64,000 bases of DNA from Methanosarcina sp. 2.H.T.1A.6. Lineage in GTDB: Archaea > Halobacteriota > Methanosarcinia > Methanosarcinales > Methanosarcinaceae. Positions 1 to 64,000 of this stretch are shown piece by piece; within the stretch, counting starts at the first letter, position 1; each line of letters opens with the position of its first letter. The stretch spans positions 124,001 to 188,000 of the forward strand of contig NZ_JJOY01000005.1 in the NCBI RefSeq assembly GCF_000979455.1. The letters run 5' to 3'. Below the pieces are notes generated by a model. It saw only the letters and a list, made by a program, of their open reading frames with translations. It did no database searches and had not been told where the DNA came from. Both the position numbers and the translations under genes were made by a program.

Positions 1-42
1 GCAGTTTCTGATGAAAGTGGTTTGAGACTGATCTCTAAGTAA
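1..42 (+). CDS. possible 3' end of an upstream gene (partial)
   Basis: Frame 1 is open from the window edge and reads AVSDESGLRLISK before a TAA. Too short to identify; it may simply be chance. The following bases up to about 330 are AT-rich and look intergenic. Confidence 0.2.
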   Translation, partial: AVSDESGLRLISK

Positions 43-389
43 TGGAATTCCCTTAACGGATTTTTTAAATTTTCGTTAGTCTGAATTTCCAATAAACTTG
101 CTTTATCTAAATATTGAAACCTGCTGCTGTACCTCTCTAAAAAAAGATAATTTTCGATCTTTATCTTTTATACTAAAGATCGTTTGTTTGAATTTTCATT
201 TTTTATTGTATAGCACACTCAATTTTTGCTGTTGTATTGTTATTGTATTATATCTATAGACACAACGTTGAGTATAGTACATGCATAATGACGACTGAAC
301 CATCTCGCAGGCATGTCTGTATCGTGTGCTTGATTGTTTTTTCCAGACCTTTTTATTTACTTCTCTAACCATCCGCAGGTCCAGTTTGA
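43..389. other. AT-rich intergenic region
   Basis: No convincing coding frame on either strand. It lies downstream of the minus-strand gene that ends at 390. The TATATCTATAGAC stretch near 250-262 could be a promoter-like sequence, but no start with a ribosome binding site follows on the plus strand. Confidence 0.5.
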
Positions 390-965
390 TCAGCAGATGT
401 CGTATCCGATGATAAAAGTCCCCTGCCCTACCCGCGGCTTGAGGCCCATTACAGACCTGATGTACTCGTCTGAAGGGGTGGATGGGGACGCGAGCACGGT
501 ATTAGCCACGTTGCTCACACATTCTACTTCTTTACAACTCTGGGGAGGGAGTACAACAGTCATCGGTTCTTTTTTTGTGCTCTGCGGCTTTGGTACTGCA
601 TTTCTGTAAATTACAAAATTTCCCATCACCATCATATCCTTGCAATTTTTACATTCTTCGAGTTTTTCGGGGTCATAGACATCTTCACCTACTTTCTCCC
701 CATACTGCATTAGAATGACATTTGGTCCCTCTGGCCAGACGTAGTCCATGTTGGTTGTAAAGGCTATGATTACCTGGCGTTTGAAAACCTCTTTGATCCC
801 CTGGTTATCTCCGATTCCCATGCCCATCAAGACCGCCCCTTCGGCTTTTTTCTCGAGCTCAAATATTTTCTCTTTATCTTCTTCATTCAAAATGTATGTA
901 TCTTCCACGCCTTTGATGGCTTTAATCCTGCAGAGGACATTCTGGATAATATCTTGACATTCCAA
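390..965 (-). CDS. conserved-looking hypothetical protein, cysteine-containing, 191 aa
   Basis: I do not recognise a named family. The protein is soluble, with no signal peptide or membrane segment, moderately acidic, and has scattered Cys residues: C3, C12, a CKNC pair near residue 105, a CKEVEC pair near 143-149, and a C-terminal Cys. This pattern could bind metal or form disulfides, but no known motif fits. The start is TTG, because no ATG or GTG lies in frame after the preceding stop; a weak GGGGTA sits upstream. The codon pattern and length argue for a real gene. It stands alone, with long AT-rich gaps on both sides, and the plus-strand frames over it are shadows. Confidence 0.65.
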   Translation of the reverse strand: MECQDIIQNVLCRIKAIKGVEDTYILNEEDKEKIFELEKKAEGAVLMGMGIGDNQGIKEVFKRQVIIAFTTNMDYVWPEGPNVILMQYGEKVGEDVYDPEKLEECKNCKDMMVMGNFVIYRNAVPKPQSTKKEPMTVVLPPQSCKEVECVSNVANTVLASPSTPSDEYIRSVMGLKPRVGQGTFIIGYDIC

Positions 966-1622
966 AGCTGATACCCCATGTTGTTTTTAATCCTATGTTG
1001 CATTGTTCAGGTATAAAATATGATCTTATATAGGTTATCTGTATAATGTCAGGTGCCTTATTTTCAGGGCATCCTTTCTTCAGACTATTTTCTACTCTTT
1101 TCTTTTATATATTTTTCTTATATTATATTTCATCTATTATATCGTCAATTTCTAATATTCTGTATGATTATACTATACCCCGAGTAAAATAGACAATTTT
1201 CGGCTTTTATTTTTATAAAAATTATAAAAGTCCGTGCGATAAATAACTGAATTGTTTCAAAAGTTTATTTTCACTTTTACCCATAATCCTCTGATTTGCC
1301 AGCTTTACCTTACTATTTTCTGAACTGATCTTTTTTCCTGCTGGACGATGTGCTCAGTAACAGAGCACATGTAAAATGCACACCCTATTATAGAGTTTCA
1401 AGCCTAGTATCTTTTTGGAAGATGCCTGACAACATATAATATGGGACGTATTCAGACTGTATAAATTATCACTCCCTGCTCAGGTTATGCAGTTGAGAAA
1501 AGGATGGCATGTGCGAAGTGTCGATATTTTTCCTGATTTCAGAAGTTTTCAAAATGGATAAATATCAAATAAATGGTGTTTTTACATAATCATTTTTTAA
1601 AATTAGTATTGTTTCAAATTAT
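966..1622. other. AT-rich intergenic region
   Basis: About 650 bases of low-GC DNA without a supported gene on either strand. It holds the upstream region of the minus-strand gene starting at 965 and the downstream end of the small gene at 1623-1796. Confidence 0.5.
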
Positions 1623-1796
1623 TTAGTTACTCCTCTCTAAACACATTACCTTTTTTCCATAGTGTTTTATAAGTATTTCTACTTCATCTTCTCTGTTAAC
1701 CTCTGACGAATATTCTGCCCGGGTTCTTTCGACATTTACCGTCATTTGTATCGTTGTTTTGCGCTTTTCTTCTTCAATTCCCCTGAAATAGACCAC
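1623..1796 (-). CDS. small charged protein, 57 aa, probably translated from a leaderless mRNA
   Basis: A GTG-started frame of 57 codons reads like real protein: it begins MVYFRGIEEEKRKTT, has a strongly charged body with many Glu, Lys and Arg, and ends near KKVMCLERSN. There is no membrane segment or signal peptide. No Shine-Dalgarno sequence precedes the GTG. Instead a good TATA element (TATAAAAT on the minus strand, plus coordinates 1818-1825) is centred about 26 bases before it, the spacing expected if transcription starts at or next to the GTG. It lies divergent to the first S-layer gene. No function can be given; a small DNA- or RNA-binding role is only a guess. The alternative is a chance frame in the S-layer promoter region. 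Confidence 0.5.
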   Translation of the reverse strand: MVYFRGIEEEKRKTTIQMTVNVERTRAEYSSEVNREDEVEILIKHYGKKVMCLERSN

Positions 1797-1817
1797 AAAA
1801 GATTTAATAATGCAATT

Positions 1818-1825
1818 ATTTTATA
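1818..1825 (-). promoter_or_regulatory. TATA box for the small leaderless gene
   Basis: Minus strand reads TATAAAAT, centred about 26 nt before the GTG at 1796. The same AT-rich patch could also serve the plus-strand S-layer gene. It lies just outside the duplicated segment, so the second S-layer gene lacks it. Confidence 0.4.
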
Positions 1826-1829
1826 GAAC

Positions 1830-1996
1830 ACTTGTAATCCAATTTAGAGGGATAAGGAGGGAATGAAATCCTCTTCGGCAATCGACGAAATTGATAAGTC
1901 TGATTTGGTGAAGAATGGTGAAACCCTTTAAGTGTTTGATCCCGACACTTCTTCTTACATACGATATATCTTAACAAACATGGAGGAAACAATAAT
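1830..1996 (+). promoter_or_regulatory. S-layer gene leader/promoter, first copy
   Basis: About 165 bases upstream of the first S-layer gene are repeated, with substitutions, at 4421-4584 upstream of the second. Conserved parts include ATACGATATATCTTAACA at 1959-1976 (TATA-like) and a strong GGAGG at 1982-1986 just before the ATG. Two short inverted repeats are visible: AGAGGGAT with ATCCTCT (about 1849-1876), and AAGTGT with ACACTT (about 1930-1950). A 22-codon open frame (1863-1931), with AAGGAGGGA directly before its ATG, lies inside. In the second copy that frame has ATA for ATG and an early stop, so it is probably not selected. Confidence 0.5.
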
Positions 1997-3997
1997 ATGA
2001 AGAGATTTGCAGCAGTATCACTGGCTGTTCTCATGCTTCTCACTGTATTTGCATCCGCCGCAAGTGCAGCAGACGTAATTGAGATCCGTGGCCCAGTGTA
2101 CAACGGCTCTGATATCAACGACATTATTAGTACATATGGCGTTGGTGGCACCCTTACAATCGATGCAACCAAGTTTGCAGCATTTTACTATGACATTGAC
2201 GATAATGTGACAACCGAAACCCTTTCCATTGTAACAAAACCCGACACTAAAGGCAATGTCATTGGAGAAGGCGGAATTGTCTACTCAACAACCATTCAGA
2301 ATGTTGCTTACGAATATGAAAATGCAGCCGCTGGCTGGAGCAACTACAGCCTGATCGGTTTCTTCGCAGATAAGTACATCCCGATCAACCCTGACAAAGC
2401 TGACAAGCTCGCAAAGCTCGTCCTTGACAGCGATGACAAGTACACCATCAGAACCGGCGAACTCCTTGACCTCGGCGAAGGCTATGCTATTGAAGCCAAG
2501 CAGGTCGATGTTGACGGTGAGAAAGTCTGGCTCGAGTTCTCCAAGGACGGAGAATTTGTAGATGATGAAATCATCTCAGTCGGTGCCGGTGCTAACACCT
2601 GGGAAGTCGAACTTGATGACGTGCAGGACGAAGACGATGTCGTTGTTCTCAGAGTCCATGTCAACCAGGTCTTCCAGGGCGCAGTAGACAGCATTGCCCA
2701 GATCGAAGGTCTCTGGCTCATTGACTACGCAAACGCAATGACAATCGAGTCTGACGATGAATTCGGCGAACTCAATGATGTTTCAATCAACGGTAAAACC
2801 CTTACCATCACCAACGAAGACACCTTCACCCTTACCAGGGATGACGCAGATGAAATCGCTGAGGGCATGTTCTTCAAGACCGCTGACACCAGCTCCAATG
2901 TGCTCAGGTTCTACGTCATGAAGGAAATCACAGAGCCCGGCACCTATGAACTCAGAGGACAGGTAGCCTCCGGCACAGGTGACTTCACCTGGGATGCAAC
3001 CAAATTCGCTGGCTTCTACTATGACATCAACGACGATGTCTCCACAGAATCCCTCAAAGTTTCCGGTATTAAAGGAAACGTGATTCCTGAAGGCGGCCTC
3101 GTTTATTCGACCACCATCGAGAACGTTGATTACGAGTACTCCAATGTAAAGGCAAACTGGGGACAGTACCCTGTTATCGGCTTCTTTGCAGAAGAATACA
3201 TCCCACTCAACGCTGACAAAGCTGACAAGCTTGCAAAGCTCATCCTTGACAGCGACGACAAGTACACCATCAGAACCGGCGAACTCCTCGACCTCGGCGA
3301 AGGCTATGCTATCGAAGCCAAGCAGGTCGATGTTGACGGTGAGAAAGTCTGGCTCGAATTCACCAAAGACGGAGAATTCGTAGATGACGAAATCATCTCA
3401 GTCGGTGTCGGTGACAACACCTGGGAAGTCGAACTTGATGACATCCAGGACGAAGACGATGTCGTTGTCCTCAGAGTGCACGTCAACCAGGTCTTCCAGG
3501 GCGCAGTCGACAGCATTGCCCAGATCGAAGGTCTCTGGCTCATTGACTACGCAAACGCAATGACCATCGAGTCTGATGACGAATTCGGTAACCTCGACGA
3601 TGTTTCCATCAACGGTCCAACCCTTACCATCAAAAATGAAGACACCTTCACTCTGACCAGGGACTCCGAAGAGGAAATTGGTCAGGGCATGTACTTCAAG
3701 ATCGCTGACACCTCTGCTAGCGACCTCAGGTACTACCCATACGTTGAGAAGACCATTGGCGACGAAGGTCCAAAAGAAGATGATACTCCATCCGAGACCG
3801 AGCCTAAAAACAATGATACTGAAGAAGTAACCACAACCGAGACTGAACCAGTAGGCGACGTAACTCCAACCGAGACTGAACCTGTAACTGGCGAAACCGA
3901 GACCGAAGAAGAACCAGCAGACACTCCTGGATTCGGAGTTGTCCTTGGCCTTGTAGGACTCCTCGCAGTTGTTTACCTCGTCAGGAGAAACAACTAA
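1997..3997 (+). CDS. major S-layer protein, tandem DUF1608 domains, PGF-CTERM anchor (copy 1)
   Basis: 666 aa. This is the Methanosarcina S-layer tile protein type: a signal peptide (MKRFAAVSLAVLMLLTVFA, cleaved near residue 24 after ASA), two S-layer duplication (DUF1608) domains at about residues 30-300 and 312-585, a Thr/Glu-rich stalk at about 595-640, and a C-terminal PGF motif followed by a hydrophobic helix and VRRNN, the PGF-CTERM signal recognised by archaeosortase. The tail implies proteolytic processing and lipid anchoring of the coat in the cytoplasmic membrane. The start has GGAGG 10 nt upstream. A second gene of nearly the same design follows at 4585. Within each domain the block beginning LDSDDKYTIRTGELLDLGEG is almost unchanged across all four domains of the two genes. 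Strong codon bias suggests very high expression. Confidence 0.95.
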   Translation: MKRFAAVSLAVLMLLTVFASAASAADVIEIRGPVYNGSDINDIISTYGVGGTLTIDATKFAAFYYDIDDNVTTETLSIVTKPDTKGNVIGEGGIVYSTTIQNVAYEYENAAAGWSNYSLIGFFADKYIPINPDKADKLAKLVLDSDDKYTIRTGELLDLGEGYAIEAKQVDVDGEKVWLEFSKDGEFVDDEIISVGAGANTWEVELDDVQDEDDVVVLRVHVNQVFQGAVDSIAQIEGLWLIDYANAMTIESDDEFGELNDVSINGKTLTITNEDTFTLTRDDADEIAEGMFFKTADTSSNVLRFYVMKEITEPGTYELRGQVASGTGDFTWDATKFAGFYYDINDDVSTESLKVSGIKGNVIPEGGLVYSTTIENVDYEYSNVKANWGQYPVIGFFAEEYIPLNADKADKLAKLILDSDDKYTIRTGELLDLGEGYAIEAKQVDVDGEKVWLEFTKDGEFVDDEIISVGVGDNTWEVELDDIQDEDDVVVLRVHVNQVFQGAVDSIAQIEGLWLIDYANAMTIESDDEFGNLDDVSINGPTLTIKNEDTFTLTRDSEEEIGQGMYFKIADTSASDLRYYPYVEKTIGDEGPKEDDTPSETEPKNNDTEEVTTTETEPVGDVTPTETEPVTGETETEEEPADTPGFGVVLGLVGLLAVVYLVRRNN

Positions 3998-4009
3998 ATT
4001 TTCTGAGTG

Positions 4010-4028
4010 AAGGGTTTTCTTAACCCTT
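4010..4028 (+). terminator. hairpin after S-layer copy 1
   Basis: Stem AAGGGTT/AACCCTT with loop TTCTT, starting 13 bases after the stop and followed by pyrimidine- and T-rich sequence. A similar, weaker hairpin follows copy 2. Confidence 0.55.
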
Positions 4029-4339
4029 CTCTCTTTCAATCCTTTTTTGAGTTTACTTTTTGCAGATAACTTTTTATTTGCGGATTTCTCAGTTCTGACG
4101 ATTCTTTTTAATTCTAAAATCCTGATTCTTTAAACCATCTGTTTTCTGTTCTTGATTTGATATGTGCCGTTGCCTGTGATATTTCCTTTTCCGGAAATGC
4201 CATAAAATTTACAATCTGATTAGGACAGAGGACTTCGGTAAATTCTGTTTTTTCTCCTCGTTTTTTCCATTAAGAAATATATATTATAACTAATATATAC
4301 TATCCACCGGATATAAATGTGGCACCGGATTTCCACAAA
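4029..4339. other. spacer between the duplicated S-layer units
   Basis: Up to about 4140 it is similar to the sequence after copy 2 (6650-6745). After that it diverges and holds an AT-rich patch, ATATATATTATAACTAATAT near 4278, which could supply a TATA box for the second S-layer gene because the TATA region of copy 1 is not part of the duplicated unit. Confidence 0.45.
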
Positions 4340-4420
4340 GCCAAAAAAAGTACAGCTTTAATATCTGTGTTTGCGGTTTCGATTATCGCGTTTTCAGGTT
4401 GCGTGGATGATAATGCCTAT
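4340..4420 (+). pseudogene. truncated 5' fragment of the lipoprotein gene found intact at 6782
   Basis: Reads KKSTALISVFAV, then SIIAFSGCVDDN, which matches the first 24 or so codons of the lipoprotein at 6782 (KKSIALISVFAVLMIAFSGC). The ATG is replaced by GCC. The match stops where the copied S-layer leader begins (GTAATCCAATTTAG at 4421). This is the scar of a tandem duplication that ran from the S-layer leader to inside the lipoprotein gene. Not expected to make protein. Confidence 0.75.
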
Positions 4421-4584
4421 GTAATCCAATTTAGGGGGATAAAGGGGAATAAAATCCTCTTCGGGAATAGACTAAATGGACAAGTCTGATCTGGTGAAGA
4501 AGGATGAAACCCTTTAAGCGGTCGATCCTGGCACTTCTTCTTACATACGATATATCTTAACAAACACGTGGGGGAAACAATAAA

Positions 4585-6606
4585 ATGAAGAGATTTGCAG
4601 CAGTATCATTGGCTGTTCTCATGCTTCTTACTGTATTTGCATCTGCCTCAAGTGCACAAGATGTAATTGAGGTCCGCAGTTCAGTGTTCAACGGCTCTGA
4701 TATCGACGACATTATTGATACATATGGCAACGGTACAATCCTTCCAATCGATGCTTCTCGATTTCCAATATTCTACTATGACATTGATGACAATGTGTCA
4801 ACTGAGATTGTTTTCATTGTCGATGTTCCGGGCACTGAAAACAACGTCATTGGAGAGGGTGGCCTCGTTTACGTAACCACGATTCAGCCGATTGGATACG
4901 AATACGATAATCCGGCTGCTGGCTGGAGCAACTATAGCATGATCGGTTTCGGCGCACGGAAGGCTATCCCACTCAAACCTGACAAAGCTGACAAACTTGC
5001 CCAGCTCGTTCTTGACAGTGATGACAAGTACACCATCAGAACCGGGGAACTCCTTGACCTCGGCGAAGGCTATGCTATCGAAGCCAGGCAGGTTGATGTT
5101 GACGGTAAGAAAGTCTGGCTCGAATTTACCAAAGACGGCGAATTCGTAGATGACGAGATCATCTCAGTCGATACCGGCGACAACACCTGGGATGTCGAAC
5201 TTGATGACATCCAGGACGAAGACGATGTTGTTGTCCTCAGAGTGCATGTCAACCAGGTCTTCCAGGGTGCAGTCGACAGTATTGCCCAGATTGAAGGTCT
5301 CTGGCTTATTGACTATGCAAACGCAATAACCATTGAATCTGATGACGAATTTGGCGAATTAGATGATGTTTCCATCATGGGAGATACCCTCATGGTTACC
5401 AACGAGGACACCATCACCCTTACCAGGGATAGCACAGACAAAATTCTTAATAACGTGTCCTTCAAGACAGCTGACACCAGCTCCGATGTGCTCAGGTTCT
5501 ATCTCATGCTGGAAATCAAAGAGCCAGGTGTCCATGTGATCGGGGGAACAGCCTCCTTCGGTGCAGGTAACTTCACCTGGAACGCATCCAGCTTCGCAGG
5601 CTTCTTCTATGACATCGACGACAATGTCGAAACAGAATCCCTCAGTGTTTCCAACATTGACGGAAACGTGATCCCTGAGGGCGACCTCGTTTACAAGACA
5701 AGCATTGAGAGTGTTGCCTACGAATATGAAAATGCAGCCGATGGCTGGGACCAGTACCCTGTTATAGGATTCTTCGCACAGAAGTATGTCCCGCTTAAAC
5801 CCGAAAAAGCCGACAAACTTTCAAAGCTCGTCCTTGACAGTGATGACAAGTACACCATCAGAACGGGGGAACTCCTCGACCTCGGCGAAGGCTATGCTAT
5901 CGAAGCCAGGCAGGTTGATGTTGACGGTAAGAAAGTCTGGCTCGAATTCACCAAAGACGGCGAATTCGTAGATGACGAAATCATCTCAGTCGATACCGGC
6001 GCCAACACCTGGGAAGTCGAACTCGATGACATCCAGGACGAAGACGATGTCGTTGTCCTCAGAGTGCATGTCAACCAGGTCTTCCAGGGTGCAGTCGACA
6101 GCATTGCCCAGATTGAAGGTCTCTGGCTCATTGACTATGCAAACGCAATGACCATCGAGTCTGATGACGAATTTGGTAACCTCGACGATGTTTCCATCAA
6201 CGGTTCAACCCTCACGATCAGCAATGAAGATACCTTCACCCTGACCCTGGACTCTGAAGAGGAAATCGCTGAAGGCATGTTCTTCAAAATAGGTGACACT
6301 CCTGTCAATGAACTCAGGTACTTCCCATTTGTTGTGAGGATTCTCGGTGTAGGAAACGAAACCGGAGGACTTCCTGATGTGAATGAAACCGATGTCGGAG
6401 AGGGAGTAACCCAACCTGATGAGGACGTAACTGAAACTCCAGGTGAAGGTGTAACTGAAGAACCAACTGAGGAAGCAACTGCAGGAGAAACTGAACCAGT
6501 AGAGGGCGAAACAACCCCTGCAGAAGAAGGCGCTCCTGGATTCGGAGTTGTCCTTGGTATTGTCGGACTCCTTGCAATCGTCTACCTCTTCAGGAGGAAC
6601 AACTAA
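4585..6606 (+). CDS. major S-layer protein, tandem DUF1608 domains, PGF-CTERM anchor (copy 2)
   Basis: 673 aa with the same plan as the gene at 1997: signal peptide (first 21 residues identical to copy 1), two DUF1608 domains, a Thr/Glu/Pro/Gly-rich stalk at about 590-648, and a PGFGVVLG membrane tail ending FRRNN. The central blocks of the domains are nearly identical to copy 1, while the domain N-termini and the stalk differ clearly. The two proteins could therefore form alternative or mixed coats. The leader is a copy of 1830-1996 (GTGGGGG in place of ATGGAGG before the start), but it is joined to lipoprotein-gene debris rather than to the original upstream promoter, so its transcription probably differs from copy 1. 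Confidence 0.93.
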   Translation: MKRFAAVSLAVLMLLTVFASASSAQDVIEVRSSVFNGSDIDDIIDTYGNGTILPIDASRFPIFYYDIDDNVSTEIVFIVDVPGTENNVIGEGGLVYVTTIQPIGYEYDNPAAGWSNYSMIGFGARKAIPLKPDKADKLAQLVLDSDDKYTIRTGELLDLGEGYAIEARQVDVDGKKVWLEFTKDGEFVDDEIISVDTGDNTWDVELDDIQDEDDVVVLRVHVNQVFQGAVDSIAQIEGLWLIDYANAITIESDDEFGELDDVSIMGDTLMVTNEDTITLTRDSTDKILNNVSFKTADTSSDVLRFYLMLEIKEPGVHVIGGTASFGAGNFTWNASSFAGFFYDIDDNVETESLSVSNIDGNVIPEGDLVYKTSIESVAYEYENAADGWDQYPVIGFFAQKYVPLKPEKADKLSKLVLDSDDKYTIRTGELLDLGEGYAIEARQVDVDGKKVWLEFTKDGEFVDDEIISVDTGANTWEVELDDIQDEDDVVVLRVHVNQVFQGAVDSIAQIEGLWLIDYANAMTIESDDEFGNLDDVSINGSTLTISNEDTFTLTLDSEEEIAEGMFFKIGDTPVNELRYFPFVVRILGVGNETGGLPDVNETDVGEGVTQPDEDVTETPGEGVTEEPTEEATAGETEPVEGETTPAEEGAPGFGVVLGIVGLLAIVYLFRRNN

Positions 6607-6616
6607 ATTCTGAGTG

Positions 6617-6634
6617 AGGGGTTTTTCTTGCCCT
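6617..6634 (+). terminator. weak hairpin after S-layer copy 2
   Basis: AGGG/CCCT stem around a T-rich loop in the position of the stronger hairpin after copy 1; followed by CT-rich sequence. Confidence 0.35.
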
Positions 6635-6781
6635 TCTCTCTTTCAAATCCTTTTTTGGTTTATTTTTGCAGATAACTTTTTATTTGCAGACTTCTTAGTT
6701 CTGACGATCTTTTTAATTCTGAAATCCTGATTCTTTAAACCACCTGGTTTTTCAGGGTTTTACGGATCAAGGTGAAATTCC

Positions 6782-7363
6782 ATGAAAAAAAGTATAGCTT
6801 TAATATCTGTGTTTGCGGTTTTGATGATCGCGTTTTCAGGCTGCGTGGATCAAAATTCCCCTGCAGTTAACGGGACAGATTCGGACAATCCGGAAACAAA
6901 CGCAATTTCTGAGGAAGATCTGGCTGGAATAAGTACACTTGAAACCCTTCCTGCAGGCTTTGAGTACGTTGATACCCTTCTGCTTCCCACAGATGAGACT
7001 AAAAGCGATTACAAAGCTGAAAATGTCTCCGGGGTTCTTAATGTCTCCGAAGGGATCTACAAAGACTCTAACGAAACTAACTATTATATAGACGTGATCG
7101 AGCTTGAAAATGAGGACTCTGCAAATAATTTCATCACTGCATACAAGGCTTCCTTCCCCCCATTAAGTGAAGGCTCCCGTTTTACGGATGAGTCCTTTAA
7201 CGGTCACTCCGCTGTGAAAATCACCGAGTACATAACATCCGGAGGAGAAACTGTTCCCAGATACTCCTATATCTGGAGCAATGAAAACTATGTGATAATA
7301 GTTTTCGGAAATACTGCTGAAGAAGCTCCTCTCAGGCAGCTGGCAGAAGCAACAGGATACTGA
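6782..7363 (+). CDS. putative lipoprotein, 193 aa
   Basis: N-terminal signal with a lipobox, MKKSIALISVFAVLMIAFSG then Cys21, predicts export and lipid attachment at the cell surface. The mature part starts with a low-complexity stretch (residues 22-45, Asn, Ser and Thr) and then a compact alpha/beta domain that I do not recognise by name. There are several N-glycosylation sequons. The start ATG follows AAGGTGAAATTCC. It is the gene next to the S-layer pair and its 5' end was carried along in their duplication, so it may be co-expressed or simply adjacent. A hairpin with T tail follows, so it is probably a single transcript unit. Confidence 0.75.
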   Translation: MKKSIALISVFAVLMIAFSGCVDQNSPAVNGTDSDNPETNAISEEDLAGISTLETLPAGFEYVDTLLLPTDETKSDYKAENVSGVLNVSEGIYKDSNETNYYIDVIELENEDSANNFITAYKASFPPLSEGSRFTDESFNGHSAVKITEYITSGGETVPRYSYIWSNENYVIIVFGNTAEEAPLRQLAEATGY

Positions 7364-7376
7364 TTTCTTTCAGTAG

Positions 7377-7394
7377 AGCTGACACCTTTCAGCT
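7377..7394 (+). terminator. intrinsic-like terminator after the lipoprotein gene
   Basis: AGCTGA/TCAGCT stem with a 6-base loop, then a run of T residues; begins 14 bases after the stop. Confidence 0.65.
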
Positions 7395-7453
7395 TTTTTC
7401 CTTCTTTTTTCTGATCTCTTTTTTCTTTTTTCTTATTTCTTTTTCCTTAGTCC

Positions 7454-7600
7454 GTATTAGCTCTTTTAAGCGAAGCTCACTGCTAAAACTCATAAATTAG
7501 TCCTCTTGAGCGCAGCGAAAAGGACCGCGGGCTCCCGAATCGCAATTCGGGCGAGTCGCAATTCGGGCGAGTCGCAATTCGGGCGAGTCGCAATTCGGGT
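7454..7600 (+). repeat. dispersed intergenic element, copy 1, with 16-bp tandem repeats
   Basis: Contains TTAGTCCTCTTGAGCGCAGC, then AAAAGGACCGCGGGCTCCCG and the palindrome CCCGAATCGCAATTCGGG. The part 7496-7557 is nearly identical to the reverse complement of 39790-39848 and similar to the reverse complement of 60959-61023; the left part (7454-7500) matches 61023-61075 reversed. The right end is expanded into about 3.6 copies of a 16-bp unit (GCGAGTCGCAATTCGG). The stretch from 7601 to 7833 shows no supported gene. Confidence 0.75.
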
Positions 7601-7833
7601 GGGTAAAAAGAACGGGCATCCCTAACTACACAGTTGATATACTCAGTTGATATACACAATTGATATCTGGCATCAGGTTTCCAGCATGCCTAATGCTTTT
7701 GATTTTATCTACGGCACGCAGGCGGGCTCAAGCAGGGTGCGACGCGTGGAAAGAAGGAAAAGGAGATACAACAAAAGGCCATTTCGGAATAATACCAACC
7801 CAATTAACAAGGGAGTACAAAAAGAGTAGTAAA

Positions 7834-7886
7834 GCGGATAAGAAAGAAACTCCGCAGAGTCTATTTTACTTCGGTCTCTTATCCGC
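7834..7886 (-). terminator. inverted repeat between the lipoprotein gene and fwdC
   Basis: Perfect 10-bp arms GCGGATAAGA and TCTTATCCGC around a 33-base loop, 22 bases beyond the fwdC stop. It is positioned to end or stabilise the fwdDBAC transcript. Confidence 0.4.
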
Positions 7887-7907
7887 CATACTTTTATTTT
7901 AAGTCGT

Positions 7908-8666
7908 TCACTTTATAAGCAAAACGCCTTTTCCGCCAACGTTAACATCACCTACGAACTTGCGGTATGTAACGCCTTCGACTTCTTCTGTCCCTTCTTC
8001 TTTGTAAGAGGGAAGCAGATCGGATACCTCACCGTTGATGATGACTGTGCCGTTCTTCATTTCGCTTGCAGGCATGGTTGCTTTGCCTTCAATGACTATT
8101 TTCCCGCCGTTGTTTGAGATTGCGGGAAGGAGCCCTACATCGCCTTTTACGAGGATCTCTCCTCCGCACATGTGTTCTCCGAGGTAGTCCTTCGTATTGC
8201 CATTGACGGTAATCTTTCCTCCGCGCATGCCGCAGGACTCTCCGCGGTAACCTGCGCCCACGTAATAGGAAGCGTTTCCGTTGAGAATAATCTCTCCGCC
8301 TGCCATCTCGCAACCGAGCCAGCTGTCAGCATCGCCATTGATTACTACCTTTCCGCCCTTCATGCCAGAGCCGCAGTGCATGTCCACGTTGCCGTTGATC
8401 TCGATCTCTCCGGCGCTCATGTTCTGCCCGATTCGCTTTACCCTGGAGACATCGCCTTCGAAAACTATCTTTGTGTTTTCCACGGAGTCGCTGCCTTCTG
8501 CCTCTACATTGAAGAGGTCCCCGAGGGGACACTGTCCGTTTCCGTACAAGACAGGAATCGCCTTTATCTCTTCTGTGGTCTTGCCTGCAAAGTTGTCAGG
8601 ATTTACATTATCGGCTTCAATGGGGATTTTATTTGCTTTTTTGAGGGAAAGTTTTACAACCTGCAT
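7908..8666 (-). CDS. fwdC: formylmethanofuran dehydrogenase subunit C
   Basis: 252 aa. Repeated Gly-rich units (for example MSAGEIEINGNVDMHCGSG, MRGGKITVNGNTKDYLG) build the right-handed beta-helix typical of FwdC and of the C-terminal domain of glutamate synthase. It is a structural subunit of the formylmethanofuran dehydrogenase complex (CO2 + methanofuran + reduced ferredoxin to formylmethanofuran), clamping FwdA and FwdB together. The start is directly after the fwdA stop, and it is the last gene of the fwdDBAC operon. There is no fwdE, fwdF or fwdG electron-carrier gene in the cluster, so those subunits would be encoded elsewhere. Confidence 0.95.
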   Translation of the reverse strand: MQVVKLSLKKANKIPIEADNVNPDNFAGKTTEEIKAIPVLYGNGQCPLGDLFNVEAEGSDSVENTKIVFEGDVSRVKRIGQNMSAGEIEINGNVDMHCGSGMKGGKVVINGDADSWLGCEMAGGEIILNGNASYYVGAGYRGESCGMRGGKITVNGNTKDYLGEHMCGGEILVKGDVGLLPAISNNGGKIVIEGKATMPASEMKNGTVIINGEVSDLLPSYKEEGTEEVEGVTYRKFVGDVNVGGKGVLLIK

Positions 8667-10385
8667 TTAGAACACCCCTTCTGTGCCGATTTCAACAGGG
8701 TTCTCGAGGTACATATCCTCAACCATGTAATTGGATTTGCTCACAGTGTAGTACTTCTTAAACTTGAGGTCTATATCTTTCTGCATGGCACTGTCTATGT
8801 TTGCGGGGACCTTCGCATTCACCCAGTAGATCCTGCCTTTCGGGGTGGCTTCGATTTCTCCGTCTTTTACAACGACCACTCCGTCTTTCAGGGTATATGC
8901 GGTACCTGAGAAAGCTTTCTTAACTTTTTCGTACTCTGTAGTCGGGTCAATCTGGCCTGGGAGGATATCATAGATTGCAATATCTGCATCTGACCCTACT
9001 TTCAGGTTTCCTTTCTCGGGCCTGCTGTATATCTTTGACTGGATGCTCCTTGTCATGACAGCAAGTTCGTAGAAGTCCAGTTCTCTGTCGATTCCCGGCA
9101 GCACCATCCTGTCAAGAGCCATCTTGGAGAAGCCTGAGATAACCTCTGCTCTTCTCTTTGCACTCATCAGGTAGGTGAAGGCTTCAGGATAGTTCACGAA
9201 AGAGCCACCGTTAGGGCTGTCTGTTGTGAACATGACTTTCCAGGGGTCTTTTACGAGCAGAGCAAGCTCAAGCCCGATAGCCCACTGAACTGCATTTACG
9301 AAGCTTTTTGGGGAATAGAAGAGGGGCACTACACCGGACGCGTCTTCAAGTTCGACATCCTGGTTGCTCCACTTCTCATGCAGCATCCTTGAGTTTGCAT
9401 ATTCTACAGGTCCGTCTGCAGTCATGGTCACTGCAGGGCCAAAGATGACCTGTCCAAGGTCGAAAGTAAGGTGGTCTGCCCCGTTAATGTAATCTGAAAC
9501 CATTGGGGCTCCTGTCTCAAAGTCCCTCCAGGAAGTGCCTGCATAGGCGTTGAACTGCACGTGAGTAACGTGGAGAGACTGTCTGTCCCTGCTTGGCTTT
9601 ACCTTTTCAAAAAGCTTCATGGTCTCTATGGTGGTTGCATAGTTTCCGGGTTTTCCAAGGTTGTTGCAGTGCACATGTACGGAGTGAGGGAGCTGCAGGC
9701 GCTCGTTGGCTTCTACAAGGCCCATGAGAATCTCTGCAGGAGTTACATCAAAATTCGGGACGGGGTCATAGAGTCCGCTTACGTTCTTGCCCCAGCCCCA
9801 GGCTTCTCCGCCTCCGGGGTTTACAATCTTTACTCCGTAGCCTCTTGAGGCTTTCAGGCCCCAGGCAATATAGGCTGCGAGTTTTTCAGGTTCTTTGTCC
9901 CTGATGTATTCCATTACCTGCCAGTTGCTTCCGAAGAGTGAGAGTCCCATTTTGTCGAGGATAGGGATTTCCTTAAATTCCTCATGGGTGTGCCTTGCAG
10001 AAAGAAGGGGGATTGCAGCCTCACAGATAGTTGTGTACCCGAGTTTTGCATACCTGTACCCGATTGCGTAAGTGTTTGGGGTGTTGTACCCAACCTGCGC
10101 TCTGGTCTTTTCAGTGCGTGCAACCTGGCCCGAAAGTCCGGGTACAAGGTTTTTCCTTGCATCGTTGGGGTTCATGAAGCGGCCCACGTTAATTTTACCT
10201 GCACTGTGGGTGTGCCCGTCAAAGCCCCCTGCCATGGTGAGCTTGCCTTCTGCATCGATAACCTTCGCATTTCCAGAGACACTGTCTACTATCTTGCCGT
10301 CTCTGATGCAGATGTCCATAGTCTCGCAGTTAATTCCCTGCGCCGGATCACAGACGCTGGCGTTTTTAATCAGGATTTCCGACAT
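8667..10385 (-). CDS. fwdA: formylmethanofuran dehydrogenase subunit A (amidohydrolase)
   Basis: About 572 aa. Amidohydrolase-fold subunit that condenses formate with methanofuran at a binuclear metal site. The metal-binding GFDGHTHSAG motif is near residue 60, VHVHCNN near 240, HVTHVQF near 275, and TDSPNGG near 390. The ATG at 10385 is preferred over the in-frame GTG at 10394: AGGTG lies a few bases before it, and starting there removes an overlap with the fwdB stop. The N-terminal SEILIKNASVCDPAQGI is typical of the family. Second-last gene of the fwd operon. Confidence 0.95.
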   Translation of the reverse strand: MSEILIKNASVCDPAQGINCETMDICIRDGKIVDSVSGNAKVIDAEGKLTMAGGFDGHTHSAGKINVGRFMNPNDARKNLVPGLSGQVARTEKTRAQVGYNTPNTYAIGYRYAKLGYTTICEAAIPLLSARHTHEEFKEIPILDKMGLSLFGSNWQVMEYIRDKEPEKLAAYIAWGLKASRGYGVKIVNPGGGEAWGWGKNVSGLYDPVPNFDVTPAEILMGLVEANERLQLPHSVHVHCNNLGKPGNYATTIETMKLFEKVKPSRDRQSLHVTHVQFNAYAGTSWRDFETGAPMVSDYINGADHLTFDLGQVIFGPAVTMTADGPVEYANSRMLHEKWSNQDVELEDASGVVPLFYSPKSFVNAVQWAIGLELALLVKDPWKVMFTTDSPNGGSFVNYPEAFTYLMSAKRRAEVISGFSKMALDRMVLPGIDRELDFYELAVMTRSIQSKIYSRPEKGNLKVGSDADIAIYDILPGQIDPTTEYEKVKKAFSGTAYTLKDGVVVVKDGEIEATPKGRIYWVNAKVPANIDSAMQKDIDLKFKKYYTVSKSNYMVEDMYLENPVEIGTEGVF

Positions 10386-10386
10386 C

Positions 10387-11691
10387 TTATGCACCTCTCT
10401 TCAGTTCCCTGACCTTTGTAGTCAGGTCTTTTACAATTTCTTCGTCGGTCTTGAATTTTGAATCAATCAATTTCTTCATGCGGAGGGAAATTGCGTCCAT
10501 ACGGTAAGCTGTCCCTTCTGCTTCGATTCCCACAATTGCCGATGGGATCACCACATCTGCAAGCTCGGTTGTAGGGTTGGCATACGGGTCAATCTGGATT
10601 ACAGGAATCCTTGCAAGATGTCTGACTGCTTTTTGTGGGAAGTGGGCTCCGGCATCAGCTGCAGCTATAATTGCAGCGTCCGGCTCTTCACGCACAAGCA
10701 GGTCGTTTGCTCCGGTTTCTCCGGGGTTGTAATAGGGATATCCTTTTGCAAAGTCGATCGCCATCGGGAAACCTGTCTCCCAGGTTGCTACCTGCCCGAA
10801 ACCGGTTACGTTATAGTGCCCACGCATTCCGATCATTACGGCTTTTGTGTGCTGGTTAAGGTCAGAAATAAGAGAAGATACCGCATCTCCGTTCTTGTAC
10901 TTTGATCGGGACTGGGTGACTCCCATGCCGAAGAAAATACAAACAAACTTTGCGTTCTTCAGAGTTTCTGCAAGCTCAAGGAGTTCAGCCTTAGGAACAC
11001 CTGCAACGGTTTCCGGAATGACATCCTCATGCCCGTTTACAATCGAGCGGAGGGCAGTTATAAGGAGCAGGTCTGAGCCCTGTTCAATTTCCACATATTT
11101 ATCAGCGAGTTTTGCAGTGTCAGTTTTTCTGACATCAATAACTACCATAGTTCTGGCTTTCCGTCCTTTCTCGGTAAAGAAGCCTTTTGAGAAGCTTGAG
11201 TAACGGGACATATGCCTGGGGTGCGCATGCACAGGGTTGCAGCCCCAGAAGACGATTACATCTGCTCTGTTCTTTATTACTCCAAGGGAGGCTGAAGGAG
11301 ACCCTTTCTCCTGAGCAGCAAGGGCTGAAGGCCCGTGGCAGACATTTGCTGTAGAATCTATGACTGAACCGGTTTCTTCGGCAAGCTTAATTGCTCCGCT
11401 GATCGCCTCACAGGAGGTAGAGCACCAGCCGTAGGAAAGTGTCCTCCTGGAATTTACCAGGATTTTTGCGGCAGCTTCGATTGCCTCCTCATAGGAGACA
11501 GGCACAAGTTCCCCATCTTTTCTGATCATCGGGGTTTCTATTCTGTCATGCTCGAACATGCCGACAAACTTGCTGTGCCCGAGAATGCAGGCATTTTCTA
11601 TTTTTGTAATCTTATTATCTTCAACAGTGACTGTGATATCGTCGCAGAGGGACCCGCAGAGGGAACATACTGCGTCTTTAATTACTGGCAT
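10387..11691 (-). CDS. fwdB: formylmethanofuran dehydrogenase subunit B, catalytic Mo/W-pterin subunit
   Basis: 434 aa. Catalytic subunit that reduces CO2 to formate at a molybdopterin-bound Mo or W. The N-terminal [4Fe-4S] ligands are C9, C12, C16 and C35 (CSLCGSLCDDI). Cys118 in NVCHGPSALA is the expected metal ligand; in some methanogens this position is selenocysteine, here it is plain Cys. The molybdopterin oxidoreductase fold covers most of the protein (WGCNPVHAHPRH near 180, IGMRGHYNVTG near 290). Whether the enzyme carries Mo (Fmd type) or W (Fwd type) cannot be decided from sequence. It lies 72 bases after fwdD. Confidence 0.95.
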   Translation of the reverse strand: MPVIKDAVCSLCGSLCDDITVTVEDNKITKIENACILGHSKFVGMFEHDRIETPMIRKDGELVPVSYEEAIEAAAKILVNSRRTLSYGWCSTSCEAISGAIKLAEETGSVIDSTANVCHGPSALAAQEKGSPSASLGVIKNRADVIVFWGCNPVHAHPRHMSRYSSFSKGFFTEKGRKARTMVVIDVRKTDTAKLADKYVEIEQGSDLLLITALRSIVNGHEDVIPETVAGVPKAELLELAETLKNAKFVCIFFGMGVTQSRSKYKNGDAVSSLISDLNQHTKAVMIGMRGHYNVTGFGQVATWETGFPMAIDFAKGYPYYNPGETGANDLLVREEPDAAIIAAADAGAHFPQKAVRHLARIPVIQIDPYANPTTELADVVIPSAIVGIEAEGTAYRMDAISLRMKKLIDSKFKTDEEIVKDLTTKVRELKRGA

Positions 11692-11763
11692 ATTTTTTCC
11701 TCCGAATTTTTCCAGTTTCTCCGGACCTGGATGAAAATGTGAATTTCTCGTTTCAGGGGACCT

Positions 11764-12147
11764 TTAATCTTCCAAATACTTCTTCATCAGGGACTTCATG
11801 TCCAGAGGCTTTTCATCCGTGACCTCGATTTCCGCAGGGATACCTTTGAATCCTGGCATCCCGCAGCCATGTGTGTCAGGGCTCAGCACTGCATTTGCCC
11901 AGGGACCCATGGGGATAAAGGCAAGGCCATCTGGATTCCCTTCATTTGCCTTTGCAAATACCACCACTTCCCCAAACTCGGTGGTAACCTTCAGGCTGTC
12001 TCCCTCAGAGGCACTCAGCCTCTCAAGGTCTGCGGAGTTCAGTTCGCAGTAAGCACAGGCATCAAAATAACCTTTGTGTGTTTTTGCTTCCAGATGTGCG
12101 CCCTGGTCGGCGGTCCTTCCGGATATGAGATTTGCTTTTATTTTCAT
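11764..12147 (-). CDS. fwdD: formylmethanofuran dehydrogenase subunit D
   Basis: 127 aa. Matches the C-terminal molybdopterin-dinucleotide-binding domain of molybdenum oxidoreductases, which in this complex is a separate subunit completing the FwdB active site. Typical segments are CAYCELNSADLERL, GDSLKVTTEFGEVVV and FIPMGPWANAVLSPDTHG. The start ATG has GAGGAA upstream. First gene of the fwdDBAC operon. Confidence 0.93.
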   Translation of the reverse strand: MKIKANLISGRTADQGAHLEAKTHKGYFDACAYCELNSADLERLSASEGDSLKVTTEFGEVVVFAKANEGNPDGLAFIPMGPWANAVLSPDTHGCGMPGFKGIPAEIEVTDEKPLDMKSLMKKYLED

Positions 12148-12160
12148 GGAAATTCCTCAT

Positions 12161-12177
12161 CTGGGATATAATCCAGG
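12161..12177 (-). promoter_or_regulatory. near-palindromic GGATATAATCC element before fwdD
   Basis: CTGGGATATAATCCAGG lies 14 bases before the fwdD start. A perfect palindrome of the same core (CTGGATATAATCCAG) occurs at 21050-21064, upstream of the RamA-like gene. It may be a promoter or an operator; the distance to fwdD is short for a TATA box of a transcript with a leader. Confidence 0.3.
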
Positions 12178-12205
12178 TATCTCAATAAGCTGAATCAATT
12201 GAATC

Positions 12206-12267
12206 AATTTTTTAAGTGTCAATTTTTTAAGTGTCATTTTTTTAAGTGTCATTTTTTTAAGTGTCAA
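12206..12267. repeat. four tandem copies of TTTTTTAAGTGTC
   Basis: Four copies at 15-18 bp spacing in the fwd operon upstream region. The unit AAGTGTC contains CACTT on the other strand. It could be a simple slippage repeat or a set of regulator sites. Confidence 0.6.
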
Positions 12268-12956
12268 TCCCAAATTCTCTACTTTCTAACACCTTTTCGG
12301 CCTGAAAACTCAGGTGCCTTGCTCAGGACTGATGGTTAATCTGAGGTGGGGGACTGTCTCGAGAGATTTTAGTTTTGGAGTCAATGGGAAATTGGGAGAG
12401 CTCAGTTTGGAATTAAATGCCCTGAATTAACTATTTAGTAAATATATTGTTGGAGCTGATTTATTGAAGACTTAACTTCTCGAAAGTGTAATCGGAACTA
12501 ATTCCCTCTGATAGTGATTTTTTTAAAGGATTTACCGGCATGGAAAATGGAACCTTCCGGGCAGCTCCTTTGACTGAAGGTTTATTTCGATCATTCATTA
12601 TAATTATATGATTTATATATATTTATCCAGATTTACATCTATTTACAGCCTATGTGTTTGGATATAATTGATCAAGTCCCTGACGGGCGCTCTTTCCTGC
12701 TTTCCCTGTTTTTAAAAATCGTCCTGAAAGCTTATATATCACTTATTAATTATATTTTTAGTCGTTATATAGGCTATATCCAGATAATTTCCTTTTATTA
12801 TATATTACCCTATTATGTCACCTCTAACATAACGTGTTCACTGATGCTCTTCATGTGTTCTGAGAACTGACCGTTTTATCTTTTCCATTCTTGAGTTATA
12901 TTTTTCACATCAAAAATAATGATAAACCCCATTTTCCCCAATTCCGATCGTTAACC
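12268..12956. other. AT-rich intergenic region between the fwd operon and the tRNA
   Basis: No convincing protein gene. A short plus-strand frame of 32 codons starts near 12330 and a 72-codon frame at 12652 is AT-driven; neither has a ribosome binding site or protein-like composition worth calling. Confidence 0.5.
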
Positions 12957-12967
12957 TTTAATATATG
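12957..12967 (+). promoter_or_regulatory. TATA box of the tRNA gene
   Basis: TTTAATATATG lies about 28 bases before the mature tRNA 5' end, the usual archaeal distance. Confidence 0.55.
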
Positions 12968-12989
12968 TTAATACATTTGTGTGTTGCAA

Positions 12990-13099
12990 GCCCGGATAGC
13001 CTAGTCGGTTGGGGCGCCAGACTCATAGGGACCTTATATGAGGCGTCTTTAATCTCCTGAGATATCTGGAGGTCGCGTGTTCGAGTCACGCTCCGGGCA
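12990..13099 (+). tRNA. tRNA-Met (CAU) with a 36-nt intron at position 37/38
   Basis: Acceptor stem GCCCGGA/TCCGGGC (7 bp, discriminator A), D stem GCC(T)/(G)GGC, anticodon stem CCAGA/TCTGG, T arm GCGTG TTCGAGT CACGC. The anticodon loop begins CTCATA, giving CAU. An intron at 13028-13063 follows A37, the canonical archaeal site, and its sequence can form a bulge-helix-bulge with the exon ends. The spliced length is 74 nt. Elongator Met is favoured; CAU could also mark tRNA-Ile2 (agmatidine-modified C), which sequence alone does not exclude. Confidence 0.93.
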
Positions 13100-13154
13100 C
13101 TTGATTCTTTTTCTGGCACTTGATTCTTTTTCTGGCACTTGACTCTTTTTCTAA
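13099..13154. repeat. 19-bp tandem repeat abutting the tRNA 3' end
   Basis: Unit ACTTGATTCTTTTTCTGGC, nearly three copies, the first beginning at the tRNA discriminator base. The T-rich units may act as transcription terminators. Confidence 0.7.
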
Positions 13155-13759
13155 TACAATGTGCTTTTTGGTATCTGGAAATATTCAACCTGATAAACAC
13201 ATTAAAAGCCACTTTTTCAAGATTTTAAATGCATTTTTCAGGATTCTACTTTCTTTAATTATTGGCTATTTGAGGATTATTGAGTAATTGAGTATTCTCT
13301 TTTTTGAAGCTGATAAAGGGTAAGCAGTTTCTTACACTCACTTAATTATTTTTTTATATCATGTATAATATTTTTTCTATTTTTTGTACATAAGGGTGTT
13401 CTAATTTGCAAATTTTTTAGTACTTTATCCCTCATTTTTGTGGACTTCTGCGGAAGATTGATTCATATGAATCTCTATATTTTTACTTTTCTGAATGACG
13501 GCTTATGCAGGCTTATTCATCATCATTTTTTATTCTAATTTTTATGTTTTTAAACTTAACTTTTTTATATTATTAATTCCCATACTTATTTAAAAATTTA
13601 ATAAATCAATTAAAATATTTTGGAATTGTATTTAACTATTAATTTCTCTGGTTATCTAATATATTTTTCTGAAATTTTCATCCAGTCTTATATTTGTTAG
13701 CCAAACCTTGCTCTTTAACTGTAACAAATTTACTTTGAAAACGATTTTAGGTGTGAAAA
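13155..13759. other. AT-rich region upstream of the PKD-domain surface protein
   Basis: About 600 bases of very AT-rich DNA with no supported gene. The last bases hold TTTTAGGTGTGAAAA directly before the ATG at 13760, a good ribosome binding site. Confidence 0.6.
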
Positions 13760-16700
13760 ATGAAATCCGAATCCGGAACTCTTGTAAAAGCTATTTCTAT
13801 TTTATTTGCAGCTTTTATTCTGTTCTCTTCATTTCCTCTACAGGTAAGTGCAGAAAATGAAATGACCCCGGGCATTGCCCTGGAAAAAGATTTGACTCTA
13901 AACACTCCCCACACACTTGTTGGAGGAAGCTCTTCAAGTACTTCTTTGCAACCCATGGTCACGGAAACCGGGAAAATAAATGTTTCTGTGGACGGGCTTG
14001 GGACTTCCGGCAGTGGTATTATTCAGGTGGAAAAACCTTCTTCGGGTTCAACCGTAAGGGATGCATACCTGCTTGCCACAGGTGTATGGTCATCCACGGT
14101 GCCCAATGGAAGTGTTTTGATTGATGGGAATGCTGTGTACTGGGATACCTCAGTCGATGCCACATGCCACAACTACTGGACAGATGTGACATCTCTAATA
14201 AAGCCAAAAATTGATGCCGAACCGGCTGGTCGAATTAATTTTACTATTACAGAGTTGAATCCGGGGTATACTGATGGCAGTGTTCTTGTAGTGATTTTTG
14301 ACGATCCTTCTCAGAAGGTTGACAACACCGTTATACTGGCTTTTGGAGCACAGGACCCTGCGGGAGACACTTTTGAAATAAAACTTGCAGAACCTCTCGA
14401 CAAAAGTAACCCGGATCTTGTGATTGATATGGGCCTTGGCATATCCTTCAGTTACCAGGCTAACGGGGGTGGCCAGGTCAGTCAAGTTGATGTAAACGGA
14501 GAAAGGGTTACAAGTTCGGCTGGTGGTGAAGATGACGGAAACATCTTTGGCGATGGACTCCTTACAGTGGGAGGGCTGGATGACAGCAATGAAAATCCTT
14601 CTGATCCATTAGCAGGCCCAAGCAATTCACGAACTGACGACGAACTTTACAACCTTCTGCCTTTCGTAGACAATGGGGCCACAAATATCACGGTATACAC
14701 TTATAATCCTTCTACGGATGACAATATCTTCTTTTCATACGTTTTCCTGAAATCAACTACTGCGATGGTAGGCGAAGGGATTCTCCTGTCTCCTGTTTCC
14801 GGAAACGTTTCTGTCGGGTCTCAATATACCCTCGCCTCTATGGCGCAGGACGATGATGGAAATCCTCTCGAGGGAAAAGAGGTCCATTTCGTGGTCGTCT
14901 CAGGTTCTAATGCAGGTCAGAGCGGCTCTGCTACAACGGATGCAGCCGGGCGGGCTAATTTCAGCTATTTTGGGACTTTCACGGGTACTGACCTTATAGA
15001 AGCAAGCTTTGTGAACACCGCAGGCGAGACCTTCACGTCAAATCAGGCAAGCGTCGAATGGACCGCTCCTTTGCTTCTTCCTGTGGCAAACTTTGATTCC
15101 AACGTGACACTGGGAATCCAGCCCTTTACTGTGAGTTTTTATGACAGGTCCGAAAATGCAGCATCATGGAGCTGGGACTTTGGAGACGGAAACAGTTCGG
15201 AACTTCAAAACTGCACACATACATATTTTGAACCTGGATATTACACCGTATCCTTAACAGTGAACAATTCGGAAGGCAGCTCCAACACATCTGTCCGGGA
15301 AGATTATATATTCGTTCAAGCGCTGCCAATTCCTGCTTTCAGTGCAAACATTACTGAAGGTACCTTCCCATTGACAGTTCAGTTCACTGATGAATCTCAG
15401 TATGCTGAATCTGTTGAATGGAACTTCGGAGATGGAAGCAGTTCCACTACTCTGAATCCTGTTCATACCTATTCAGAAGCTGGTCTGTACAGCGTTTCCC
15501 TTGCAGCAACCGGAAATGGAACCTCAGTGACAAAAACCGTTGAAGACTACATCAATGTTACAATTCCTCCAATTCCTGCTTTCAGTGCAAACATTACTGA
15601 AGGTACCTTCCCATTGACAGTTCAGTTCACTGATGAATCTCAGTATGCTGAATCTGTTGAATGGAACTTCGGAGATGGAAACAGTTCCACTACCCTGAAT
15701 CCTGTTCATACCTATTCAGAAGCTGGTCTGTACAGCGTTTCCCTTGCAGCAACCGGAAATGGAACCTCAGTGACAAAAACCGTTGAAGACTGTATTAATG
15801 TTACAATTCCTCCTGTTCCTGACTTCAGTGCCAATGTTACTGAAGGTACCTTCCCATTGACAGTTCAGTTCACTGATGAATCTCAGTATGCTGAATCTGT
15901 TGAATGGAATTTCGGAGATGGAAACAGTTCCACTACCCTGAATCCTGTTCATACCTATTCGGAAGCTGGTCTGTACAGCGTTTCCCTTGTAGCAACCGGA
16001 AATGGAACCTCAGTGACAAAAACCGTTGAAGACTGTATTAATGTTACAATTCCTCCCATTCCTTCTTTCAGCGCAAACGTTACTGAGGGTACCTTCCCGC
16101 TATCAGTCCAGTTCACTGATGAGTCTCAGTATGCTGAGTCTGTTGAGTGGAATTTCGGAGACGGAAGCAGTTCAACCGGCCTGAATCCCGTTCATACCTA
16201 TTCGGAAGCTGGTCTGTATACGGTTTCCCTTACAGCAACCGGAAATGGAACCTCCGTTACAAAAACAGTTGAAGACTGTATTAATGTTACAATTCCTCCT
16301 GTTCCTGACTTCAGTGCCAATGTTACTGAGGGTACCTTCCCGCTATCAGTCCAGTTCACTGATGAGTCTCAGTACGCTGAGTCTGTTGAATGGAACTTCG
16401 GAGACGGAAGCAGTTCAACTGGCCTGAATCCTGTTCATACTTATTCGGAAGCTGGTCTGTACACTGTTTCCCTTACCGCAACCGGAAATGGAACTTCAGT
16501 GACTAAAACCATTGATAGTTACATCAATGTGACCATTCCTCCCGTCCCTGCTTTCAGTGCAAACATTACTGAAGGACTTTTCCCGTTGACAGTTAAGTTC
16601 ACTGATGAGTCTCAGTACGCTGAAACCCTTGAATGGAATTTCGGTGATGGGGACAGCTCAAATGAACTCAATCCGATCCATACATACTCTGCTGCTGGCC

Positions 16701-18781
16701 TGTATTCGGTTTCCCTGACTGCAACCGGCAACGGGACTTCCGTGACAAAGACAGTTGAAAATTACCTCAACGTCACCCTTCTCCCAATCCCTGATTTTGG
16801 CGCAAACGTGACCACTGGCCCTTATCCACTGACTGTGCAGTTTATGGATAATTCAAGCTATGCCGAATCAGTTGAATGGAACTTCGGGGACGGGAGCGGC
16901 TCAAATGAACGAAATCCTGTGCACACCTATGAGGAACGCGGCCTCTATAATGTCACTCTGGATGCAAGCGGAAACGGGACAACGGTAAATAAGACCGTTG
17001 AAGACTTCATCAATGTCACAATACAGCCCTTCCCTCCCGCAGCAAACTTTTCGGCAAGCCTTATCAGAGGTCCTGCGCCTTTGACTGTAAGCTTCACCGA
17101 TGAGTCTTACAATGCCGTTTCCTGGGAATGGGACTTTGAAGGGGACGGGCAGGTCGATTACACCGGGAAAAATCCGGTCCATACCTATGAAACTCCGGGA
17201 AGCTATGATGTGACCCTGTACGTTTCCAACGCTTATGGAAATGATACGAAGGTTGTGGAGGACTGCATCAACGTCCTGGCACATCCGGTAATTTCAGAGA
17301 GAAATCTGTCTAAAACAAGTGTTTATCCCGGTGAGGAATTTACTGTAAACCTTTCCGTTGAAACCGCCTGGGACCTCAAGAACCTCGCCGTAGTCGAAGA
17401 TATTCCTGAGGGCTGGACTCTGATTCCCATAGACAACGCAGGCGCTGAATTCGACTCATCCTCCAATAAATGGGTCTGGGAAAACTGTTCGGCAGGCGAG
17501 TCCAGGCAGCTGATTTACACTCTGAAAGCTCCGCTTGATTCGGACTTTGGGATCTTCGAAATCAAAGGGAACGTTTCGGCAGAAGATTTGGTATCCATAT
17601 CCGTTGAAGGTGAAAACGAGGTCACAGTCACCCCGATTGCTGACTATAACCCGAAAGCTCTGAAACTGCTGCACGTGGGAGACCCTGACCAGGAGTTCAA
17701 CATCTCAACTCATATGCTCTGTAATTTCACCTGGTACGTGAACGGGAAAGAGTCCTCTGAAGGGAACGCGGAAAATAATGCTTATGCGTCTCTTGTCCTC
17801 TCCCCGGAAGCTCTCTGGAAAAATGGGGATTTCAAGAACAATTACACAAGTGTTGAAAACAGCAGTCTCTTTGCGGGCAAGTATGCCGTAACCACCAGAG
17901 TTTCAAACGGCAGTGCTGCTATAAACCATACCTGGAATTTCATTATCACAGATTCCGCGGAAAGCAAAGAAAATATCAATAACACGGTAGTGCTGCCGGT
18001 CAGGGAAGTACAGAGGAACGAATCTGTGACCTTTGATTTCACGGAGGACCCGGACAATACCGATGACAACAGCATCCTCGGAGTCTCTTTCAATGCTTCT
18101 TCAGCCGGAAATGTTTCCATTTTTGTCGAAGTCCTGAATGATAGGGCGTCTGAGGTTTCAGAAAACCCCGAAGGTGATGTTTACCAGCATATGAACATTC
18201 ACCTCAGCAACCATACGGTTATGAATGAGACCGGTTCCGACTCAAAGTTTATTGATTTCAGAGTCAGCAGGTCCTGGATGGAAAAAGTTGTTCCGGGGAC
18301 TGTCCGGTTGAACAGATACCACGATGGGGAATGGCAGCTTCTTAATACCTGGGAGACCGGTTCAGATGCAAAATATTACTATTTCCGTGCAGAGACTCCA
18401 GGCTTTTCCCCGTTCTCCATAACAGGCGAGAATATCTCCACACCACCTGTCTCTACTCCACACAGTGGAGGTCATGGGACCGGTTCGGCTACTATTGTTC
18501 CTGCTTCTTCGGCAGCTGAGGATGGAAATGTCAATGATGCCGGGAATGAAGATACGGACTCTGCTCTTTCGGGAGAATCTGATGATTCAGGAGAAAATAG
18601 TGCTTCGGGTTCGAGAGAGCTTGATGTTGACAAAGAGGGGCAGAACACCACGGAGCTTGATCAGGAAGGGGTCAGCGGGCAGGAAACCGGGCACAAGATC
18701 AGTTTCTCGATATCGATTCTGCTCTTGCTCCTTATTATAGGGGCATACCTGGTGTACCGGCAGACAAAAGAGAAAAAATAA
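13760..18781 (+). CDS. large surface protein: DUF3344-like, Ig-like, nine PKD domains, PGF-pre-PGF domain, C-terminal TM
   Basis: 1673 aa. Signal peptide (residues 1-31, ending VSA). Residues about 75-335 resemble the DUF3344 surface domain, followed by a bacterial Ig-like domain at about 350-435. Nine PKD repeats follow (about 440-1175), each with the WNFGDG or WDFGDG and HTY core; numbers 2-8 have an 81-residue period and are almost identical in part. Residues about 1180-1300 look like a DUF11/CARDB-type adhesion domain. A PGF-pre-PGF-like domain covers about 1410-1560. A Ser/Asp/Glu-rich stalk then leads to a hydrophobic helix (SFSISILLLLLIIGAYLVY) and RQTKEKK. The PGF tripeptide itself is missing, so anchoring may be by the helix alone. 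Many NGT and NVT sequons suggest heavy glycosylation. Role: cell envelope or adhesion; partners unknown. Confidence 0.9.
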   Translation: MKSESGTLVKAISILFAAFILFSSFPLQVSAENEMTPGIALEKDLTLNTPHTLVGGSSSSTSLQPMVTETGKINVSVDGLGTSGSGIIQVEKPSSGSTVRDAYLLATGVWSSTVPNGSVLIDGNAVYWDTSVDATCHNYWTDVTSLIKPKIDAEPAGRINFTITELNPGYTDGSVLVVIFDDPSQKVDNTVILAFGAQDPAGDTFEIKLAEPLDKSNPDLVIDMGLGISFSYQANGGGQVSQVDVNGERVTSSAGGEDDGNIFGDGLLTVGGLDDSNENPSDPLAGPSNSRTDDELYNLLPFVDNGATNITVYTYNPSTDDNIFFSYVFLKSTTAMVGEGILLSPVSGNVSVGSQYTLASMAQDDDGNPLEGKEVHFVVVSGSNAGQSGSATTDAAGRANFSYFGTFTGTDLIEASFVNTAGETFTSNQASVEWTAPLLLPVANFDSNVTLGIQPFTVSFYDRSENAASWSWDFGDGNSSELQNCTHTYFEPGYYTVSLTVNNSEGSSNTSVREDYIFVQALPIPAFSANITEGTFPLTVQFTDESQYAESVEWNFGDGSSSTTLNPVHTYSEAGLYSVSLAATGNGTSVTKTVEDYINVTIPPIPAFSANITEGTFPLTVQFTDESQYAESVEWNFGDGNSSTTLNPVHTYSEAGLYSVSLAATGNGTSVTKTVEDCINVTIPPVPDFSANVTEGTFPLTVQFTDESQYAESVEWNFGDGNSSTTLNPVHTYSEAGLYSVSLVATGNGTSVTKTVEDCINVTIPPIPSFSANVTEGTFPLSVQFTDESQYAESVEWNFGDGSSSTGLNPVHTYSEAGLYTVSLTATGNGTSVTKTVEDCINVTIPPVPDFSANVTEGTFPLSVQFTDESQYAESVEWNFGDGSSSTGLNPVHTYSEAGLYTVSLTATGNGTSVTKTIDSYINVTIPPVPAFSANITEGLFPLTVKFTDESQYAETLEWNFGDGDSSNELNPIHTYSAAGLYSVSLTATGNGTSVTKTVENYLNVTLLPIPDFGANVTTGPYPLTVQFMDNSSYAESVEWNFGDGSGSNERNPVHTYEERGLYNVTLDASGNGTTVNKTVEDFINVTIQPFPPAANFSASLIRGPAPLTVSFTDESYNAVSWEWDFEGDGQVDYTGKNPVHTYETPGSYDVTLYVSNAYGNDTKVVEDCINVLAHPVISERNLSKTSVYPGEEFTVNLSVETAWDLKNLAVVEDIPEGWTLIPIDNAGAEFDSSSNKWVWENCSAGESRQLIYTLKAPLDSDFGIFEIKGNVSAEDLVSISVEGENEVTVTPIADYNPKALKLLHVGDPDQEFNISTHMLCNFTWYVNGKESSEGNAENNAYASLVLSPEALWKNGDFKNNYTSVENSSLFAGKYAVTTRVSNGSAAINHTWNFIITDSAESKENINNTVVLPVREVQRNESVTFDFTEDPDNTDDNSILGVSFNASSAGNVSIFVEVLNDRASEVSENPEGDVYQHMNIHLSNHTVMNETGSDSKFIDFRVSRSWMEKVVPGTVRLNRYHDGEWQLLNTWETGSDAKYYYFRAETPGFSPFSITGENISTPPVSTPHSGGHGTGSATIVPASSAAEDGNVNDAGNEDTDSALSGESDDSGENSASGSRELDVDKEGQNTTELDQEGVSGQETGHKISFSISILLLLLIIGAYLVYRQTKEKK
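15328..17029 (+). repeat. seven tandem 243-bp PKD-domain repeats
   Basis: Units encode PAFSANITEG to INVTIPPI. The first five are almost identical in DNA; the sixth and seventh have drifted. This pattern indicates recent expansion or homogenisation by recombination inside the gene. Confidence 0.9.
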
Positions 18782-18794
18782 TTCGAATTTTAGT

Positions 18795-18816
18795 AGGAAG
18801 GAATTAATTCCTTCCT
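18795..18816 (+). terminator. perfect palindrome with T run after the PKD protein gene
   Basis: The 22 bases from A18795 to T18816 form a perfect palindrome (arms AGGAAGGAATT), followed by GACTTTTTT. It starts 14 bases after the stop. As a palindrome it can act for either strand, including the minus-strand gene ending at 18878. Confidence 0.75.
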
Positions 18817-18877
18817 GACTTTTTTAGCCCTGAAAAATAATCCAGTTTTCAATGCATCATTTTTGGGAAGTCACTTA

Positions 18878-19234
18878 TCAATAGTCACTGCACTCTGAAA
18901 CTGTGTATTCCGTACTTTCAAGAATAGGCGTTTCCGGAAGCTTCCTTTCTATTCTGCAGATATTGAAAACTGCATGGGGAATAAGGCATCCCCTGGTGCA
19001 GTCCAGGGCGCATTCCTTAGTGCATTCGAGGGAGCAATCCGTTTGTCTTTCCATCTCCATGGTGAGATTACTTTGATTATCGGGCAGTCCCTGAAGAGGG
19101 AATTCCAGGTAGGTGAGTTCTTTGAATTTTTCGCAGGGGGTATCGATCTTTATGATAATCCTGTCTCCTTTCACCCTTCCCATTATCGTATGGCTAAAAC
19201 CGCACATGCAGGAAGATACATTTATTTTTATCAT
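18878..19234 (-). CDS. small cysteine-rich protein linked to the corrinoid activase, 118 aa
   Basis: Starts at ATG 19234 (AGGGGC upstream) rather than the in-frame TTG six bases earlier. There are two Cys clusters: SSCMCGFSHTI near the N-terminus and a dense CSLECTKECALDCTRGC segment at about residues 67-83, with a later C near 92 and one at the end. The pattern suggests zinc or Fe-S binding. I recognise the architecture as a methanogen-specific protein of unknown function, not a named enzyme. It begins 43 bases after the stop of the RamA-like gene on the same strand, so the two are probably co-transcribed. A role in electron delivery to, or stability of, the activase would be an inference from position only. 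Confidence 0.7.
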   Translation of the reverse strand: MIKINVSSCMCGFSHTIMGRVKGDRIIIKIDTPCEKFKELTYLEFPLQGLPDNQSNLTMEMERQTDCSLECTKECALDCTRGCLIPHAVFNICRIERKLPETPILESTEYTVSECSDY

Positions 19235-19277
19235 TTTCAAAGCCCCTGCTATTTGATATGTTTTTAGAGTTTTCCTT

Positions 19278-20942
19278 TCAATATACTCCGCCGGTCATAC
19301 TGTCTCTCTGAAGTCCGTTTACACTCAGAGCTGCGATGTTCTTGAAGTCTATTGCTTTTATCGGGCAGGCCCGTACGCAGCGCCTGCAGCTTGTCCCAAG
19401 GCAGTCCTGAGTCCTGCAGCTTGCAAAGAAACTTCCGTTTTTCTCGATGGTTACAAGGGCATTTTCCGGGCACTCCTCGTTGCAGCGCTTGCAGTAGAGG
19501 CAGCCTTCCACAGGGACTTCGAGGGTGATCCCCACGTCTTCTACGATCTCTATCGGGACATCTCCTGTTTCCTCGATATCTTTAGCTGCCCTTTTTTCCA
19601 GCACTGCATTCTCTACGGGTTCCGGGAGAGGGGGATATTTGTACATTCTCATGAACTTTTTGTATAGTTTCATGCTCATGCCCTCGGTCCAGTAGGAAAG
19701 TTCGCAGGTGTAGATGTTCTTGAAGGTCTCGCTGGTCGCCATCATCAGGTGGTCGGCTTTTATAGTTCCGGCAAGGGCGATGACCTCTTTGAGCCTGGAC
19801 TCGTCAAGGAGGATTTCCCTGGCAAGGGCCATGGAAGTGTTTCCGAACTGTACGGCTTTTCTTGAGAAATCCGGGCAGGAGCCGATTTTCCTGGCTTTCT
19901 TGCAGTCCACATATGTTCCGGTGGCTCCGGACATGTAGACGTTTTCGAGCTCTTCGAAGGTTACTCCGGCTTCCAGAATAAGTGCAAGCTGGGCTGCGTG
20001 GATTGCCCCTATAGCTTTTCCGGCTTCGGAAATATCTTCGCTGGTGATTTCTATGTCTTTTCCAAGGATCAGCTTCCCGTTGGGCAGTTTAGGGGGCTGC
20101 TCCATAAGGCCCGTTTCCATGGCAACTGCGATAACTGCAATTACGCCTGTACCGGTAATACCTACAGCTTCGATTTCGCCCTTCTCAAGGATTTCCCCAG
20201 TAACCGGGTTTACAAGGTCTCCGGTTTTGCTTTCCATCTTTTCATTCAGGACCGTAAGACGCCAGTATTCCCCTTCGGAGTTCACGTCTGAAATCGCACC
20301 CGGGCTTGCAATCATCCCGCAGCTGATTCCCTGCCCTTCTATGGCAGGCCCTGCAGCCGCACTGCCGGTGATGATCCTATCCCCTACTTTTATTGCCATT
20401 TCTGCATTCGTGCCGTAGTCAGTGACAATGGAGACCTCTTTCTGGTTCAGGAAATCGGTTTCGATCATCATCGCCAGGGCATCGGCTCCTATCTCATGGG
20501 CGATAGCCGGAGGTACGGTTATTTCGCAATTCGGTAGGTCCAGAACACCTTTGAAAATTTCGGATGCCGGAAAGATCCTGGCACTCCTGTCCACATTCTC
20601 GACTCCAAGCCTTTTCTGCATGTTCTTTCCGGCAAAGGCGAGGTCTCTTATTTCAGAGTTCTGGAAAAGGGAAAGCTGGATCGGGTTTCCGCATACCACC
20701 AGTTTCTTAATGCTAGCTGGATCTGCATTCAGGGTCTCAATGATCTTCTTTACTGCGTCCAGTACGATATTGTTTGCAATATCTTCCCCTACTTCAAGGG
20801 CAAAGTCCAGGTGGTCGATCACATTGCCCCCCGGAAGGGGGTGCCTCATCGTCATTGCGGTTCTTACTACTTTTTTTGTTTCCAGGTCTATAAGCTGCGC
20901 TCTAAAGCCGCTGGTTCCCAGGTCAAGTGCGATCCCATACAT
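19278..20942 (-). CDS. RamA-like corrinoid protein reductive activase (ASKHA ATPase with two C-terminal 4Fe-4S motifs)
   Basis: 554 aa, close to the size of RamA. The ASKHA-fold domain (residues about 1-440) opens GIALDLGTSGFRAQLIDLE, and has VTDYGTNAEMAI near 195 and VYMSGATGTYVDC near 335. The C-terminus carries two Fe-S clusters: CLYCKRCNEECPENAL near 480 and CRTQDCLGTSCRRCVRACPI near 510. The family uses ATP to reduce inactive Co(II) corrinoid proteins back to Co(I) so that methyltransfer can continue. In this island the natural clients are the two corrinoid/methyltransferase fusions. The RBS (GTGGAGTAAG) lies in a duplicated 28-bp unit. Several RamA paralogs exist in Methanosarcina, so I do not assign the symbol. 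Confidence 0.9.
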   Translation of the reverse strand: MYGIALDLGTSGFRAQLIDLETKKVVRTAMTMRHPLPGGNVIDHLDFALEVGEDIANNIVLDAVKKIIETLNADPASIKKLVVCGNPIQLSLFQNSEIRDLAFAGKNMQKRLGVENVDRSARIFPASEIFKGVLDLPNCEITVPPAIAHEIGADALAMMIETDFLNQKEVSIVTDYGTNAEMAIKVGDRIITGSAAAGPAIEGQGISCGMIASPGAISDVNSEGEYWRLTVLNEKMESKTGDLVNPVTGEILEKGEIEAVGITGTGVIAVIAVAMETGLMEQPPKLPNGKLILGKDIEITSEDISEAGKAIGAIHAAQLALILEAGVTFEELENVYMSGATGTYVDCKKARKIGSCPDFSRKAVQFGNTSMALAREILLDESRLKEVIALAGTIKADHLMMATSETFKNIYTCELSYWTEGMSMKLYKKFMRMYKYPPLPEPVENAVLEKRAAKDIEETGDVPIEIVEDVGITLEVPVEGCLYCKRCNEECPENALVTIEKNGSFFASCRTQDCLGTSCRRCVRACPIKAIDFKNIAALSVNGLQRDSMTGGVY

Positions 20943-20944
20943 TT

Positions 20945-21000
20945 TTCTTACTCCACTTGCAGCGATTGAAAATTCTTACTCCACTTGCAGCGATTGAAAA
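20945..21000 (-). repeat. two 28-bp direct repeats spanning the ribosome binding site of the activase gene
   Basis: Unit TTCTTACTCCACTTGCAGCG plus ATTGAAAA occurs twice without gap, directly before the ATG at 20942. On the coding strand each unit carries GTGGAGTAAG, so the Shine-Dalgarno-like element is duplicated. Confidence 0.85.
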
Positions 21001-21341
21001 TTGAAAAAAAATAAATTGGAGCCTATCCGCTGTATCAGGCTGTTATGAACTGGATATAATCCAGGGAGTGAAATGGGCTGCGCAGCGTTTTCACTATTAT
21101 TTAATTTGTCTTTAACTAAGTTTTAGTCTTAAATGTATATAACATAATTCGGGGCTTGTCGTGAAGGGTCTTGATTTTAGTAGGGGTGCTGATTTTTGAG
21201 GGTGCATTGATTTTTCCGGGGGGTTGATTTCCGGAGGCCCTTCTTTTAAGGCATATACAACATATTTGTCAGTAAACTTCGTAAAAAAAGGATCGTAATA
21301 ATAAAAACTTCTGATTTTTGCAATGTATTTATTTTGTAATG
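21001..21341. other. upstream region of the activase and downstream region of the CoM methyltransferase
   Basis: No gene seen. Holds the perfect palindrome CTGGATATAATCCAG (21050-21064), which on the minus strand includes a TATA-like core about 110 bases before the activase start. G-rich and T-rich sequence at 21150-21240 has no recognisable structure. Confidence 0.5.
21050..21064 (-). promoter_or_regulatory. 15-bp palindrome / TATA element upstream of the activase
   Basis: CTGGATATAATCCAG is a perfect inverted repeat (CTGGAT, ATA, ATCCAG). It shares GGATATAATCCAGG with the element before fwdD at 12164-12177. Confidence 0.35.
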
Positions 21342-22361
21342 TTATCTATAATACTCGTTTCTCGCTTCAACAAGTGCCTTTATATTTTTAATCGGGGTCT
21401 TCGGGGCAATCCCGCAGCCAGGGGCAAGAATATCAATTCTTCCCTCCAGGCATCTTCTGGCTTCTTCTTTTATTTCTTCGCAGGTTCCGTTTAGCATTAC
21501 CCCTGAAGAGGAAAGGTTTCCTATCAGGCTTGTTTTTCCTCCAACAAGTTTTTTTGCAGCTCGCAGGTCGGTTACTTTTTCTTCTATACTGATCCCCTGA
21601 AAACCGCATCTTGAAAGAGTTTTAAGGATAGAGGTTGAGTTCCCGCAAACATGTATGAGTTTTATTCCTTTTCCTGACCTGCAGAACCTTTCATACTCCG
21701 GTTTTATAAGGGCATCCATATGTCTGGGGTCAAGCGTGTCAGGTCCTGCTATCCCATCAACTATGCAGACAGCATCTGCTCCGGCTTCGTAAAGCATTTC
21801 TGTGTATATGGAACAGACTGCTCTTGTGACTTCAAGGCATTCTTTTAATATTTCGGGCTTTTTAAGTGTCCAGGTAAGGAAATTGTACGTACCAACCAAT
21901 CTTGAAGCAAGGGATGCCGGACCTTCCATACCTGCTATAAGTGGAACTTCTTCTCCTACTTTTTTCCTCAGGATGGAAGTCACATCAAAAATCAGTGGTA
22001 TTCTTCCTCTTTCCGTAAAGTCGGGGTGAAGCTCCAGCTTTTCCGGCTCCTTTGCAAAAGGGTGAGACCCCGGAGAAGGCTGGATATCGTATCTTCCCTG
22101 ATTAATCCTGCATCCCATGGCTTCCGAGAGCACAGTGAGGCAGAAAGGGTAGCGCACGGCTTCAAGGCCTGCAAAAGTGTGGGCTGAAAGTGCCAGAGCT
22201 GCCATCTTCTCCGCATCAAAGTGAGCCTCAGGCCATGCAGCTCCACTCTCTTTCATAAGTTCTACGGTTCCGGTCTGGGTAACCGATAGAGCTGGCACTT
22301 TATCCACAGCTTTTCCTGTCAGGGTATTCAGAAAACGGTCTCTCAGGTCTGGATCTGCCAT
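21342..22361 (-). CDS. methylcobamide:CoM methyltransferase, MtaA/MtbA family
   Basis: 339 aa, the usual length. UroD-fold enzyme of the MtaA/MtbA/CmuA family that moves a methyl group from a methylated corrinoid protein to coenzyme M. The zinc site HxC...C is present: HVCGNS near residue 238 and LAPGCGI near 318. The N-terminal RDRFLNTLTGKAVDKVPA is typical. Start ATG with AGGT seven bases upstream. It lies in the methyl-transfer island between the activase and an Mts fusion protein. Because MtsD-type proteins already carry a methyltransferase domain that acts on CoM, this enzyme may serve other corrinoid proteins or assist the fusions. Which corrinoid it prefers cannot be read from sequence. 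Confidence 0.85.
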   Translation of the reverse strand: MADPDLRDRFLNTLTGKAVDKVPALSVTQTGTVELMKESGAAWPEAHFDAEKMAALALSAHTFAGLEAVRYPFCLTVLSEAMGCRINQGRYDIQPSPGSHPFAKEPEKLELHPDFTERGRIPLIFDVTSILRKKVGEEVPLIAGMEGPASLASRLVGTYNFLTWTLKKPEILKECLEVTRAVCSIYTEMLYEAGADAVCIVDGIAGPDTLDPRHMDALIKPEYERFCRSGKGIKLIHVCGNSTSILKTLSRCGFQGISIEEKVTDLRAAKKLVGGKTSLIGNLSSSGVMLNGTCEEIKEEARRCLEGRIDILAPGCGIAPKTPIKNIKALVEARNEYYR

Positions 22362-22550
22362 TTAAACCTGCCATCAAAAATCCTTTTGTTACTTAAGCCT
22401 CATAATTGGCTTCTTCTGGATATTTATTACAGGCTGGATCACTTTTATATTTTTCAGTTAAAATATCTGTGTACAAATTATATAAATCCATGCAAAAATG
22501 CTTTTTCTGAAGACAAATATGCGCCTTCAGCTCATTCTTTTGCTATGGCA

Positions 22551-22640
22551 ACAAAGCTTGTAAATATAAGATTCAGAGAGTCTCACAAAACAAAGCTTGT
22601 AAAAATAAGATTCAGAGAGTCTCACAAAACAAAGCTTGTA
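22551..22640 (+). repeat. 39-bp direct repeat, about 2.3 copies
   Basis: Units start at 22551, 22590 and 22629 (ACAAAGCTTGTAAATATAAG then ATTCAGAGAGTCTCACAAA). Being a multiple of three, the unit keeps an open frame, but no gene is supported. Confidence 0.85.
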
Positions 22641-22743
22641 GAAAAGAGATTTGTGGATTAAAAGAGATTCATGGATTAAAAGAGATTCATGGATTTATAC
22701 AGGGTTGAAGTGGATAGAATGAAACTCTGTCAGGAAGCAGAGC

Positions 22744-22902
22744 ATGAGAATAAAGATCCCTGGACTGTCGGGTAACGTTGACGTTCTATTATCAATAATC
22801 GGATTTCTGCCCCTTTTCCTGCTCGGAGGATTCCTGCAGTTTCCGGGGCATGCCGATCTTTTGGAGGTTTTTCAGGATTGGCAGCACTTTTTCAGCTCTT
22901 AA
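22744..22902 (+). CDS. candidate small membrane protein, 52 aa
   Basis: ATG with AGGA eight bases upstream. It reads MRIKIPGLSGNVDVLLSIIG, continues with a hydrophobic stretch FLPLFLLGGFLQF that could span the membrane, and ends DWQHFFSS. Plausible as a one-helix microprotein, but it could equally be a remnant. No neighbour on the same strand gives context. Confidence 0.3.
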   Translation: MRIKIPGLSGNVDVLLSIIGFLPLFLLGGFLQFPGHADLLEVFQDWQHFFSS

Positions 22903-23455
22903 AATGGCAACAGAGCTTGAACAGTGCTTCTTTCCTGATTTTTATTTCGGCTCATTGCCCTCTCCTGCCTGGAGGTTTGAGGCTGAGAGCATTGAACCGT
23001 TTTTCCGTGGATTTAGACTTTACTTCTCCTAAGGCACGTTAAAATGGCAAATATGTGTTCTAGGGAAGTTTTTCTGGTCTACTCACTTTTTTGGAGATTG
23101 GATAACAATGCCTTTTGAGAGGGATGGGCATTGTCATCAGCGTGATATTTTGCCTTGTAATTCAGGACTTCGTGTGGAGAGAGTGTGGAAATCCCATTGA
23201 ATTCTATTTTCTTTGAATTCTATAGGTTTAACTGAATGTGTGATTATTTAATTTAAAATATGGGGTTTTGACTTAATACGTGGATATTTTATTTGAATTA
23301 TTGATCTGTGGTTTAATGTGCGGAGATTTGACTTAATATATATAGATTTCGCTGGATTTATTTTTCGGCATCTGCAGAATTAATTTCACTTATACAAGTG
23401 TCATTCTTAATAAGGTCCAGAAAGCTTCTGGAAATACATAAAGTTTCATAAATAA

Positions 23456-23483
23456 GAGGACGGACAAAAATGCCCGTCCCCTC
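23456..23483 (-). terminator. hairpin downstream of the first Mts fusion gene
   Basis: GGACGG/CCGTCC stem with a T-rich loop, about 50 bases beyond the stop (minus strand). Confidence 0.5.
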
Positions 23484-23532
23484 AAACAGCAATTTTTACA
23501 TTGCCTTTTTTGACTGGGTGATATCAGTGGGT

Positions 23533-25428
23533 TTATCCCATGATCTTCTTGTAGAGTTCCGGACCGGTTTCTGCTACAGTGTAGGACTGGGCAGTTACTG
23601 TGTCACATGGACCTCTTGGTGGGACTTCACAACCGGTTGCAATCACGTACTTGGACTGCATTCCATTCTCCTTGAGAGTGTTCAGGACGCTCTTCTGGAG
23701 GTCAATTGTGTCGTTCCTGATCTTTGATATGTTCTCGGGGCTGTTGTCCATGAATGCGATAGGACTGACTTCCCCAGCGAACATGACATCTTTCCCGTAA
23801 TTCTCAATGAGGTACTTGTGGTCCTTGGAGCCCTTGCTTACCTGCTCGGGGTAGAAGGTGTAGCTGTAGTACTGGGTGTTCCACTTGCTCATAAGGTCCC
23901 AGTGAGGGGCATCTGCACAGTTGTGGACAACCATGGGCTTGTTGTACTCCTTGTAGAGCGGGGCGAAGACGTTCTGCATGACCTTTCCTTCGGTCTTCAT
24001 GTATTCGTCTGCTCCGAGGATGATGTTGTTAGTCCAGAGAGTTGCCAGACAGAGGTTGTCGGGCTGGGCTTCCTCGAACATCATCTTGGCCATTTCCTTA
24101 CAGTACTCGGTGGTCTGGTCAAGGGCTTTGAGGACAACGTCGGGGTTGGTCCTGAGGTCAGAGAGTACACGGGTTGCTCCCATGATCTGGGTCAGGGCTA
24201 CCATTGGGCCTTCGAAAAGAGCTGTGATAGGTGCATCAATTGCCTTTGCCTTCTCGGTTGCGAGTTTGTTACCCTGAATAAGGTTGTATGCACGGGTACC
24301 TTCCTTGATCTCGGGGATTTCCATGGTTTCGTAGTCTTCAAGGTGACCGATTGCTGCAGGGGTGTCTTCTTCAGGGACTCTGATGGTTGCACCGAAGTCA
24401 CTTGCGACAACACAGAGGTCGGTAAGGCCTACGAAGTTGTCAATGTTGAAGTACTTGGTACCTGCGACTGCACTGGCTGCATACATTTCTGCCTTGGTGG
24501 AGTAGTCTGCGTAGGTGCAGGGTACAAACTTCCTGGAGAGACCGCAGATGAGAGGTGCTACCGGGAGCCTGTCGACCTTCTTGTCCTGGAATGCGGAGAC
24601 GAACCTTTCCTTCTTGGTCATGGTCTCATTGAACTTGGGTACAACGGAGTCGTACTCTGCGAGGATCTTCTCTGCGGTGATGAGCCCAACGTCGATTTCT
24701 TCCTTGGTGCCCTTCTGTGCGAGGATTTCCTTGTACTTCATCTTGCTTGCTGAAACTGAGGCTTCGCTCCATGTATCGGCAGGAAGTGCGCTGAGGAGGG
24801 AGGCAAGTTTTTCGACTGCTCCGCTTGCGTCACCGGCTGTGCCATCTGCTCCGATGGATTCTGCGTATTCCCTGGAAATGGGTGCGCCGCCGACCATGAC
24901 TACGAGGGAGTCCCTGAGGCCTGCTTCCTGAAGCTGTTCGATAACAGTCTCCATGCCGCCCATGGTGGTGGTCATCAGGGTGCTCATGGAGATTGCAACT
25001 GCCTTATTTTCCTTTGCAGTTTCAGCGAATTTATCGAGTGGGACGTCGACACCGAGGTCAATTGCGTTGTAGCCTGCAGCGGTGATCATTGTCTTGACGA
25101 GGTTCTTACCGATGTCGTGCACGTCACCTTCAACAGTACCAACGACGACGTTCCTTGGAACAGCGGTTGCGTCAGTCTTTATGTGAGGGGTCAGGATCTC
25201 CATACCTGCATACATTGCATCTGCTGCGAGCAGAAGGCTGGGGACGAAGGCTTCTCCCTTCTCGTACATGTCACTGACTACGTTCATGCCCTTTGCGAGA
25301 CCATCAATGATCGCTTCATATGCGTCGACTCCTTCGTCAAGAGCTTTCTGTGCGAATTCTTCTGCAAGATCGTCGTCTCCTTCGACGACAGCATCCATTA
25401 AAGCGTTTAAAATTTCTTCTTTTGCCAT
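23533..25428 (-). CDS. corrinoid/methyltransferase fusion protein, MtsD/MtsF/MtsH family (first copy)
   Basis: 631 aa from ATG 25428, chosen because GGAGGT lies six bases before it; the longer frame adds 15 unlikely residues. The N-terminal half (about 1-215) is a corrinoid protein: a four-helix cap, then the cobalamin-binding GDVHDIGKNLV motif in which His is the lower cobalt ligand. The C-terminal half (about 265-631) is a UroD-fold methyltransferase with zinc ligands in VHNCADAPHWD and ATGCEVPPRGP. The family uses methylated sulfur compounds (dimethyl sulfide, methanethiol, methylmercaptopropionate) and transfers methyl to CoM. Which Mts isozyme this is cannot be decided here. A 240-base leader precedes it and a regulator gene lies upstream. 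Confidence 0.92.
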   Translation of the reverse strand: MAKEEILNALMDAVVEGDDDLAEEFAQKALDEGVDAYEAIIDGLAKGMNVVSDMYEKGEAFVPSLLLAADAMYAGMEILTPHIKTDATAVPRNVVVGTVEGDVHDIGKNLVKTMITAAGYNAIDLGVDVPLDKFAETAKENKAVAISMSTLMTTTMGGMETVIEQLQEAGLRDSLVVMVGGAPISREYAESIGADGTAGDASGAVEKLASLLSALPADTWSEASVSASKMKYKEILAQKGTKEEIDVGLITAEKILAEYDSVVPKFNETMTKKERFVSAFQDKKVDRLPVAPLICGLSRKFVPCTYADYSTKAEMYAASAVAGTKYFNIDNFVGLTDLCVVASDFGATIRVPEEDTPAAIGHLEDYETMEIPEIKEGTRAYNLIQGNKLATEKAKAIDAPITALFEGPMVALTQIMGATRVLSDLRTNPDVVLKALDQTTEYCKEMAKMMFEEAQPDNLCLATLWTNNIILGADEYMKTEGKVMQNVFAPLYKEYNKPMVVHNCADAPHWDLMSKWNTQYYSYTFYPEQVSKGSKDHKYLIENYGKDVMFAGEVSPIAFMDNSPENISKIRNDTIDLQKSVLNTLKENGMQSKYVIATGCEVPPRGPCDTVTAQSYTVAETGPELYKKIMG

Positions 25429-25690
25429 ATTAAACCTCCATTTTTCAGGATTAGATATGCCAGATCCTGGCATCCTGTTTTTACTGCTTCGGGCAGGGTT
25501 CTCTAAAGGATCCCCGTCCTTAATTTTTCCATAGAGCTACTGATACCTATCCAGTACCTGATGCCTATCCAGTAGCTATTTCTCCAACCTAACGATCTTT
25601 CGTCAGCATGCCTGAAAATAGCCGCTCTTCCATCTCCGGATGGTCATCTTTCTGCTATGGCTGTTTACATTCTGATAGTATCATTCAATA

Positions 25691-25698
25691 TTATATAG
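25691..25698 (-). promoter_or_regulatory. candidate TATA box of the first Mts gene
   Basis: CTATATAA on the minus strand within GCTATATAATATTG. Predicted start near 25670 would give a leader of about 240 nt; long leaders are known for Methanosarcina methyltransferase genes. Confidence 0.45.
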
Positions 25699-26309
25699 CA
25701 TAGCCGATGCTGTTTTTGTGTAATCTGCAAATATTTTGTCGTGCTCTTATTTTTTTGCCTTTCCTGTTTTGCGGGCATGTTTAAGTTTTCAGCTGTATCC
25801 TTTTCAGGAGGCCTTATTCTCTGGCAAAGGGGGGCTTTCAGGGAGAGCAGGAATATCTGTAAAGGAGGGCTTTCAGGGAGAGCAGGGAAATTGTTTAATC
25901 AGGACATTTTGGAGAAAAAGAAAATTAGTAAATGAGGGCTTTTGGGGGAGGGGGTGAAAAAAGTTTTTCTCGCTGAATAACCAGGTTCAAAAAAACAGGT
26001 GCCTTCAAAAATAACGCTACCTCAAAATATTTGGGGGTATTGTTTTTGTGCATGAATCAATCTTTACTGAGCAGTGAGATTAATTCCATGAAATTAATTC
26101 CATGAAATTAATTCTGTGAAATTAATTCCATGAATTTAATTACAGTGGAGGATGGAAAACTTCTGATAGCATTGAAGTTTCTGAAGATTTTCAGGAAAAA
26201 AGAGGAAAATGTCGCATAAAAGCAAATGAAAACTATCTATTTGGAATGGTTGACGGAGGCGCAAATAATCAGCTTCCGGGGTTGCAGCTGAATGCACCGC
26301 CTTTTTTGT
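25699..26309. other. intergenic region between the first Mts gene and its upstream regulator
   Basis: No supported gene. Two copies of GGGCTTTCAGGGAGAGCAGG lie at about 25834 and 25867, and four imperfect copies of a 15-bp unit (AATTAATTCCATGAA) at 26088-26142. These may be binding sites or simple slippage repeats. Confidence 0.5.
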
Positions 26310-27083
26310 TTAATTTACTTTTTCCGAAAGTCCTATGTAGTAATCAGCAAGTTCGTTTCCCCATTCAATGGCACTGTTGTTGAAACTCATGATATTTCTG
26401 TGATCAAACTCTCCTTCCTTTCCGAAGAGTTTCAGCATCATAAATTCATTTGAAATTATGAAGGAAGAAGGCTTTATTTTTCCCCTGTAAATATAGAGTG
26501 AAACATTGTTTTCAAGCAGCAAGTTGTATGTGTCCTTAAAATCATTTTTCAGTCTTATGTATACCTTTTCATCCAGAATCAGGTCCACTTTTGCTCCGTT
26601 CTTTGCACAGGTTGCCTGAATTGAAGGGCATTCGGGGCAAAAGAATGAGTAAAAGCTCCTTAACCTCTCGGACCTGCCTAACATTTCTTTCAGGTCTTTT
26701 GGGAATTCAAAGAGGTGATCCAGGTCAGGCTCATCCAGTTTGCATTTTCCAAGCATATGTATTTTCTTCATCAGATGCTCAGGGATTGGCCTTCTATCGT
26801 GCTTTGACCAGTAATTGTTATTTCCTTCAAAAACCTGGAGGAGACCCGTTAAGGGCAGCATTTTTTCAACAATTATTTTTCCTATATCTGAGAGTTCGTA
26901 GGTGTCCCTTTTCTGGATAATGACATCCATGTCTTTCAACTTTTTTAGCTGTGGCATTATAGAAAATACGTCTCCATGAATTCCGTCTTTGATTTCATCG
27001 GCGCTTTTTGGTCCATTTGCCAATTGGATCAGAATTTCCTTCCTTTTTTCAGAAAAAAAAATTAAATCTATAAGTCCTGTCAT
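26310..27083 (-). CDS. methanogenesis regulatory protein, winged-helix plus FilR1/DUF1724-type domain (Msr family)
   Basis: 257 aa from ATG 27083; the longer frame begins at a GTG with no RBS and adds 11 residues that the sister protein lacks. Residues 1-75 form an ArsR-like winged helix (MTGLIDLIFFSEKRKEILIQ, then LKKLKDMDVI and YELSDIGKIIVEKM). Residues about 130-250 fit the DUF1724/FilR1 middle-domain class of methanogen regulators. Msr proteins of this type activate or repress individual mta and mts methyltransferase genes in Methanosarcina, usually the neighbouring one. It lies upstream of the first Mts gene on the same strand, so that gene is the likely target. Confidence 0.85.
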   Translation of the reverse strand: MTGLIDLIFFSEKRKEILIQLANGPKSADEIKDGIHGDVFSIMPQLKKLKDMDVIIQKRDTYELSDIGKIIVEKMLPLTGLLQVFEGNNNYWSKHDRRPIPEHLMKKIHMLGKCKLDEPDLDHLFEFPKDLKEMLGRSERLRSFYSFFCPECPSIQATCAKNGAKVDLILDEKVYIRLKNDFKDTYNLLLENNVSLYIYRGKIKPSSFIISNEFMMLKLFGKEGEFDHRNIMSFNNSAIEWGNELADYYIGLSEKVN

Positions 27084-27817
27084 AATATCAACTTCTAGCC
27101 TCGTACCCCGGGACACTATAAAAAGTAATTCCTCTCAGCATTATAGTCCTTTTTATACCGCAGCGATTAAGAACCGCCATTGACCGTTCAGTTCCTGAAT
27201 CAGTCGAATTATCTTTTAATCTCCGGATGTGGCAGATTTCAACTGCAACAACAATAGCAATCATCAGGGCAACGGTATTTTTCCTCAACTTTGGGACTAA
27301 CTCTATATATCATAATTTGAGGTTTCACACGAAGGTCTTCGGTTTTACAGGAGGATTTTTATTTTATAGGGGGCCTGTTTTTTCCAGGGGTATGTTTTTT
27401 CAGATCACTTCTATTTCTCAGGGATCTATTCTTCTTATCCTATCTCAGGAGTTTTGCCTTCGATAATAAAGGAAGATTTAAAAGAAGATTACAAAGGAAG
27501 ATCACTGAGCCTTCTTCCCTGAGGGGTTTTCTGGATATATACTTTTCTTTCCTGGAGGCACCTTTAAATGGCAAACCCGTACCCTCCAGGAAAAGTATTA
27601 CATGTTCTTTTACCGGCTCGTCGATGAGAATCTTGTCCCTTATCGTCCTTGCCAGTTTCGCCATTCCGGCCTGGCTTTCTATTTAGGGCTTGTTGGTGTT
27701 TTTAGCTCACTTGCCATGTCTTTTCCCCGTTTGCTGCAATCCCTGCCGTTTATTTCCCGGGACACTACTCCGATCTTCGCATTCCAGCGCCAAAACTCGC
27801 TCTTCCAAAATACGTTC
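27084..27817. other. region between the ASKHA protein gene and the regulator
   Basis: Holds the regulator promoter and one possible small gene (27440-27664, minus). Plus-strand frames here have poor composition and no RBS. Confidence 0.45.
27440..27664 (-). CDS. possible small basic protein, 74 aa
   Basis: Starts MAKLARTIRDKILIDEPVKE, then HVILFLEGTGLPFKG, and ends in a Leu-rich tail (LCNLLLNLPLLSKAKLLR). The first 50 residues have a natural composition; the upstream GGCCGG is a weak RBS. It lies downstream of the ASKHA protein on the same strand. No family recognised; may be chance. Confidence 0.3.
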   Translation of the reverse strand: MAKLARTIRDKILIDEPVKEHVILFLEGTGLPFKGASRKEKYISRKPLREEGSVIFLCNLLLNLPLLSKAKLLR

Positions 27818-29752
27818 TTATGCCAGTTTTCCGGTTGTTCCTACACCGAGTCCGACCAGGCGGGTTTCCAGTGGGGATTTTCCAATGCTTCCCACATCAT
27901 TCTTTTTCAGGTCGAATTCCACGTTGCCCATATCGAGGCCGTAACTGTCCATATATTCCGAGACCAGCCTGTGGCTGAGCTTAAGCCCGTAATCCAGGGC
28001 TTCTCCGTAGTCCTCAAAAACTTCTTTTCCAAGCTCAGAGAATACCGAATATGCTGCATTTCCTGCGGCAGTCGGGCGGATAAGGACCTCTGTCCTGTGG
28101 ATTACTTTTCCTACAAGAGCGCCAACGGCATTTCCTACCTCATGGAATGCAGGAATCCGGATCTCCGCATCCACTGCTTCATTCAGCTCTTTAAGGTAGG
28201 CTCTCACCGGAGCTCCTACAAGTACCACCGGGACCTTTATATGGAATTTCAGGAAAGCCTCCTTTACTATCATTTTTTCAACGTCTTCTTTCTTCAGATC
28301 GTCTGCAAAGAAGGAGACCAGTTCAAGGGTGAGTTTTCTTACGACTTCAGCTTTAACCTGGGCTGAAAACTCTTCCGCTCCTTTTTTGAGATTCTTTCCA
28401 AGGACTTTAGCGCCTATGAAGGAAGCTCTTCCGTCCCATCTTACATATTCCCCGAGCACATGCAGGGCATCGGTTGGGGTAAACCCTATCTGGCTTACGT
28501 GCCTTTTTCGGATCAGGTTCTTCAAAGTTCCTGCGAACATAAGCGGATGTTTTCCAATCCTTTCCGAAATCTCGAATACCGAAAGAGGCTCTGTCCACAT
28601 GTGTTCGATTATTGCAATCTCATCTTCTTCAAGCTCCTCGCTAAGAAGCTCAGGGAAATTCACCCCGTTCCTTATGAAAAATGAGGTCGGCTGTATAATC
28701 TCATCCATAATGCTTTCTTTTGGAGTGTCGGTTTTTTCGAGTTTCTCCAGAATCTCCGGAAACTCTGAAGCTGCCAGGCAGAGAGGGATCACCCTTGTGG
28801 GCCCCAGGTAGGTTTTTCTCTTAATCCAGACAAGGCTGTCTCCTCCAAGGGCCGAGGTGTCCATCCTGATCGCTTTTACCATTGTTTTCCAGCCCCCGAC
28901 TTTTGCTCCCGTGTCGCTGATCTCGGGAATGCCTCCGGAAATCATGGCAATATCGGTACTTGTGCCTCCCACGTCCACTGTCACACAGGTGTCCAGGCCT
29001 GTCAGGTGTGCGGCTCCTACAAGGCTTGCAGCGGGTCCGGAAAAGATTGATTCTACAGGCTTTTGCAGGGCTTCTTCGATGCGGACCAGGGACCCGTCGC
29101 ATTTCATCATCATCAGGGTTGCCTTTATCTCTTTTTCTTCCATTACAGCCTGGACGGATTTGATAAACTGCTTGCTTACCGGGATCAGTTCGGCGTTCAG
29201 GAGAGCTGTCACAGCCCTTTCGTAAGCCCCAAGGCTCATGGAAAGTTCGTGCCCGCAAACAACAGGCATGTCAGTTATTTCCTGAATTAATTCCTTGACC
29301 CTGAGTTCATGTTCCGGGTTCCTGACTCCGAAATAACCGGAAACTGCAAAAGCAGCTACTTTGTTCTTTATCTGCCTTACAAATTCTTTTACGGTTTCCA
29401 GGTCTTCAAGAGGAGCAATTTCGTTTCCATCGGAATCGTGGCCTCCTCCTATTGATATTACATAATTGCTGGCAAGTTTTTTCGGGATAGTGTGCCCTAT
29501 AAGGATCAGCCCTGCAGGGTAGCCTTTACCCTCAAGAGTGGTATTGGTAGCAAGAGTTGTAGAAACAGAAACGAATTTTATCCTTTTCAGGTCATCCGGG
29601 TTCAGCCCTTCAATTGAATTCTTTATTCCCCTTATAAGGTCAGGATAAGTTGTAAGCGCTTTATTCGACTCGATCACGGTTCCGTTTGACATATCCATAA
29701 TAGCGGCATCGGTATATGTTCCACCAGTATCAATGCCCAGTCCCAGATACAT
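27818..29752 (-). CDS. hydantoinase/oxoprolinase-family ASKHA ATPase in the methyltransferase island
   Basis: 644 aa from ATG 29752, which has GGAGGA directly upstream (the longer frame adds six residues). It starts MYLGLGIDTGGTYTDAAIMD, the phosphate-1 motif of the ASKHA fold; a second ATP motif TVDVGGTSTDIAM lies near 260. A winged-helix-like insertion sits near 400-450 (IIEHMWTEPLSVFEISERIG). These are features of HyuA-like proteins; hydantoin or oxoproline turnover makes little sense here and no HyuB partner is present. Position between a regulator and an Mts fusion gene suggests ATP-dependent service to corrinoid methyltransferases, parallel to RamA, but it has no Fe-S motifs. That role is inference. 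Confidence 0.8.
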   Translation of the reverse strand: MYLGLGIDTGGTYTDAAIMDMSNGTVIESNKALTTYPDLIRGIKNSIEGLNPDDLKRIKFVSVSTTLATNTTLEGKGYPAGLILIGHTIPKKLASNYVISIGGGHDSDGNEIAPLEDLETVKEFVRQIKNKVAAFAVSGYFGVRNPEHELRVKELIQEITDMPVVCGHELSMSLGAYERAVTALLNAELIPVSKQFIKSVQAVMEEKEIKATLMMMKCDGSLVRIEEALQKPVESIFSGPAASLVGAAHLTGLDTCVTVDVGGTSTDIAMISGGIPEISDTGAKVGGWKTMVKAIRMDTSALGGDSLVWIKRKTYLGPTRVIPLCLAASEFPEILEKLEKTDTPKESIMDEIIQPTSFFIRNGVNFPELLSEELEEDEIAIIEHMWTEPLSVFEISERIGKHPLMFAGTLKNLIRKRHVSQIGFTPTDALHVLGEYVRWDGRASFIGAKVLGKNLKKGAEEFSAQVKAEVVRKLTLELVSFFADDLKKEDVEKMIVKEAFLKFHIKVPVVLVGAPVRAYLKELNEAVDAEIRIPAFHEVGNAVGALVGKVIHRTEVLIRPTAAGNAAYSVFSELGKEVFEDYGEALDYGLKLSHRLVSEYMDSYGLDMGNVEFDLKKNDVGSIGKSPLETRLVGLGVGTTGKLA

Positions 29753-30112
29753 TACATTCCTCCTCTGCAACTTCTATGGCTGGTCTTCTCTCATCTGCTT
29801 CAGTCCCTGTCTCTAACATTTCTAGCCAACCTTACCTCTGCTTTCTCACAATTCTGAGAGCCCGACATAATTTCAAAGGCAAAAACCTTTTTCAAAAAAG
29901 ATCTTACAGTTTTTACTTTGCGGCTTTTATAATGGAAAAGGATGGAGAAGACCCAATCGTCTTAACTCCGCCCTTCTGGAGGTTAGAATATGGTTTTTAC
30001 TTGCTTGTGGATGTTTTTCTGTTTTTTCAGGATTTTACAGGTTCTATGGAGATTTCTCTTATTTTGGGCTCTGAATTCTATTATTAAACATTCTGTCCAG
30101 ATTTTAATCGAA
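29753..30112. other. promoter region of the ASKHA protein gene
   Basis: TTATAAAAGC on the minus strand near 29924-29933 is a good TATA candidate, giving a leader of roughly 150 nt. No gene seen. Confidence 0.45.
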
Positions 30113-30136
30113 ATGGGGGAGGTGATCTCACCCCAT
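30113..30136 (-). terminator. hairpin after the second Mts fusion gene
   Basis: ATGGGG/CCCCAT with inner GAG/CTC, 11 bases beyond the stop. Confidence 0.55.
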
Positions 30137-30146
30137 TAAGGAGAGT

Positions 30147-32051
30147 TTACCCCATTATCTGTTTCTGAAGTTCCGGGCCCAGCTCCTTTACGGTGTTAAC
30201 CATTGCCTGCACGGTTGTCAGGGGGCCGCCTGGTGGGATTTCACAGCCAGAAGACATAACATACTTGGACTGCAAACCGTTCTCCTTCAGCACAGGGAGT
30301 GCGTTCTGGAGCAGGACCTTTGTGTCGTCCTTTACCTTCTGCACACCGGCTGCCGATCCGTCCATGAATTCAACAGGGTTAACTTCTCCCATCATACAGC
30401 AGGTGTCTCCATATTTGGGGATGAGGTCTGCATAGTTCTGGGATCCCTTTTCCCTGGATTTCTCATAGTAGGCATAGCTGTAGAGGGCGGTGCCGAATTT
30501 CTTTATCTGGGTCTCAAAGTGCACGGCGTCAGCACAGTTGTGGATAAGATACGGCTGGTTATACTGCTTAAAGAGCGGTATGTGCTGGTCGTAGACGAAC
30601 TTTCCGTCGAATTTCCAGTAGTCCTGTTCACTCATAATCACATTGTTTGACCAGAGGTTGTCTATACAGAGGGCATCACAGGCTCCTTCACTGAAGAAGA
30701 GCTCGGAGAGCTGGCAGATGTAGTCGGTACACTTCTGGACAGCTTCAAGGACAACATCCGGCTGGGTCTTCATATCCATGAGCACGCGGTCTGCACCCAT
30801 CAGCTGGGTAAGGGTAAGCAATGGGCCTTCGTGGAATCCGATGAAGGGGGTGTTGAGTTCCTTGTTGAGTTTTTCCTTTGCCATCTTTGAGGCCATGACC
30901 AGTTCGTAGCCGCGGGTTCCTTCCTTAAGTTCGGGGACCTCAATCTTCTCATAGTCTTTAATGTGCCCTTCGGAGGACGGGGTGTCGTCTTCGGGGTATT
31001 TGATCTTACATCCGAAGTCAGCGGATGTAGCTGAAAGGTCGGCAAGGCCCACGAACATGTCCATGTCCAGGTACTTTGAACCAAGGAAGGCGCTCTGGGT
31101 GAAAGCTTCTGCGTTTGTGGCATAGTCCCTGTAGTTGACTCCGGCAAACTTCCTGAGCACACCACAGGCAAGCGGGTAGACCGGCAGGCGGTCGACCTTC
31201 TTGTCGGACATGGCGGATACGGTCCTGTCGATGTGGGTCATTTCCTCCTTGTTCTTTACACCGATGCTTTCGAATTCTTCCTTGATCTTGTTAGCCGTCT
31301 CAAGCCCGATGTCGACCTTTTCGGAGACTACCTTCTTTGCGAGGATTTCCCTGTATTTGATCTTTCCAAGGTTGACCTTCACTTCGCTCCACCTTGCGTC
31401 TTTGGGCTCAAGTTCTTTTATGGCTTCGGATGCCCAGGCGCTTGCGTGCATTGCATCAGGGTGGGTTGAGTCAGCACCGATTCCTGTGGCATACTCTTCG
31501 GAAACAGGGGCACCTCCTACCATTACAACCATGGAGTCGCGTATGCCTTCTTCCTGGAGGATTTCAATGACCTTTTCCATATTGGTCATGGTTGTGGTCA
31601 TCAGGGCACTCATTGAGATCAGGTCGACTTTGTTCTCTTTTGCGGTTTCGATAAACTTCTCGATCGGGACATCTGCTCCCAGGTCGATCATTTTGAAACC
31701 ACCGGCACTGAGCATCGTCTTGACGAGGTTCTTTCCGATGTCGTGCACGTCTCCCTCAATGGTTCCAATAACACCCACTGCCTGTAGGCCTGATTCTGCT
31801 GCCTTCATGTAGGGGGTAAGGATGTCCATACCTGCATACATTGCGCCAGAGGCAAGGAGCAGGTTGGGTACGAAGGCTTCTCCCTTTTCGTACTGGTCGC
31901 TGACAATTGCCATTCCTCTTGCCAGCCCATTGACGATCGCGTTGTAGGGATCAACGCCGTCAGCCAGTGATTTCTGTGCAAGTTCTTCTGCAAGGTCGTC
32001 GTCTCCGTCGACGACAGCTTCCGCTAATTGGTTTAAGATATCTGCTGCCAT
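30147..32051 (-). CDS. corrinoid/methyltransferase fusion protein, MtsD/MtsF/MtsH family (second copy)
   Basis: 634 aa with the same design as the protein at 23533: corrinoid domain (about 1-215) with GDVHDIGKNLVKTML, linker, and UroD-fold methyltransferase (about 270-634) with LIHNCADAVHF and SSGCEIPPGGP zinc motifs. The two copies are clearly diverged (the methyltransferase halves differ more than the cobalamin-binding core), so they are distinct isozymes, probably for different methylated sulfur substrates. GGAGG lies before the ATG. A TATA candidate at 32171-32180 predicts a leader of about 100 nt, shorter than that of the other copy. The DNA codon pattern suggests high expression. Confidence 0.92.
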   Translation of the reverse strand: MAADILNQLAEAVVDGDDDLAEELAQKSLADGVDPYNAIVNGLARGMAIVSDQYEKGEAFVPNLLLASGAMYAGMDILTPYMKAAESGLQAVGVIGTIEGDVHDIGKNLVKTMLSAGGFKMIDLGADVPIEKFIETAKENKVDLISMSALMTTTMTNMEKVIEILQEEGIRDSMVVMVGGAPVSEEYATGIGADSTHPDAMHASAWASEAIKELEPKDARWSEVKVNLGKIKYREILAKKVVSEKVDIGLETANKIKEEFESIGVKNKEEMTHIDRTVSAMSDKKVDRLPVYPLACGVLRKFAGVNYRDYATNAEAFTQSAFLGSKYLDMDMFVGLADLSATSADFGCKIKYPEDDTPSSEGHIKDYEKIEVPELKEGTRGYELVMASKMAKEKLNKELNTPFIGFHEGPLLTLTQLMGADRVLMDMKTQPDVVLEAVQKCTDYICQLSELFFSEGACDALCIDNLWSNNVIMSEQDYWKFDGKFVYDQHIPLFKQYNQPYLIHNCADAVHFETQIKKFGTALYSYAYYEKSREKGSQNYADLIPKYGDTCCMMGEVNPVEFMDGSAAGVQKVKDDTKVLLQNALPVLKENGLQSKYVMSSGCEIPPGGPLTTVQAMVNTVKELGPELQKQIMG

Positions 32052-32598
32052 AAAAAAACGTCCTCCATTTTTACAGTTATTCCCTGGTTAACAGTAAGTA
32101 GCTCAATTAAGGCTCATTGCTCAGTAAGCCTTTGTATGACTGTTAACTTCCAATAACACATTAGCTGCAAAACATATAACATAAGCGCAGAGATCTGGTT
32201 AACGCAGTTAACATCTCTCTTGATGCTTAATTCTGCTAATTCCCCTGATTTTATAAATTCCCCTTATCCAGTAATACTTCCTGATTTTGTTAACCTTCCT
32301 GATCTCGTTGTTTGACCCCATTTTACGGAGTTGCCTGATCTCGTGTTGTACTCTCATTTTATCAGGGGCTCTCATCTGATCAAAGCCTTTGATCACATAG
32401 GGGGTCTGATCAGCCGGGAAGGGTGATTTGATCAGTCGGGAAGGGGGATCTGATCGGTCAGGATATAATGGAAAAACAATGAACTCCCTCAAAATGCGAG
32501 TCTCCAAACTTATCAAAAATTATGATAAATTAAAAAAGTAATAATAAAGGAACTCCCTTTTATTATGAGTCAAATCCAGATCTTAAGGAGGAGCGTTT
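32052..32598. other. divergent promoter region of the second Mts gene and the plus-strand lipoprotein gene
   Basis: TATA candidate GTTATATGTT (32171-32180, minus). About 2.5 imperfect copies of a 22-24 bp unit, TGATCAGCCGGGAAGGG and TGATCAGTCGGGAAGGG, lie at 32408-32463 and could be regulator sites. A 102-codon minus-strand frame here consists of degenerate repeats and is not called. Confidence 0.5.
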
Positions 32599-33081
32599 TT
32601 GAATAAATGCATGAAAGTGTCCTTATTTCTGATCTTCATGTGCTGGGTTTTAAGTGCTGTTAGCGGCTGTGTGGTTCCCGATGAAGGCGAACATTCCTCT
32701 GTATCTGTTGAAGATATTAAAGTGATTTCTTTATCTGAAGAGTATTCGACACCTGTCAGCGGAGAGACAGGAAATGTCCTGAATGTGACCGCCTACATTG
32801 TAAATGCAGACAAAGCGGATAGTTCGGCTCTTCTGATTCGGTTTAAGTTAGAGGAGACTGACTCCGATGAGCCATCCTCCTTCCGCGAGCTGGCAACAAA
32901 AAATGTAGAACTTGACTACATAAAAGGCAGGTCTATGCTTCAACAGTCAGTACAGATAGCTGTTCCTGGTCCGGGAACATATGATGTTGAAGTCTCCGTT
33001 TTCGAAGACGGAAAAGACCCTTCGACTGCTCTTGGTATGGTGTTTTTCGTCGGAGAAGAAGGGGAAGTTGGAACGTTCTGA
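32599..33081 (+). CDS. putative lipoprotein of unknown function, 160 aa
   Basis: Signal sequence with lipobox (FLIFMCWVLSAVSGC) predicts a membrane-anchored surface protein. The mature part looks like one beta-sandwich domain (residues about 40-150, LNVTAYIVNADKADSSALLI, GPGTYDVEVSVFEDG), CARDB- or Ig-like in character. The start is TTG at 32599 with AAGGAGGAG five bases upstream; an ATG at 32611 is the alternative and would leave the signal peptide intact. It is followed after 14 bases by a membrane protein, so the two form a small operon inside the methyltransferase island on the opposite strand. Confidence 0.7.
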   Translation: MNKCMKVSLFLIFMCWVLSAVSGCVVPDEGEHSSVSVEDIKVISLSEEYSTPVSGETGNVLNVTAYIVNADKADSSALLIRFKLEETDSDEPSSFRELATKNVELDYIKGRSMLQQSVQIAVPGPGTYDVEVSVFEDGKDPSTALGMVFFVGEEGEVGTF

Positions 33082-33095
33082 ACTGGAGTGAGTCA

Positions 33096-33992
33096 ATGAT
33101 TAAAAATCGGAAAACACTACTTCTTATCTCTGTTTTGCTGATCCCATTCTTATTGTTTAGTGGCTTTATTTTTATGCTAACCTATTACGACCAGGCTTTT
33201 TACTATTCAAATGGTGTTAATCTCGGCTCCCCCAAATATTATACTCATGCGGTTTCCAGTGCAAAGGGAGCCGGATACGATTACAGTGTGAATAACGGGC
33301 CCGGGGGAGTGAATCCCGGACTTATTGAAGGGCTTGATCCGAGGCTCGGTTCGGATTTTCGGGTAAACTCGATGGATCTTTACTATTCAAACTCTTCCTG
33401 GTTTTCAATATCTTTTTTGAATAATGGAGATTCAACCTTTTCCTTCTGGAATGAAGACCCCCTTGCAAAGTACAGACCGGAAGATCTCCCCAAGAGAGAA
33501 TGGGTGGTCAATAAATTCAAAATCATATATGGTATGAATGAAAAGGAAATTGAAGCGTATCTCCCGGCAGAGAACTGGGGGGTAAATGACATCTTTTTCG
33601 AGCAGGTAACCATAACAAGACATCCTGATATCGCAGCAATCCGCAGACATCTCTTAGAGGGATCTACCAGTTCGACTTTTGATGCGGAAAATTCGGCAGG
33701 GGAAGGTGGAAGTACAGAAACATTCTACAATGGCAGCGAAAAAATAGGGTCTATAAGCTATTTTGTTCAGGCTGCAGAAATAAGTTTTAAGGAAGGCTCA
33801 AGCACTTACACGGTCCATATTGACAGGCTGGGGGGTGTGCGTCTCTATATCTCTCTCAGATCAGATAGTTCAGGAAATAAAATTCCTGAAAAAGAGTACA
33901 GAGCCGTATTTAAAAGGATCTTCATAGACCTGGGGCTCCCTCCTGAAAAAGTCGATGAGGTTGAGTTCGAGTATGGCGAAGGTTTCTGGTGA
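33096..33992 (+). CDS. membrane-anchored exported protein of unknown function, 298 aa
   Basis: One N-terminal hydrophobic helix (residues 8-30, LLLISVLLIPFLLFSGFIF) followed by a large soluble outer domain rich in Tyr, Ser and Asn. No lipobox and no C-terminal anchor, so it is an uncleaved signal-anchor protein or a secreted one. I do not recognise the family. It follows the lipoprotein gene by 14 bases and is probably translated from the same mRNA. Position next to methyl-sulfide genes might hint at a surface function in that metabolism, but nothing in the sequence shows it. Confidence 0.7.
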   Translation: MIKNRKTLLLISVLLIPFLLFSGFIFMLTYYDQAFYYSNGVNLGSPKYYTHAVSSAKGAGYDYSVNNGPGGVNPGLIEGLDPRLGSDFRVNSMDLYYSNSSWFSISFLNNGDSTFSFWNEDPLAKYRPEDLPKREWVVNKFKIIYGMNEKEIEAYLPAENWGVNDIFFEQVTITRHPDIAAIRRHLLEGSTSSTFDAENSAGEGGSTETFYNGSEKIGSISYFVQAAEISFKEGSSTYTVHIDRLGGVRLYISLRSDSSGNKIPEKEYRAVFKRIFIDLGLPPEKVDEVEFEYGEGFW

Positions 33993-34215
33993 CAGGTATC
34001 TACAGTTTCCTTATTTTTCCCTTTTTTAATGGACTGAACGGATTTGTTAGTGAGAGCTTATTGACTGGAATTTGCAGATGGTTAAGTGGATCGAAAAGAG
34101 GAGGCTGGAGATAATGGGTCTCGATCCACATACATCATATTCCGGAATGTTGTATTTCCTTATGGAGTGTTTTATCTCTTCATGTGCTGTAGAGTTTAAT
34201 TTCCTGCTGAAGCTT

Positions 34216-35016
34216 TCAGGCTTTCTCAAATTCGATTTCTTTTATCTCCTTTGAATTTTTCATGTAATGCAAAAAGAGGGCTTCTCCCCATTTAAGGGCT
34301 GTTTTTTCCATACTCATCATTGCATGGTTGTGGTATATCCCGTTTCTATAGAAGAGGGAAAGAGCCAGAAAATGGTCTGTTACCACACTTGAGGCTACTT
34401 TTACAGGGCAGTCGCAGACGAAGATTTTTGCATTGTCTCTGTCCAGATATTCCCTGAGGGATGTGCTGTATTCCCTTCTCAGCCTTTCGAATACCGGCTT
34501 TGTGATTATCAGAGATACGTCAGTTCCTTTTTTCACCAGTTCAACATAGGTTGACTGGTAAGCAGGATTAAAATAAGAGGAAACTTCCATAACATGGGTT
34601 GACCTGGTTAGCTTTTCTTCGATTTTCTGGGGGATCTCATACATCCTGTCAAGGTCGGGTTCGATGAATTCGCAGTGCCCGAGGTCATCTATTCGGTCCA
34701 GAAGGGGGACAGGGATTGCGCTTATATTGTGGTTCTCCCAGTAATCCATATGCTCTGAAAACACGCCAAGGGTGTTCAGAAGAGGCCTCATTTTCTTAAC
34801 TACCACCTTTCCGATATCAGAAAGTTTGTAAAGGTCGTCCTCATGAATGATAAGCCCCTGGCTGATGAGGATCTTGATCTGGGTCATGATCGCACTTGAA
34901 GTCACATTGAGTATGTTTTTTATATCTTCAATGTTTCGGGGTTCCTCCATCAGCAGCAAAAGAAGGTCTTTCCTTTTGTCCGAAAGGAAAAGAGTGCCCA
35001 ATAGTTCCAGTTTCAT
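34216..35016 (-). CDS. methanogenesis regulatory protein (Msr/FilR1 family) paired with the sensor kinase
   Basis: 266 aa from ATG 35016 with GGAG eight bases upstream; the longer frame from 35046 has no RBS. N-terminal winged helix (LGTLFLSDKRKDLLLLLMEE, ILNVTSSAIMTQIKILISQG, LYKLSDIGKVVVKKM) and C-terminal FilR1/DUF1724-type domain (about 135-255). It is a paralog of the regulator at 26310 with the same plan. It starts 49 bases after the stop of the PAS/GAF kinase on the same strand, so kinase and regulator are likely made together; in M. acetivorans, kinases of this type are encoded near Msr regulators and mts genes. Targets are probably one or both Mts fusion genes. Confidence 0.87.
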   Translation of the reverse strand: MKLELLGTLFLSDKRKDLLLLLMEEPRNIEDIKNILNVTSSAIMTQIKILISQGLIIHEDDLYKLSDIGKVVVKKMRPLLNTLGVFSEHMDYWENHNISAIPVPLLDRIDDLGHCEFIEPDLDRMYEIPQKIEEKLTRSTHVMEVSSYFNPAYQSTYVELVKKGTDVSLIITKPVFERLRREYSTSLREYLDRDNAKIFVCDCPVKVASSVVTDHFLALSLFYRNGIYHNHAMMSMEKTALKWGEALFLHYMKNSKEIKEIEFEKA

Positions 35017-35065
35017 CGTAAATCTCCAGCCACTTAATTTGAACATTTTTCAACTTCAACTATAT

Positions 35066-37981
35066 TTAATTCACATTTCCGGTTTCAAAGTTCTTTTTCG
35101 GAAGCCTTACATGCATCGTGGTTCCCGAACCTTCCTCGCTTTCCACCCAGATTTCCCCTTCATGGGCATTGACAATGTTTTTACAGATATAGAACCCTGA
35201 TTCAAGTCCCTGGTACCTGCGGGTCATGGAATCGTCAACCTGGTATATCCTGTGGAAAAGGTGGGGGATCAGCCTTTTATGGATGCCTGTTCCGCTGTCT
35301 TTTACGGTTATGTGGATACTATCTTCTTCCTCTACGGCTTTTACTTCCAGCGTCCCACCATGAGGTGTGAACTTGATGGCATTGCCCATGAGGGTGGTGA
35401 ACAGGTCTGTCAGTTTCTGCTTATCGCCACGAATAGGTGGCAGGTATGGGGGAAGTTCCTTTTCGACCTTCAGTTCTTTTTCATCTATCAGGAGTACCAG
35501 GTTAAGGTAAACATCCGAGAGTATCTTCTTTATCTCTACTTCGGCAAAAGAGTACTCGATCTTTCCTGCCTGTTCAAGGCTCAGGTAGAGCAGGGAATCC
35601 ACCATATGTTTCAAACGCTCCGAACTGTTGATTACGGCGTCTATAGCTTTCTGCTGCTGGTCTTCGATAGTCTCCATTGTCTCGAAATCCATAAGGTCGC
35701 TGTAATCTACCTTTATCTGGGGAAGGCTTTCAGCCATAAATTCCGCTTTTATTCTGTTAAGGGACCTGAGTTCATCATTGGCTTTTGACAGGTCTTCAGA
35801 ATAGGATTTAAGGGCGTCCTCAAGCTGTTTTCTCTGGATAAGCTGCCACATGCCCTGCATGAGAAGGGTCAACTGGCGTAAGTCAGATTCATCATATGAA
35901 TCATCCTTATTTCCAACTCCTGCAACTGCAACTATCCTGTCCCCGTCAAAAACCGGTACGTTCATATGACGGGTAAGGTGAACATGGTCTTTCGGATATC
36001 CCTTTTTCAGGGAACTCGGAGCTGTATAATCATTGGTTATAATGGGCTTGCGCTGCCGGATTGCCTCTCCCCAGAGCCCGGTTGTTTTTACCGGGTAGAT
36101 AAAGCGCTTGTCTTCGATTGCACATTCTTCCATTGCGCTCTTTGACCAGGAATGCATGATCAGGGAGGTCTCATAGGCGTCCATAAAAGCGAGGTACCCG
36201 AGTTTGCTGCCTGTAAGCCTGACTGCCTCTTCGCGGGCAAAGTCTGTTATTTCTTTTAAGGAAGCTCCTGTCATCCGATTAAGTTTTACAAGGGCTTCAA
36301 GCCGGGATTCGTTAAGTTTCTGTGCAGCTTCGGCTTTTTTGCGCTCGGTAATGTCCCTGGCAACCGAGAGGATCGTTTTCTTTCCGTCGTAATCAATAAT
36401 TCTGGCGCTGACTTCAAGAGGGACAACTGTGCCGTCCTTGCAGATAGCTCCCGAGTTATATACCCTGGACCCCTCGCTCCGGATCTTTTTTAGATTTTCA
36501 CGGACCGAGTCCCAGTACTCGGCAGGAATGATTTCTTCGGCTTCCATTTTCAGGATCTCTTCCTTCTCGTATCCGAGCCGTTTTACCACTGCCTGGTTTA
36601 CGTCCATGTAATTTTTTCCTTCGGGCTCGCGGATGTACAGCTGGTCATTGATGTTGTTGAAGACGGTCCTGAATTTGTGTTCGGATTCTTTCAGGGTTTC
36701 TTCTGCCAGCTTATGCTCAACTGCAATGGCTGCCAGCTGGGCGTTTGTTTTCATAAAGTCCAGGTCTTCTTTTTCTGGCCTGTGCACTTCACTGTAGTAC
36801 ATGGAAATAACACCAAGGACTTCTCCGGAGGATGAGACTAAAGGCTCTGACCAGCAGGCTTTCAATCCAGCCTCAACTGCCAGATCCCTGTATTTAGTCC
36901 AGTAGGGGTGTTCCATTACATTATCTACGGTTACCCTTTTTCTCAAGAAGGCTGCGGTTCCGAAGGAAGCCGCTCCAAAACCAATCTCTATTCCGTCAGT
37001 CCTCTGCCTGTAAAACTCAGGAAGTCCCGGAGCAACGCAGTAAAAGAGATGCTTTTTCTCCCGGTCAAGTAGCATTACCGAGCATATAGAGCCTGGTCTG
37101 ATCTTTTCCATATTTTGAATAAGAAGGAGAAGCACTTCTTCGAGTGGAGCTCCTGAAGCCAGTTGCCCGAGCACCAGGTTCTGTCCTTTCACTATCTCTT
37201 CAGCAAGCTTGCGCTCGGTAATGTCCAGAACGATTCCCTGGTAATGGGTAATTTCTCCTTTTTCGTTCCTTTTGATGAGGGTCCTGTCATCTATGTATCG
37301 TACTTTTCCCGATTTTGTCAGGACCCGGTGCTCCTAGGTGCAGTCCTTATATCCTTCTCTGGAAAACTTTGCCACTTCGGCGCGGATTCTTTCACGGTCT
37401 TCAGGGTGTATCAGGTCTTCAAACTTTATTTTTCCAGAGGTGAAATCTTCAGTGGTGTATTCCAGCTTTGTGATATTTTCAGAGACAAATTCAACGGGCC
37501 AGCCCTCTTCTGGCTTACACAGAAATACAAACACGGGGCTGCTCTTGATGATGTTTTTTAATTCATTCTTCTTTTTCAGCGCCTTTTGCATCGACTCTTC
37601 GGCCTTTTTGCGCTGGGTAGCATCGCAGAGAGTGCCCTGGTAATGGCTAACTTTTCCGTCTTCGTCTCTCCGGATCAGGACCTTGACCTCAGCCCAGCGC
37701 GTTTCTCCCGAAGCTGTCACTATTCTGTATTCCTGTGTCAGCTCAGTGCATCCCTTTTCCGAGCATCCGGCAATCTCAGATTTTACCCTTTCAATATCCT
37801 CAGGATGGACAATGTCAAGATACCGGATATTTCCGGAGATGAAGTTTTCAACTGCGTAGCCGAACTGCCAGACGTTTTCCGTAATAAGTTCCACAGGCCA
37901 GTTCCCTGTTGATTTGCACAAAAAAATAACTATAGGGCTGCTATTTATAAGCGATTCCAGATTTATATCGAATTGTTTCAT
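35066..37981 (-). CDS. PAS-PAS-GAF-PAS-GAF sensor kinase with one in-frame UAG (candidate pyrrolysine codon)
   Basis: Reading through TAG at 37334-37336 gives 971 residues in one unbroken frame. Domains: PAS at about 5-125 and 125-250, GAF at 275-430, PAS at 430-550, GAF at 555-720, a HisKA-like helix pair at 735-805, and HATPase at 820-965. UAG is codon 216. The first PAS has ELTQEYRIVT, the second KDCT-UAG-EHRVLT; the Gln codon is CAG, so UAG replaces exactly that Gln. Without readthrough, a 215-residue fragment and a 708-residue protein from GTG 37192 would result. The expected phospho-accepting His is absent (FMAESLPQIKVDYSDL), and the G2 box is degenerate (QGLESGFYI). Cys620 in AMEECAIE sits in the second GAF, the domain where MsmS-type methyl-sulfide sensors of M. 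acetivorans hold heme through Cys. The alternative is a recent nonsense mutation. Confidence 0.8.
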
Positions 37982-38759
37982 CAATCCAATTCCTTCATTT
38001 TAATTTTATGGATTACCCATTTCCATGAACTATAGACTTGAAATGTTGACCTGTTCAGGGTTAAGGGAACAAACTCTACGTAAACCACTGGTTTTGAGCT
38101 ACTATAATGTTAAGGGTACGGGTATACCTGCAAAAGTGCTTTAAGGCGGGTTTCCACTTCCATGGCTGAGTGCCCTGAGAATTTTCTGTTTTGGGACTCA
38201 GGAGTTGCCTGTATTTAAAAAACTGAGTTCTTTTCAAATAAAATGGAAGTACTGGCTTATTTATCTTTTTATTCTTTTATTTTTTTTATTTTTCCTTTAT
38301 TCTTATATTAGCTTAAATTTCATTTCTTTTTATTTTCGATTTTTTTTCTCTACTTCTCTTGTAATTCTCTTCAGTCTTTGATCAACCGGGATATTATTTT
38401 AAAACATCAACAATGTAAAGATGGACTGCCTGATTTTTCTTTACAATAACTCTATTTTCAGTAAGAATCTCTGAACAGCCCTTCTTTCTTGAGAAAAGAC
38501 GTTTTCAGTTCCCGCAAAGGGAGTTTTATAAAAAGACGTATTTTTTTATAAACCCTGTTTTCTACACAAATTGTAGGTAATACCTTAAGCAATTCTATGT
38601 TTTTCTATGATTCATACTTAATCCTATATACTATACTTAGACGACAAAATCATGGTTTATTTCTTATTTTGAGCTTCGGTTTTCTGGATACATTTATATA
38701 TCTCCCTTGTCTATATAGATTCTGTACGATTCATTAGTAACTCCTCAGGGGGCTTATTT
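37982..38759. other. divergent region between the sensor kinase and phoU
   Basis: AT-rich, no supported gene. It contains the phoU TATA box (38694-38701) and, on the other side, the kinase start region with AAGGAATTGGATTG before the ATG. T-rich runs at 38270-38350 are unstructured. Confidence 0.5.
38694..38705 (+). promoter_or_regulatory. phoU TATA box, shared 12-mer with pstS
   Basis: TTTATATATCTC; the same 12 bases occur at 61403-61414 before pstS. Predicted transcription start near 38724. Confidence 0.5.
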
Positions 38760-39764
38760 ATTACCAAGGATAAACGAAAAGTCCAGTTTACCGGAAATTC
38801 TACCTATATAGTGTCCCTTCCCATTAAATGGGTCCGAGATATAGGGATTGAGGCCGGAGACACACTTACTCTTACACCCATGCCTAACAAAACCCTGCTG
38901 GTTTCTTCCAGTGTGGTTTCAAAAGAACATTCTGCCCTTAAGGCAACTATAGATTACCTTCACTCCGATAGTGCGGAAAACAACCTGAGAATCCTTATTT
39001 CACATTATCTGGTAGGTTATGACGTAATCAGGTTGACCACTAAAAAGGGTTTCAGCGCCTATGACCGCAAGTTTATAAAGGACTCTGTGCGCCAGAAACT
39101 TATAGGTCTGGAACTTGTGGAAGAATCTAGAAATGAGCTTGTCTTCCAGTGCCTCCTGAACTACAACGACCTTCCTCTAAGCCGTGTAATCAAAAACATG
39201 TATGGGCTTGTTCTTTCCATGCTTGAGGACTCCATGACCGCCCTTCGGGACCATAATGTGGAGATCGCAGAGGACGTCATCCAAAGAGATGATGATGTGG
39301 ACCGTTTCTACCTTCTCTCAGTCCGTCAGCTAAAGGCTTCAATTGAGGATATCGAACTTTCAGAAAAAATAGGAATCAGGCACCCGCGGGAATGTCTTGG
39401 GTACAGGCTTATTACCAAGAGCATAGAGCGTGTAGGAGATCATGCTGTCCGGATCGCCAGGAATGTACTTAAGATGGACTCCGGAATCAGTGCCGATGAC
39501 CCTATTTTCAAGATGGCTGAACTCTCCCAGAAAGTTTTTGAGAGCTCAATATATTCAATGCAGGAAGAAGACCTCCAGGCTATAAACAAAATCGTTGTTG
39601 AAGCCAAAAAAGTTTCCCAGTTTGGAGTTTCTCTTGAAACCAAAGGTGAAGACGGCTCTGGCAATATCGAGCTCAGCATGGTCCTCGAGAGCCTGCGGAG
39701 GGTTTCGGAATACAGCGCCGATATCGCAGAAGTTGCCCTCAATATGAATATAAAGCAGGTCTAA
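38760..39764 (+). CDS. phoU: AbrB-PhoU fusion phosphate regulator, apparently starting at ATT
   Basis: About 334 aa. The N-terminal AbrB/SpoVT-like DNA-binding domain (residues 1-55) needs the segment KDKRKVQFTGNSTYIVSLPIKW, which begins upstream of the first ordinary start (GTG 38811). No ATG, GTG or TTG lies in frame between the TATA box and that segment. ATT at 38760, seven bases after AGGGGG (38747-38752), fits best. Two PhoU helical domains follow (about 120-205 and 225-325). Such archaeal proteins act as phosphate-responsive regulators. The pst genes are 22 kb away, but phoU and pstS share a TATA region. The element at 39767 follows the stop directly. Confidence 0.82.
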   Translation: MTKDKRKVQFTGNSTYIVSLPIKWVRDIGIEAGDTLTLTPMPNKTLLVSSSVVSKEHSALKATIDYLHSDSAENNLRILISHYLVGYDVIRLTTKKGFSAYDRKFIKDSVRQKLIGLELVEESRNELVFQCLLNYNDLPLSRVIKNMYGLVLSMLEDSMTALRDHNVEIAEDVIQRDDDVDRFYLLSVRQLKASIEDIELSEKIGIRHPRECLGYRLITKSIERVGDHAVRIARNVLKMDSGISADDPIFKMAELSQKVFESSIYSMQEEDLQAINKIVVEAKKVSQFGVSLETKGEDGSGNIELSMVLESLRRVSEYSADIAEVALNMNIKQV

Positions 39765-39766
39765 AC

Positions 39767-39848
39767 CCCGAATTGCCGCCTGAATTGCCGCCCGAATTGC
39801 GATTCGGGAGCCCGCAGTCCTTTTCGCTGCGCTCAAGAGGACTAATTA
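39767..39848 (-). repeat. dispersed intergenic element, copy 2 (reverse orientation)
   Basis: Reverse complement reads TTAGTCCTCTTGAGCGCAGC, AAAAGGACTGCGGGCTCCCG and CGAATCGCAATTCGGG, then GCAATT-CGGG units. Almost identical to 7496-7557. It starts two bases after the phoU stop and can fold into two hairpins, so it may end the phoU transcript. Confidence 0.75.
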
Positions 39849-39896
39849 TGGGTAAATAACTTTTTTTCCTTTTTCCTTTTTCCTTTTTCTCTTTTT

Positions 39897-40622
39897 TCAT
39901 ACAACTGCCTTCCGGAACTGATATGTCCCGAGGAGAACCATGATTCCGGCTCCTGCTGCGAGTCCAAGTATTCCGTATACGGGGATCGTTCCTTCAAACA
40001 GCATTCTTGTGCTGTCTATGGCATAGCTGACAGGGTTGAGCTTTGCCATTGTCCTCAGCCAGGCAGGCATGACTTCGTAGGGCATAAGTGCACTGCTTGT
40101 GAAAAAGAGCGGCATGCTGATCATGCTGTTTACGGCTGCATAGCTGTCATGGTCATTTAAGTATAGGCCTATCATAGTTGAGAGCGCAGAGAAAAATACC
40201 GAAAACAGAAACAGGGTCAGATATATCAGAACTATATTTATCGGGTTCAGTACCCTTACCCCAAGGAGCGTAGCCATCAGGAGGATCACAGTTGCCTGCA
40301 GCAGGCCCCTTACGCTGATAAATAGGATTTTTCCGTACAGCAGGCTTTCACGCGGGGAGGGCATGGCGAGGAACTTATTCAAAAAGCCCAGTATTTTATC
40401 AAAAATCATAAGTGATCCTCCCTGCAGGGAGGAAAAGAGAGTCGTCATGACAAGGATTCCGGGGGTGATAAACTCAAGGTAGTTATCAGTAAATTTTGTG
40501 GGCAGGGCAAGCCCGACAAATACCAGCCAGGCTGCAGGCATTATAAGTGAAGAAATAACGGTAATCCTTCCTCTGAGCCATTTTACGAGGTCCCTTTCAA
40601 AATAGTAGAACACTGCTCTCAT
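39897..40622 (-). CDS. ABC-2 type transporter permease (DrrB-like)
   Basis: 241 aa with six predicted membrane helices and the ABC-2 pattern: a cytoplasmic N-terminus (FYYFERDLVKWLRGR), then VISSLIMPAAWLVFVGLAL, and near the end LNPVSYAIDSTRMLFEG. It forms an exporter with the ATPase encoded directly upstream (the genes overlap by one base). DrrAB-like pumps export lipophilic compounds or modify the envelope; the substrate is unknown. It is the last gene of a long operon that begins with the beta-propeller lipoproteins and CobN. Confidence 0.88.
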   Translation of the reverse strand: MRAVFYYFERDLVKWLRGRITVISSLIMPAAWLVFVGLALPTKFTDNYLEFITPGILVMTTLFSSLQGGSLMIFDKILGFLNKFLAMPSPRESLLYGKILFISVRGLLQATVILLMATLLGVRVLNPINIVLIYLTLFLFSVFFSALSTMIGLYLNDHDSYAAVNSMISMPLFFTSSALMPYEVMPAWLRTMAKLNPVSYAIDSTRMLFEGTIPVYGILGLAAGAGIMVLLGTYQFRKAVV

Positions 40623-41389
40623 TATCTCCGCCTCAGAAGGTTTCTAAACTGGGTTGAATTAAACCCTGCCTGGTCTTCAGGGGTTTTAACTTTCTCAAGA
40701 AAAACATCATTAAGGGAAGCATCTTCTCCTATGGAGTTTATCAGGTTTTCAGGAGAGCCAACAACTGCGATTCTGCCTTTGTCAATAATAGCAACCCTGT
40801 TGCAGTACTTTTCTGCCTCTTCAAGGTAATGAGTGGTCATGAATATGGTCATCCCTTCGGCTTTCAGCATCCTGATATGTTCCCAGATCTTCCTTCTACC
40901 GCTTATGTCCAGGCCAAGGGTGGGTTCGTCCAGGAAAAGGACTTCAGGCTCGTGCACAAGCGCCTGAGCAAGTTCCAGGCGCCTTCTCATTCCTCCCGAG
41001 TATGTTTTTACAAGGTCGCCGGCGCGGTCCGAAAGGGCCATCATTTCAAGCACTTCATCAACTTTTGAGTTTCGGTTCGGAATCCCATAGAGCTTTGCAA
41101 AAAGCATCACGTTTTCTCTACCTGTGAGCTTTCTGTCCACTGCCATGTCCTGGGGGACATAGCTTATCTTTGACCTTACTTTTTTTGAGTCCCTTACAAC
41201 ATCATACCCGCAGACTTTTGCAGTGCCGCTGCTTGGTTTTATCAGGGTTGTAAGCATCATGACTGTCGTACTTTTGCCTGCTCCGTTGGGGCCCAGGAGG
41301 CCAAAGATCTCGTTTCCCACATCGAGGTCGATATTATCGACAGCAAGCAGGTTTCCGAAGGATCTTGATAATTTTTTTATTTCTATCAC
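40622..41389 (-). CDS. ABC transporter ATPase (DrrA-like)
   Basis: 255 aa. Walker A GPNGAGKST near residue 37, Q-loop YVPQDMAVDRKLTGREN, signature YSGGMRRRLELAQALVHEP near 130, Walker B VLFLDEPTLGLD, H-loop TTHYLEEAE. This is the DrrA/CcmA subgroup that pairs with ABC-2 permeases. It overlaps the EcfT stop by four bases upstream and the permease start by one base downstream, so translation is probably coupled. The C-terminal ASLNDVFLEKV is typical of the group. Confidence 0.92.
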   Translation of the reverse strand: MIEIKKLSRSFGNLLAVDNIDLDVGNEIFGLLGPNGAGKSTTVMMLTTLIKPSSGTAKVCGYDVVRDSKKVRSKISYVPQDMAVDRKLTGRENVMLFAKLYGIPNRNSKVDEVLEMMALSDRAGDLVKTYSGGMRRRLELAQALVHEPEVLFLDEPTLGLDISGRRKIWEHIRMLKAEGMTIFMTTHYLEEAEKYCNRVAIIDKGRIAVVGSPENLINSIGEDASLNDVFLEKVKTPEDQAGFNSTQFRNLLRRR

Positions 41390-42279
41390 AGGTATCCCCT
41401 TGCAATCGCATAAACAGGCCTTAAACCTGAGGTATAATAAATTCCACTTGTGTACATATTGTAAAGAAGCTTTATGGTCACAATACTTATGGCAGCAAAA
41501 ATACAGACCGTGACCATTGCCTTATCAAGTTCCGAAAACTTCAGTTTTTTGAGGTATGTCCTGTCCGGATTTGCCCGGAAAGCCCGGCTCTGGATTGAAA
41601 CTGCAAGGGTGCCAGTCCTCCTTACACAGTTTGAGAGGGTCGGAGTCAGTATATTAAGGGACGTTTTTACGATCCCTGACCCGAACCTTTTCGGATTAAA
41701 ACCCCTGAGTCTCTGGACTGTTACTACAGTAACCACTTCAGTGATTATTATTGGCAGGAACCGGACTGCTGTTACCACCATAAAGGCCACGCTGTAAGGG
41801 ACCCTGAGCCCCACAAGTCCATTTAGCATATCCCTCGAGTCCGTGGTCCAGCACATCAACAGTCCAAGAGACAGGATTGAAGCCGACCTTAAACCCTGAA
41901 TTGCGCCGTGCCGGAGCCCTTCCTCATATACGAAAAGCCCTCCGTTTGTCAGCCAGCCCAGAACCGGAAAATCAGGGTCGAGTATGGTAAAAATCACGGT
42001 TCTTGGAAGCTGGGAATAAAAAAGAGCCTGAGAGTAGATAGTCCCCCAGATCAAAAGCACGAGTAGTAGAGTCAGGGTTTTGAGCTTTATTGCTGGCATC
42101 CTTGCAAGCGCAAATCCCGAAAGTACGATCAGAAACAACAAAAACATGGTTTTGGGATTGTCCAGGGTTACTGCGACAAAAGCAGTGGAGATCAGAACCA
42201 GTATCTTTGCCCTTGGGTCCATCCTGTGAATGATTGTGTCTTTAATCGTTGGTTCTGCAATTGATCTGGCACCTATCAT
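41386..42279 (-). CDS. ECF transporter transmembrane coupling protein (EcfT/CbiQ family)
   Basis: 297 aa. Four or five membrane helices in the first 130 residues, a long cytoplasmic region, and a last helix. The coupling motifs that touch the ATPases are recognisable as QRLRGFNPKRFG and AVSIQSRAFRANPDR (EcfT usually has two ARG-type motifs; the second here is SRA). It links the ATPase pair encoded upstream to a substrate-binding S component. The start ATG follows GAAGTGATAAT, which is also the core of the tandem repeat filling the upstream junction. Confidence 0.88.
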   Translation of the reverse strand: MIGARSIAEPTIKDTIIHRMDPRAKILVLISTAFVAVTLDNPKTMFLLFLIVLSGFALARMPAIKLKTLTLLLVLLIWGTIYSQALFYSQLPRTVIFTILDPDFPVLGWLTNGGLFVYEEGLRHGAIQGLRSASILSLGLLMCWTTDSRDMLNGLVGLRVPYSVAFMVVTAVRFLPIIITEVVTVVTVQRLRGFNPKRFGSGIVKTSLNILTPTLSNCVRRTGTLAVSIQSRAFRANPDRTYLKKLKFSELDKAMVTVCIFAAISIVTIKLLYNMYTSGIYYTSGLRPVYAIARGYL

Positions 42280-42281
42280 AT

Positions 42282-42620
42282 TATCACTTCAGTGTTTCTA
42301 AAGGTCAGCATTTTATCACTTCAACATTTTATCACTTCAGAATTTATTACTTCAACATTTTATCACTTCAGAATTTATCACTTCAACATTTTATCACTTC
42401 AACATTTTATCACTTCAACATTTTATCACTTCAACATTTTATCACTTCAACATTTTATCACTTCAGAATTTATCACTTCAGAATTTATCACTTCAGAATT
42501 TATCACTTCAGAATTTATCACTTCAGAATTTATCACTTCAGAATTTATCACTTCAGAATTTATCACTTCAGAATTTATCACTTCAGAATTTATCACTTCA
42601 ACATTTATCACTTCAGAACT
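42282..42620 (-). repeat. about 21 tandem 15/16-bp repeats across the EcfA C-terminus and the EcfA-EcfT junction
   Basis: Coding-strand unit GAAGTGATAAATTCT (15 bp) inside the ecfA gene, at plus 42456-42620, encoding about eleven SEVIN-type pentapeptides. Beyond the stop, units of GAAGTGATAAAATGTT (16 bp) mix with 15-bp units down to 42314. Anchors (TATCACTTC on plus) lie at 42282, 42314, 42330, 42345, 42361, 42376, 42392, 42408, 42424, 42440, 42456 and then every 15 bases to 42606. Each unit contains GTGAT, a piece of the Shine-Dalgarno consensus GGAGGTGATC, and each 16-bp unit holds ATG TTG AAG TGA. Confidence 0.95.
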
Positions 42621-44363
42621 TCCAGGGGTCAGAATTTCCACAAGTTCCGTGACCGAAAAGGCGTCCACTCCCAGATAGTTCGCAATCTCAACAACCGGGG
42701 GCTGGGTAAGGGAGGCTTTCCTGAGGATCTCGATGTTCTTTATGACCTCTCTTCCCTTTCCATCTGCTATAATCCGGCCCTCATTCATCACAAGGATTCT
42801 TGTAGCATAGAGCATTGCAATTTCTATATCATGGGTACAGAAAACCAGGGTGGAATGGTTATTTTTGAAATAATCCATCATCTGTTCTATATTTACTCTG
42901 TCCTGCCCTGTTGTAGGTTCATCAAGGAGAATGATTTCCGGATTTATGGAAAGTACCGAGGCAACGGCTGTCCTGAGCCTCTGCCCCCGGCTCAGGGACT
43001 GGGGGAGGTCCTGCTTGAGGTTTAGAATTGACATGGCTTCAAGCGAGGTCCTTGCCCTTTCCTCGATATTCTTATACTTTAACTGAACAGGTCCGAATCT
43101 CGCTTCTTCCTCAGCTGAATCACAGAAGAGCATAAGGTCAGGGTTCTGGAATACGAACCCGACTCTACCTGCAAAGGAATATGGATTTCTGGACTTCGTG
43201 TCCTCCCCAAAGACCTTTACACTTCCTTTGTATGGCTTAAGCATGGCTGCAAGGTTCAAAAGCAGGGTTGATTTGCCTGAGCCATTTGTACCCATGACTG
43301 CAACTCTTTCGCCTCTACGGATTTCCAGGTTTATGCCTTTAAGTACCATCCTGTTTTTTTCATATCCGGACCACATATCCCGGATATCTATTATAGAGTC
43401 ATTCTTTCCTATAGGACCATTATTTTCTATAGAATCATTATTTTCTGGAGAGCCAGCTCGTGCTTCTGATTGCGCTTCTGATTGTGCTTCAGTATCTTCT
43501 CCCGGGTCCGGAAAGAGCTGAGGAGTTTTCATATTTTCTTTAAAGTTTTTCCTGTTCAGCACGGCAAGAGCTTCCCTGACACTGAGGGGACTTGCCCTTA
43601 TTCCCAGTCTGTGGCAGAATTCAACGGGCTCAGGAACCCGAAGTCCCAGCCTGTGAAAGACCTCCAGATTATCAAAAGCTTTTGAAGCGGGCTGGTCAAA
43701 GATTATTTTTCCGCCATCCATTATGACAATCCTATCTGCAAAGGATGCAAGCTCGTGCAGCCTGTGCTCAACCAGCAGAATGGTTATCTTCAGTTTCCTG
43801 TTAAGTTCCCTCACAGTATTCAGGACCTCCTGGGTGCCCATCGGGTCCATCTGGCTTACAGGCTCATCCATGGCAAGGATTTCAGGCATCATCGCAAGCA
43901 TGCTTGCAATGCAGACCCGCTGTTTCTGTCCCCCGGAAAGCGAATTCGTGGATTCCGGTCTGTGTCCGGACATCCCGACCATCTGAAGGGCTTCTTCTAC
44001 CTTCTTATCAATCTCTTCCCTTTCCATGCAGAGGTTTTCGGGCCCAAAAGCTACCTCGTCCTCAACGGTCGTAGAAAAGATCTGGTCATCGGGGTTCTGG
44101 AAAACAAGGCCTAAACCTCTTGAAAGCTCCATCTGGTTTGAATCTCTGGTTTCTATCCCGTTAATCCGGATGCTGCCTGAAAATATTCCTCCGGATTCAT
44201 GGGGAATTATGCCATTAAGGGTTTTTAGTAAAGTGCTCTTCCCGCAGCCGGTAGGTCCAGTCAGGAGGACGAATTCCCCCTCCTCTATTTTCAGGTTGAC
44301 CCCTTTTAATGTCGGTTCCGTTCTTCCGGGATAGGTGTACCACAGGTCTTTTATCTCTATCAT
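42447..44363 (-). CDS. double ABC ATPase of an ECF transporter (EcfA1-EcfA2 fusion) with repeat tail
   Basis: 638 aa. Two full ATPase domains in one chain: the first at about 1-245 with GPTGCGKST, LSGGQKQRVCIAS and ILAMDEPVSQMD; the second at about 325-555 with GTNGSGKST, LSRGQRLRTAVAS and IILLDEPTTGQD. A linker at about 280-325 is rich in Glu, Asn and Ser. The last 58 residues are an extension built from NSEVI pentapeptides, encoded by a 15-bp tandem repeat and unlike any part of the family; it ends where the repeat changes to 16-bp units. The enzyme powers uptake with EcfT and an S component, probably the membrane protein encoded upstream. Confidence 0.92.
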   Translation of the reverse strand: MIEIKDLWYTYPGRTEPTLKGVNLKIEEGEFVLLTGPTGCGKSTLLKTLNGIIPHESGGIFSGSIRINGIETRDSNQMELSRGLGLVFQNPDDQIFSTTVEDEVAFGPENLCMEREEIDKKVEEALQMVGMSGHRPESTNSLSGGQKQRVCIASMLAMMPEILAMDEPVSQMDPMGTQEVLNTVRELNRKLKITILLVEHRLHELASFADRIVIMDGGKIIFDQPASKAFDNLEVFHRLGLRVPEPVEFCHRLGIRASPLSVREALAVLNRKNFKENMKTPQLFPDPGEDTEAQSEAQSEARAGSPENNDSIENNGPIGKNDSIIDIRDMWSGYEKNRMVLKGINLEIRRGERVAVMGTNGSGKSTLLLNLAAMLKPYKGSVKVFGEDTKSRNPYSFAGRVGFVFQNPDLMLFCDSAEEEARFGPVQLKYKNIEERARTSLEAMSILNLKQDLPQSLSRGQRLRTAVASVLSINPEIILLDEPTTGQDRVNIEQMMDYFKNNHSTLVFCTHDIEIAMLYATRILVMNEGRIIADGKGREVIKNIEILRKASLTQPPVVEIANYLGVDAFSVTELVEILTPGSSEVINVEVINSEVINSEVINSEVINSEVINSEVINSEVINSEVINSEVINSEVIKC

Positions 44364-44483
44364 TGTACCACCTTATTCTGCCTCATTGTACCACTTATTC
44401 CTCCTCACTGTTCCGCCTTATTTTGCCCCACTGTACCACTTTATTCCTCCTCATTGTGCCACCTTTATTCTGCCACCTTTATT
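44364..44483 (-). repeat. degenerate tandem repeats of a ribosome-binding-site motif before ecfA
   Basis: The coding strand reads a chain of GGTGGCAGAATAAA, GGTGGCACAATGAGGAGG, GTGGTACAGTGGGG, GGCGGAACAGTGAGGAGG and GTGGTACAATGAGG units, ending in GGTGGTACAATG, the true start of ecfA. The first unit codes for the last residues and stop of the upstream protein (KVAE-stop). Several units carry ATG or GTG at a plausible distance from GGTGG or GAGG. Confidence 0.8.
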
Positions 44484-46044
44484 CTGCCACCTTTTTCAGC
44501 CTGTTTCCGAGGCTTATTCCAAACCAGGCTCCTATGAAAGTGTAGAGGAAGCCATCGATCAGGATATTTGCCATAATATACCAGTCGCTGTAGAACAGCC
44601 TGTAGAGCACCATCCAGACACTGAAGGACGCATACCCGCTGGCCATATCGGCAATTCCGCAGATAACCCCCATCCTGAACCTGTTTTCCGGGGCCGGGTT
44701 TTTACCGGTAATCCCTGCAGCATACATCAGAACCTCCAGAACTACCGCGCTCAGGGACAATGTTATGAAAGTAATCGGGGTGAAACTCCCGGTTATAAAG
44801 CCTCCAAGCAGGAACCTGACCATCATAAAAAGGCTTACAACTCCGGGTTTTGGAATAAGGACAACTAGAGAGGCAATTAGCATGTAAAGGAGAATCTCGT
44901 GGAAGAGACCTGTAAAAAGGAAACTGAAAGGCCCGAATACTGCATGGGACAGCTCCCAAAGAATTGTCATAGGCAGGTTTATGGCTGCAAAAGAAACGGT
45001 TCCAAAAAGGGCAATCAGCACAAGGTTACGGGTCTTAAACCTGTCCATTATCTCCTTTGATCTTGAAAAGAAGAGGCTTACTGCAGTCAGTCCAAGTAAA
45101 GAGGAGACAAGAGTAATTATTATGGGTCCCCATTTCCTCGAGATTGCAGTTATCTTTTGATCTTTTGTTACCGCAACCCAGTCGCTGCCTGTTAGCTTTA
45201 CCTTTACTCTTAGCAGGTACTCTCCTCCCATCGCGCCCTCAGATATATAGAGGGGGAGGCTTACCAGCGAACTTGAACCCGGAGAAAGTGTTACAGTGGC
45301 ATAGCACAGGGTATCTGCGTTCATTCCCATAATGGCGGGCTTAAAAGCTTTTACCGGTTCTTCGGTTTTTATGTCAAGGACATCATAGGTGATTATTACA
45401 GGGACCGTACTGTCTCCTTTATTGGTAAGCTCCACTCCTATGTAGGTAGAAGTGAGTTCCTCCCTATCGAGCTGGAGGTCTGTTACCTTAAGCAGTTTTT
45501 TGAGAGCAGGTGAGGTTTCCCGGATGACCAGGGTGCTGGCAGGATGACTGTGGTCTCCATATCCGTCCTCATCCGATGGTACTGTAAGTCCGGATACTGC
45601 GATTTCCCCTGCGATTTCCTCTCTCGAAGCGACCTTTAGTCGGGTCCCGCGCACAATGGTATGCTTATTTCCTTCAACCTCAACAACTGCAGTTGCAGTT
45701 ATGTTATAGGTCCCGGGGGAAATGTCAGCAGGTACATAAAAATCAACGAGCCTGTACCAGTCCTCGTACTCTGTCTGAAGCGAAAAGGAATGGACAGGAG
45801 TATCCCGGAGCACAAAGCCCTCAGGAAAATCAAGCTCCATTGTCACATTCATATTCCCTTCATAATAACTCTCGAAAAATAAGTATGCTGAGAGGTTGCT
45901 GCCTCCGACTGCAAGGCCGTTTCCCTCCACTCCATGTGGGACCTGAAGCATAAATGTGGTCATATCTTCAGGTTTGAATTCCTCGGCTGCTGCAGGTTGT
46001 ATTGCCAGCATCAGTACAAGGAAGAAAAAAACTATGTTTTTCAT
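44479..46044 (-). CDS. membrane protein with exported N-terminal domain and ECF S-component-like C-terminus
   Basis: 521 aa from ATG 46044. Signal peptide MKNIVFFFLVLMLAIQPAAA. Residues about 25-310 form an outside region with two beta-sandwich-like parts (DFYVPADISPGTYNITATAV, LGVELTNKGDSTVPV-type segments), as in NEW3/CARDB sorting domains. About six helices follow from 315, with a C-terminal part (LVLIALFGTVSFAAINLPM to FIGAWFGISLGNRL) that resembles ECF S components of the thiamine/HMP group. It lies between CobN and the ECF ATPase gene, so it is the probable substrate-binding subunit. The outer domain is unusual for an S component. Substrate unknown; metal or corrinoid is an inference from CobN. 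Confidence 0.65.
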   Translation of the reverse strand: MKNIVFFFLVLMLAIQPAAAEEFKPEDMTTFMLQVPHGVEGNGLAVGGSNLSAYLFFESYYEGNMNVTMELDFPEGFVLRDTPVHSFSLQTEYEDWYRLVDFYVPADISPGTYNITATAVVEVEGNKHTIVRGTRLKVASREEIAGEIAVSGLTVPSDEDGYGDHSHPASTLVIRETSPALKKLLKVTDLQLDREELTSTYIGVELTNKGDSTVPVIITYDVLDIKTEEPVKAFKPAIMGMNADTLCYATVTLSPGSSSLVSLPLYISEGAMGGEYLLRVKVKLTGSDWVAVTKDQKITAISRKWGPIIITLVSSLLGLTAVSLFFSRSKEIMDRFKTRNLVLIALFGTVSFAAINLPMTILWELSHAVFGPFSFLFTGLFHEILLYMLIASLVVLIPKPGVVSLFMMVRFLLGGFITGSFTPITFITLSLSAVVLEVLMYAAGITGKNPAPENRFRMGVICGIADMASGYASFSVWMVLYRLFYSDWYIMANILIDGFLYTFIGAWFGISLGNRLKKVAE

Positions 46045-46057
46045 TCCGCAACCCTTT

Positions 46058-49000
46058 TCACTTGAGGATTTTTCGGATTTCCTGCATCTTCTTATCCCAG
46101 TCAGGGACATCTTCAAAGCTCATGATGTCCACAGCTCCTCCCTGAAACTCTCCTTCTCCTGCCAGCTCTTCCATCCAGCTTTCGATCTCAAGGTAAGAGT
46201 TTTTCAGGTCTTCAAACACCTGCGGATCAGGGTTCCAGAGTCCTCTTGACTGCGCTTCAAGGAGCCTGCGGGACATTTCCTCAAGAGCGTAGGGATTGTT
46301 CTTTTCAAAGAACCTGCGCATTTCTTCATCAAGCACAAAAGCCTTTGTGATATCATCAAAGATCCAGTCATCCACTTCCTGAGTAGAAGCTTCCCAGCCG
46401 TAGACTCTTCCGACTCTCTTCGAAATATCCTGTGCGCCCTTGTACCCGTGCTGTCTCATGCCTTCGATCCATTTCGGGTTTAAAAGCCTGGTTCTTACGA
46501 CCCTTCGCAGTTCATCGGCCATGTCCCGGACTTCGACATGCTGCGGTTCTCTTGTATCTCCAAAATATACCTTCACGTCCCTGCCCGAAGCCTGTTTGGC
46601 GGCAGCTGTGAGCCCCCCGTGGACTCCAAAGTAACAGCAGCAGCCAAGGAGGTCGTACTCATCACTGACTACTTTGTTAAAGGTAGCGTCAACCGTCTTG
46701 AGGCTTGAAGCAAGCTGAGTGTGGGCTTCCTGGCCCTTTACGTCTTTTCCATATGCATATCCGTTCCAGTAAAGGAAGATGTCTGCCAGGTCCTTTTCGT
46801 CCTTCCAGGCACTCGCATAGACTGCAAGCTGCACCCCTGCGGAATAGGTCCCGGGTTTGCTTGAAAATATTCTTAAAGTAGCCTCTCTGGAATCCGCTCC
46901 TTCCTCAATCATCCTGTGGCTGTGTTTTCGTGGGTAGTTCATGTCCTCAGGTTCATCAAGCGAAGCCACAGCCTGGATTGCCTCATCTATAACCTCCAGG
47001 CAGTTCGGGAAATTATCCCTGAGGATTCCGGAGATCCTGATAGTAACATCAATCCTGGGCCTTCCCAGCTCTTCAAGGGGAATAACAGAGAACCCCTTAA
47101 GGCGCCCATTGCCAAGCAAGAGCGGTTCAACTCCCAGCAGGCTCATAATCTGGGCCATGCCCTCTCCATCAGCCCACATGATGTCGTTTGCCATCCAGTA
47201 AAATGCTACGTTTTCAGGATAACGGCCCTCCTCTCTGAGGTGTTTATCAATCAAAACCCCGGAGAGCTGCTGTCCCACTCTCCAGGCAGCTTTTGTCGGG
47301 ACCCGTTTTGGGTCAAGAGAATAAAAATTCCTGCCGGTTGGCAGCACGTCATCTCTTCCGCGCATGATAAGACCTGAAGGTCCGGCCGGGATGTATCCTC
47401 CTTCAAAACCATGCAGAAGAGCTTCAATTTCCAGAGATGCATCTATTCTGGATTCAAGGTCAAGAATCCTTTCACAGATTGCAGCAGCGATCCGGGAGGA
47501 GGTCGGGTTTGTGCTCTGAACCTCAAAACTCTGCCCTGCAAAATTCTGCCCTGAAAGAACCTCTTTGATTATCCGGTCCGGCTCTTTTTCCGGGTTACTT
47601 ATGAATGTCCTGATGAAATCTTTTGAAAGGGAATCAATCTCCTCAAGCCTCTGGCCATTTGACTTCCCATTTGCTGAAATCAGGCTCTGGTCAGAGATCA
47701 GTTCGTCAAGGTCAAGCCCCAGAAGCCCTGCAATCATCCTTCTAATCGAAACTCTGTTTCCCACACTTTCCTGGTCATCGTACCTTAAAATCGAGTTTAT
47801 GAACTCAACTTTCTTCTCGCCCTCGGGGAGCTGCCCGAAGATGTGCATCCCGTTATGTATCTGGCTGTTCCTTATCTTTCCGAGAGCTTCATGTGCTTTT
47901 CTTATTATTTCCTCAAAAGGAGTCTGGTGGTCGGCTTTTATTTCGGAGTCCAGGTTCGATTTTTTAATCTCATCAAGGATCAGGTGCTTCAGGGCATGTG
48001 CCCGTCCTTTGTCATATTTTACCTGTTCGTATTCCCCGAGCAGCCTGTCAAGTTCTTCAAGGCTTCCATAAAGCCCTCCCGAGGTCATGACCGTCTGCAT
48101 ATGGTCAATAAGGCAGGCAAGGCTCCGACGTTTGGCAATGGTGCCCTCCGGGGGATTGTCAGAATTGTAGATGTAAAGATGGGGAATAGTCCCGATTCCG
48201 ATATCAGGATAACAGTCTCCTGAAAGCCCCACCCCTTTTCCGGGCAGGAACTCCAGGGTGCCGTGGGTCCCTACATGTACGAGCACATCAGCTCCAAAGG
48301 TGTTTTCAAGGTACCTGTAGGTCGCAAGGTACTGATGGGTTGGCGGAACGTCAGGGTCGTGCAGGATCTTGCAGACTTTTCCATCACATCTGGCACCTGC
48401 ACATCCTCGCTTTGGCTGCACACAGACAACAGCATTTCCATACTGTACCCCGGTCACAACGATTTTGTTTTCATAGACCATTGCAGCAGGAATGCCGTTG
48501 ACTTCTTCCCCGGGCGGGTTTCCCCATCCCTCGATCATCCTCTGCCTTACATTCGGGCTCAGGGTATTGAAAAATTGTTCATATTCTCCTTTTTCCACAA
48601 AAGCCAGAACCCCTCCGTTCTTTACAATTTCATTTATGGGAGTCCATCTGAACTCGGAAATTGCTTTTCTGTTGAGGATAGTTTCAATAAGTTCCCTGCC
48701 GTCCAGGGGAGAGTTAACAGCATAGCCTGCTTCCTGCATCCGGTTTAATATCCTTGCCACGCTTTCAAGGGAATCAAGGTTTGCAGCATCCCCAACCGAG
48801 CCTTCAACCCCTGTGCAGGGCCTGTTGTGCAGGATAAAAGCAATCTTTCTCCGGTTAACCGGTTTTTTTCGAAGGTTTATCCATTTAAGGACCCTGGCTG
48901 CAAGTTTTGAGCAGCGCTCCTGGATAGGGGCACGCCCTATGTAATTTCCTTCCTTTTTGCCTGCCCCTATTATGATAGGCTCAATTACGCCTTCAAACTC

Positions 49001-49915
49001 GGGAAGAGCTACACCCCATCCGATCTCAGTGCTTAAACCCTTAGACTCCTGCCACTGTTCCAATGTAACGTAGTGGGAAATCACAGGCTGGAAAACAGGG
49101 ACGTCAAGGTCCTGTAAAAGTTCGACTCCCCGCTCTGCACATGAGCTTTCATCTTCTTTGTTTTTGTTGCTCATTATAAAAAATGGGGAGAGTTTTACAA
49201 GACTATCTATGACAGGCTTGCCGTTTTCCATAAAGTAATCTTCAATGACCTCATTCATGCCCCTGCTTCCAAGTTCTTTATCTTTTAATGAATAAGCAAA
49301 AACGGGGATAACAGAAAGTCCCAGGGTTTCGAAATCTCTTATGAGGGTCTTTTCAATCTCAAGGTCATTGTTTACCCAGGAAGTCCTGGAAATGAGCAAC
49401 CCCACGGTTTTGTCCTTCCTGGGCCCATACCAGTTCAGGTACTCCCGGAGGCTTGAGAACATTTCCCTGGCATCCGGGTGATAGAGCCCGTCCCATGGAA
49501 TCTTTTCCGGGGGTTTTACTTCAATCTCAGCTCCACAAACCTCTTTTGAGATGTAGCACAGCATATTTCCAAAGTTTTCTTTTCCCCCGTATATTATGTA
49601 AGAAAAACATGTAGCTGCGATCTCAAGTTTCACGGAAGAAAGGGTGAAACTGGAGGGGTCGCTCCCCACACAGATTACGGGTATCCTTGTTTTTAAGGGT
49701 TCGAGCCTTTCATAGAATTCTTCCCAGAACGGATTGGCTATATGGTAAATAAATATAGCATCAGCCTGCTCACATGCAGAAAGCACCTTCTCAGCTTCTT
49801 CTGGGTTTTCTTCCAGGATTTTTGAGTAGTAGGCCTCAAGCTCTATTCCAAGTTCATCTGCTGCTTCAAGAAGAGTAGGAATATATGAATTCCAGGTTAC
49901 TGAAACAATTTTCAT
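46058..49915 (-). CDS. cobN: CobN / Mg-chelatase H-type large chelatase subunit
   Basis: 1285 aa, the normal size for CobN. The family motifs are visible: GNPPGEEVNGIPAAMVY near 455, FGADVLVHVGTHGTLEFLPG near 545, VSIRRMIAGLLGL near 725, and VIDEAIQAVASLDEPEDMNYPRKH near 995. This family inserts metal into tetrapyrroles (cobalt in hydrogenobyrinate, Mg in protoporphyrin), and a relative, HmuS, removes iron from heme. It needs a ChlI/ChlD-type ATPase; the fused ChlID at 55933 is the likely partner. GAGGAGG lies directly before the ATG, 10 bases after the upstream lipoprotein stop. Methanogens normally insert cobalt early with CbiX/CfbA, so the true reaction is uncertain. Confidence 0.85.
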   Translation of the reverse strand: MKIVSVTWNSYIPTLLEAADELGIELEAYYSKILEENPEEAEKVLSACEQADAIFIYHIANPFWEEFYERLEPLKTRIPVICVGSDPSSFTLSSVKLEIAATCFSYIIYGGKENFGNMLCYISKEVCGAEIEVKPPEKIPWDGLYHPDAREMFSSLREYLNWYGPRKDKTVGLLISRTSWVNNDLEIEKTLIRDFETLGLSVIPVFAYSLKDKELGSRGMNEVIEDYFMENGKPVIDSLVKLSPFFIMSNKNKEDESSCAERGVELLQDLDVPVFQPVISHYVTLEQWQESKGLSTEIGWGVALPEFEGVIEPIIIGAGKKEGNYIGRAPIQERCSKLAARVLKWINLRKKPVNRRKIAFILHNRPCTGVEGSVGDAANLDSLESVARILNRMQEAGYAVNSPLDGRELIETILNRKAISEFRWTPINEIVKNGGVLAFVEKGEYEQFFNTLSPNVRQRMIEGWGNPPGEEVNGIPAAMVYENKIVVTGVQYGNAVVCVQPKRGCAGARCDGKVCKILHDPDVPPTHQYLATYRYLENTFGADVLVHVGTHGTLEFLPGKGVGLSGDCYPDIGIGTIPHLYIYNSDNPPEGTIAKRRSLACLIDHMQTVMTSGGLYGSLEELDRLLGEYEQVKYDKGRAHALKHLILDEIKKSNLDSEIKADHQTPFEEIIRKAHEALGKIRNSQIHNGMHIFGQLPEGEKKVEFINSILRYDDQESVGNRVSIRRMIAGLLGLDLDELISDQSLISANGKSNGQRLEEIDSLSKDFIRTFISNPEKEPDRIIKEVLSGQNFAGQSFEVQSTNPTSSRIAAAICERILDLESRIDASLEIEALLHGFEGGYIPAGPSGLIMRGRDDVLPTGRNFYSLDPKRVPTKAAWRVGQQLSGVLIDKHLREEGRYPENVAFYWMANDIMWADGEGMAQIMSLLGVEPLLLGNGRLKGFSVIPLEELGRPRIDVTIRISGILRDNFPNCLEVIDEAIQAVASLDEPEDMNYPRKHSHRMIEEGADSREATLRIFSSKPGTYSAGVQLAVYASAWKDEKDLADIFLYWNGYAYGKDVKGQEAHTQLASSLKTVDATFNKVVSDEYDLLGCCCYFGVHGGLTAAAKQASGRDVKVYFGDTREPQHVEVRDMADELRRVVRTRLLNPKWIEGMRQHGYKGAQDISKRVGRVYGWEASTQEVDDWIFDDITKAFVLDEEMRRFFEKNNPYALEEMSRRLLEAQSRGLWNPDPQVFEDLKNSYLEIESWMEELAGEGEFQGGAVDIMSFEDVPDWDKKMQEIRKILK

Positions 49916-49925
49916 TTTTTCCTCC

Positions 49926-51644
49926 TCATGTCAGGATATGCACTCTATATTCTCCGAGCACTGTACCGTCATCAAGCCTTGCAGGGGCTTCTAAGGCTGC
50001 GATATACCTTCCATCAGAAGAGATGTCAGCAGATACCGTAATTCCTTCGGTTCCGTAACTCTGGCTGAGCCTGGAACTTGCACCTCCGCTTTTTGAGACG
50101 TCAAAGACATAGACCCCGTGAACGCTTCTGTCCTCGGTTACCAGGTTCTGGGCAAGGGGGATCACAAGATAGCGGTCATTCCGTGCACATTCCCCTGCAT
50201 AGCCGTCAAGTCTCCATTTCCACAGCAGATTGCCGTCATAATCATAGGCAAAGAGGCTGTTTCCGCTGGGGTGTTCAAAAGGAGCATCCTTATTTTTATC
50301 TTTGGAGAAAGTGCTCCCGATTGAAAAGATCAGGGTGTCGTTGACGATGTAAGCATAATTCGCACTGCCGTAGATAGGGACTCCACTTACTACTATCGGG
50401 GTTGAAATGTTCTGCTGCCACGTAATCTCAGGAACCCCTGTCTTAATGATCCGGGAATTATTGAATAAAAAGGCCCGTCCATCACTTGTCATTGTTATTA
50501 TCTGTTCTCCGTCAGGAGTGATCTGTGTGCTGTACCAGATTGCAGAATAGTCAAAGAACGGTTCAATTGGGGGGATTTTGTAGCTCCAGCGCTCTTTTCC
50601 CGTTTTTCCGTTCAGGACATGCACGGTTCCATCTTTCCAGTTATCAGCCTTTGTAAAACAGGTGGTGCCAAACGCTGCGTAGTCTCCGTCAGGCGTGGTA
50701 TCAATCCATGTAACTCCCGAGTCCATGAGTGCTGATTCGGGGAATTTCCAGCGCATGTTGCCTTCGGGGTCAAAGGAATAAACCCTTCCAAGGTACTTGT
50801 ATTTATCACCTATATAGCCGCAGGCCCTGCTGGCAGCGACATAAATATTCCCGTTCGAATCAAGTTTTATCTTTTTCATGGCAGGCATGTACTTTAGGTC
50901 TGAACCCAGATCCTCACTTGCCCCAAATTTCCATATTTCGGTGCCGTTGAGGTCAAAACAATAGATTAAAGCATCCGGACTCTCTTCTCCTACAATAAGG
51001 CGCTTGCCGTCCCCTGAAAACTCTATGTCCGCGATTCTCGCATCCGATATCCCTTTAACAAGCTGCTTTTCCCAGACCTTTTCCCCGGTTGCAAGCTCTA
51101 TAAGTTTCAGAGAACCTCCATGAGTTCCAATAGCAAGATAACTATTGTCCGGAGAGAATTTTGTCACACCTTTTACATTCGTTGAGGTTTTTTCGATGGG
51201 TCCCGGAGTTACATCCTCAAGCTCTATGGTGTACTCCTCTTTCAAAGCCGGTTTTTCAGGAGCATATACCTCCAGAGCACCGGATGTCCCCAAACCCGTT
51301 ATCACCTCAAACCTGTACCGGGTTTCAGGGTTCCAGTTAAAAGCTGCAAAGGCCTGGTCTCCGGTTTTTTCAATCTCCAGAGAAACCACCGGGTTGTTGT
51401 CCGAAGAAATCCTTATCTCTGAGATATCCACCTCATTTTTCAGGGTTAGCAGGGCTCCGGTCCTTGAGAAAACTACCGAGTCTATGGGTATTCCGGATTC
51501 GGAATTACTTATTTCCTGCGTATCCTGTATCCCTGATCCAGAAGCCTGTGCCGCTCCGCTGCTGCCGGGCTCCTGGTTTTTTTCAGCACATCCTGCAGTC
51601 ATTAAAGCCAGTATAAGCAGGGCTATCAAAAGTTTCCATTTCAT
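49926..51644 (-). CDS. beta-propeller lipoprotein upstream of cobN (copy 2)
   Basis: 572 aa from ATG 51644 (AGGTGAG just upstream), four bases after the stop of the preceding gene. Lipobox LLIALLILALMTAGC predicts surface anchoring. A short beta-sandwich (about 50-130) is followed by a PQQ/WD40-like beta-propeller (about 140-570) with repeated blades such as FSPDNSYLAIGTHGGSLKLI, FSGDGKRLIVGEE and DTTPDGDYAAFGT, each with a Trp-rich ending (YKIPPIEPFFDYSAIWYSTQ). No enzyme motif is evident. It is paralogous to the next gene and likely a binding or scaffold protein working with the CobN/ECF system; ligand unknown. Confidence 0.75.
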   Translation of the reverse strand: MKWKLLIALLILALMTAGCAEKNQEPGSSGAAQASGSGIQDTQEISNSESGIPIDSVVFSRTGALLTLKNEVDISEIRISSDNNPVVSLEIEKTGDQAFAAFNWNPETRYRFEVITGLGTSGALEVYAPEKPALKEEYTIELEDVTPGPIEKTSTNVKGVTKFSPDNSYLAIGTHGGSLKLIELATGEKVWEKQLVKGISDARIADIEFSGDGKRLIVGEESPDALIYCFDLNGTEIWKFGASEDLGSDLKYMPAMKKIKLDSNGNIYVAASRACGYIGDKYKYLGRVYSFDPEGNMRWKFPESALMDSGVTWIDTTPDGDYAAFGTTCFTKADNWKDGTVHVLNGKTGKERWSYKIPPIEPFFDYSAIWYSTQITPDGEQIITMTSDGRAFLFNNSRIIKTGVPEITWQQNISTPIVVSGVPIYGSANYAYIVNDTLIFSIGSTFSKDKNKDAPFEHPSGNSLFAYDYDGNLLWKWRLDGYAGECARNDRYLVIPLAQNLVTEDRSVHGVYVFDVSKSGGASSRLSQSYGTEGITVSADISSDGRYIAALEAPARLDDGTVLGEYRVHILT

Positions 51645-51648
51645 TTTC

Positions 51649-53154
51649 TCACCTGACAATTATTAACCTGTGTTTTCCGGTTACATCCCCATTTTCGAGC
51701 TGTAGAGGGACTTCAACTACGGCTACGGTGCAGTCCGAAGAAATTGCAGCATCCGCAACAACCCCTTCGGTGTTGAAGATCCAGAGCAGCTTTGAATTCC
51801 CATTCCCGGATTTCCGGTTCCCAAAGGCATGGACCCCATGGACCTGAGTATTGCCTGAGGACGTATCTTTTCCGACTGGCAGGACAAAGAACCTCATATC
51901 CGGAGAGAAGAAGATCCCTGCACAGCGCCCTCTCAGGCTATAAGTCCAGGAAACTTCTCCTGTTTCTGCATCGCATGATATGAGGGAATTTTCAAGGGGG
52001 TGTGCCATGGGGATTTTATCGGGGTAGTAGGCAGGAAGTGTGGCTCCTGTAAGGTAGAGTACCTCATTTTCGGCAGCAATTTTTGCATTTTCGCCATAAG
52101 TATAGATGATACTTCTTTCAAGCTCCTCCGGAGTTGTTACATTGGACTGCCATTCATCGGAGTACCACTCTGATTCGCCGTCTCCTGGCCTTTTCATCTC
52201 AGAGTCATAAAATAGGTATTTTCTTCCGTCCCCTGTATAGGCCGTTACCATGGACCCATCATCCGAAACATCAAGTCCGTGCCAGATGGCTGTAGATACA
52301 AAATAAGGCATGAAAGGTGGTATTTCGTATTTCCAGCGGAGATTTCCGCTTTCATCCACAGAGTAGACGACTGCATCCGTTTCAAGGGAATTTGTCCAGT
52401 CCCCTGTTGAATATACCACATTTTTTCCATCCAGGCTTGAATCAATCCAGTTAACACTCCTGGCGTAATTTTCCGCCGCCGGGAGTTTCCAGGCAAGAGT
52501 ACCTTCGGGGCTGAACCTGTATATCCTTGAAGCAAGTCCGTATCGGGAATCTTTCCAGTATCTGCCTGCCGCAATGTACACAGCATCCTCGGCAGCCGTT
52601 ATCCTGTATATGCAGGGCTGGTATTTCGGATCGGGGTTGGTCCCCAGATCGTCTGCAGTCCTGTATTTATGGATCTCATCTCCTGTGCCGGTATCCAGGG
52701 AATATATGTAGCCCTCAGCACTCCTCTCCCCCGCGAGCAGGTACTTTCCGTCTTTTGAGAATGCGAGATCTGAAATGTTTCCCTTGAAGGCTTTTTTCCA
52801 GAGCACATTTTTTTCCGGCACGTCAATAACTGTAAGGTTAGAGCCTGTCCCTACAGCCACATATTTCCCATCCGGGGCATACCTTACGCAGTCCTGGACA
52901 CCTGACTTTCCTTCCCGAATATTCTCAGGGGTCACATCTCCAAGCTCATACTCCCAGTAAATATAGGGTGAAGCTTTTTCATGAGGCGTTATATTTGCCT
53001 GATTCGGCTCGCTGCCTGCACTCTCCCCCACGTTTTCGTCAGCTTCATCTGAAGATATGTTCCCGGAAGACATTACATCGGAAGATATGCATCCTGAACA
53101 GACTATAAAAATAAGTGTAAATATGAGCATCAATACAACAGTATTTTTTTTCAT
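51649..53154 (-). CDS. beta-propeller lipoprotein upstream of cobN (copy 1)
   Basis: 501 aa. Signal MKKNTVVLMLIFTLIFIVCS then GC at 21-22, a lipobox. The mature protein is a PQQ/WD40-like propeller from about residue 65: DCVRYAPDGKYVAVGTGSN, FSKDGKYLLAGERSAEGYIY, SSLDGKNVVYSTGDW, VSDDGSMVTAYTGDGRKYLF and ISSDCTVAVVEVP. The two copies share the order of blades and the PPFMPYFVSTAIW / PPIEPFFDYSAIW segment, so they arose by duplication. Only 4 bases separate it from the second copy, pointing to one mRNA. Role not known; it sits at the 5' end of the CobN operon. Confidence 0.78.
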   Translation of the reverse strand: MKKNTVVLMLIFTLIFIVCSGCISSDVMSSGNISSDEADENVGESAGSEPNQANITPHEKASPYIYWEYELGDVTPENIREGKSGVQDCVRYAPDGKYVAVGTGSNLTVIDVPEKNVLWKKAFKGNISDLAFSKDGKYLLAGERSAEGYIYSLDTGTGDEIHKYRTADDLGTNPDPKYQPCIYRITAAEDAVYIAAGRYWKDSRYGLASRIYRFSPEGTLAWKLPAAENYARSVNWIDSSLDGKNVVYSTGDWTNSLETDAVVYSVDESGNLRWKYEIPPFMPYFVSTAIWHGLDVSDDGSMVTAYTGDGRKYLFYDSEMKRPGDGESEWYSDEWQSNVTTPEELERSIIYTYGENAKIAAENEVLYLTGATLPAYYPDKIPMAHPLENSLISCDAETGEVSWTYSLRGRCAGIFFSPDMRFFVLPVGKDTSSGNTQVHGVHAFGNRKSGNGNSKLLWIFNTEGVVADAAISSDCTVAVVEVPLQLENGDVTGKHRLIIVR

Positions 53155-53193
53155 TTTCAGGCCCCTCTTTTTTTCAAGCTCCTTTGATTAATT

Positions 53194-53787
53194 TCATGAT
53201 TGGCCGTAAATCTTCAGTTCTGATATTTTCAAAACGTTCCTGTGCCGGGTACTGTTGTCTCCGAGACCTGCACTTACGCTCATAACCTTAATATTCTCAG
53301 CAGGGCCGCAGTACCTGGTATAATCCTCAAAGAGATCTCTTTCAACCAGATTCAGAGGAATCCCTGCGATTACAACAGAAGGATAAAAACGCCGCCTGTT
53401 TTCCTTGTCACGGTAATAATCCCCTTCCGATTGTGGATTCATGCTACCCGCAGCAACATAGTAAATTGACTTATGGTCGCTGAATGTGATCTTTAACCAA
53501 AGGCTAAAGTTGTCCAGATCTTCGCCATTCCAGTTCCAGGACATTTTTCCCGGAGACAGGCTTACATCTTTATTCCACACACCTTCCCCGGTCATGGAAG
53601 GGTTTTGAGTATCAAGATAAAGTTCGTTGCTTTTGCAGCTGAGAAAGTCTCCTTCAAGGGTGCAGTCACCTTCGAAATTTCCCTCGTATACTATCTTTTC
53701 AGCAGAAGTTGTTTGAAAATACAATATTGCCAGAACTGCAAGAAACAGGAACACGAATCCCAGTATTATTTTTCTTCCTGGCTGCAT
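53194..53787 (-). CDS. signal-anchored protein of unknown function, 197 aa
   Basis: One N-terminal hydrophobic helix (KIILGFVFLFLAVLAILYF, residues 5-23), then an outside domain with two early Cys (C41 and C50) and one later Cys (C157) and a beta-rich pattern. No lipobox. I do not recognise the family; a carbohydrate-binding-like jelly roll is conceivable (SWNWNGEDLDNFSLWLKITF). First gene on the minus side of the divergent promoter at 53788-54122, 39 bases before the first beta-propeller lipoprotein, so it probably leads the CobN operon. Confidence 0.7.
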   Translation of the reverse strand: MQPGRKIILGFVFLFLAVLAILYFQTTSAEKIVYEGNFEGDCTLEGDFLSCKSNELYLDTQNPSMTGEGVWNKDVSLSPGKMSWNWNGEDLDNFSLWLKITFSDHKSIYYVAAGSMNPQSEGDYYRDKENRRRFYPSVVIAGIPLNLVERDLFEDYTRYCGPAENIKVMSVSAGLGDNSTRHRNVLKISELKIYGQS

Positions 53788-53838
53788 GAAGTTTAATCAT
53801 TGCCTGAGGGTTAATAAACATTTCGAAATAAATTTATA

Positions 53839-53910
53839 TTTTACAAATATAGTTATACTTTTTTACAAATTATGTTTACTTATCGTAGCTGATTTTTACA
53901 AATCATGTTC
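53839..53910. promoter_or_regulatory. three phased direct repeats in the divergent promoter of the CobN and ChlID transcripts
   Basis: TTTTACAAATATAGTTA at 53839, TTTTACAAATTATGTTTA at 53861 and TTTTACAAATCATGTTC at 53894, spaced 22 and 33 bases apart (two and three helical turns). A fourth partial copy, TTTTACAAATAT, is at 54169 inside the 5' end of the plus-strand gene. They lie between the divergent starts at 53787 and 54123 in otherwise AT-rich sequence. Candidate operator for a shared regulator; the rest of the 335-base gap shows nothing else clear. Confidence 0.5.
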
Positions 53911-54122
53911 TTAATAAAATAAATTATAAATTTTTACAGTAATCAACTAATCGCTTATCTTAAGTTGGTTCCTTCTATTTTTAAACATCAATCGCCAGTG
54001 TATCAAATCTCTTTCACAAAGGAAAAATGCTGCAAAGTCAAAAACGTATTCTGTTTATGTATTTTTTCTCATAACTCCAGATTATTTTCTGCTTCTGAAA
54101 AACGAAAGGGTTATTTAGTACT

Positions 54123-55910
54123 ATGAATGTCCTAATTCTTATGACTATTATTGATACTAATTATCCTATTTTACAAATATCGCGCGTACTTTTTTTTATA
54201 TTAATGTTTCCATGTGTCCTTTTAGGTGTCATTATTCCTGCTGAATGTGCTATTGAACAGCGGGGGCCACTCGTAAGTATTGCAGGGGGAGATCATCACA
54301 TTCTCAATGGAGAAAACTGCCCCGGGTTTTATTATTCAACCACTTCCGGAACATATTATGAGTCACTGGAACTTTCTTTTTCAGAGGACGGATTTATTGA
54401 AACAGGAGATGCGGTCTACACTTCAAAAATCAGCTCCGGCTCGACTGCTTTTTTCGGGAAGAAATATAAGGTTCTTGAGGATGGGCTGCTCAGTGAAAGC
54501 CTGGTGAGCTACGGAAGCCGTGATCTTCAACAGGGTAATGATTTTGATCTTGGAAACGGCTATAAACTGGTGCTTCAGGGCATAAATGGGGATTACGCCC
54601 TGCTTGAGTTTCAGAAAAATTCCGTCCTAATTACTACGGAATCCGTAGAAGAGGGATCAAAATTTAACTTCAAGACAAGGATCGAAGGCACGGAATATGT
54701 GATACTGGAAGGGACTCTGGACAAGGTTCTTGATAGTAAAGACCCTGTTGTGCGCCTTACGAGCGTAAACAGGTATTCAGATACGCCTTTCAAGATCAAA
54801 ACCGGAGATGAATACGGCAAGTTCGAAGTCACTGCGGTTACGAGTAAATATATTGAGTTGAAAAACAGAGTGCCTATCAGGATGCAGTTTGGGGATTATG
54901 TTTCCATGCTTGACAACCTGATCGATTTCAGGGTTGCTGATAATGTGTATCGGGCATGTTCTTACAACATGACCAAAGATACTATCAAATCATATAAGAT
55001 AAGGGGCACATCTCTGGCTGTAAACCGTTCGGATTCTTCTCCGGATTCCTGTGCCTGGACCGCCGATTCTTTTGGTATGCTTTTTTACGACCCTGAGTAC
55101 AATCTCAGTACAGAAAGCCTTGAACTTTCCCTTGATGCCGGAAATGATTGGGTCTCTGAAGGGGGCCTGGTTTATGAATCCCTGCCTGTTAAGGTCGCAT
55201 ATAAAAACCCGGAGATGAGGGATTACGGGGAAGACTGGTTTAATGAAGGATATTCCGTGCTTGGCTGGAATGGTGAAAAATGTGCATCTCTCGGTAGTGA
55301 CCGGGGAATTGTAAATATTCTTCTGGATGAGGATGAGAAACTCCTCCATCCAGGTGAAGAATATGACCTGAAAGAAGGGTATACCCTGAAAGTCACCGAT
55401 CTGGATTCTGATAATGCCTGCCTGACTGTTTTCAGGAACAACCTCCCGGTTTATTCAAGCATAATCTCTCCCGGCAAGTCGGCAGACTTGGGTACTCACA
55501 CCCTACTCTACAAAAAGGAATTAAATGGGGTGGAAGTGCCCCTCTTCTCGGTATATGTTGACAGTGTCATACAGGGAGAGGAACTCTCTGCTGTTTATCT
55601 GAAATATCTTCTGCATTTCTCTGACAGCCCGCTTGGACTGGATTATGGGAAGGAGTTCGGAGAGCTTACTGTTGTTGAGACCTATCCGAAACTCAGGCTC
55701 GAAAATAAACATGCGGTCTGGGCTGGTTCGGAAATCAAGGTAACGGAAGAAATCCGGATTGGCCGGTTTGAAAAGAAGACCTCAGGGAATCTCTACGTGA
55801 CCTTTTACCCTTTCATGAACAGGGTGGAAACTGTGGAATCCATTCTTCCTTCCTCCACTCTTCTGTCCATACCTGTTATGAGTATTGAAGAATACCTGGT
55901 CGGAATCTGA
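54123..55910 (+). CDS. secreted DUF1608 (S-layer-type) protein lacking the membrane anchor
   Basis: 595 aa. Hydrophobic N-terminus (about 18-42, [20 protein letters not shown], then AECA) acts as a signal sequence. Two DUF1608 domains follow (about 45-285 and 300-580), with typical marks: [20 protein letters not shown] and [19 protein letters not shown], and [14 protein letters not shown]-type segments. Compared with the S-layer proteins at 1997 and 4585 it is strongly diverged and stops right after the second domain, without stalk or PGF tail, so it should be secreted or held by contacts in the coat. The start is uncertain (ATG 54123 or 54141; no strong RBS). The chelatase gene follows after 22 bases, so both are probably on one mRNA. 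Confidence 0.82.
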
Positions 55911-55932
55911 TAACACTTCTTTAGGTGAAACC

Positions 55933-58026
55933 ATGAGGAACCACAACATTACGATCTATCCTTTTTCCGCTATAGTCGGGCAGGAAAAAATGAAAAAAGC
56001 CCTGGTCTTAAATCTCATCAACCCTAAAGTGGGAGGGGTCCTGATCAGGGGGGAAAAAGGAACTGCCAAATCAACCGCAGTCCGGGCTCTTGCCAATCTT
56101 CTGCCTGAAATCGAGGTGGTTGAAGGCTGCAAGTTCAAATGCAACCCCAATAATATAAACGAACTGTGTGAGGAGTGCCTTGAAAAACTAAATGCAGGGG
56201 CCCTGAGAATTTCCCTGGTAAAAATGAAAGTTGCGGACCTACCTGTAAGTGCCACTGAAGACCGGGTTGTCGGGACCCTTGATATCGAACATGCCATCAA
56301 AACAGGGGAAAAGCGCTTTGAGCCCGGAGTGCTTGCAATGGCCCACAGGGGTATCCTGTATGTGGATGAGATTAACCTTCTCGATGACCACCTTGTAGAT
56401 GTGCTCCTGGACTCTGCAGCAATGGGGGTAAACACTATTGAAAGAGAAGGGATCTCCTACTCCCATCCTGCTAACTTTGTGCTCGTAGGTACCATGAATC
56501 CGGAAGAAGGGGAACTGCGGCCGCAGTTGCTGGACAGGTTTGGTTTATGTGTGGATATAAAGGGTATCAGTGACGTGTCCCGGAGAGTTGAACTTATAAA
56601 ATACAGGCTCAGTTATGAGGCAGACCCTGAAACTTTTGCAGCAAACTGGCTGGCTTCCGAAACCGAGCTTTGCGGGCAGATCCTTCTGGCTCAGAAACTA
56701 CTTTCCGATGTCTGGATTTCAGATGACATGCTTGAACTGATCAGCCAGATCTGTATTGACATGGGAGTGGACGGGCACAGGGCAGACCTCACTATGATGA
56801 AGACCTCAATCACGCTTGCAGCTTTTTATGGGAGAACTGAAGTAACCGAAGAAGATGTTCGGGAGGCTGCAGGGCTTACTCTTTCTCACCGCATGCGCAG
56901 AAAGCCTTTTGATAATCAGCCCGATAAACAGGATAAATTGGACGACAGTATTGAGAAACATAAGGAAAAGCAGAAGGAAAAACAGAAAAATCAAGACAAA
57001 AAACCGAAAAACGATGACCGAAAAGAGAAAAATAACCACGAGCATCAGAATAAAGAACCGGGTAAGGGGGATCAGCAGCACAAACAAGCTGAAGGTCATC
57101 ACCAGGAAAAGCCCGAAGATCAGAATGCAGAGCAACCGGACTCTTCTTCGGAAACCACTTTTGAAATCGGGGAAAACTATCAGGTAAAACAATTGTCTCC
57201 TGAATTTCGCAGAGATCAGCGAAACGGGTCTGGTAGGCGCAGTAAGACCCTGACCAGATCTAAAAAAGGCAGGTATATAAAAAGTTCAATTCCTCATGAA
57301 AAAACCACGGACCTTGCTTTTGATGCCACCCTTAGGGCAGCCGCTCCTTTCCAGCTTACGCGGGAGAAGAATGGCAATTCCATAGCAATTCATGAGTCCG
57401 ATTTCAGGGAAAAAACACGGGAGAAAAAGATCGGTAACCTTGTACTCTTTGTGGTTGATGCCAGCGGGTCTATGGGTGCCCGGCAGCGCATGGTTGCTTC
57501 CAAAGGGGCAGTCCTTTCAATGCTTATGGATGCCTACCAGAAACGCGACAAAGTGGGGCTTATCGCTTTTAAAGGAGATCGTGCGGAACTGCTACTGCCT
57601 CCAACATCCAGTATAGAACTGGCTCAAAAGTATTTGCAGGAAATGCCTACGGGTGGAAAGACGCCTCTTTCGCAAGGCCTTGTAAAAGGGTATGAGGTCA
57701 TAAAAACCGAACTCCTGCGTGATCCCGACACCTGCCCTTTTATGGTTCTGATCTCTGATGGCAGGGCCAATGTCAGTATGAATGGAGAATCTCCTCTTCA
57801 GGAAACAAAAACAGTAGCTTCCCGGTTAAGAGATGAAGGCATACAATCTGCTGTAATCGACACGGAAAACAGCATGATAAAATTCGGGCTTGCACAGCAG
57901 ATTTCTACAGCCCTTGGAGCCACATACCTGACCCTTGAAAATTTAAAGTCAGATTCTATAGTCAATGCGGTTCGAGCTTCAGCTCCTTTTGATCTCCGGT
58001 CACCTTCAGGTGATTTTTCAGTTTGA
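55933..58026 (+). CDS. fused ChlI-ChlD type metal chelatase motor (AAA+ and VWA domains)
   Basis: 697 aa from ATG 55933, chosen because AGGTGA lies four bases before it; the frame extends further upstream, overlapping the previous gene. AAA+ domain at about 8-330: Walker [10 protein letters not shown], Walker [12 protein letters not shown], sensor [21 protein letters not shown] highly charged linker (Lys/Glu/Gln/Asp) covers about 335-425, as in ChlD. A VWA domain with MIDAS DASGSMG fills about 500-690. It couples ATP hydrolysis to metal insertion by a CobN/ChlH-type subunit, here most likely the CobN encoded divergently. Such I-D fusions are common in archaea that have CobN-like proteins. Confidence 0.9.
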
Positions 58027-58150
58027 GTCCTTTTTTTCAGTTTGAGTCCTTTTTGATTGCCTATTTTCGGACCTGACAACCTTTTTCAAAATAGGGTTTT
58101 ATTTCTCCAAAATACAACAAAAGCTATATGTCTATCTAAAGCTGTAAACC

Positions 58151-60958
58151 ATGCCTATGGATTTTCAGATCTTGGATGCAGATTACCAAATCGTCAATGA
58201 CAGCGGGCCTGTCATCCGCCTCTTTGGCAGGGGAGCGGACGGAAAAAGTGTATGCTGCTTTGTCCCGGATTTTGAGCCTTACTTTTATCTTAAGGCCTCT
58301 GGAGACCTGCACGCTGTAGCAAGGCTTATAAAAGATACATTTGAGCAGGTCAAAAAGGTCGAAATTGTCGAAAAGTTTGAACCTGTCGGATACCAGAAAA
58401 CAAAGAAAGAAATGCTCAGGATTACTACCCGCCTGCCAAGGGATGTGCCTGAGATAAGGGACGAGATTCTGAAGATCCGGGATGTTTTGAGAGCCGAAGG
58501 GGACTGGCAGATTTATGAAAGTGATATTCTCTTCAGAAACCGTTTTTTAATTGACAGGAACCTTGGAGGCATGGTCTGGGTCTCTGCAGAAGGGCAGCCA
58601 GTAGACCCCCCTCGATACTTCAGGACCGGTTCTGCAGGCAGTTCCCATTGCGAAAACTTTGCATGTGATTCTTCAATCCTTGCATCCGGGTTAAAGAGGG
58701 TTGAAAGCCTGGCCATTGCTCCTTTGAAGTATCTCTCTTTTGATATTGAGTGCCTGCCCCTTGACGGAGGGATGCCTTCTCCTGACGTCTCCCCCATAAT
58801 CATGATCAGCTTTTCCTTCGAGCCCGAATATAAAGGGCATAAAACCCTTATTCTGCTGGCAAAACCTGCTGAAGGTATGGACGGGGATGTTATTCCATGC
58901 AGGGACGAAACCGAGATGTTAAACCGGTTTTTTGAGATTCTTTGCGAATATGACCCTGACATTGTTGCAGGGTATAACCACCAGGACTTCGATATTCCTT
59001 ATATCACGGACAGGGTCAAAGCCCTTACTGCAAAAGGGGAAGTGATCAATCCGGTTGTTGGCAGGGACGGCAGCCAGATAGGTTATAGAAGGTTCGGGCT
59101 CATTACCCGGACTGAACTGAAAGGAAGGGTGGTTGTGGATGCCCTTCCTCTTATAAGGAGAGCTTTCAGCCTGAAACAGTATACCCTGAGAGTCGTTTCA
59201 AAAGAACTCCTTAACCGTGAAAAACTTGATGTTGCTCCGATGGAGATGGAAGAGTACTGGAATGATTCCGGGGATAAGTTCCGAAAATTTGTTGATTATT
59301 CACGCAGGGACTCCGAGCTTGCCCTGGAGCTTGTCCTTGAGCTGAGGCTCCTTGATAAATACATTGCTCTTGCCCAGGTAAGCGGATGCCTGCTCCAGGA
59401 GATTGTTGACGGAGGCCAGACTTCCATGGTTGAGACTCTTCTCCTCAGGGAATTCGGGCTGAAGGACAGGGTTATTCTTCCAAAACCAGGGGACGAGCTT
59501 TCGTCTGAAAGGTACGATATGAGTTCGGACCTGAAAGGTGGAGAGGTACTGGAACCGAAGAAGGGCCTTCTGGAAAATGTGCTGATCCTTGACTACAAGT
59601 CTCTTTATCCGACCATCATGATGGCTCACAACCTGTGTTACACAACTGTTGTGACTCGAGACCGGCCTGATGGGAGAACTATCACGCCTCCTTCGGGGGG
59701 AGAATTCGTGCCTCCTGAGGTATTCAGGGGTATTGTGCCTTCCATTCTTGAAGACCTGCTTAACCAGAGGGGAGAGACCAAGAAAAGGATGAAGCGGGCT
59801 TCGGATGAAAACGAGTATCGTGTGCTTGATGCCACCCAGCTCGCCCTGAAAATCCTGCTGAACAGTTTTTACGGCTATTCGGGGTATGCCCGGGCAAGGC
59901 TCTACAGCCTGACGCTTGCAAACGCCGTAACAAGTTTTGGAAGAAGTAATATCCTGAATACACGGGACCTTATCAATAATACTATAGGAAAAATCGTTCT
60001 CAGGGGTTCGGCAGCTTTACTTCTCGAAGAAGCAGGGGAACTTTCCTCTCAGGACAGAATTGTCGAACTGTCAGTTGCTTACGGGGATACGGACAGTGTT
60101 TTTGTGCACTGCAGTTCAGGAGGGGACATCTCCCTTGAAGAGATCAGTCTTGTAGGGAACCGGCTTTCAGAGATTGTTTCGGCTTCCCTGCCTGATCCGA
60201 TGGAGCTCGAGTTCGAATCTGTTGCAAAACGCGCCCTTCTCATTGCAAAGAAACGCTATGCTCTCTGGCTTTTTGAGCCCAAAAATTCCGGCTGGGAAAA
60301 CAAAATCAAGGTCAAAGGCATGGAAACTGTGCGCAGGGACTGGTGCGAACTGACTTCAATAACTCTTAACAGGGTTCTTGAGCTTGTGCTTATAGAGGGC
60401 GATGTTGACCAGGCTGTAGAACACGTCCGTAAGGTGGTCAACGATGTCAGAAACCTTGACCCGGGAAGAGATGCCGAGCTTATTGAAAAGCTTGTCCTGA
60501 CCCGGACCCTTACCCGGAAAATTGAAAGCTACAAAAACAAGCAGCCACACCTGACCGTTGTAGAAAATCTGAGGAAGCGGACCGGGATCATGCCTTCGAT
60601 AGGGACAAGGATTCCTTTTGTTATCATCGCAGGAAAAGGCCTCTTTGTTGAGCGGGCCGAGGACCCCGACTATGTCCGGGAGCTCAATGTGCCTATAGAT
60701 GTGGATTACTATATTAAGAAGCAGATTCTGCCTCCCGTGGAACGCATTCTGGGGGTTTTCGGAGTCAAAATGTCTTCCCTTGACTTTGATTCAAAGCAGA
60801 AGGGCCTCTTTGATTTTGAAGTGAAGAAACCTGAAGTGAAAACGCAGGAAAAAGAAAAAGTATCCTCTCAAAAGGAGACCGAAGAGATAGTACAGGAAGA
60901 GAAAATCCAGTGTCCGGAAAACGGGCGTGCAGAGCAGCGTTCCCTGTTCGATTTCTAA
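58151..60958 (+). CDS. polB: family B DNA polymerase
   Basis: 935 aa. 3'-5' exonuclease motifs: FDIECLP near 198, YNHQDFDIPYI near 277 and YSRRDSELAL near 381. Polymerase motifs: DYKSLYPTIMM near 483, LKILLNSFYGYSGYA near 570 and YGDTDSVFV near 645, followed by KKRYALWLF. This is the replicative or repair polymerase of archaea. The C-terminus ends QRSLFDF (929-935), a PCNA-interacting motif, and a second similar motif QKGLFDF lies at 883-889, separated by a charged linker of about 39 residues. Starts at ATG 58151 or the in-frame ATG 58157; no clear ribosome binding site. The dispersed element begins right after the stop. Confidence 0.95.
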   Translation: MPMDFQILDADYQIVNDSGPVIRLFGRGADGKSVCCFVPDFEPYFYLKASGDLHAVARLIKDTFEQVKKVEIVEKFEPVGYQKTKKEMLRITTRLPRDVPEIRDEILKIRDVLRAEGDWQIYESDILFRNRFLIDRNLGGMVWVSAEGQPVDPPRYFRTGSAGSSHCENFACDSSILASGLKRVESLAIAPLKYLSFDIECLPLDGGMPSPDVSPIIMISFSFEPEYKGHKTLILLAKPAEGMDGDVIPCRDETEMLNRFFEILCEYDPDIVAGYNHQDFDIPYITDRVKALTAKGEVINPVVGRDGSQIGYRRFGLITRTELKGRVVVDALPLIRRAFSLKQYTLRVVSKELLNREKLDVAPMEMEEYWNDSGDKFRKFVDYSRRDSELALELVLELRLLDKYIALAQVSGCLLQEIVDGGQTSMVETLLLREFGLKDRVILPKPGDELSSERYDMSSDLKGGEVLEPKKGLLENVLILDYKSLYPTIMMAHNLCYTTVVTRDRPDGRTITPPSGGEFVPPEVFRGIVPSILEDLLNQRGETKKRMKRASDENEYRVLDATQLALKILLNSFYGYSGYARARLYSLTLANAVTSFGRSNILNTRDLINNTIGKIVLRGSAALLLEEAGELSSQDRIVELSVAYGDTDSVFVHCSSGGDISLEEISLVGNRLSEIVSASLPDPMELEFESVAKRALLIAKKRYALWLFEPKNSGWENKIKVKGMETVRRDWCELTSITLNRVLELVLIEGDVDQAVEHVRKVVNDVRNLDPGRDAELIEKLVLTRTLTRKIESYKNKQPHLTVVENLRKRTGIMPSIGTRIPFVIIAGKGLFVERAEDPDYVRELNVPIDVDYYIKKQILPPVERILGVFGVKMSSLDFDSKQKGLFDFEVKKPEVKTQEKEKVSSQKETEEIVQEEKIQCPENGRAEQRSLFDF

Positions 60959-61075
60959 CGCCCGAATTGCGCCTCGGGAGTACGCGGTCCGTTTCACTCG
61001 CTTCGCTCGCTCAAGCGGACTAATTTATAGTTTATCGCAGTGAGCTTCTCTTAAGAGGACTGAATTACAAATATC
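60959..61075 (-). repeat. dispersed intergenic element, copy 3 (reverse orientation)
   Basis: Reverse complement carries TTAGTCCGCTTGAGCGAGCG, AAACGGACCGCG and GCGCAATTCGGG, the same design as the copies at 7496 and 39767 but with sequence changes that keep the hairpin arms. The further part to 61075 matches 7454-7500. It begins with the base after the polB stop codon. Confidence 0.65.
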
Positions 61076-61503
61076 TCTGACCCGTACAACTTTATTCACT
61101 ATACCGGGTCGTTCTTGCCACGCTCGACGCACGGCTCGGGGTTAAGGAAATATCTATCTGGCTGACAGGCCGTCCCAAGAGCCGTGGTATCTGACCCTTT
61201 ACCATACATTCTGGCCCTCTGTTTTATGTCCTGCTTTTTTATCGGGTATTATGTCCTGTTTTTTTCATCGGGTATTTGGCAACATGTTTTGAAGGTTATT
61301 AACTGTGATATTATAGCTCTTTTTTATCTTTACTATATAGTATAACAGTTTAGTTGGTACTTATTTTTTATATATACTGCCATACATTATATGTGGAGAA
61401 TATTTATATATCTCTCTCCTTTTATAATCAATTGTACTAGAATTGACTTTGATAAATATAGATTGATGATTTATCATTATTTATTTTATGGAGTATGTGT
61501 AAC
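61076..61503. other. intergenic region before the pst operon
   Basis: GC-richer stretch with imperfect inverted repeats (GGCTCGGGG / GACAGGCCGTCCC around 61130-61180) of unknown role, a short direct repeat TATGTCCTG with TTTTTATCGGGTATT or TTTTTCATCGGGTATT (61227-61276), then AT-rich DNA with the pstS promoter. Confidence 0.5.
61403..61414 (+). promoter_or_regulatory. pstS TATA box, shared 12-mer with phoU
   Basis: TTTATATATCTC, identical to 38694-38705 before phoU. Predicted start near 61433 gives a leader of about 70 nt. Confidence 0.5.
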
Positions 61504-62373
61504 ATGGCGAATAAATTAAAAGCATACACAATCCTCACATTACTGGTGATCGGGCTTGTGTTTCTGGGAATTGGATGTACCGGAAATGAAAATAGTGAAG
61601 GCTCTTCCCCGGTTCAGGATATTTCTTTGAAAGGTTCAGATACAGTTCTTCCCCTTGCTCAGGCTGAAGCTGAAGAATTTATGATTGCATATCCTGAAAA
61701 GAGTGTGACAGTTACCGGGGGCGGGTCCGGGGTTGGGATTGCTGCGCTCATTGATGGTGGGGTGGACATTGCTACTGCATCCAGAGAAATGAAAGCTGAT
61801 GAAATTGAAGCTGCTAAAGCAAATGGCATCAATCCGGTGGAGCACACTATTGCCATTGACGGCATTTCAGTGGTTGTAAACTCCAATAATCCTGTTTCTG
61901 AACTTACCTTTGACCAGCTGCGCGGCATCTACAACGGGAGCATCAGCAACTGGAAGGATGTTGGTGGTGAGGATAGGCCTATTGTGGTGATTTCTAGAGA
62001 CAGCAGTTCTGGAACTTATGAATATTTCAAGGAAGCCGTGTTGCTTGGGGACGAGTACCGGCCTGATGCCCTTACCCAGCCTGCTACAGGGGGAATTGTG
62101 GGCGAGGTCACTCAGAACTCCAACGCAATCGGATACATAGGCGTTGCATATCTCGATGAGAGCGTAAAAGCCCTGAGCCTGGACGGTGGAAACGGCTCTG
62201 AATACCCAAGCTCTGAAAACATTATCAGTGGTGCATACCCACTTTCAAGACCTCTCTACTTCTATACCAACGGGGAGCCCTCGGGCCTCACAAAGGAATT
62301 CATCGACTATGTGATGAGTGAGGACGGGCAGAATCTGGTGCTTGAAGTCGGGTACTTCCCGATAAACCAGTAA
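61504..62373 (+). CDS. pstS: phosphate ABC transporter substrate-binding lipoprotein
   Basis: 289 aa from ATG 61504. GGAG at 61489-61492 lies 11 bases before it and only two bases before the upstream in-frame ATG (61495), so the downstream start is preferred. Lipobox VFLGIGC. The phosphate-binding fold has the typical motifs LKGSDTVLPLAQAEAEEFM, VTGGGSGVGIAALIDG and ISRDSSSGTYEYFKEAV. It captures phosphate at the cell surface and delivers it to PstCA. First gene of a pst operon that runs beyond the window. The shared TATA region with phoU suggests joint phosphate control, although no operator is proven. Confidence 0.95.
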   Translation: MANKLKAYTILTLLVIGLVFLGIGCTGNENSEGSSPVQDISLKGSDTVLPLAQAEAEEFMIAYPEKSVTVTGGGSGVGIAALIDGGVDIATASREMKADEIEAAKANGINPVEHTIAIDGISVVVNSNNPVSELTFDQLRGIYNGSISNWKDVGGEDRPIVVISRDSSSGTYEYFKEAVLLGDEYRPDALTQPATGGIVGEVTQNSNAIGYIGVAYLDESVKALSLDGGNGSEYPSSENIISGAYPLSRPLYFYTNGEPSGLTKEFIDYVMSEDGQNLVLEVGYFPINQ

Positions 62374-62402
62374 AATCGGAAAAACAATTTCAAGGGAATA
62401 CT

Positions 62403-63293
62403 ATGCTCAACAGAAAGTATAAGGAAAAAACGATCGAATCGGTGCTTTTCTCAGTAAGTGCCCTTACTGTCGTCATCCTTTTCCTTATATGCCTCTTTTT
62501 ATTCAGGGACGGTTTACTTCTTTTTAAAGACACGTCTCTTCTGGACTTTCTTACGGGAAAGTTCTGGTACCCGACATCCGTAAACAGGCAGTTCGGGTTA
62601 TTGCCTCTGTTTTTCGGTTCACTTCTTGTTACTGCCGGAGCAATTCTTTTTGCTGTGCCTCTGGGGATTGCTTCTGCAATCTATATTTCCGAGATTGCGC
62701 ACCCAAAGGTTGCGGATTTCCTTAAGCCCTTTATCGAGATCCTGGCAGGTATTCCTTCGGTTGTATTCGGGTTCTTCGGGCTTGTTGTACTGGTTCCGGT
62801 TGTGCGGACCGCCTTTAACCTGCCCACGGGGCAAACTGCTCTCACAGGCTCCATTATGCTAGGGATTATGGCGCTTCCGACGATAATTACTATTTCGGAG
62901 GATGCCATAAGTTCGGTCCCCAGTACTCTCAAGCAAGGTTCGCTTGCTCTTGGGGCCACAAGGTGGCAGACTATATACAAGGTCATAATCCCTGCAGCCC
63001 TTTCCGGAATTTCAGCAGCCGTAATGCTTGGCATAGGGAGGGCTATAGGGGAGACAATGACTGTCATGATGGTGACCGGAAATACTGCAATAATTCCTTC
63101 TTTTCCCGGAGGCATTCTGGACCCTGTGAGGACAATGACTGCCACAATCGCACTTGAGATGGGGGAGGTTCCCCAGGGAAGTACTCACTTTCATGCCCTC
63201 TTTGCGGTTGGGTCTGTACTTTTCATCATAACTTTCCTGATCAACCTGATTGCGGATTCAATTAAAAAGCGATACCGGTTCAAGGTGGACTGA
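62403..63293 (+). CDS. pstC: phosphate ABC transporter permease PstC
   Basis: 296 aa with six predicted membrane helices. The binding-protein-dependent transport motif (SLALGATRWQTIYKVIIPAALSG in parts: LALGATRWQTIYKVIIPA) lies near residue 180-200, where it contacts the ATPase. AGIPSVVFGFFGLVVL near 120 is a PstC hallmark. Starts 29 bases after pstS and ends two bases before the pstA ATG. Confidence 0.95.
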   Translation: MLNRKYKEKTIESVLFSVSALTVVILFLICLFLFRDGLLLFKDTSLLDFLTGKFWYPTSVNRQFGLLPLFFGSLLVTAGAILFAVPLGIASAIYISEIAHPKVADFLKPFIEILAGIPSVVFGFFGLVVLVPVVRTAFNLPTGQTALTGSIMLGIMALPTIITISEDAISSVPSTLKQGSLALGATRWQTIYKVIIPAALSGISAAVMLGIGRAIGETMTVMMVTGNTAIIPSFPGGILDPVRTMTATIALEMGEVPQGSTHFHALFAVGSVLFIITFLINLIADSIKKRYRFKVD

Positions 63294-63295
63294 GC

Positions 63296-64000
63296 ATGGG
63301 ATTGAATGCAAGAACAAGTGAAAAAATTGCCTTTGCACTGCTCAGGCTTGCAACACTGATGGTAGCAGGGTTTGTGCTGTTTATCCTTGCCTATATTGTC
63401 TATAATGGGTACAGTGTAATTAGCATTGAATTCCTTACCGAGATGCCCAGAAGGATGATGACGCAAGGCGGGATCTATCCGGCAATCGTGGGCACTTTAA
63501 CTCTTATCCTCGGGTCAATGGTTGTGGCTCTTCCCATGGGGATTCTGGCTGCCATCTACCTCAACGAGTACGCAGGAGAAACCCGAACTACCTGGCTTAT
63601 AGAAATGGCAATTAATAATCTTGCAGGAACTCCATCTGTGGTGTTCGGGCTTTTCGGGCTGGCACTGTTTGTTAAGTACTTTGGGTTTGGCCCTTCTATA
63701 CTTTCGGCCTCTCTAACCCTTTCTCTCCTGATCATTCCGGTGATTATCCGTTCCAGCCAGGAAGCCCTGATTACAGTCCCGAAAGAGTACCGGGAATCCT
63801 CTCTCGCGCTTGGGATCAGCAAATGGCAGACCATAAGGCATGTAGTACTGCCGGCAGCTATCCCGGGAATTGTTACAGGTTCCATCCTGAGTATTGGAAG
63901 GGTTGCAGGGGAAACGGCTCCTATTCTTCTTACGGGCGCAGCTTACTACCTGCCAAGGTTGCCTGACTCGATCTATTCCCAGTTCATGGCCCTTCCCTAC
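63296..64000 (+). CDS. pstA: phosphate ABC transporter permease PstA (partial, cut by window end)
   Basis: The frame is open from ATG 63296 to the window edge (235 codons). It begins MGLNARTSEKIAFALLRLA, has AGTPSVVFGLFGLALFV, and LALGISKWQTIRHVVLPAA, the permease motif that docks on PstB. It forms the membrane channel with PstC. The gene is about 50 residues short of a full PstA, the rest lying outside. pstB and probably another phoU should follow. Confidence 0.93.
   Translation, partial: MGLNARTSEKIAFALLRLATLMVAGFVLFILAYIVYNGYSVISIEFLTEMPRRMMTQGGIYPAIVGTLTLILGSMVVALPMGILAAIYLNEYAGETRTTWLIEMAINNLAGTPSVVFGLFGLALFVKYFGFGPSILSASLTLSLLIIPVIIRSSQEALITVPKEYRESSLALGISKWQTIRHVVLPAAIPGIVTGSILSIGRVAGETAPILLTGAAYYLPRLPDSIYSQFMALPY

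Follow-up and report, generated by a model that had tools for sequence, protein, structure and literature searches.

The kinase gene of a methyl-sulfur island in Methanosarcina sp. 2.H.T.1A.6 is interrupted by a single in-frame TAG, which raises the question whether this codon ends a short PAS protein or is read as an amino acid, and what that residue may do in the kinase. The codon, its neighbourhood and its relatives were analysed. The window was the whole stretch of 64,000 nucleotides taken from a genome of 4.07 Mb in 54 contigs.

Gene content of the island

Along the minus strand, the island comprised the kinase, msr, two plus-strand ORFs, an mtsD-type fusion, a hyuA-like gene, a second msr, a second mts fusion, mtaA, ramA and a DUF6951 gene (Table 1). 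It is the known mtsD (methyl-sulfide) locus of the Methanosarcinaceae together with a second msr/mts pair, mtaA and the ramA/DUF6951 pair. The first-pass annotation had described an island lying nearly all on one strand, and this was confirmed, the listed genes being all on the minus strand and the plus strand carrying the two ORFs between msr and mtsD. The fusions it placed at 23533 and 30147 are both corrinoid/URO-D proteins with these coordinates, and its HyuA-like ASKHA gene and two Msr-type regulators were also found in their places.

The enzyme described as MtaA/MtbA-type was narrowed to MtaA (methanol), as it scored 493 bits against the MtaA equivalog (cut-off 400) and did not pass the MtbA cut-off. 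The RamA-like activase and its Cys-rich partner were recovered as well; the activase scored 757 bits against TIGR04270 (cut-off 500) and has the ferredoxin-like C-terminus of RamA, the partner carries DUF6951, and the pair is conserved in several relatives. The Msr assignment followed from HTH and FilR1_middle domains in a gene beside a methyltransferase; in the second msr, FilR1_middle was the only Pfam domain scored. The kinase and the first msr are separated by 19 bp. An Rfam search of the window gave 0 matches.

Table 1. Features of the island, listed from the kinase along the minus strand
Feature	Coordinates	Strand	Basis
rdmS ortholog, probable read-through gene PAS1-PAS2(TAG)-GAF-PAS-GAF-HATPase, ~971 residues	35066..37981	-	one frame across TAG; domains; identity
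PAS ORF, N-terminal part of the kinase, if TAG is a stop	37334-37984	-	
In-frame TAG, candidate pyrrolysine codon, PAS2 beta-strand	37334..37336	-	conservation; model
GAF/PAS/GAF/HATPase ORF of the kinase if called without read-through; GTG start in PAS2-GAF linker	35066..37192	-	
Msr-type regulator, HTH_5 and FilR1_middle	34216..35046	-	domains; 91% to same-place M. acetivorans gene
Two ORFs between msr and mtsD	32599-33081, 33096-33992	+	
MtsD-type fused corrinoid/URO-D methyltransferase	30147..32051	-	domains; 90% to M. acetivorans; tree
HyuA-like ASKHA protein, adjoins mtsD in the family core	27818..29770	-	domains; neighbourhood
Second Msr-type regulator (FilR1_middle)	26310..27116	-	domain; 70% to Msr beside C44 Mts fusion
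Second corrinoid/URO-D Mts fusion, MtsF-like	23533..25473	-	domains; tree
MtaA-type methylcobamide:CoM methyltransferase	21342..22361	-	MtaA equivalog; 83% to M. acetivorans gene ~4 kb from hyuA
RamA-type corrinoid reductive activase, C-terminal 4Fe-4S region	19278..20942	-	TIGR04270; domains
Cys-rich DUF6951 protein, 37 bp downstream of ramA	18878..19240	-	domain; gap

The locus was compared with that of M. acetivorans, presumably strain C2A (genome G075 of the set). The gene order was unchanged and the identities were 89-91% for the kinase, 91% for the first msr, 90% for the first fusion and 89% for hyuA; the 83% identical mtaA gene lies about 4 kb beyond hyuA. No ortholog-like match to the second msr/mts pair or to the ramA/DUF6951 pair was obtained in the two M. 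acetivorans stretches compared. The regulator adjoining RdmS in that species is presumably MsrF (MA0862). Its mtsD is MA0859 (PMC11267899) and its RdmS is MA0863 (PMC11784639).

The island had been called unusually complete in the first pass, which did not hold. Of 17 related loci, 12 had the kinase, msr, mtsD and hyuA together, and several of the remaining five are short contigs; RamA was present in 9 of the 17, short contigs counted. The completeness is thus a family trait. An MtsD-like gene stood near a hyuA-like gene in 14 of the 17 loci. The same annotation had counted two activase-like ATPases. The RamA-type protein stands; to call the HyuA-like protein a dedicated corrinoid activase is a guess, because its iron-sulfur domain search gave no match and, of 7 similarly built HyuA-like copies in the own genome, 3 have one of the 17 corrinoid-domain matches within a distance of 10 kb (three further PF01968 genes, differently built, stand outside the count of 7).

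Conservation and origin of the in-frame TAG

The PAS ORF and the GAF/HATPase ORF share one frame, whose sole interruption is the TAG at 37336-37334. The first-pass annotation was right that a PAS/GAF kinase is present; the 'PAS' and 'PAS/GAF kinase' ORFs that it listed belong to a single gene, and the conserved amber codon between them had been missed. The read-through gene starts with the ATG at 37981, which had been given as the end coordinate; the TAG is codon 216 from this ATG, or codon 217 in the numbering used in the analysis.

The read-through protein was searched against 111 family genomes, of which 68 had a match at E 1e-100; the PAS column was read in the extracted loci. Sixteen close orthologs, the own gene counted (12 from the own genus and 4 from a second genus), showed 81-100% identity over nearly the full length. 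The identity was 89% over 2-972 to the M. acetivorans protein and up to 93% to others. TAG occupied the homologous codon in 16 of 16, and the final stops were TAA in nine, TGA in seven (G093 counted at TGA, codon 965) and TAG in none. This fixed TAG, set against final stops of TAA or TGA, indicates that the internal codon is not terminator-like. TAG was also seen at the same PAS column, with the kinase half continuing its frame, in G034 (presumably Methanohalophilus mahii) and G035 of one genus and in G016, G019, G020 and G023 of another, giving a total of 22 genomes in four genera. The msr and mtsD genes follow the kinase in five of these six stretches, and neither was seen in that of G023.

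The residue thus marked has close to an even chance of being a neutral leftover, that is, a pyrrolysine that is inserted without selection after a sense codon turned into TAG in a pyrrolysine-decoding ancestor, as has been argued in print for Thg1. Relatives without TAG carry Q, K, R, H, I, S, L, A or V at the column, a diversity that suits such an origin. Of 14 loci of genus g11, 13 had CAG there and one had CGG; g12 had CAG or CAT, and ATC, ATA, TCT, CTG, TTG and others occurred elsewhere. Three MsmS-type paralogs (G075, G006, G009) had AAG (lysine). Glutamine also stands at the matching place of PAS1 in the 16 orthologs (15 CAG, 1 CAA), which again fits a leftover; with CAG and AAG at the matching places, a single base separates TAG from a Gln codon and likewise from a Lys codon. 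In a PAS tree of 66 rows, the three MsmS rows fell inside the TAG group. In a tree of 77 rows, 22 of them with TAG, the TAG rows clustered and a single clade was not rejected (p-AU 0.354), which is compatible with one or two origins.

Sister kinases revealed further amber codons. The second Msr-linked kinase of G018, G020 and G021 has TAG at a shared last-GAF site where RdmS has Trp, that of G037 has a single TAG at another GAF site, and the second kinase of G034 has a single TAG in the kinase half, at a Gln position of RdmS. All traced internal stops of the sister kinases were TAG. A search with the G020 sister protein gave 17 matches in 14 of 111 genomes, and TAG lay inside 6 of the 17, including the PAS-TAG kinases of G034 and G035. 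One TGA was noted among the 17 matches, in G021, outside the traced stops. The sister-kinase TAGs support read-through and also favour drift somewhat, as such codons seem to arise and to be easily tolerated.

Against a neutral leftover, no reversion was found in 22 genomes. On the 16-species tree a free T would escape T-to-C change with p 0.034 and any change with p 0.0036, these values being from 202 fourfold sites and a tree length of 4.72 and assuming an equal rate and a site free to vary. Neutral drift is thereby weakly disfavoured. That pyrrolysine has a selected role in RdmS is a tentative proposition, with the chances leaning against it.

Protein-level selection across the codon

The pooled pN/pS over all 120 pairs of the 16 orthologs was 0.205 before the TAG; for the 46 codons that follow it the value was 0.120, and for the remainder 0.126. 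Read in the two shifted frames, the 46-codon segment gave 1.05 and 1.82. The median dN/dS was 0.107, 0.058 and 0.059 for the part before, the part after and the rest, from 92, 83 and 120 usable pairs of 120; these medians omit undefined pairs, which the pooled pN/pS takes in. The in-frame TAG therefore has protein-level conservation on both sides, as is characteristic of pyrrolysine proteins. Such frame-specific selection was used because a scan of stops alone is not discriminating: of 180 open-flanked stops in the window, 86 had homologous flanks, and these lay antisense to a listed gene (50), outside listed genes (27), in another frame (8) or in the gene's own frame (1), the last being the kinase TAG.

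The PAS1-PAS2 part was modelled with AlphaFold2 from 11 sequences (mean pLDDT 79.7, pTM 0.45). The predicted structure placed the TAG residue in the strand 214-222, after which two more strands complete the PAS sheet. The best Foldseek matches of the model were tandem-PAS sensors such as LOV-HK and FixL. With regard to the thiol redox response of RdmS-type kinases, nine Cys columns do not vary among the 16 orthologs. One of these cysteines precedes the TAG by two residues; it is Tyr in the other two TAG genera and so is not essential to the arrangement. The whole protein agrees with RdmS and MA_type 2 in lying beside mtsD and msr, in its PAS/GAF sensor and its HATPase_c domain, and in having no HisKA match.

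The results bear on a true stop, with which two starts would yield a PAS protein from the N-terminal part and the kinase as a product of its own. In 14 of the 16 orthologs an in-frame ATG or GTG lies 11 to 48 codons past the TAG, which would serve such a kinase, and some UAGs in Methanosarcina do terminate (PMC2933860), which is counted against read-through. A true stop should wander over time between TAG, TAA and TGA, just as the gene end varies between TAA and TGA, and the 46 codons after it would hardly be under protein selection. In the other two orthologs (G007, G009), the first in-frame ATG, GTG or TTG comes 75 codons past the TAG, inside GAF1 and too late to leave that domain intact; in the model, termination would also cut the PAS sheet mid-way. 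Termination is accordingly very improbable, and read-through of the kinase TAG is very likely indeed. No conserved RNA element was detected in the 100 nt after the TAG in 16 sequences (alifold z -1.05).

Probable decoding of the TAG

PylS scored over the cut-off in 99 of the 111 family genomes, the own genome included; among the 22 TAG genomes G100, which is 60% complete, was the only one without it. ARAGORN found a tRNA-Pyl with the anticodon CUA in G082 as well as in the own genome, so that the host has both PylS and tRNA-Pyl(CUA), as decoding requires. Four MTTB matches were present in the own genome, two with a single TAG, one with a TAG plus a TAA and one with none. A near-cognate tRNA inserting e.g. 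Gln or Lys would agree with Gln as the commonest residue in relatives and Lys in the MsmS paralogs, yet it is most improbable beside a dedicated tRNA-Pyl (CUA) and TAG-containing MTTB genes. The residue at the TAG is very likely pyrrolysine, and the RdmS of M. acetivorans is very probably a pyrrolysine protein.

The full explanation, an mtsD locus with a single kinase protein whose UAG is decoded as pyrrolysine, is likely; it draws on the frame, its conservation, the selection across the codon and the decoding genes, all observed here. Counted against it are the alifold result, the lack of PylS over the cut-off in G100, the UAGs that do terminate in Methanosarcina, the silence of the examined RdmS papers on pyrrolysine, and the other explanation published for the effects of pyrrolysine loss. 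The RdmS mRNA would give one continuous protein across the in-frame UAG, with PylS and tRNA-Pyl(CUA) inserting pyrrolysine in the second PAS domain to complete the kinase, and termination at the UAG would leave only a PAS and half a PAS without a kinase. The amount of full-length RdmS would then depend on the pyrrolysine supply, as would the control of mtsD via the adjacent Msr protein.

Two Mts isozymes and the adjacent Msr-type genes

A tree of 35 fusions was constructed. The first fusion grouped with MtsD, the M. acetivorans fusion at 1.02 Mb, and has the N-terminal corrinoid and C-terminal URO-D domains of MtsD. The second fell in a clade of 7 rows (92/88) with G082, G096, G095, G007, G086 and, deepest, G006. 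This clade has no M. acetivorans member and stands beside a clade of 14 rows (81/74) containing the M. acetivorans gene at 5.41 Mb, taken here as MtsF, and the own-genome copy on contig C44; these supports are slightly under the star threshold of the tree. The second fusion is 78% identical to the MtsF-type gene. Three long Mts matches lay at 1.02, 5.41 and 5.61 Mb of M. acetivorans; its fourth match, at 5.08 Mb, was partial (38%). By sequence comparison the second isozyme is placed as an MtsF-like paralog with no close M. acetivorans counterpart.

The first-pass reading of two different isozymes in one island was borne out by the tree and the neighbourhood, each adjoining an Msr-type gene. 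The second msr/mts pair resembles the C44 pair gene for gene, with 70% identity for Msr and 79% for the fusion, and owing to this likeness the second regulator and enzyme were probably moved or copied together; the same figures would be compatible with one regulator per isozyme. In M. acetivorans mtsD is needed for dimethyl sulfide, and mtsF and mtsH are not critical, according to work cited in PMC10762971, which also cites an earlier report weighting mtsD against mtsF/mtsH the opposite way.

Significance of a probable pyrrolysine kinase

To our knowledge, pyrrolysine matters only in methylamine methyltransferases. In RdmS it could be a working sensor, with its electrophilic ring and a Cys two residues away in the PAS strand responding to amines or thiols, or the UAG could be a supply switch of the kinase output; such a role is unlikely. 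If true, it would connect methyl-sulfide metabolism with the methylamine/pyrrolysine state and mean that pyrrolysine has a non-catalytic role, and with a switch the TAGs of the sister Msr-linked kinases would mean that it was invented repeatedly. The TAG kinase occurs in 22 genomes of four genera, including the genetically tractable M. acetivorans, and a regulatory use of pyrrolysine is therefore directly testable. If the published RdmS construct began past the TAG, one and a half PAS domains would be absent from its biochemistry.

A dependence of RdmS on pyrrolysine would also offer a second possible way to account for the methyl-sulfide response seen in pyrrolysine-deficient M. acetivorans. 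There, raised mtpCAP and mtsD expression was likened to increased methylsulfide production without pyrrolysine, and the response was explained otherwise, by methyl-CoM build-up (PMC11267899); mtpCAP is also raised on deletion of the pyrrolysine tRNA (PMC11619418).

Comparison with known systems

The mtsD locus is already known, and the addition of the window is the extra isozyme pair. The mtsD, mtsF and mtsH loci of M. acetivorans likewise encode fused corrinoid/methyltransferase proteins, with an Msr gene adjacent at the mtsD place and the 5.61 Mb place; they differ from the window, which has an extra MtsF-like isozyme within the mtsD island. The RdmS kinase is very probably a pyrrolysine protein, which is hinted at in a 2013 screen and absent from the RdmS literature examined.

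The kinase shares with RdmS (MA0863) its place beside mtsD and an Msr gene, the 89% identity, the same TAG and the PAS/GAF build; MsmS, a paralog of RdmS, differs in having Lys in place of the TAG. RdmS is described in the available text of PMC11784639 as lacking an H-box, as binding and hydrolysing ATP, and as not being an autokinase. Pyrrolysine is not mentioned for RdmS in the available text of PMC11784639 and PMC6944256.

Among earlier screens, that of Theil Have et al. 2013 (PMC3639795) has as its cluster 16 a UAG-containing frame that spans a sensory transduction histidine kinase and a hypothetical protein in M. acetivorans; M. mahii is represented by a pseudogene and M. barkeri by a shadow frame, and selection was called probable. 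This cluster is very probably the present kinase gene, unnamed there; it covers three genomes, and the available text gives no gene names or link to RdmS or methyl sulfide. The 97 M. acetivorans candidates of Chaudhuri and Yeates 2005 (PMC1242214) may include this gene, and the pyrrolysine clusters of a 2007 stop-codon screen (PMC1914089) were three methylamine enzymes and a TetR regulator.

MtmB, MtbB and MttB resemble the kinase in an in-frame TAG that is conserved across species and decoded by PylS and tRNA-Pyl. They are enzymes in which pyrrolysine is catalytic (PMC8211752), whereas the candidate residue of the kinase lies in a signalling PAS domain. Outside the methylamine enzymes, transposases and Thg1 have been named (PMC8211752, PMC2933860). 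Thg1 of M. acetivorans has a comparable in-frame TAG; its amber codon is confined to M. acetivorans and is not essential (PMC2933860), whereas the TAG of the kinase spans four genera.

Related kinases and regulators

Five further kinases of the RdmS family each contained one in-frame TAG lying outside the PAS column, which is the position of the candidate pyrrolysine codon in the second PAS domain of the RdmS-type kinase. The TAG site was common to the kinases of G018, G020 and G021, and a gene for an Msr-type regulator adjoined four of the five kinases. The FilR1_middle domain of these regulators was found in 22 genes of the strain's own genome (23 matches, as one ORF has two).

Features and loci described in this section
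Feature	Position	Strand	Locus (genome)
RdmS-family kinase			L149 (G034, taken as Methanohalophilus mahii; second kinase)
RdmS-family kinase			L150 (G037)
RdmS-family kinase			L151 (G021)
RdmS-family kinase			L152 (G018)
RdmS-family kinase			L153 (G020)
PKD-like repeat protein	13760-18781	+	window
ramA and DUF6951 gene	18878-20942	-	window
HyuA-like protein	27818-29770	-	window
Two small proteins	32599-33992	+	window
Mts-fusion relative	C1:685500-690500		L157 (G006)

Other genes of the island and its surroundings

The ramA gene of the corrinoid reductive activase adjoins that of the Cys-rich DUF6951 protein, and this adjacency was also observed in several relatives (L075, L076, L078, L080, L082 and L083); the DUF6951 protein may, as a guess, be a partner in corrinoid activation. 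The HyuA-like protein has relatives in 103 of the 111 family genomes, and seven copies of this build are present in the own genome. The Mts-fusion relative in G006 was weak and partial (35-38%) with stops in the match, and similar partial matches occurred in G075 (taken as M. acetivorans), G084, G007 and G095.

The large protein adjoining the island, in which many PKD-like repeats were read by eye, is probably located at the cell surface. Two small proteins encoded between msr and mtsD are, as judged by eye from their sequences, probably exported, and their order is kept in M. acetivorans (79% and 62%).

Follow-up and report, generated by a model that had tools for sequence, protein, structure and literature searches.

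An in-frame UAG codon, most likely read as pyrrolysine, in an RdmS-type sensor kinase of Methanosarcina and its counterparts in related genera

In the 64,000-nucleotide stretch of the Methanosarcina sp. 2.H.T.1A.6 genome analyzed here (referred to as the window), the gene of a PAS/GAF sensor kinase, an ortholog of RdmS, is interrupted by a single in-frame TAG. This raises the question of whether the gene is damaged, split, or translated through the codon with pyrrolysine (Pyl), and, in the last case, whether Pyl matters to the protein. The methylamine methyltransferases MtmB, MtbB, and MttB of the same archaeal family have an in-frame UAG that is read as Pyl, as is likely for RdmS; in these enzymes Pyl is catalytic, whereas in RdmS it would lie within a PAS domain of a sensor, where it has no known chemical function. 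Similar to RdmS, Thg1 and transposases have Pyl outside the methyltransferases, but in a subset of Methanosarcinales, while the RdmS-type TAG is present in every ortholog found. In a 2021 review, the Pyl proteins named are limited to the methylamine methyltransferases, Thg1, and some of the transposases, and RdmS is not among them (PMC8211752).

The first-pass annotation of this DNA regarded the kinase as a new pyrrolysine protein. That novelty does not stand, as a 2020 study describes an "RdmS_O216K" variant of M. acetivorans, O being pyrrolysine, and a TAG-containing kinase had been reported before. The name "O216K" implies that the 2019 RdmS study cited there knew the Pyl codon, and the recombinant O216K protein is described as still taking up heme (PMC7542351). 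The earlier report, a 2013 screen, includes among its candidates under "less neutral selection" a sensory histidine kinase with a TAG from M. acetivorans, M. mahii, and M. barkeri (PMC3639795); judging from the fit of the species, this screen probably flagged the RdmS-type TAG family. That the TAG is conserved in four genera and tied to a gene locus, and that Lys and Gln occur as alternatives, is not described in the literature searched. Pyl at residue 216 is already known for M. acetivorans, and its apparent conservation in four genera is the addition made here.

The kinase gene and its neighborhood

The two minus-strand fragments seen at first pass form one reading frame from ATG to TAA (35066–37981, minus strand), with a sole TAG at 37336–37334 and no other stop or frameshift, and encode a protein of 971 residues when the UAG is read through. 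The domain order proposed at that stage (PAS-PAS-GAF-PAS-GAF-kinase) agrees with the Pfam matches, i.e., PAS_3, PAS, GAF, PAS, GAF_2, and HATPase_c. On the minus strand, these correspond to a first PAS (residues 1–127; 37601–37981), a second PAS (residues 128–264; 37190–37600), a first GAF (residues 280–421; 36719–37144), a third PAS (about residues 436–548; 36338–36676), a second GAF (residues 573–716; 35834–36265), and the HATPase_c kinase domain (residues 852–963; 35093–35428). The TAG (37334–37336, minus strand), which we take to encode pyrrolysine, is codon 216; within the second PAS, it falls in the Gbeta strand. The parallel codon of the first PAS is indeed CAG (Gln), as had been noted. 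No HisKA domain or H-box was found by Pfam ahead of HATPase_c in the 971-residue kinase. Consistent with this, RdmS is described as having no H-box and not being an autokinase, and the recombinant protein, of unspecified variant, as binding and hydrolysing ATP (PMC11784639). Covalent heme binding and a response to thiol redox state are further biochemical hallmarks of the RdmS type.

At the composition of the window, the probability that 755 codons remain open past a stop that arose by chance is about 6e-18. The window has 34 non-overlapping ORFs of at least 150 codons; TAA closes 16 of them, TGA 17, and TAG a single one, the N-terminal piece of the kinase gene. The window also contains two other TAG-separated same-frame pairs (at 28809 and 20416), both serine-rich, which look like antisense frames.

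The window kinase is closer to rdmS than to msmS. In genome G015, which we take to be M. acetivorans C2A, the ortholog at 1.02 Mb (presumably RdmS, MA0863) is 89% identical to the window kinase, with an identical domain order and TAG at codon 216; both proteins are without an H-box, and both genes have the same HTH and methyltransferase neighbors. At 5.62 Mb, G015 has a paralog with about 59% identity, assumed to be MsmS (MA4561). MsmS, a heme-based sensor kinase of M. acetivorans, is a sister paralog of similar architecture whose neighbors likewise include an HTH regulator and a methyltransferase, but it has AAG (Lys) where RdmS has TAG.

Adjoining the window kinase is a gene for a FilR1/ArsR-type HTH regulator (34216–35046, minus strand), 91% identical to the neighbor of M. 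acetivorans rdmS, and further along is a gene for a fused corrinoid protein/methyltransferase of the MtsD type (30147–32051, minus strand), the ortholog (90% identity) of a protein encoded near rdmS in M. acetivorans. Both genes occur near the kinase in 15 of the 15 genomes whose surroundings were read (all but G012, where the contig is short); in some of them, the stretch ends within the methyltransferase gene. The methyltransferase (at least 88% identity) was found in 13 Methanosarcina genomes, 12 of which have the TAG kinase; the exception is G001, where the gene lies near a contig end. The earlier suggestion that this kinase is tied to methyl-sulfide methyltransferases is supported, and the MtsD-type methyl-sulfide methyltransferase is probably the target on which RdmS and the adjoining FilR1/MsrF-type regulator act together.

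Several other features of these regions were observed. A second fused corrinoid/methyltransferase gene (23536–25416, minus strand), whose product is 54% identical to the MtsD-type one, is located about 5 kb away from it. The HTH regulator next to the TAG kinase of G054 (L096:9107–9921) matches as two pieces with a short interruption between them that may reflect an insertion or a sequencing error. The gene at 42447–44363 of the window (minus strand) encodes a double ABC-transporter ATPase that ends in repeated SEVIN units at its C-terminus, matched by DNA repeats at about 42290–42620.

Translation through the UAG

Our ortholog set (n = 16) comprises RdmS genes from Methanosarcina, where 12 of the 31 genomes have one (counting the genome of the window), and from four genomes of a sister genus; the best relatives of the window kinase in this set share 81–93% identity. 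An alignment at codon 216, which the first-pass annotation had called for, shows TAG in 16 of 16 orthologs and Gln in none. The true stop codon is TAA or TGA in all 16, never TAG.

One reading of the locus is that translation stops at the TAG, leaving the kinase half dead (a pseudogene) or separately started (a split gene). Standard annotation treats the TAG as a stop, and GTG or ATG codons occur about 47–54 codons beyond it in many orthologs. Purifying selection in 16 species, however, is strong both across the TAG and directly past it. Over 66 pairs among the first 12 orthologs, the median dN/dS is 0.115 upstream vs. 0.058 downstream of the TAG, and pN/pS is 0.12 in the 46 codons past it (residues 217–262), compared to 0.17 just upstream and 0.23 in the first PAS. 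With such a value, these 46 codons must be translated in the same frame. There is also no further damage to the gene, and no start codon near and 3' of the TAG was found that is common to the 16 orthologs. A pseudogene or split gene is therefore highly improbable, and both were rejected on the basis of selection across the TAG; judging from this pattern, the TAG is not damage.

The genome encodes tRNA-Pyl (pylT) together with pylS, pylB, pylC, and pylD in one cluster. Sequence-level marks of a pyrrolysine protein, i.e., a UAG in a genome with Pyl machinery, conservation of that UAG, and constraint that continues past it, are found here. The proposal that the kinase is a pyrrolysine protein is thus supported, its novelty aside, and we infer that Pyl is the residue inserted at 216. 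The UAG is most likely decoded as Pyl to give the full-length kinase. We consider it very probable that the window gene is the Methanosarcina RdmS, in which tRNA-Pyl would decode UAG 216 to yield a working 971-residue product with Pyl in its second PAS.

TAG, Gln, and Lys in related kinases

Beyond the 16 RdmS genes, seven further kinases have a TAG at the homologous PAS position, within the motif T-O-[E/K]-Y-R when stops are read through. Four are from genus g17 (G061, G064, G065, and G068), which we call Methanococcoides-type as we take its member G062 to be M. burtonii, and three are from g20 (G079, G080, and G082), presumably Methanohalophilus, with G079 taken as Methanohalophilus mahii. 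The TAG in these kinases is in the first or only PAS, vs. the second PAS in RdmS. Five of the seven were seen adjoining an HTH gene, three of them with a methyltransferase within the stretch, and the G068 locus holds two kinases. TAG at this position is thus present in at least 23 kinases from four genera, without reversion inside clades; the number is a lower bound, as pattern and homology scans miss variants. A search for TAA or TGA versions of the motif gave about a hundred matches, with no PAS frame in those inspected (L159–L188 and L193), and the matches of a contig scan of the genomes were mostly unrelated PAS kinases.

Sense codons occupy the same position in other homologs, namely AAG (Lys) in MsmS from three genomes and CAG (Gln) in 14 Methanolobus-type homologs, so that either Gln or Lys can serve there. 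Two of three Methanolobus-type Gln kinases checked are in the same kinase-HTH-methyltransferase locus. The first PAS of the RdmS orthologs has Gln throughout (CAG, once CAA). In the trees, the 16 RdmS are grouped beside MsmS (support 100/99 in the core tree) and the g17/g20 TAG PAS domains form a second clade (99/97); in the core tree, the Methanolobus-type kinases fall between the two. In the PAS-domain tree, a weak branch (76/35) sets all TAG rows, together with MsmS, apart, and a TAG-only clade is not rejected on PAS domains (AU p 0.41). These trees fit either an old TAG that was later replaced by Lys and Gln, or two gains of TAG at one position.

Some additional proteins were noted during this search. 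The TAG kinase of G082 (L192, G082:C9, about 263446–263991) matches over its first 181 residues only, the remainder being missing there. A triple-PAS protein without a kinase domain (L091:3793–5100, G067) has a TAG at the same PAS position, where its four relatives have CAG, CAA, CAG, and CAT.

Possible roles of residue 216

If the UAG is decoded as Pyl, several readings of its function in RdmS can be compared. Under a neutral replacement, which shares Pyl decoding with the reading we favor and differs on function alone, CAG (Gln) or AAG (Lys) changed to TAG in one step and was tolerated under efficient Pyl decoding, with no role for Pyl. Such a view is held for the Pyl of tRNA-His guanylyltransferase. 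For RdmS, it fits with the nearest homologs having CAG or AAG, each one base away from TAG, with the triple-PAS protein of G067 having gained TAG where its relatives have CAG, CAA, or CAT, with other TAGs scattered among kinases of these genera, and with the production and heme uptake of the O216K protein (PMC7542351). Against it stands the presence of TAG in 23 of 23 members found, across four genera and without reversion, while 4-fold sites underwent an average of at least 3.5 changes in the tree of the 16 RdmS genes and the three TAG bases none. The weight of this argument is reduced by the 57% of amino-acid columns that are likewise invariant among the 16 orthologs, so that the TAG behaves as an ordinary conserved residue rather than one specially frozen. 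We give neutral replacement slightly less than an even chance.

Alternatively, the UAG may act as a switch that senses Pyl supply, with scarce tRNA-Pyl giving a 215-residue PAS fragment and ample tRNA-Pyl the full kinase, thereby linking methyl-sulfide genes to methylamine metabolism. In favor of this, the TAG comes early enough to leave a fragment that includes a PAS, it is part of a regulatory locus, and it has been kept though sense codons are one mutation away. Several observations speak against such a switch. No synonymous constraint was found around the TAG in the orthologs, nor an unusual or conserved RNA structure of the PYLIS type after the UAG (fold z-score −0.58); a PYLIS-type recoding element is, however, not needed for UAG decoding (PMC8211752). 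The truncated product is not conserved, as the other genera have the TAG in a different PAS copy, and the Methanolobus orthologs are without the TAG codon. Since Methanolobus-type orthologs use Gln at the same locus, a coupling of methyl-sulfide and methylamine metabolism would be lineage-specific at most. We regard the switch as unlikely.

A third option is that Pyl216 is a working sensor residue. An AlphaFold2 model of the second PAS, with Lys in place of Pyl, has a mean pLDDT of 91 and places residue 216 in the Gbeta strand, and the best solved structural matches of the modeled domain are PAS/LOV domains. In LOV domains, a residue in this strand contacts the flavin. Because of this contact, and because strand alternation puts Cys214, residue 216, His/Tyr218, and Val220 on one face, the side chain of residue 216 is predicted to point into the PAS core. 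There, the electrophilic imine ring of Pyl could react with a small molecule, for instance a thiol or an amine, or else the methyl-sulfide regulon could depend on Pyl supply; Pyl would have been selected in four genera, possibly after two gains, with Lys in MsmS and Gln in the Methanolobus-type kinases. This specific proposal is tentative and, in our judgment, rather doubtful. More generally, the persistence of TAG without reversion favors a role for Pyl, whereas the existence of Gln orthologs argues against a strict need for it. We infer that residue 216 has been kept by selection, beyond mere tolerance, and a distinct role for Pyl216 is possible. A regulatory Pyl codon persisting in four genera would be a leading candidate for a non-catalytic yet selected use of Pyl, and the natural Gln and Lys versions in sister genes make the importance of Pyl outside the methyltransferases directly testable in a tractable archaeon.

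In-frame TAGs were also seen at other positions in PAS/GAF kinases. A second PAS-GAF kinase family in g17 has a TAG at a conserved GAF site (HS-TAG) where RdmS has Trp (HSW). It is present in three species (L227 in G066, L228 in G065, and L229 in G063), and this GAF position is possibly another conserved Pyl site. Lone in-frame TAGs occur elsewhere in PAS/GAF kinases in one genome each (L226 in G082, L231 in G057, and L092 in G024).
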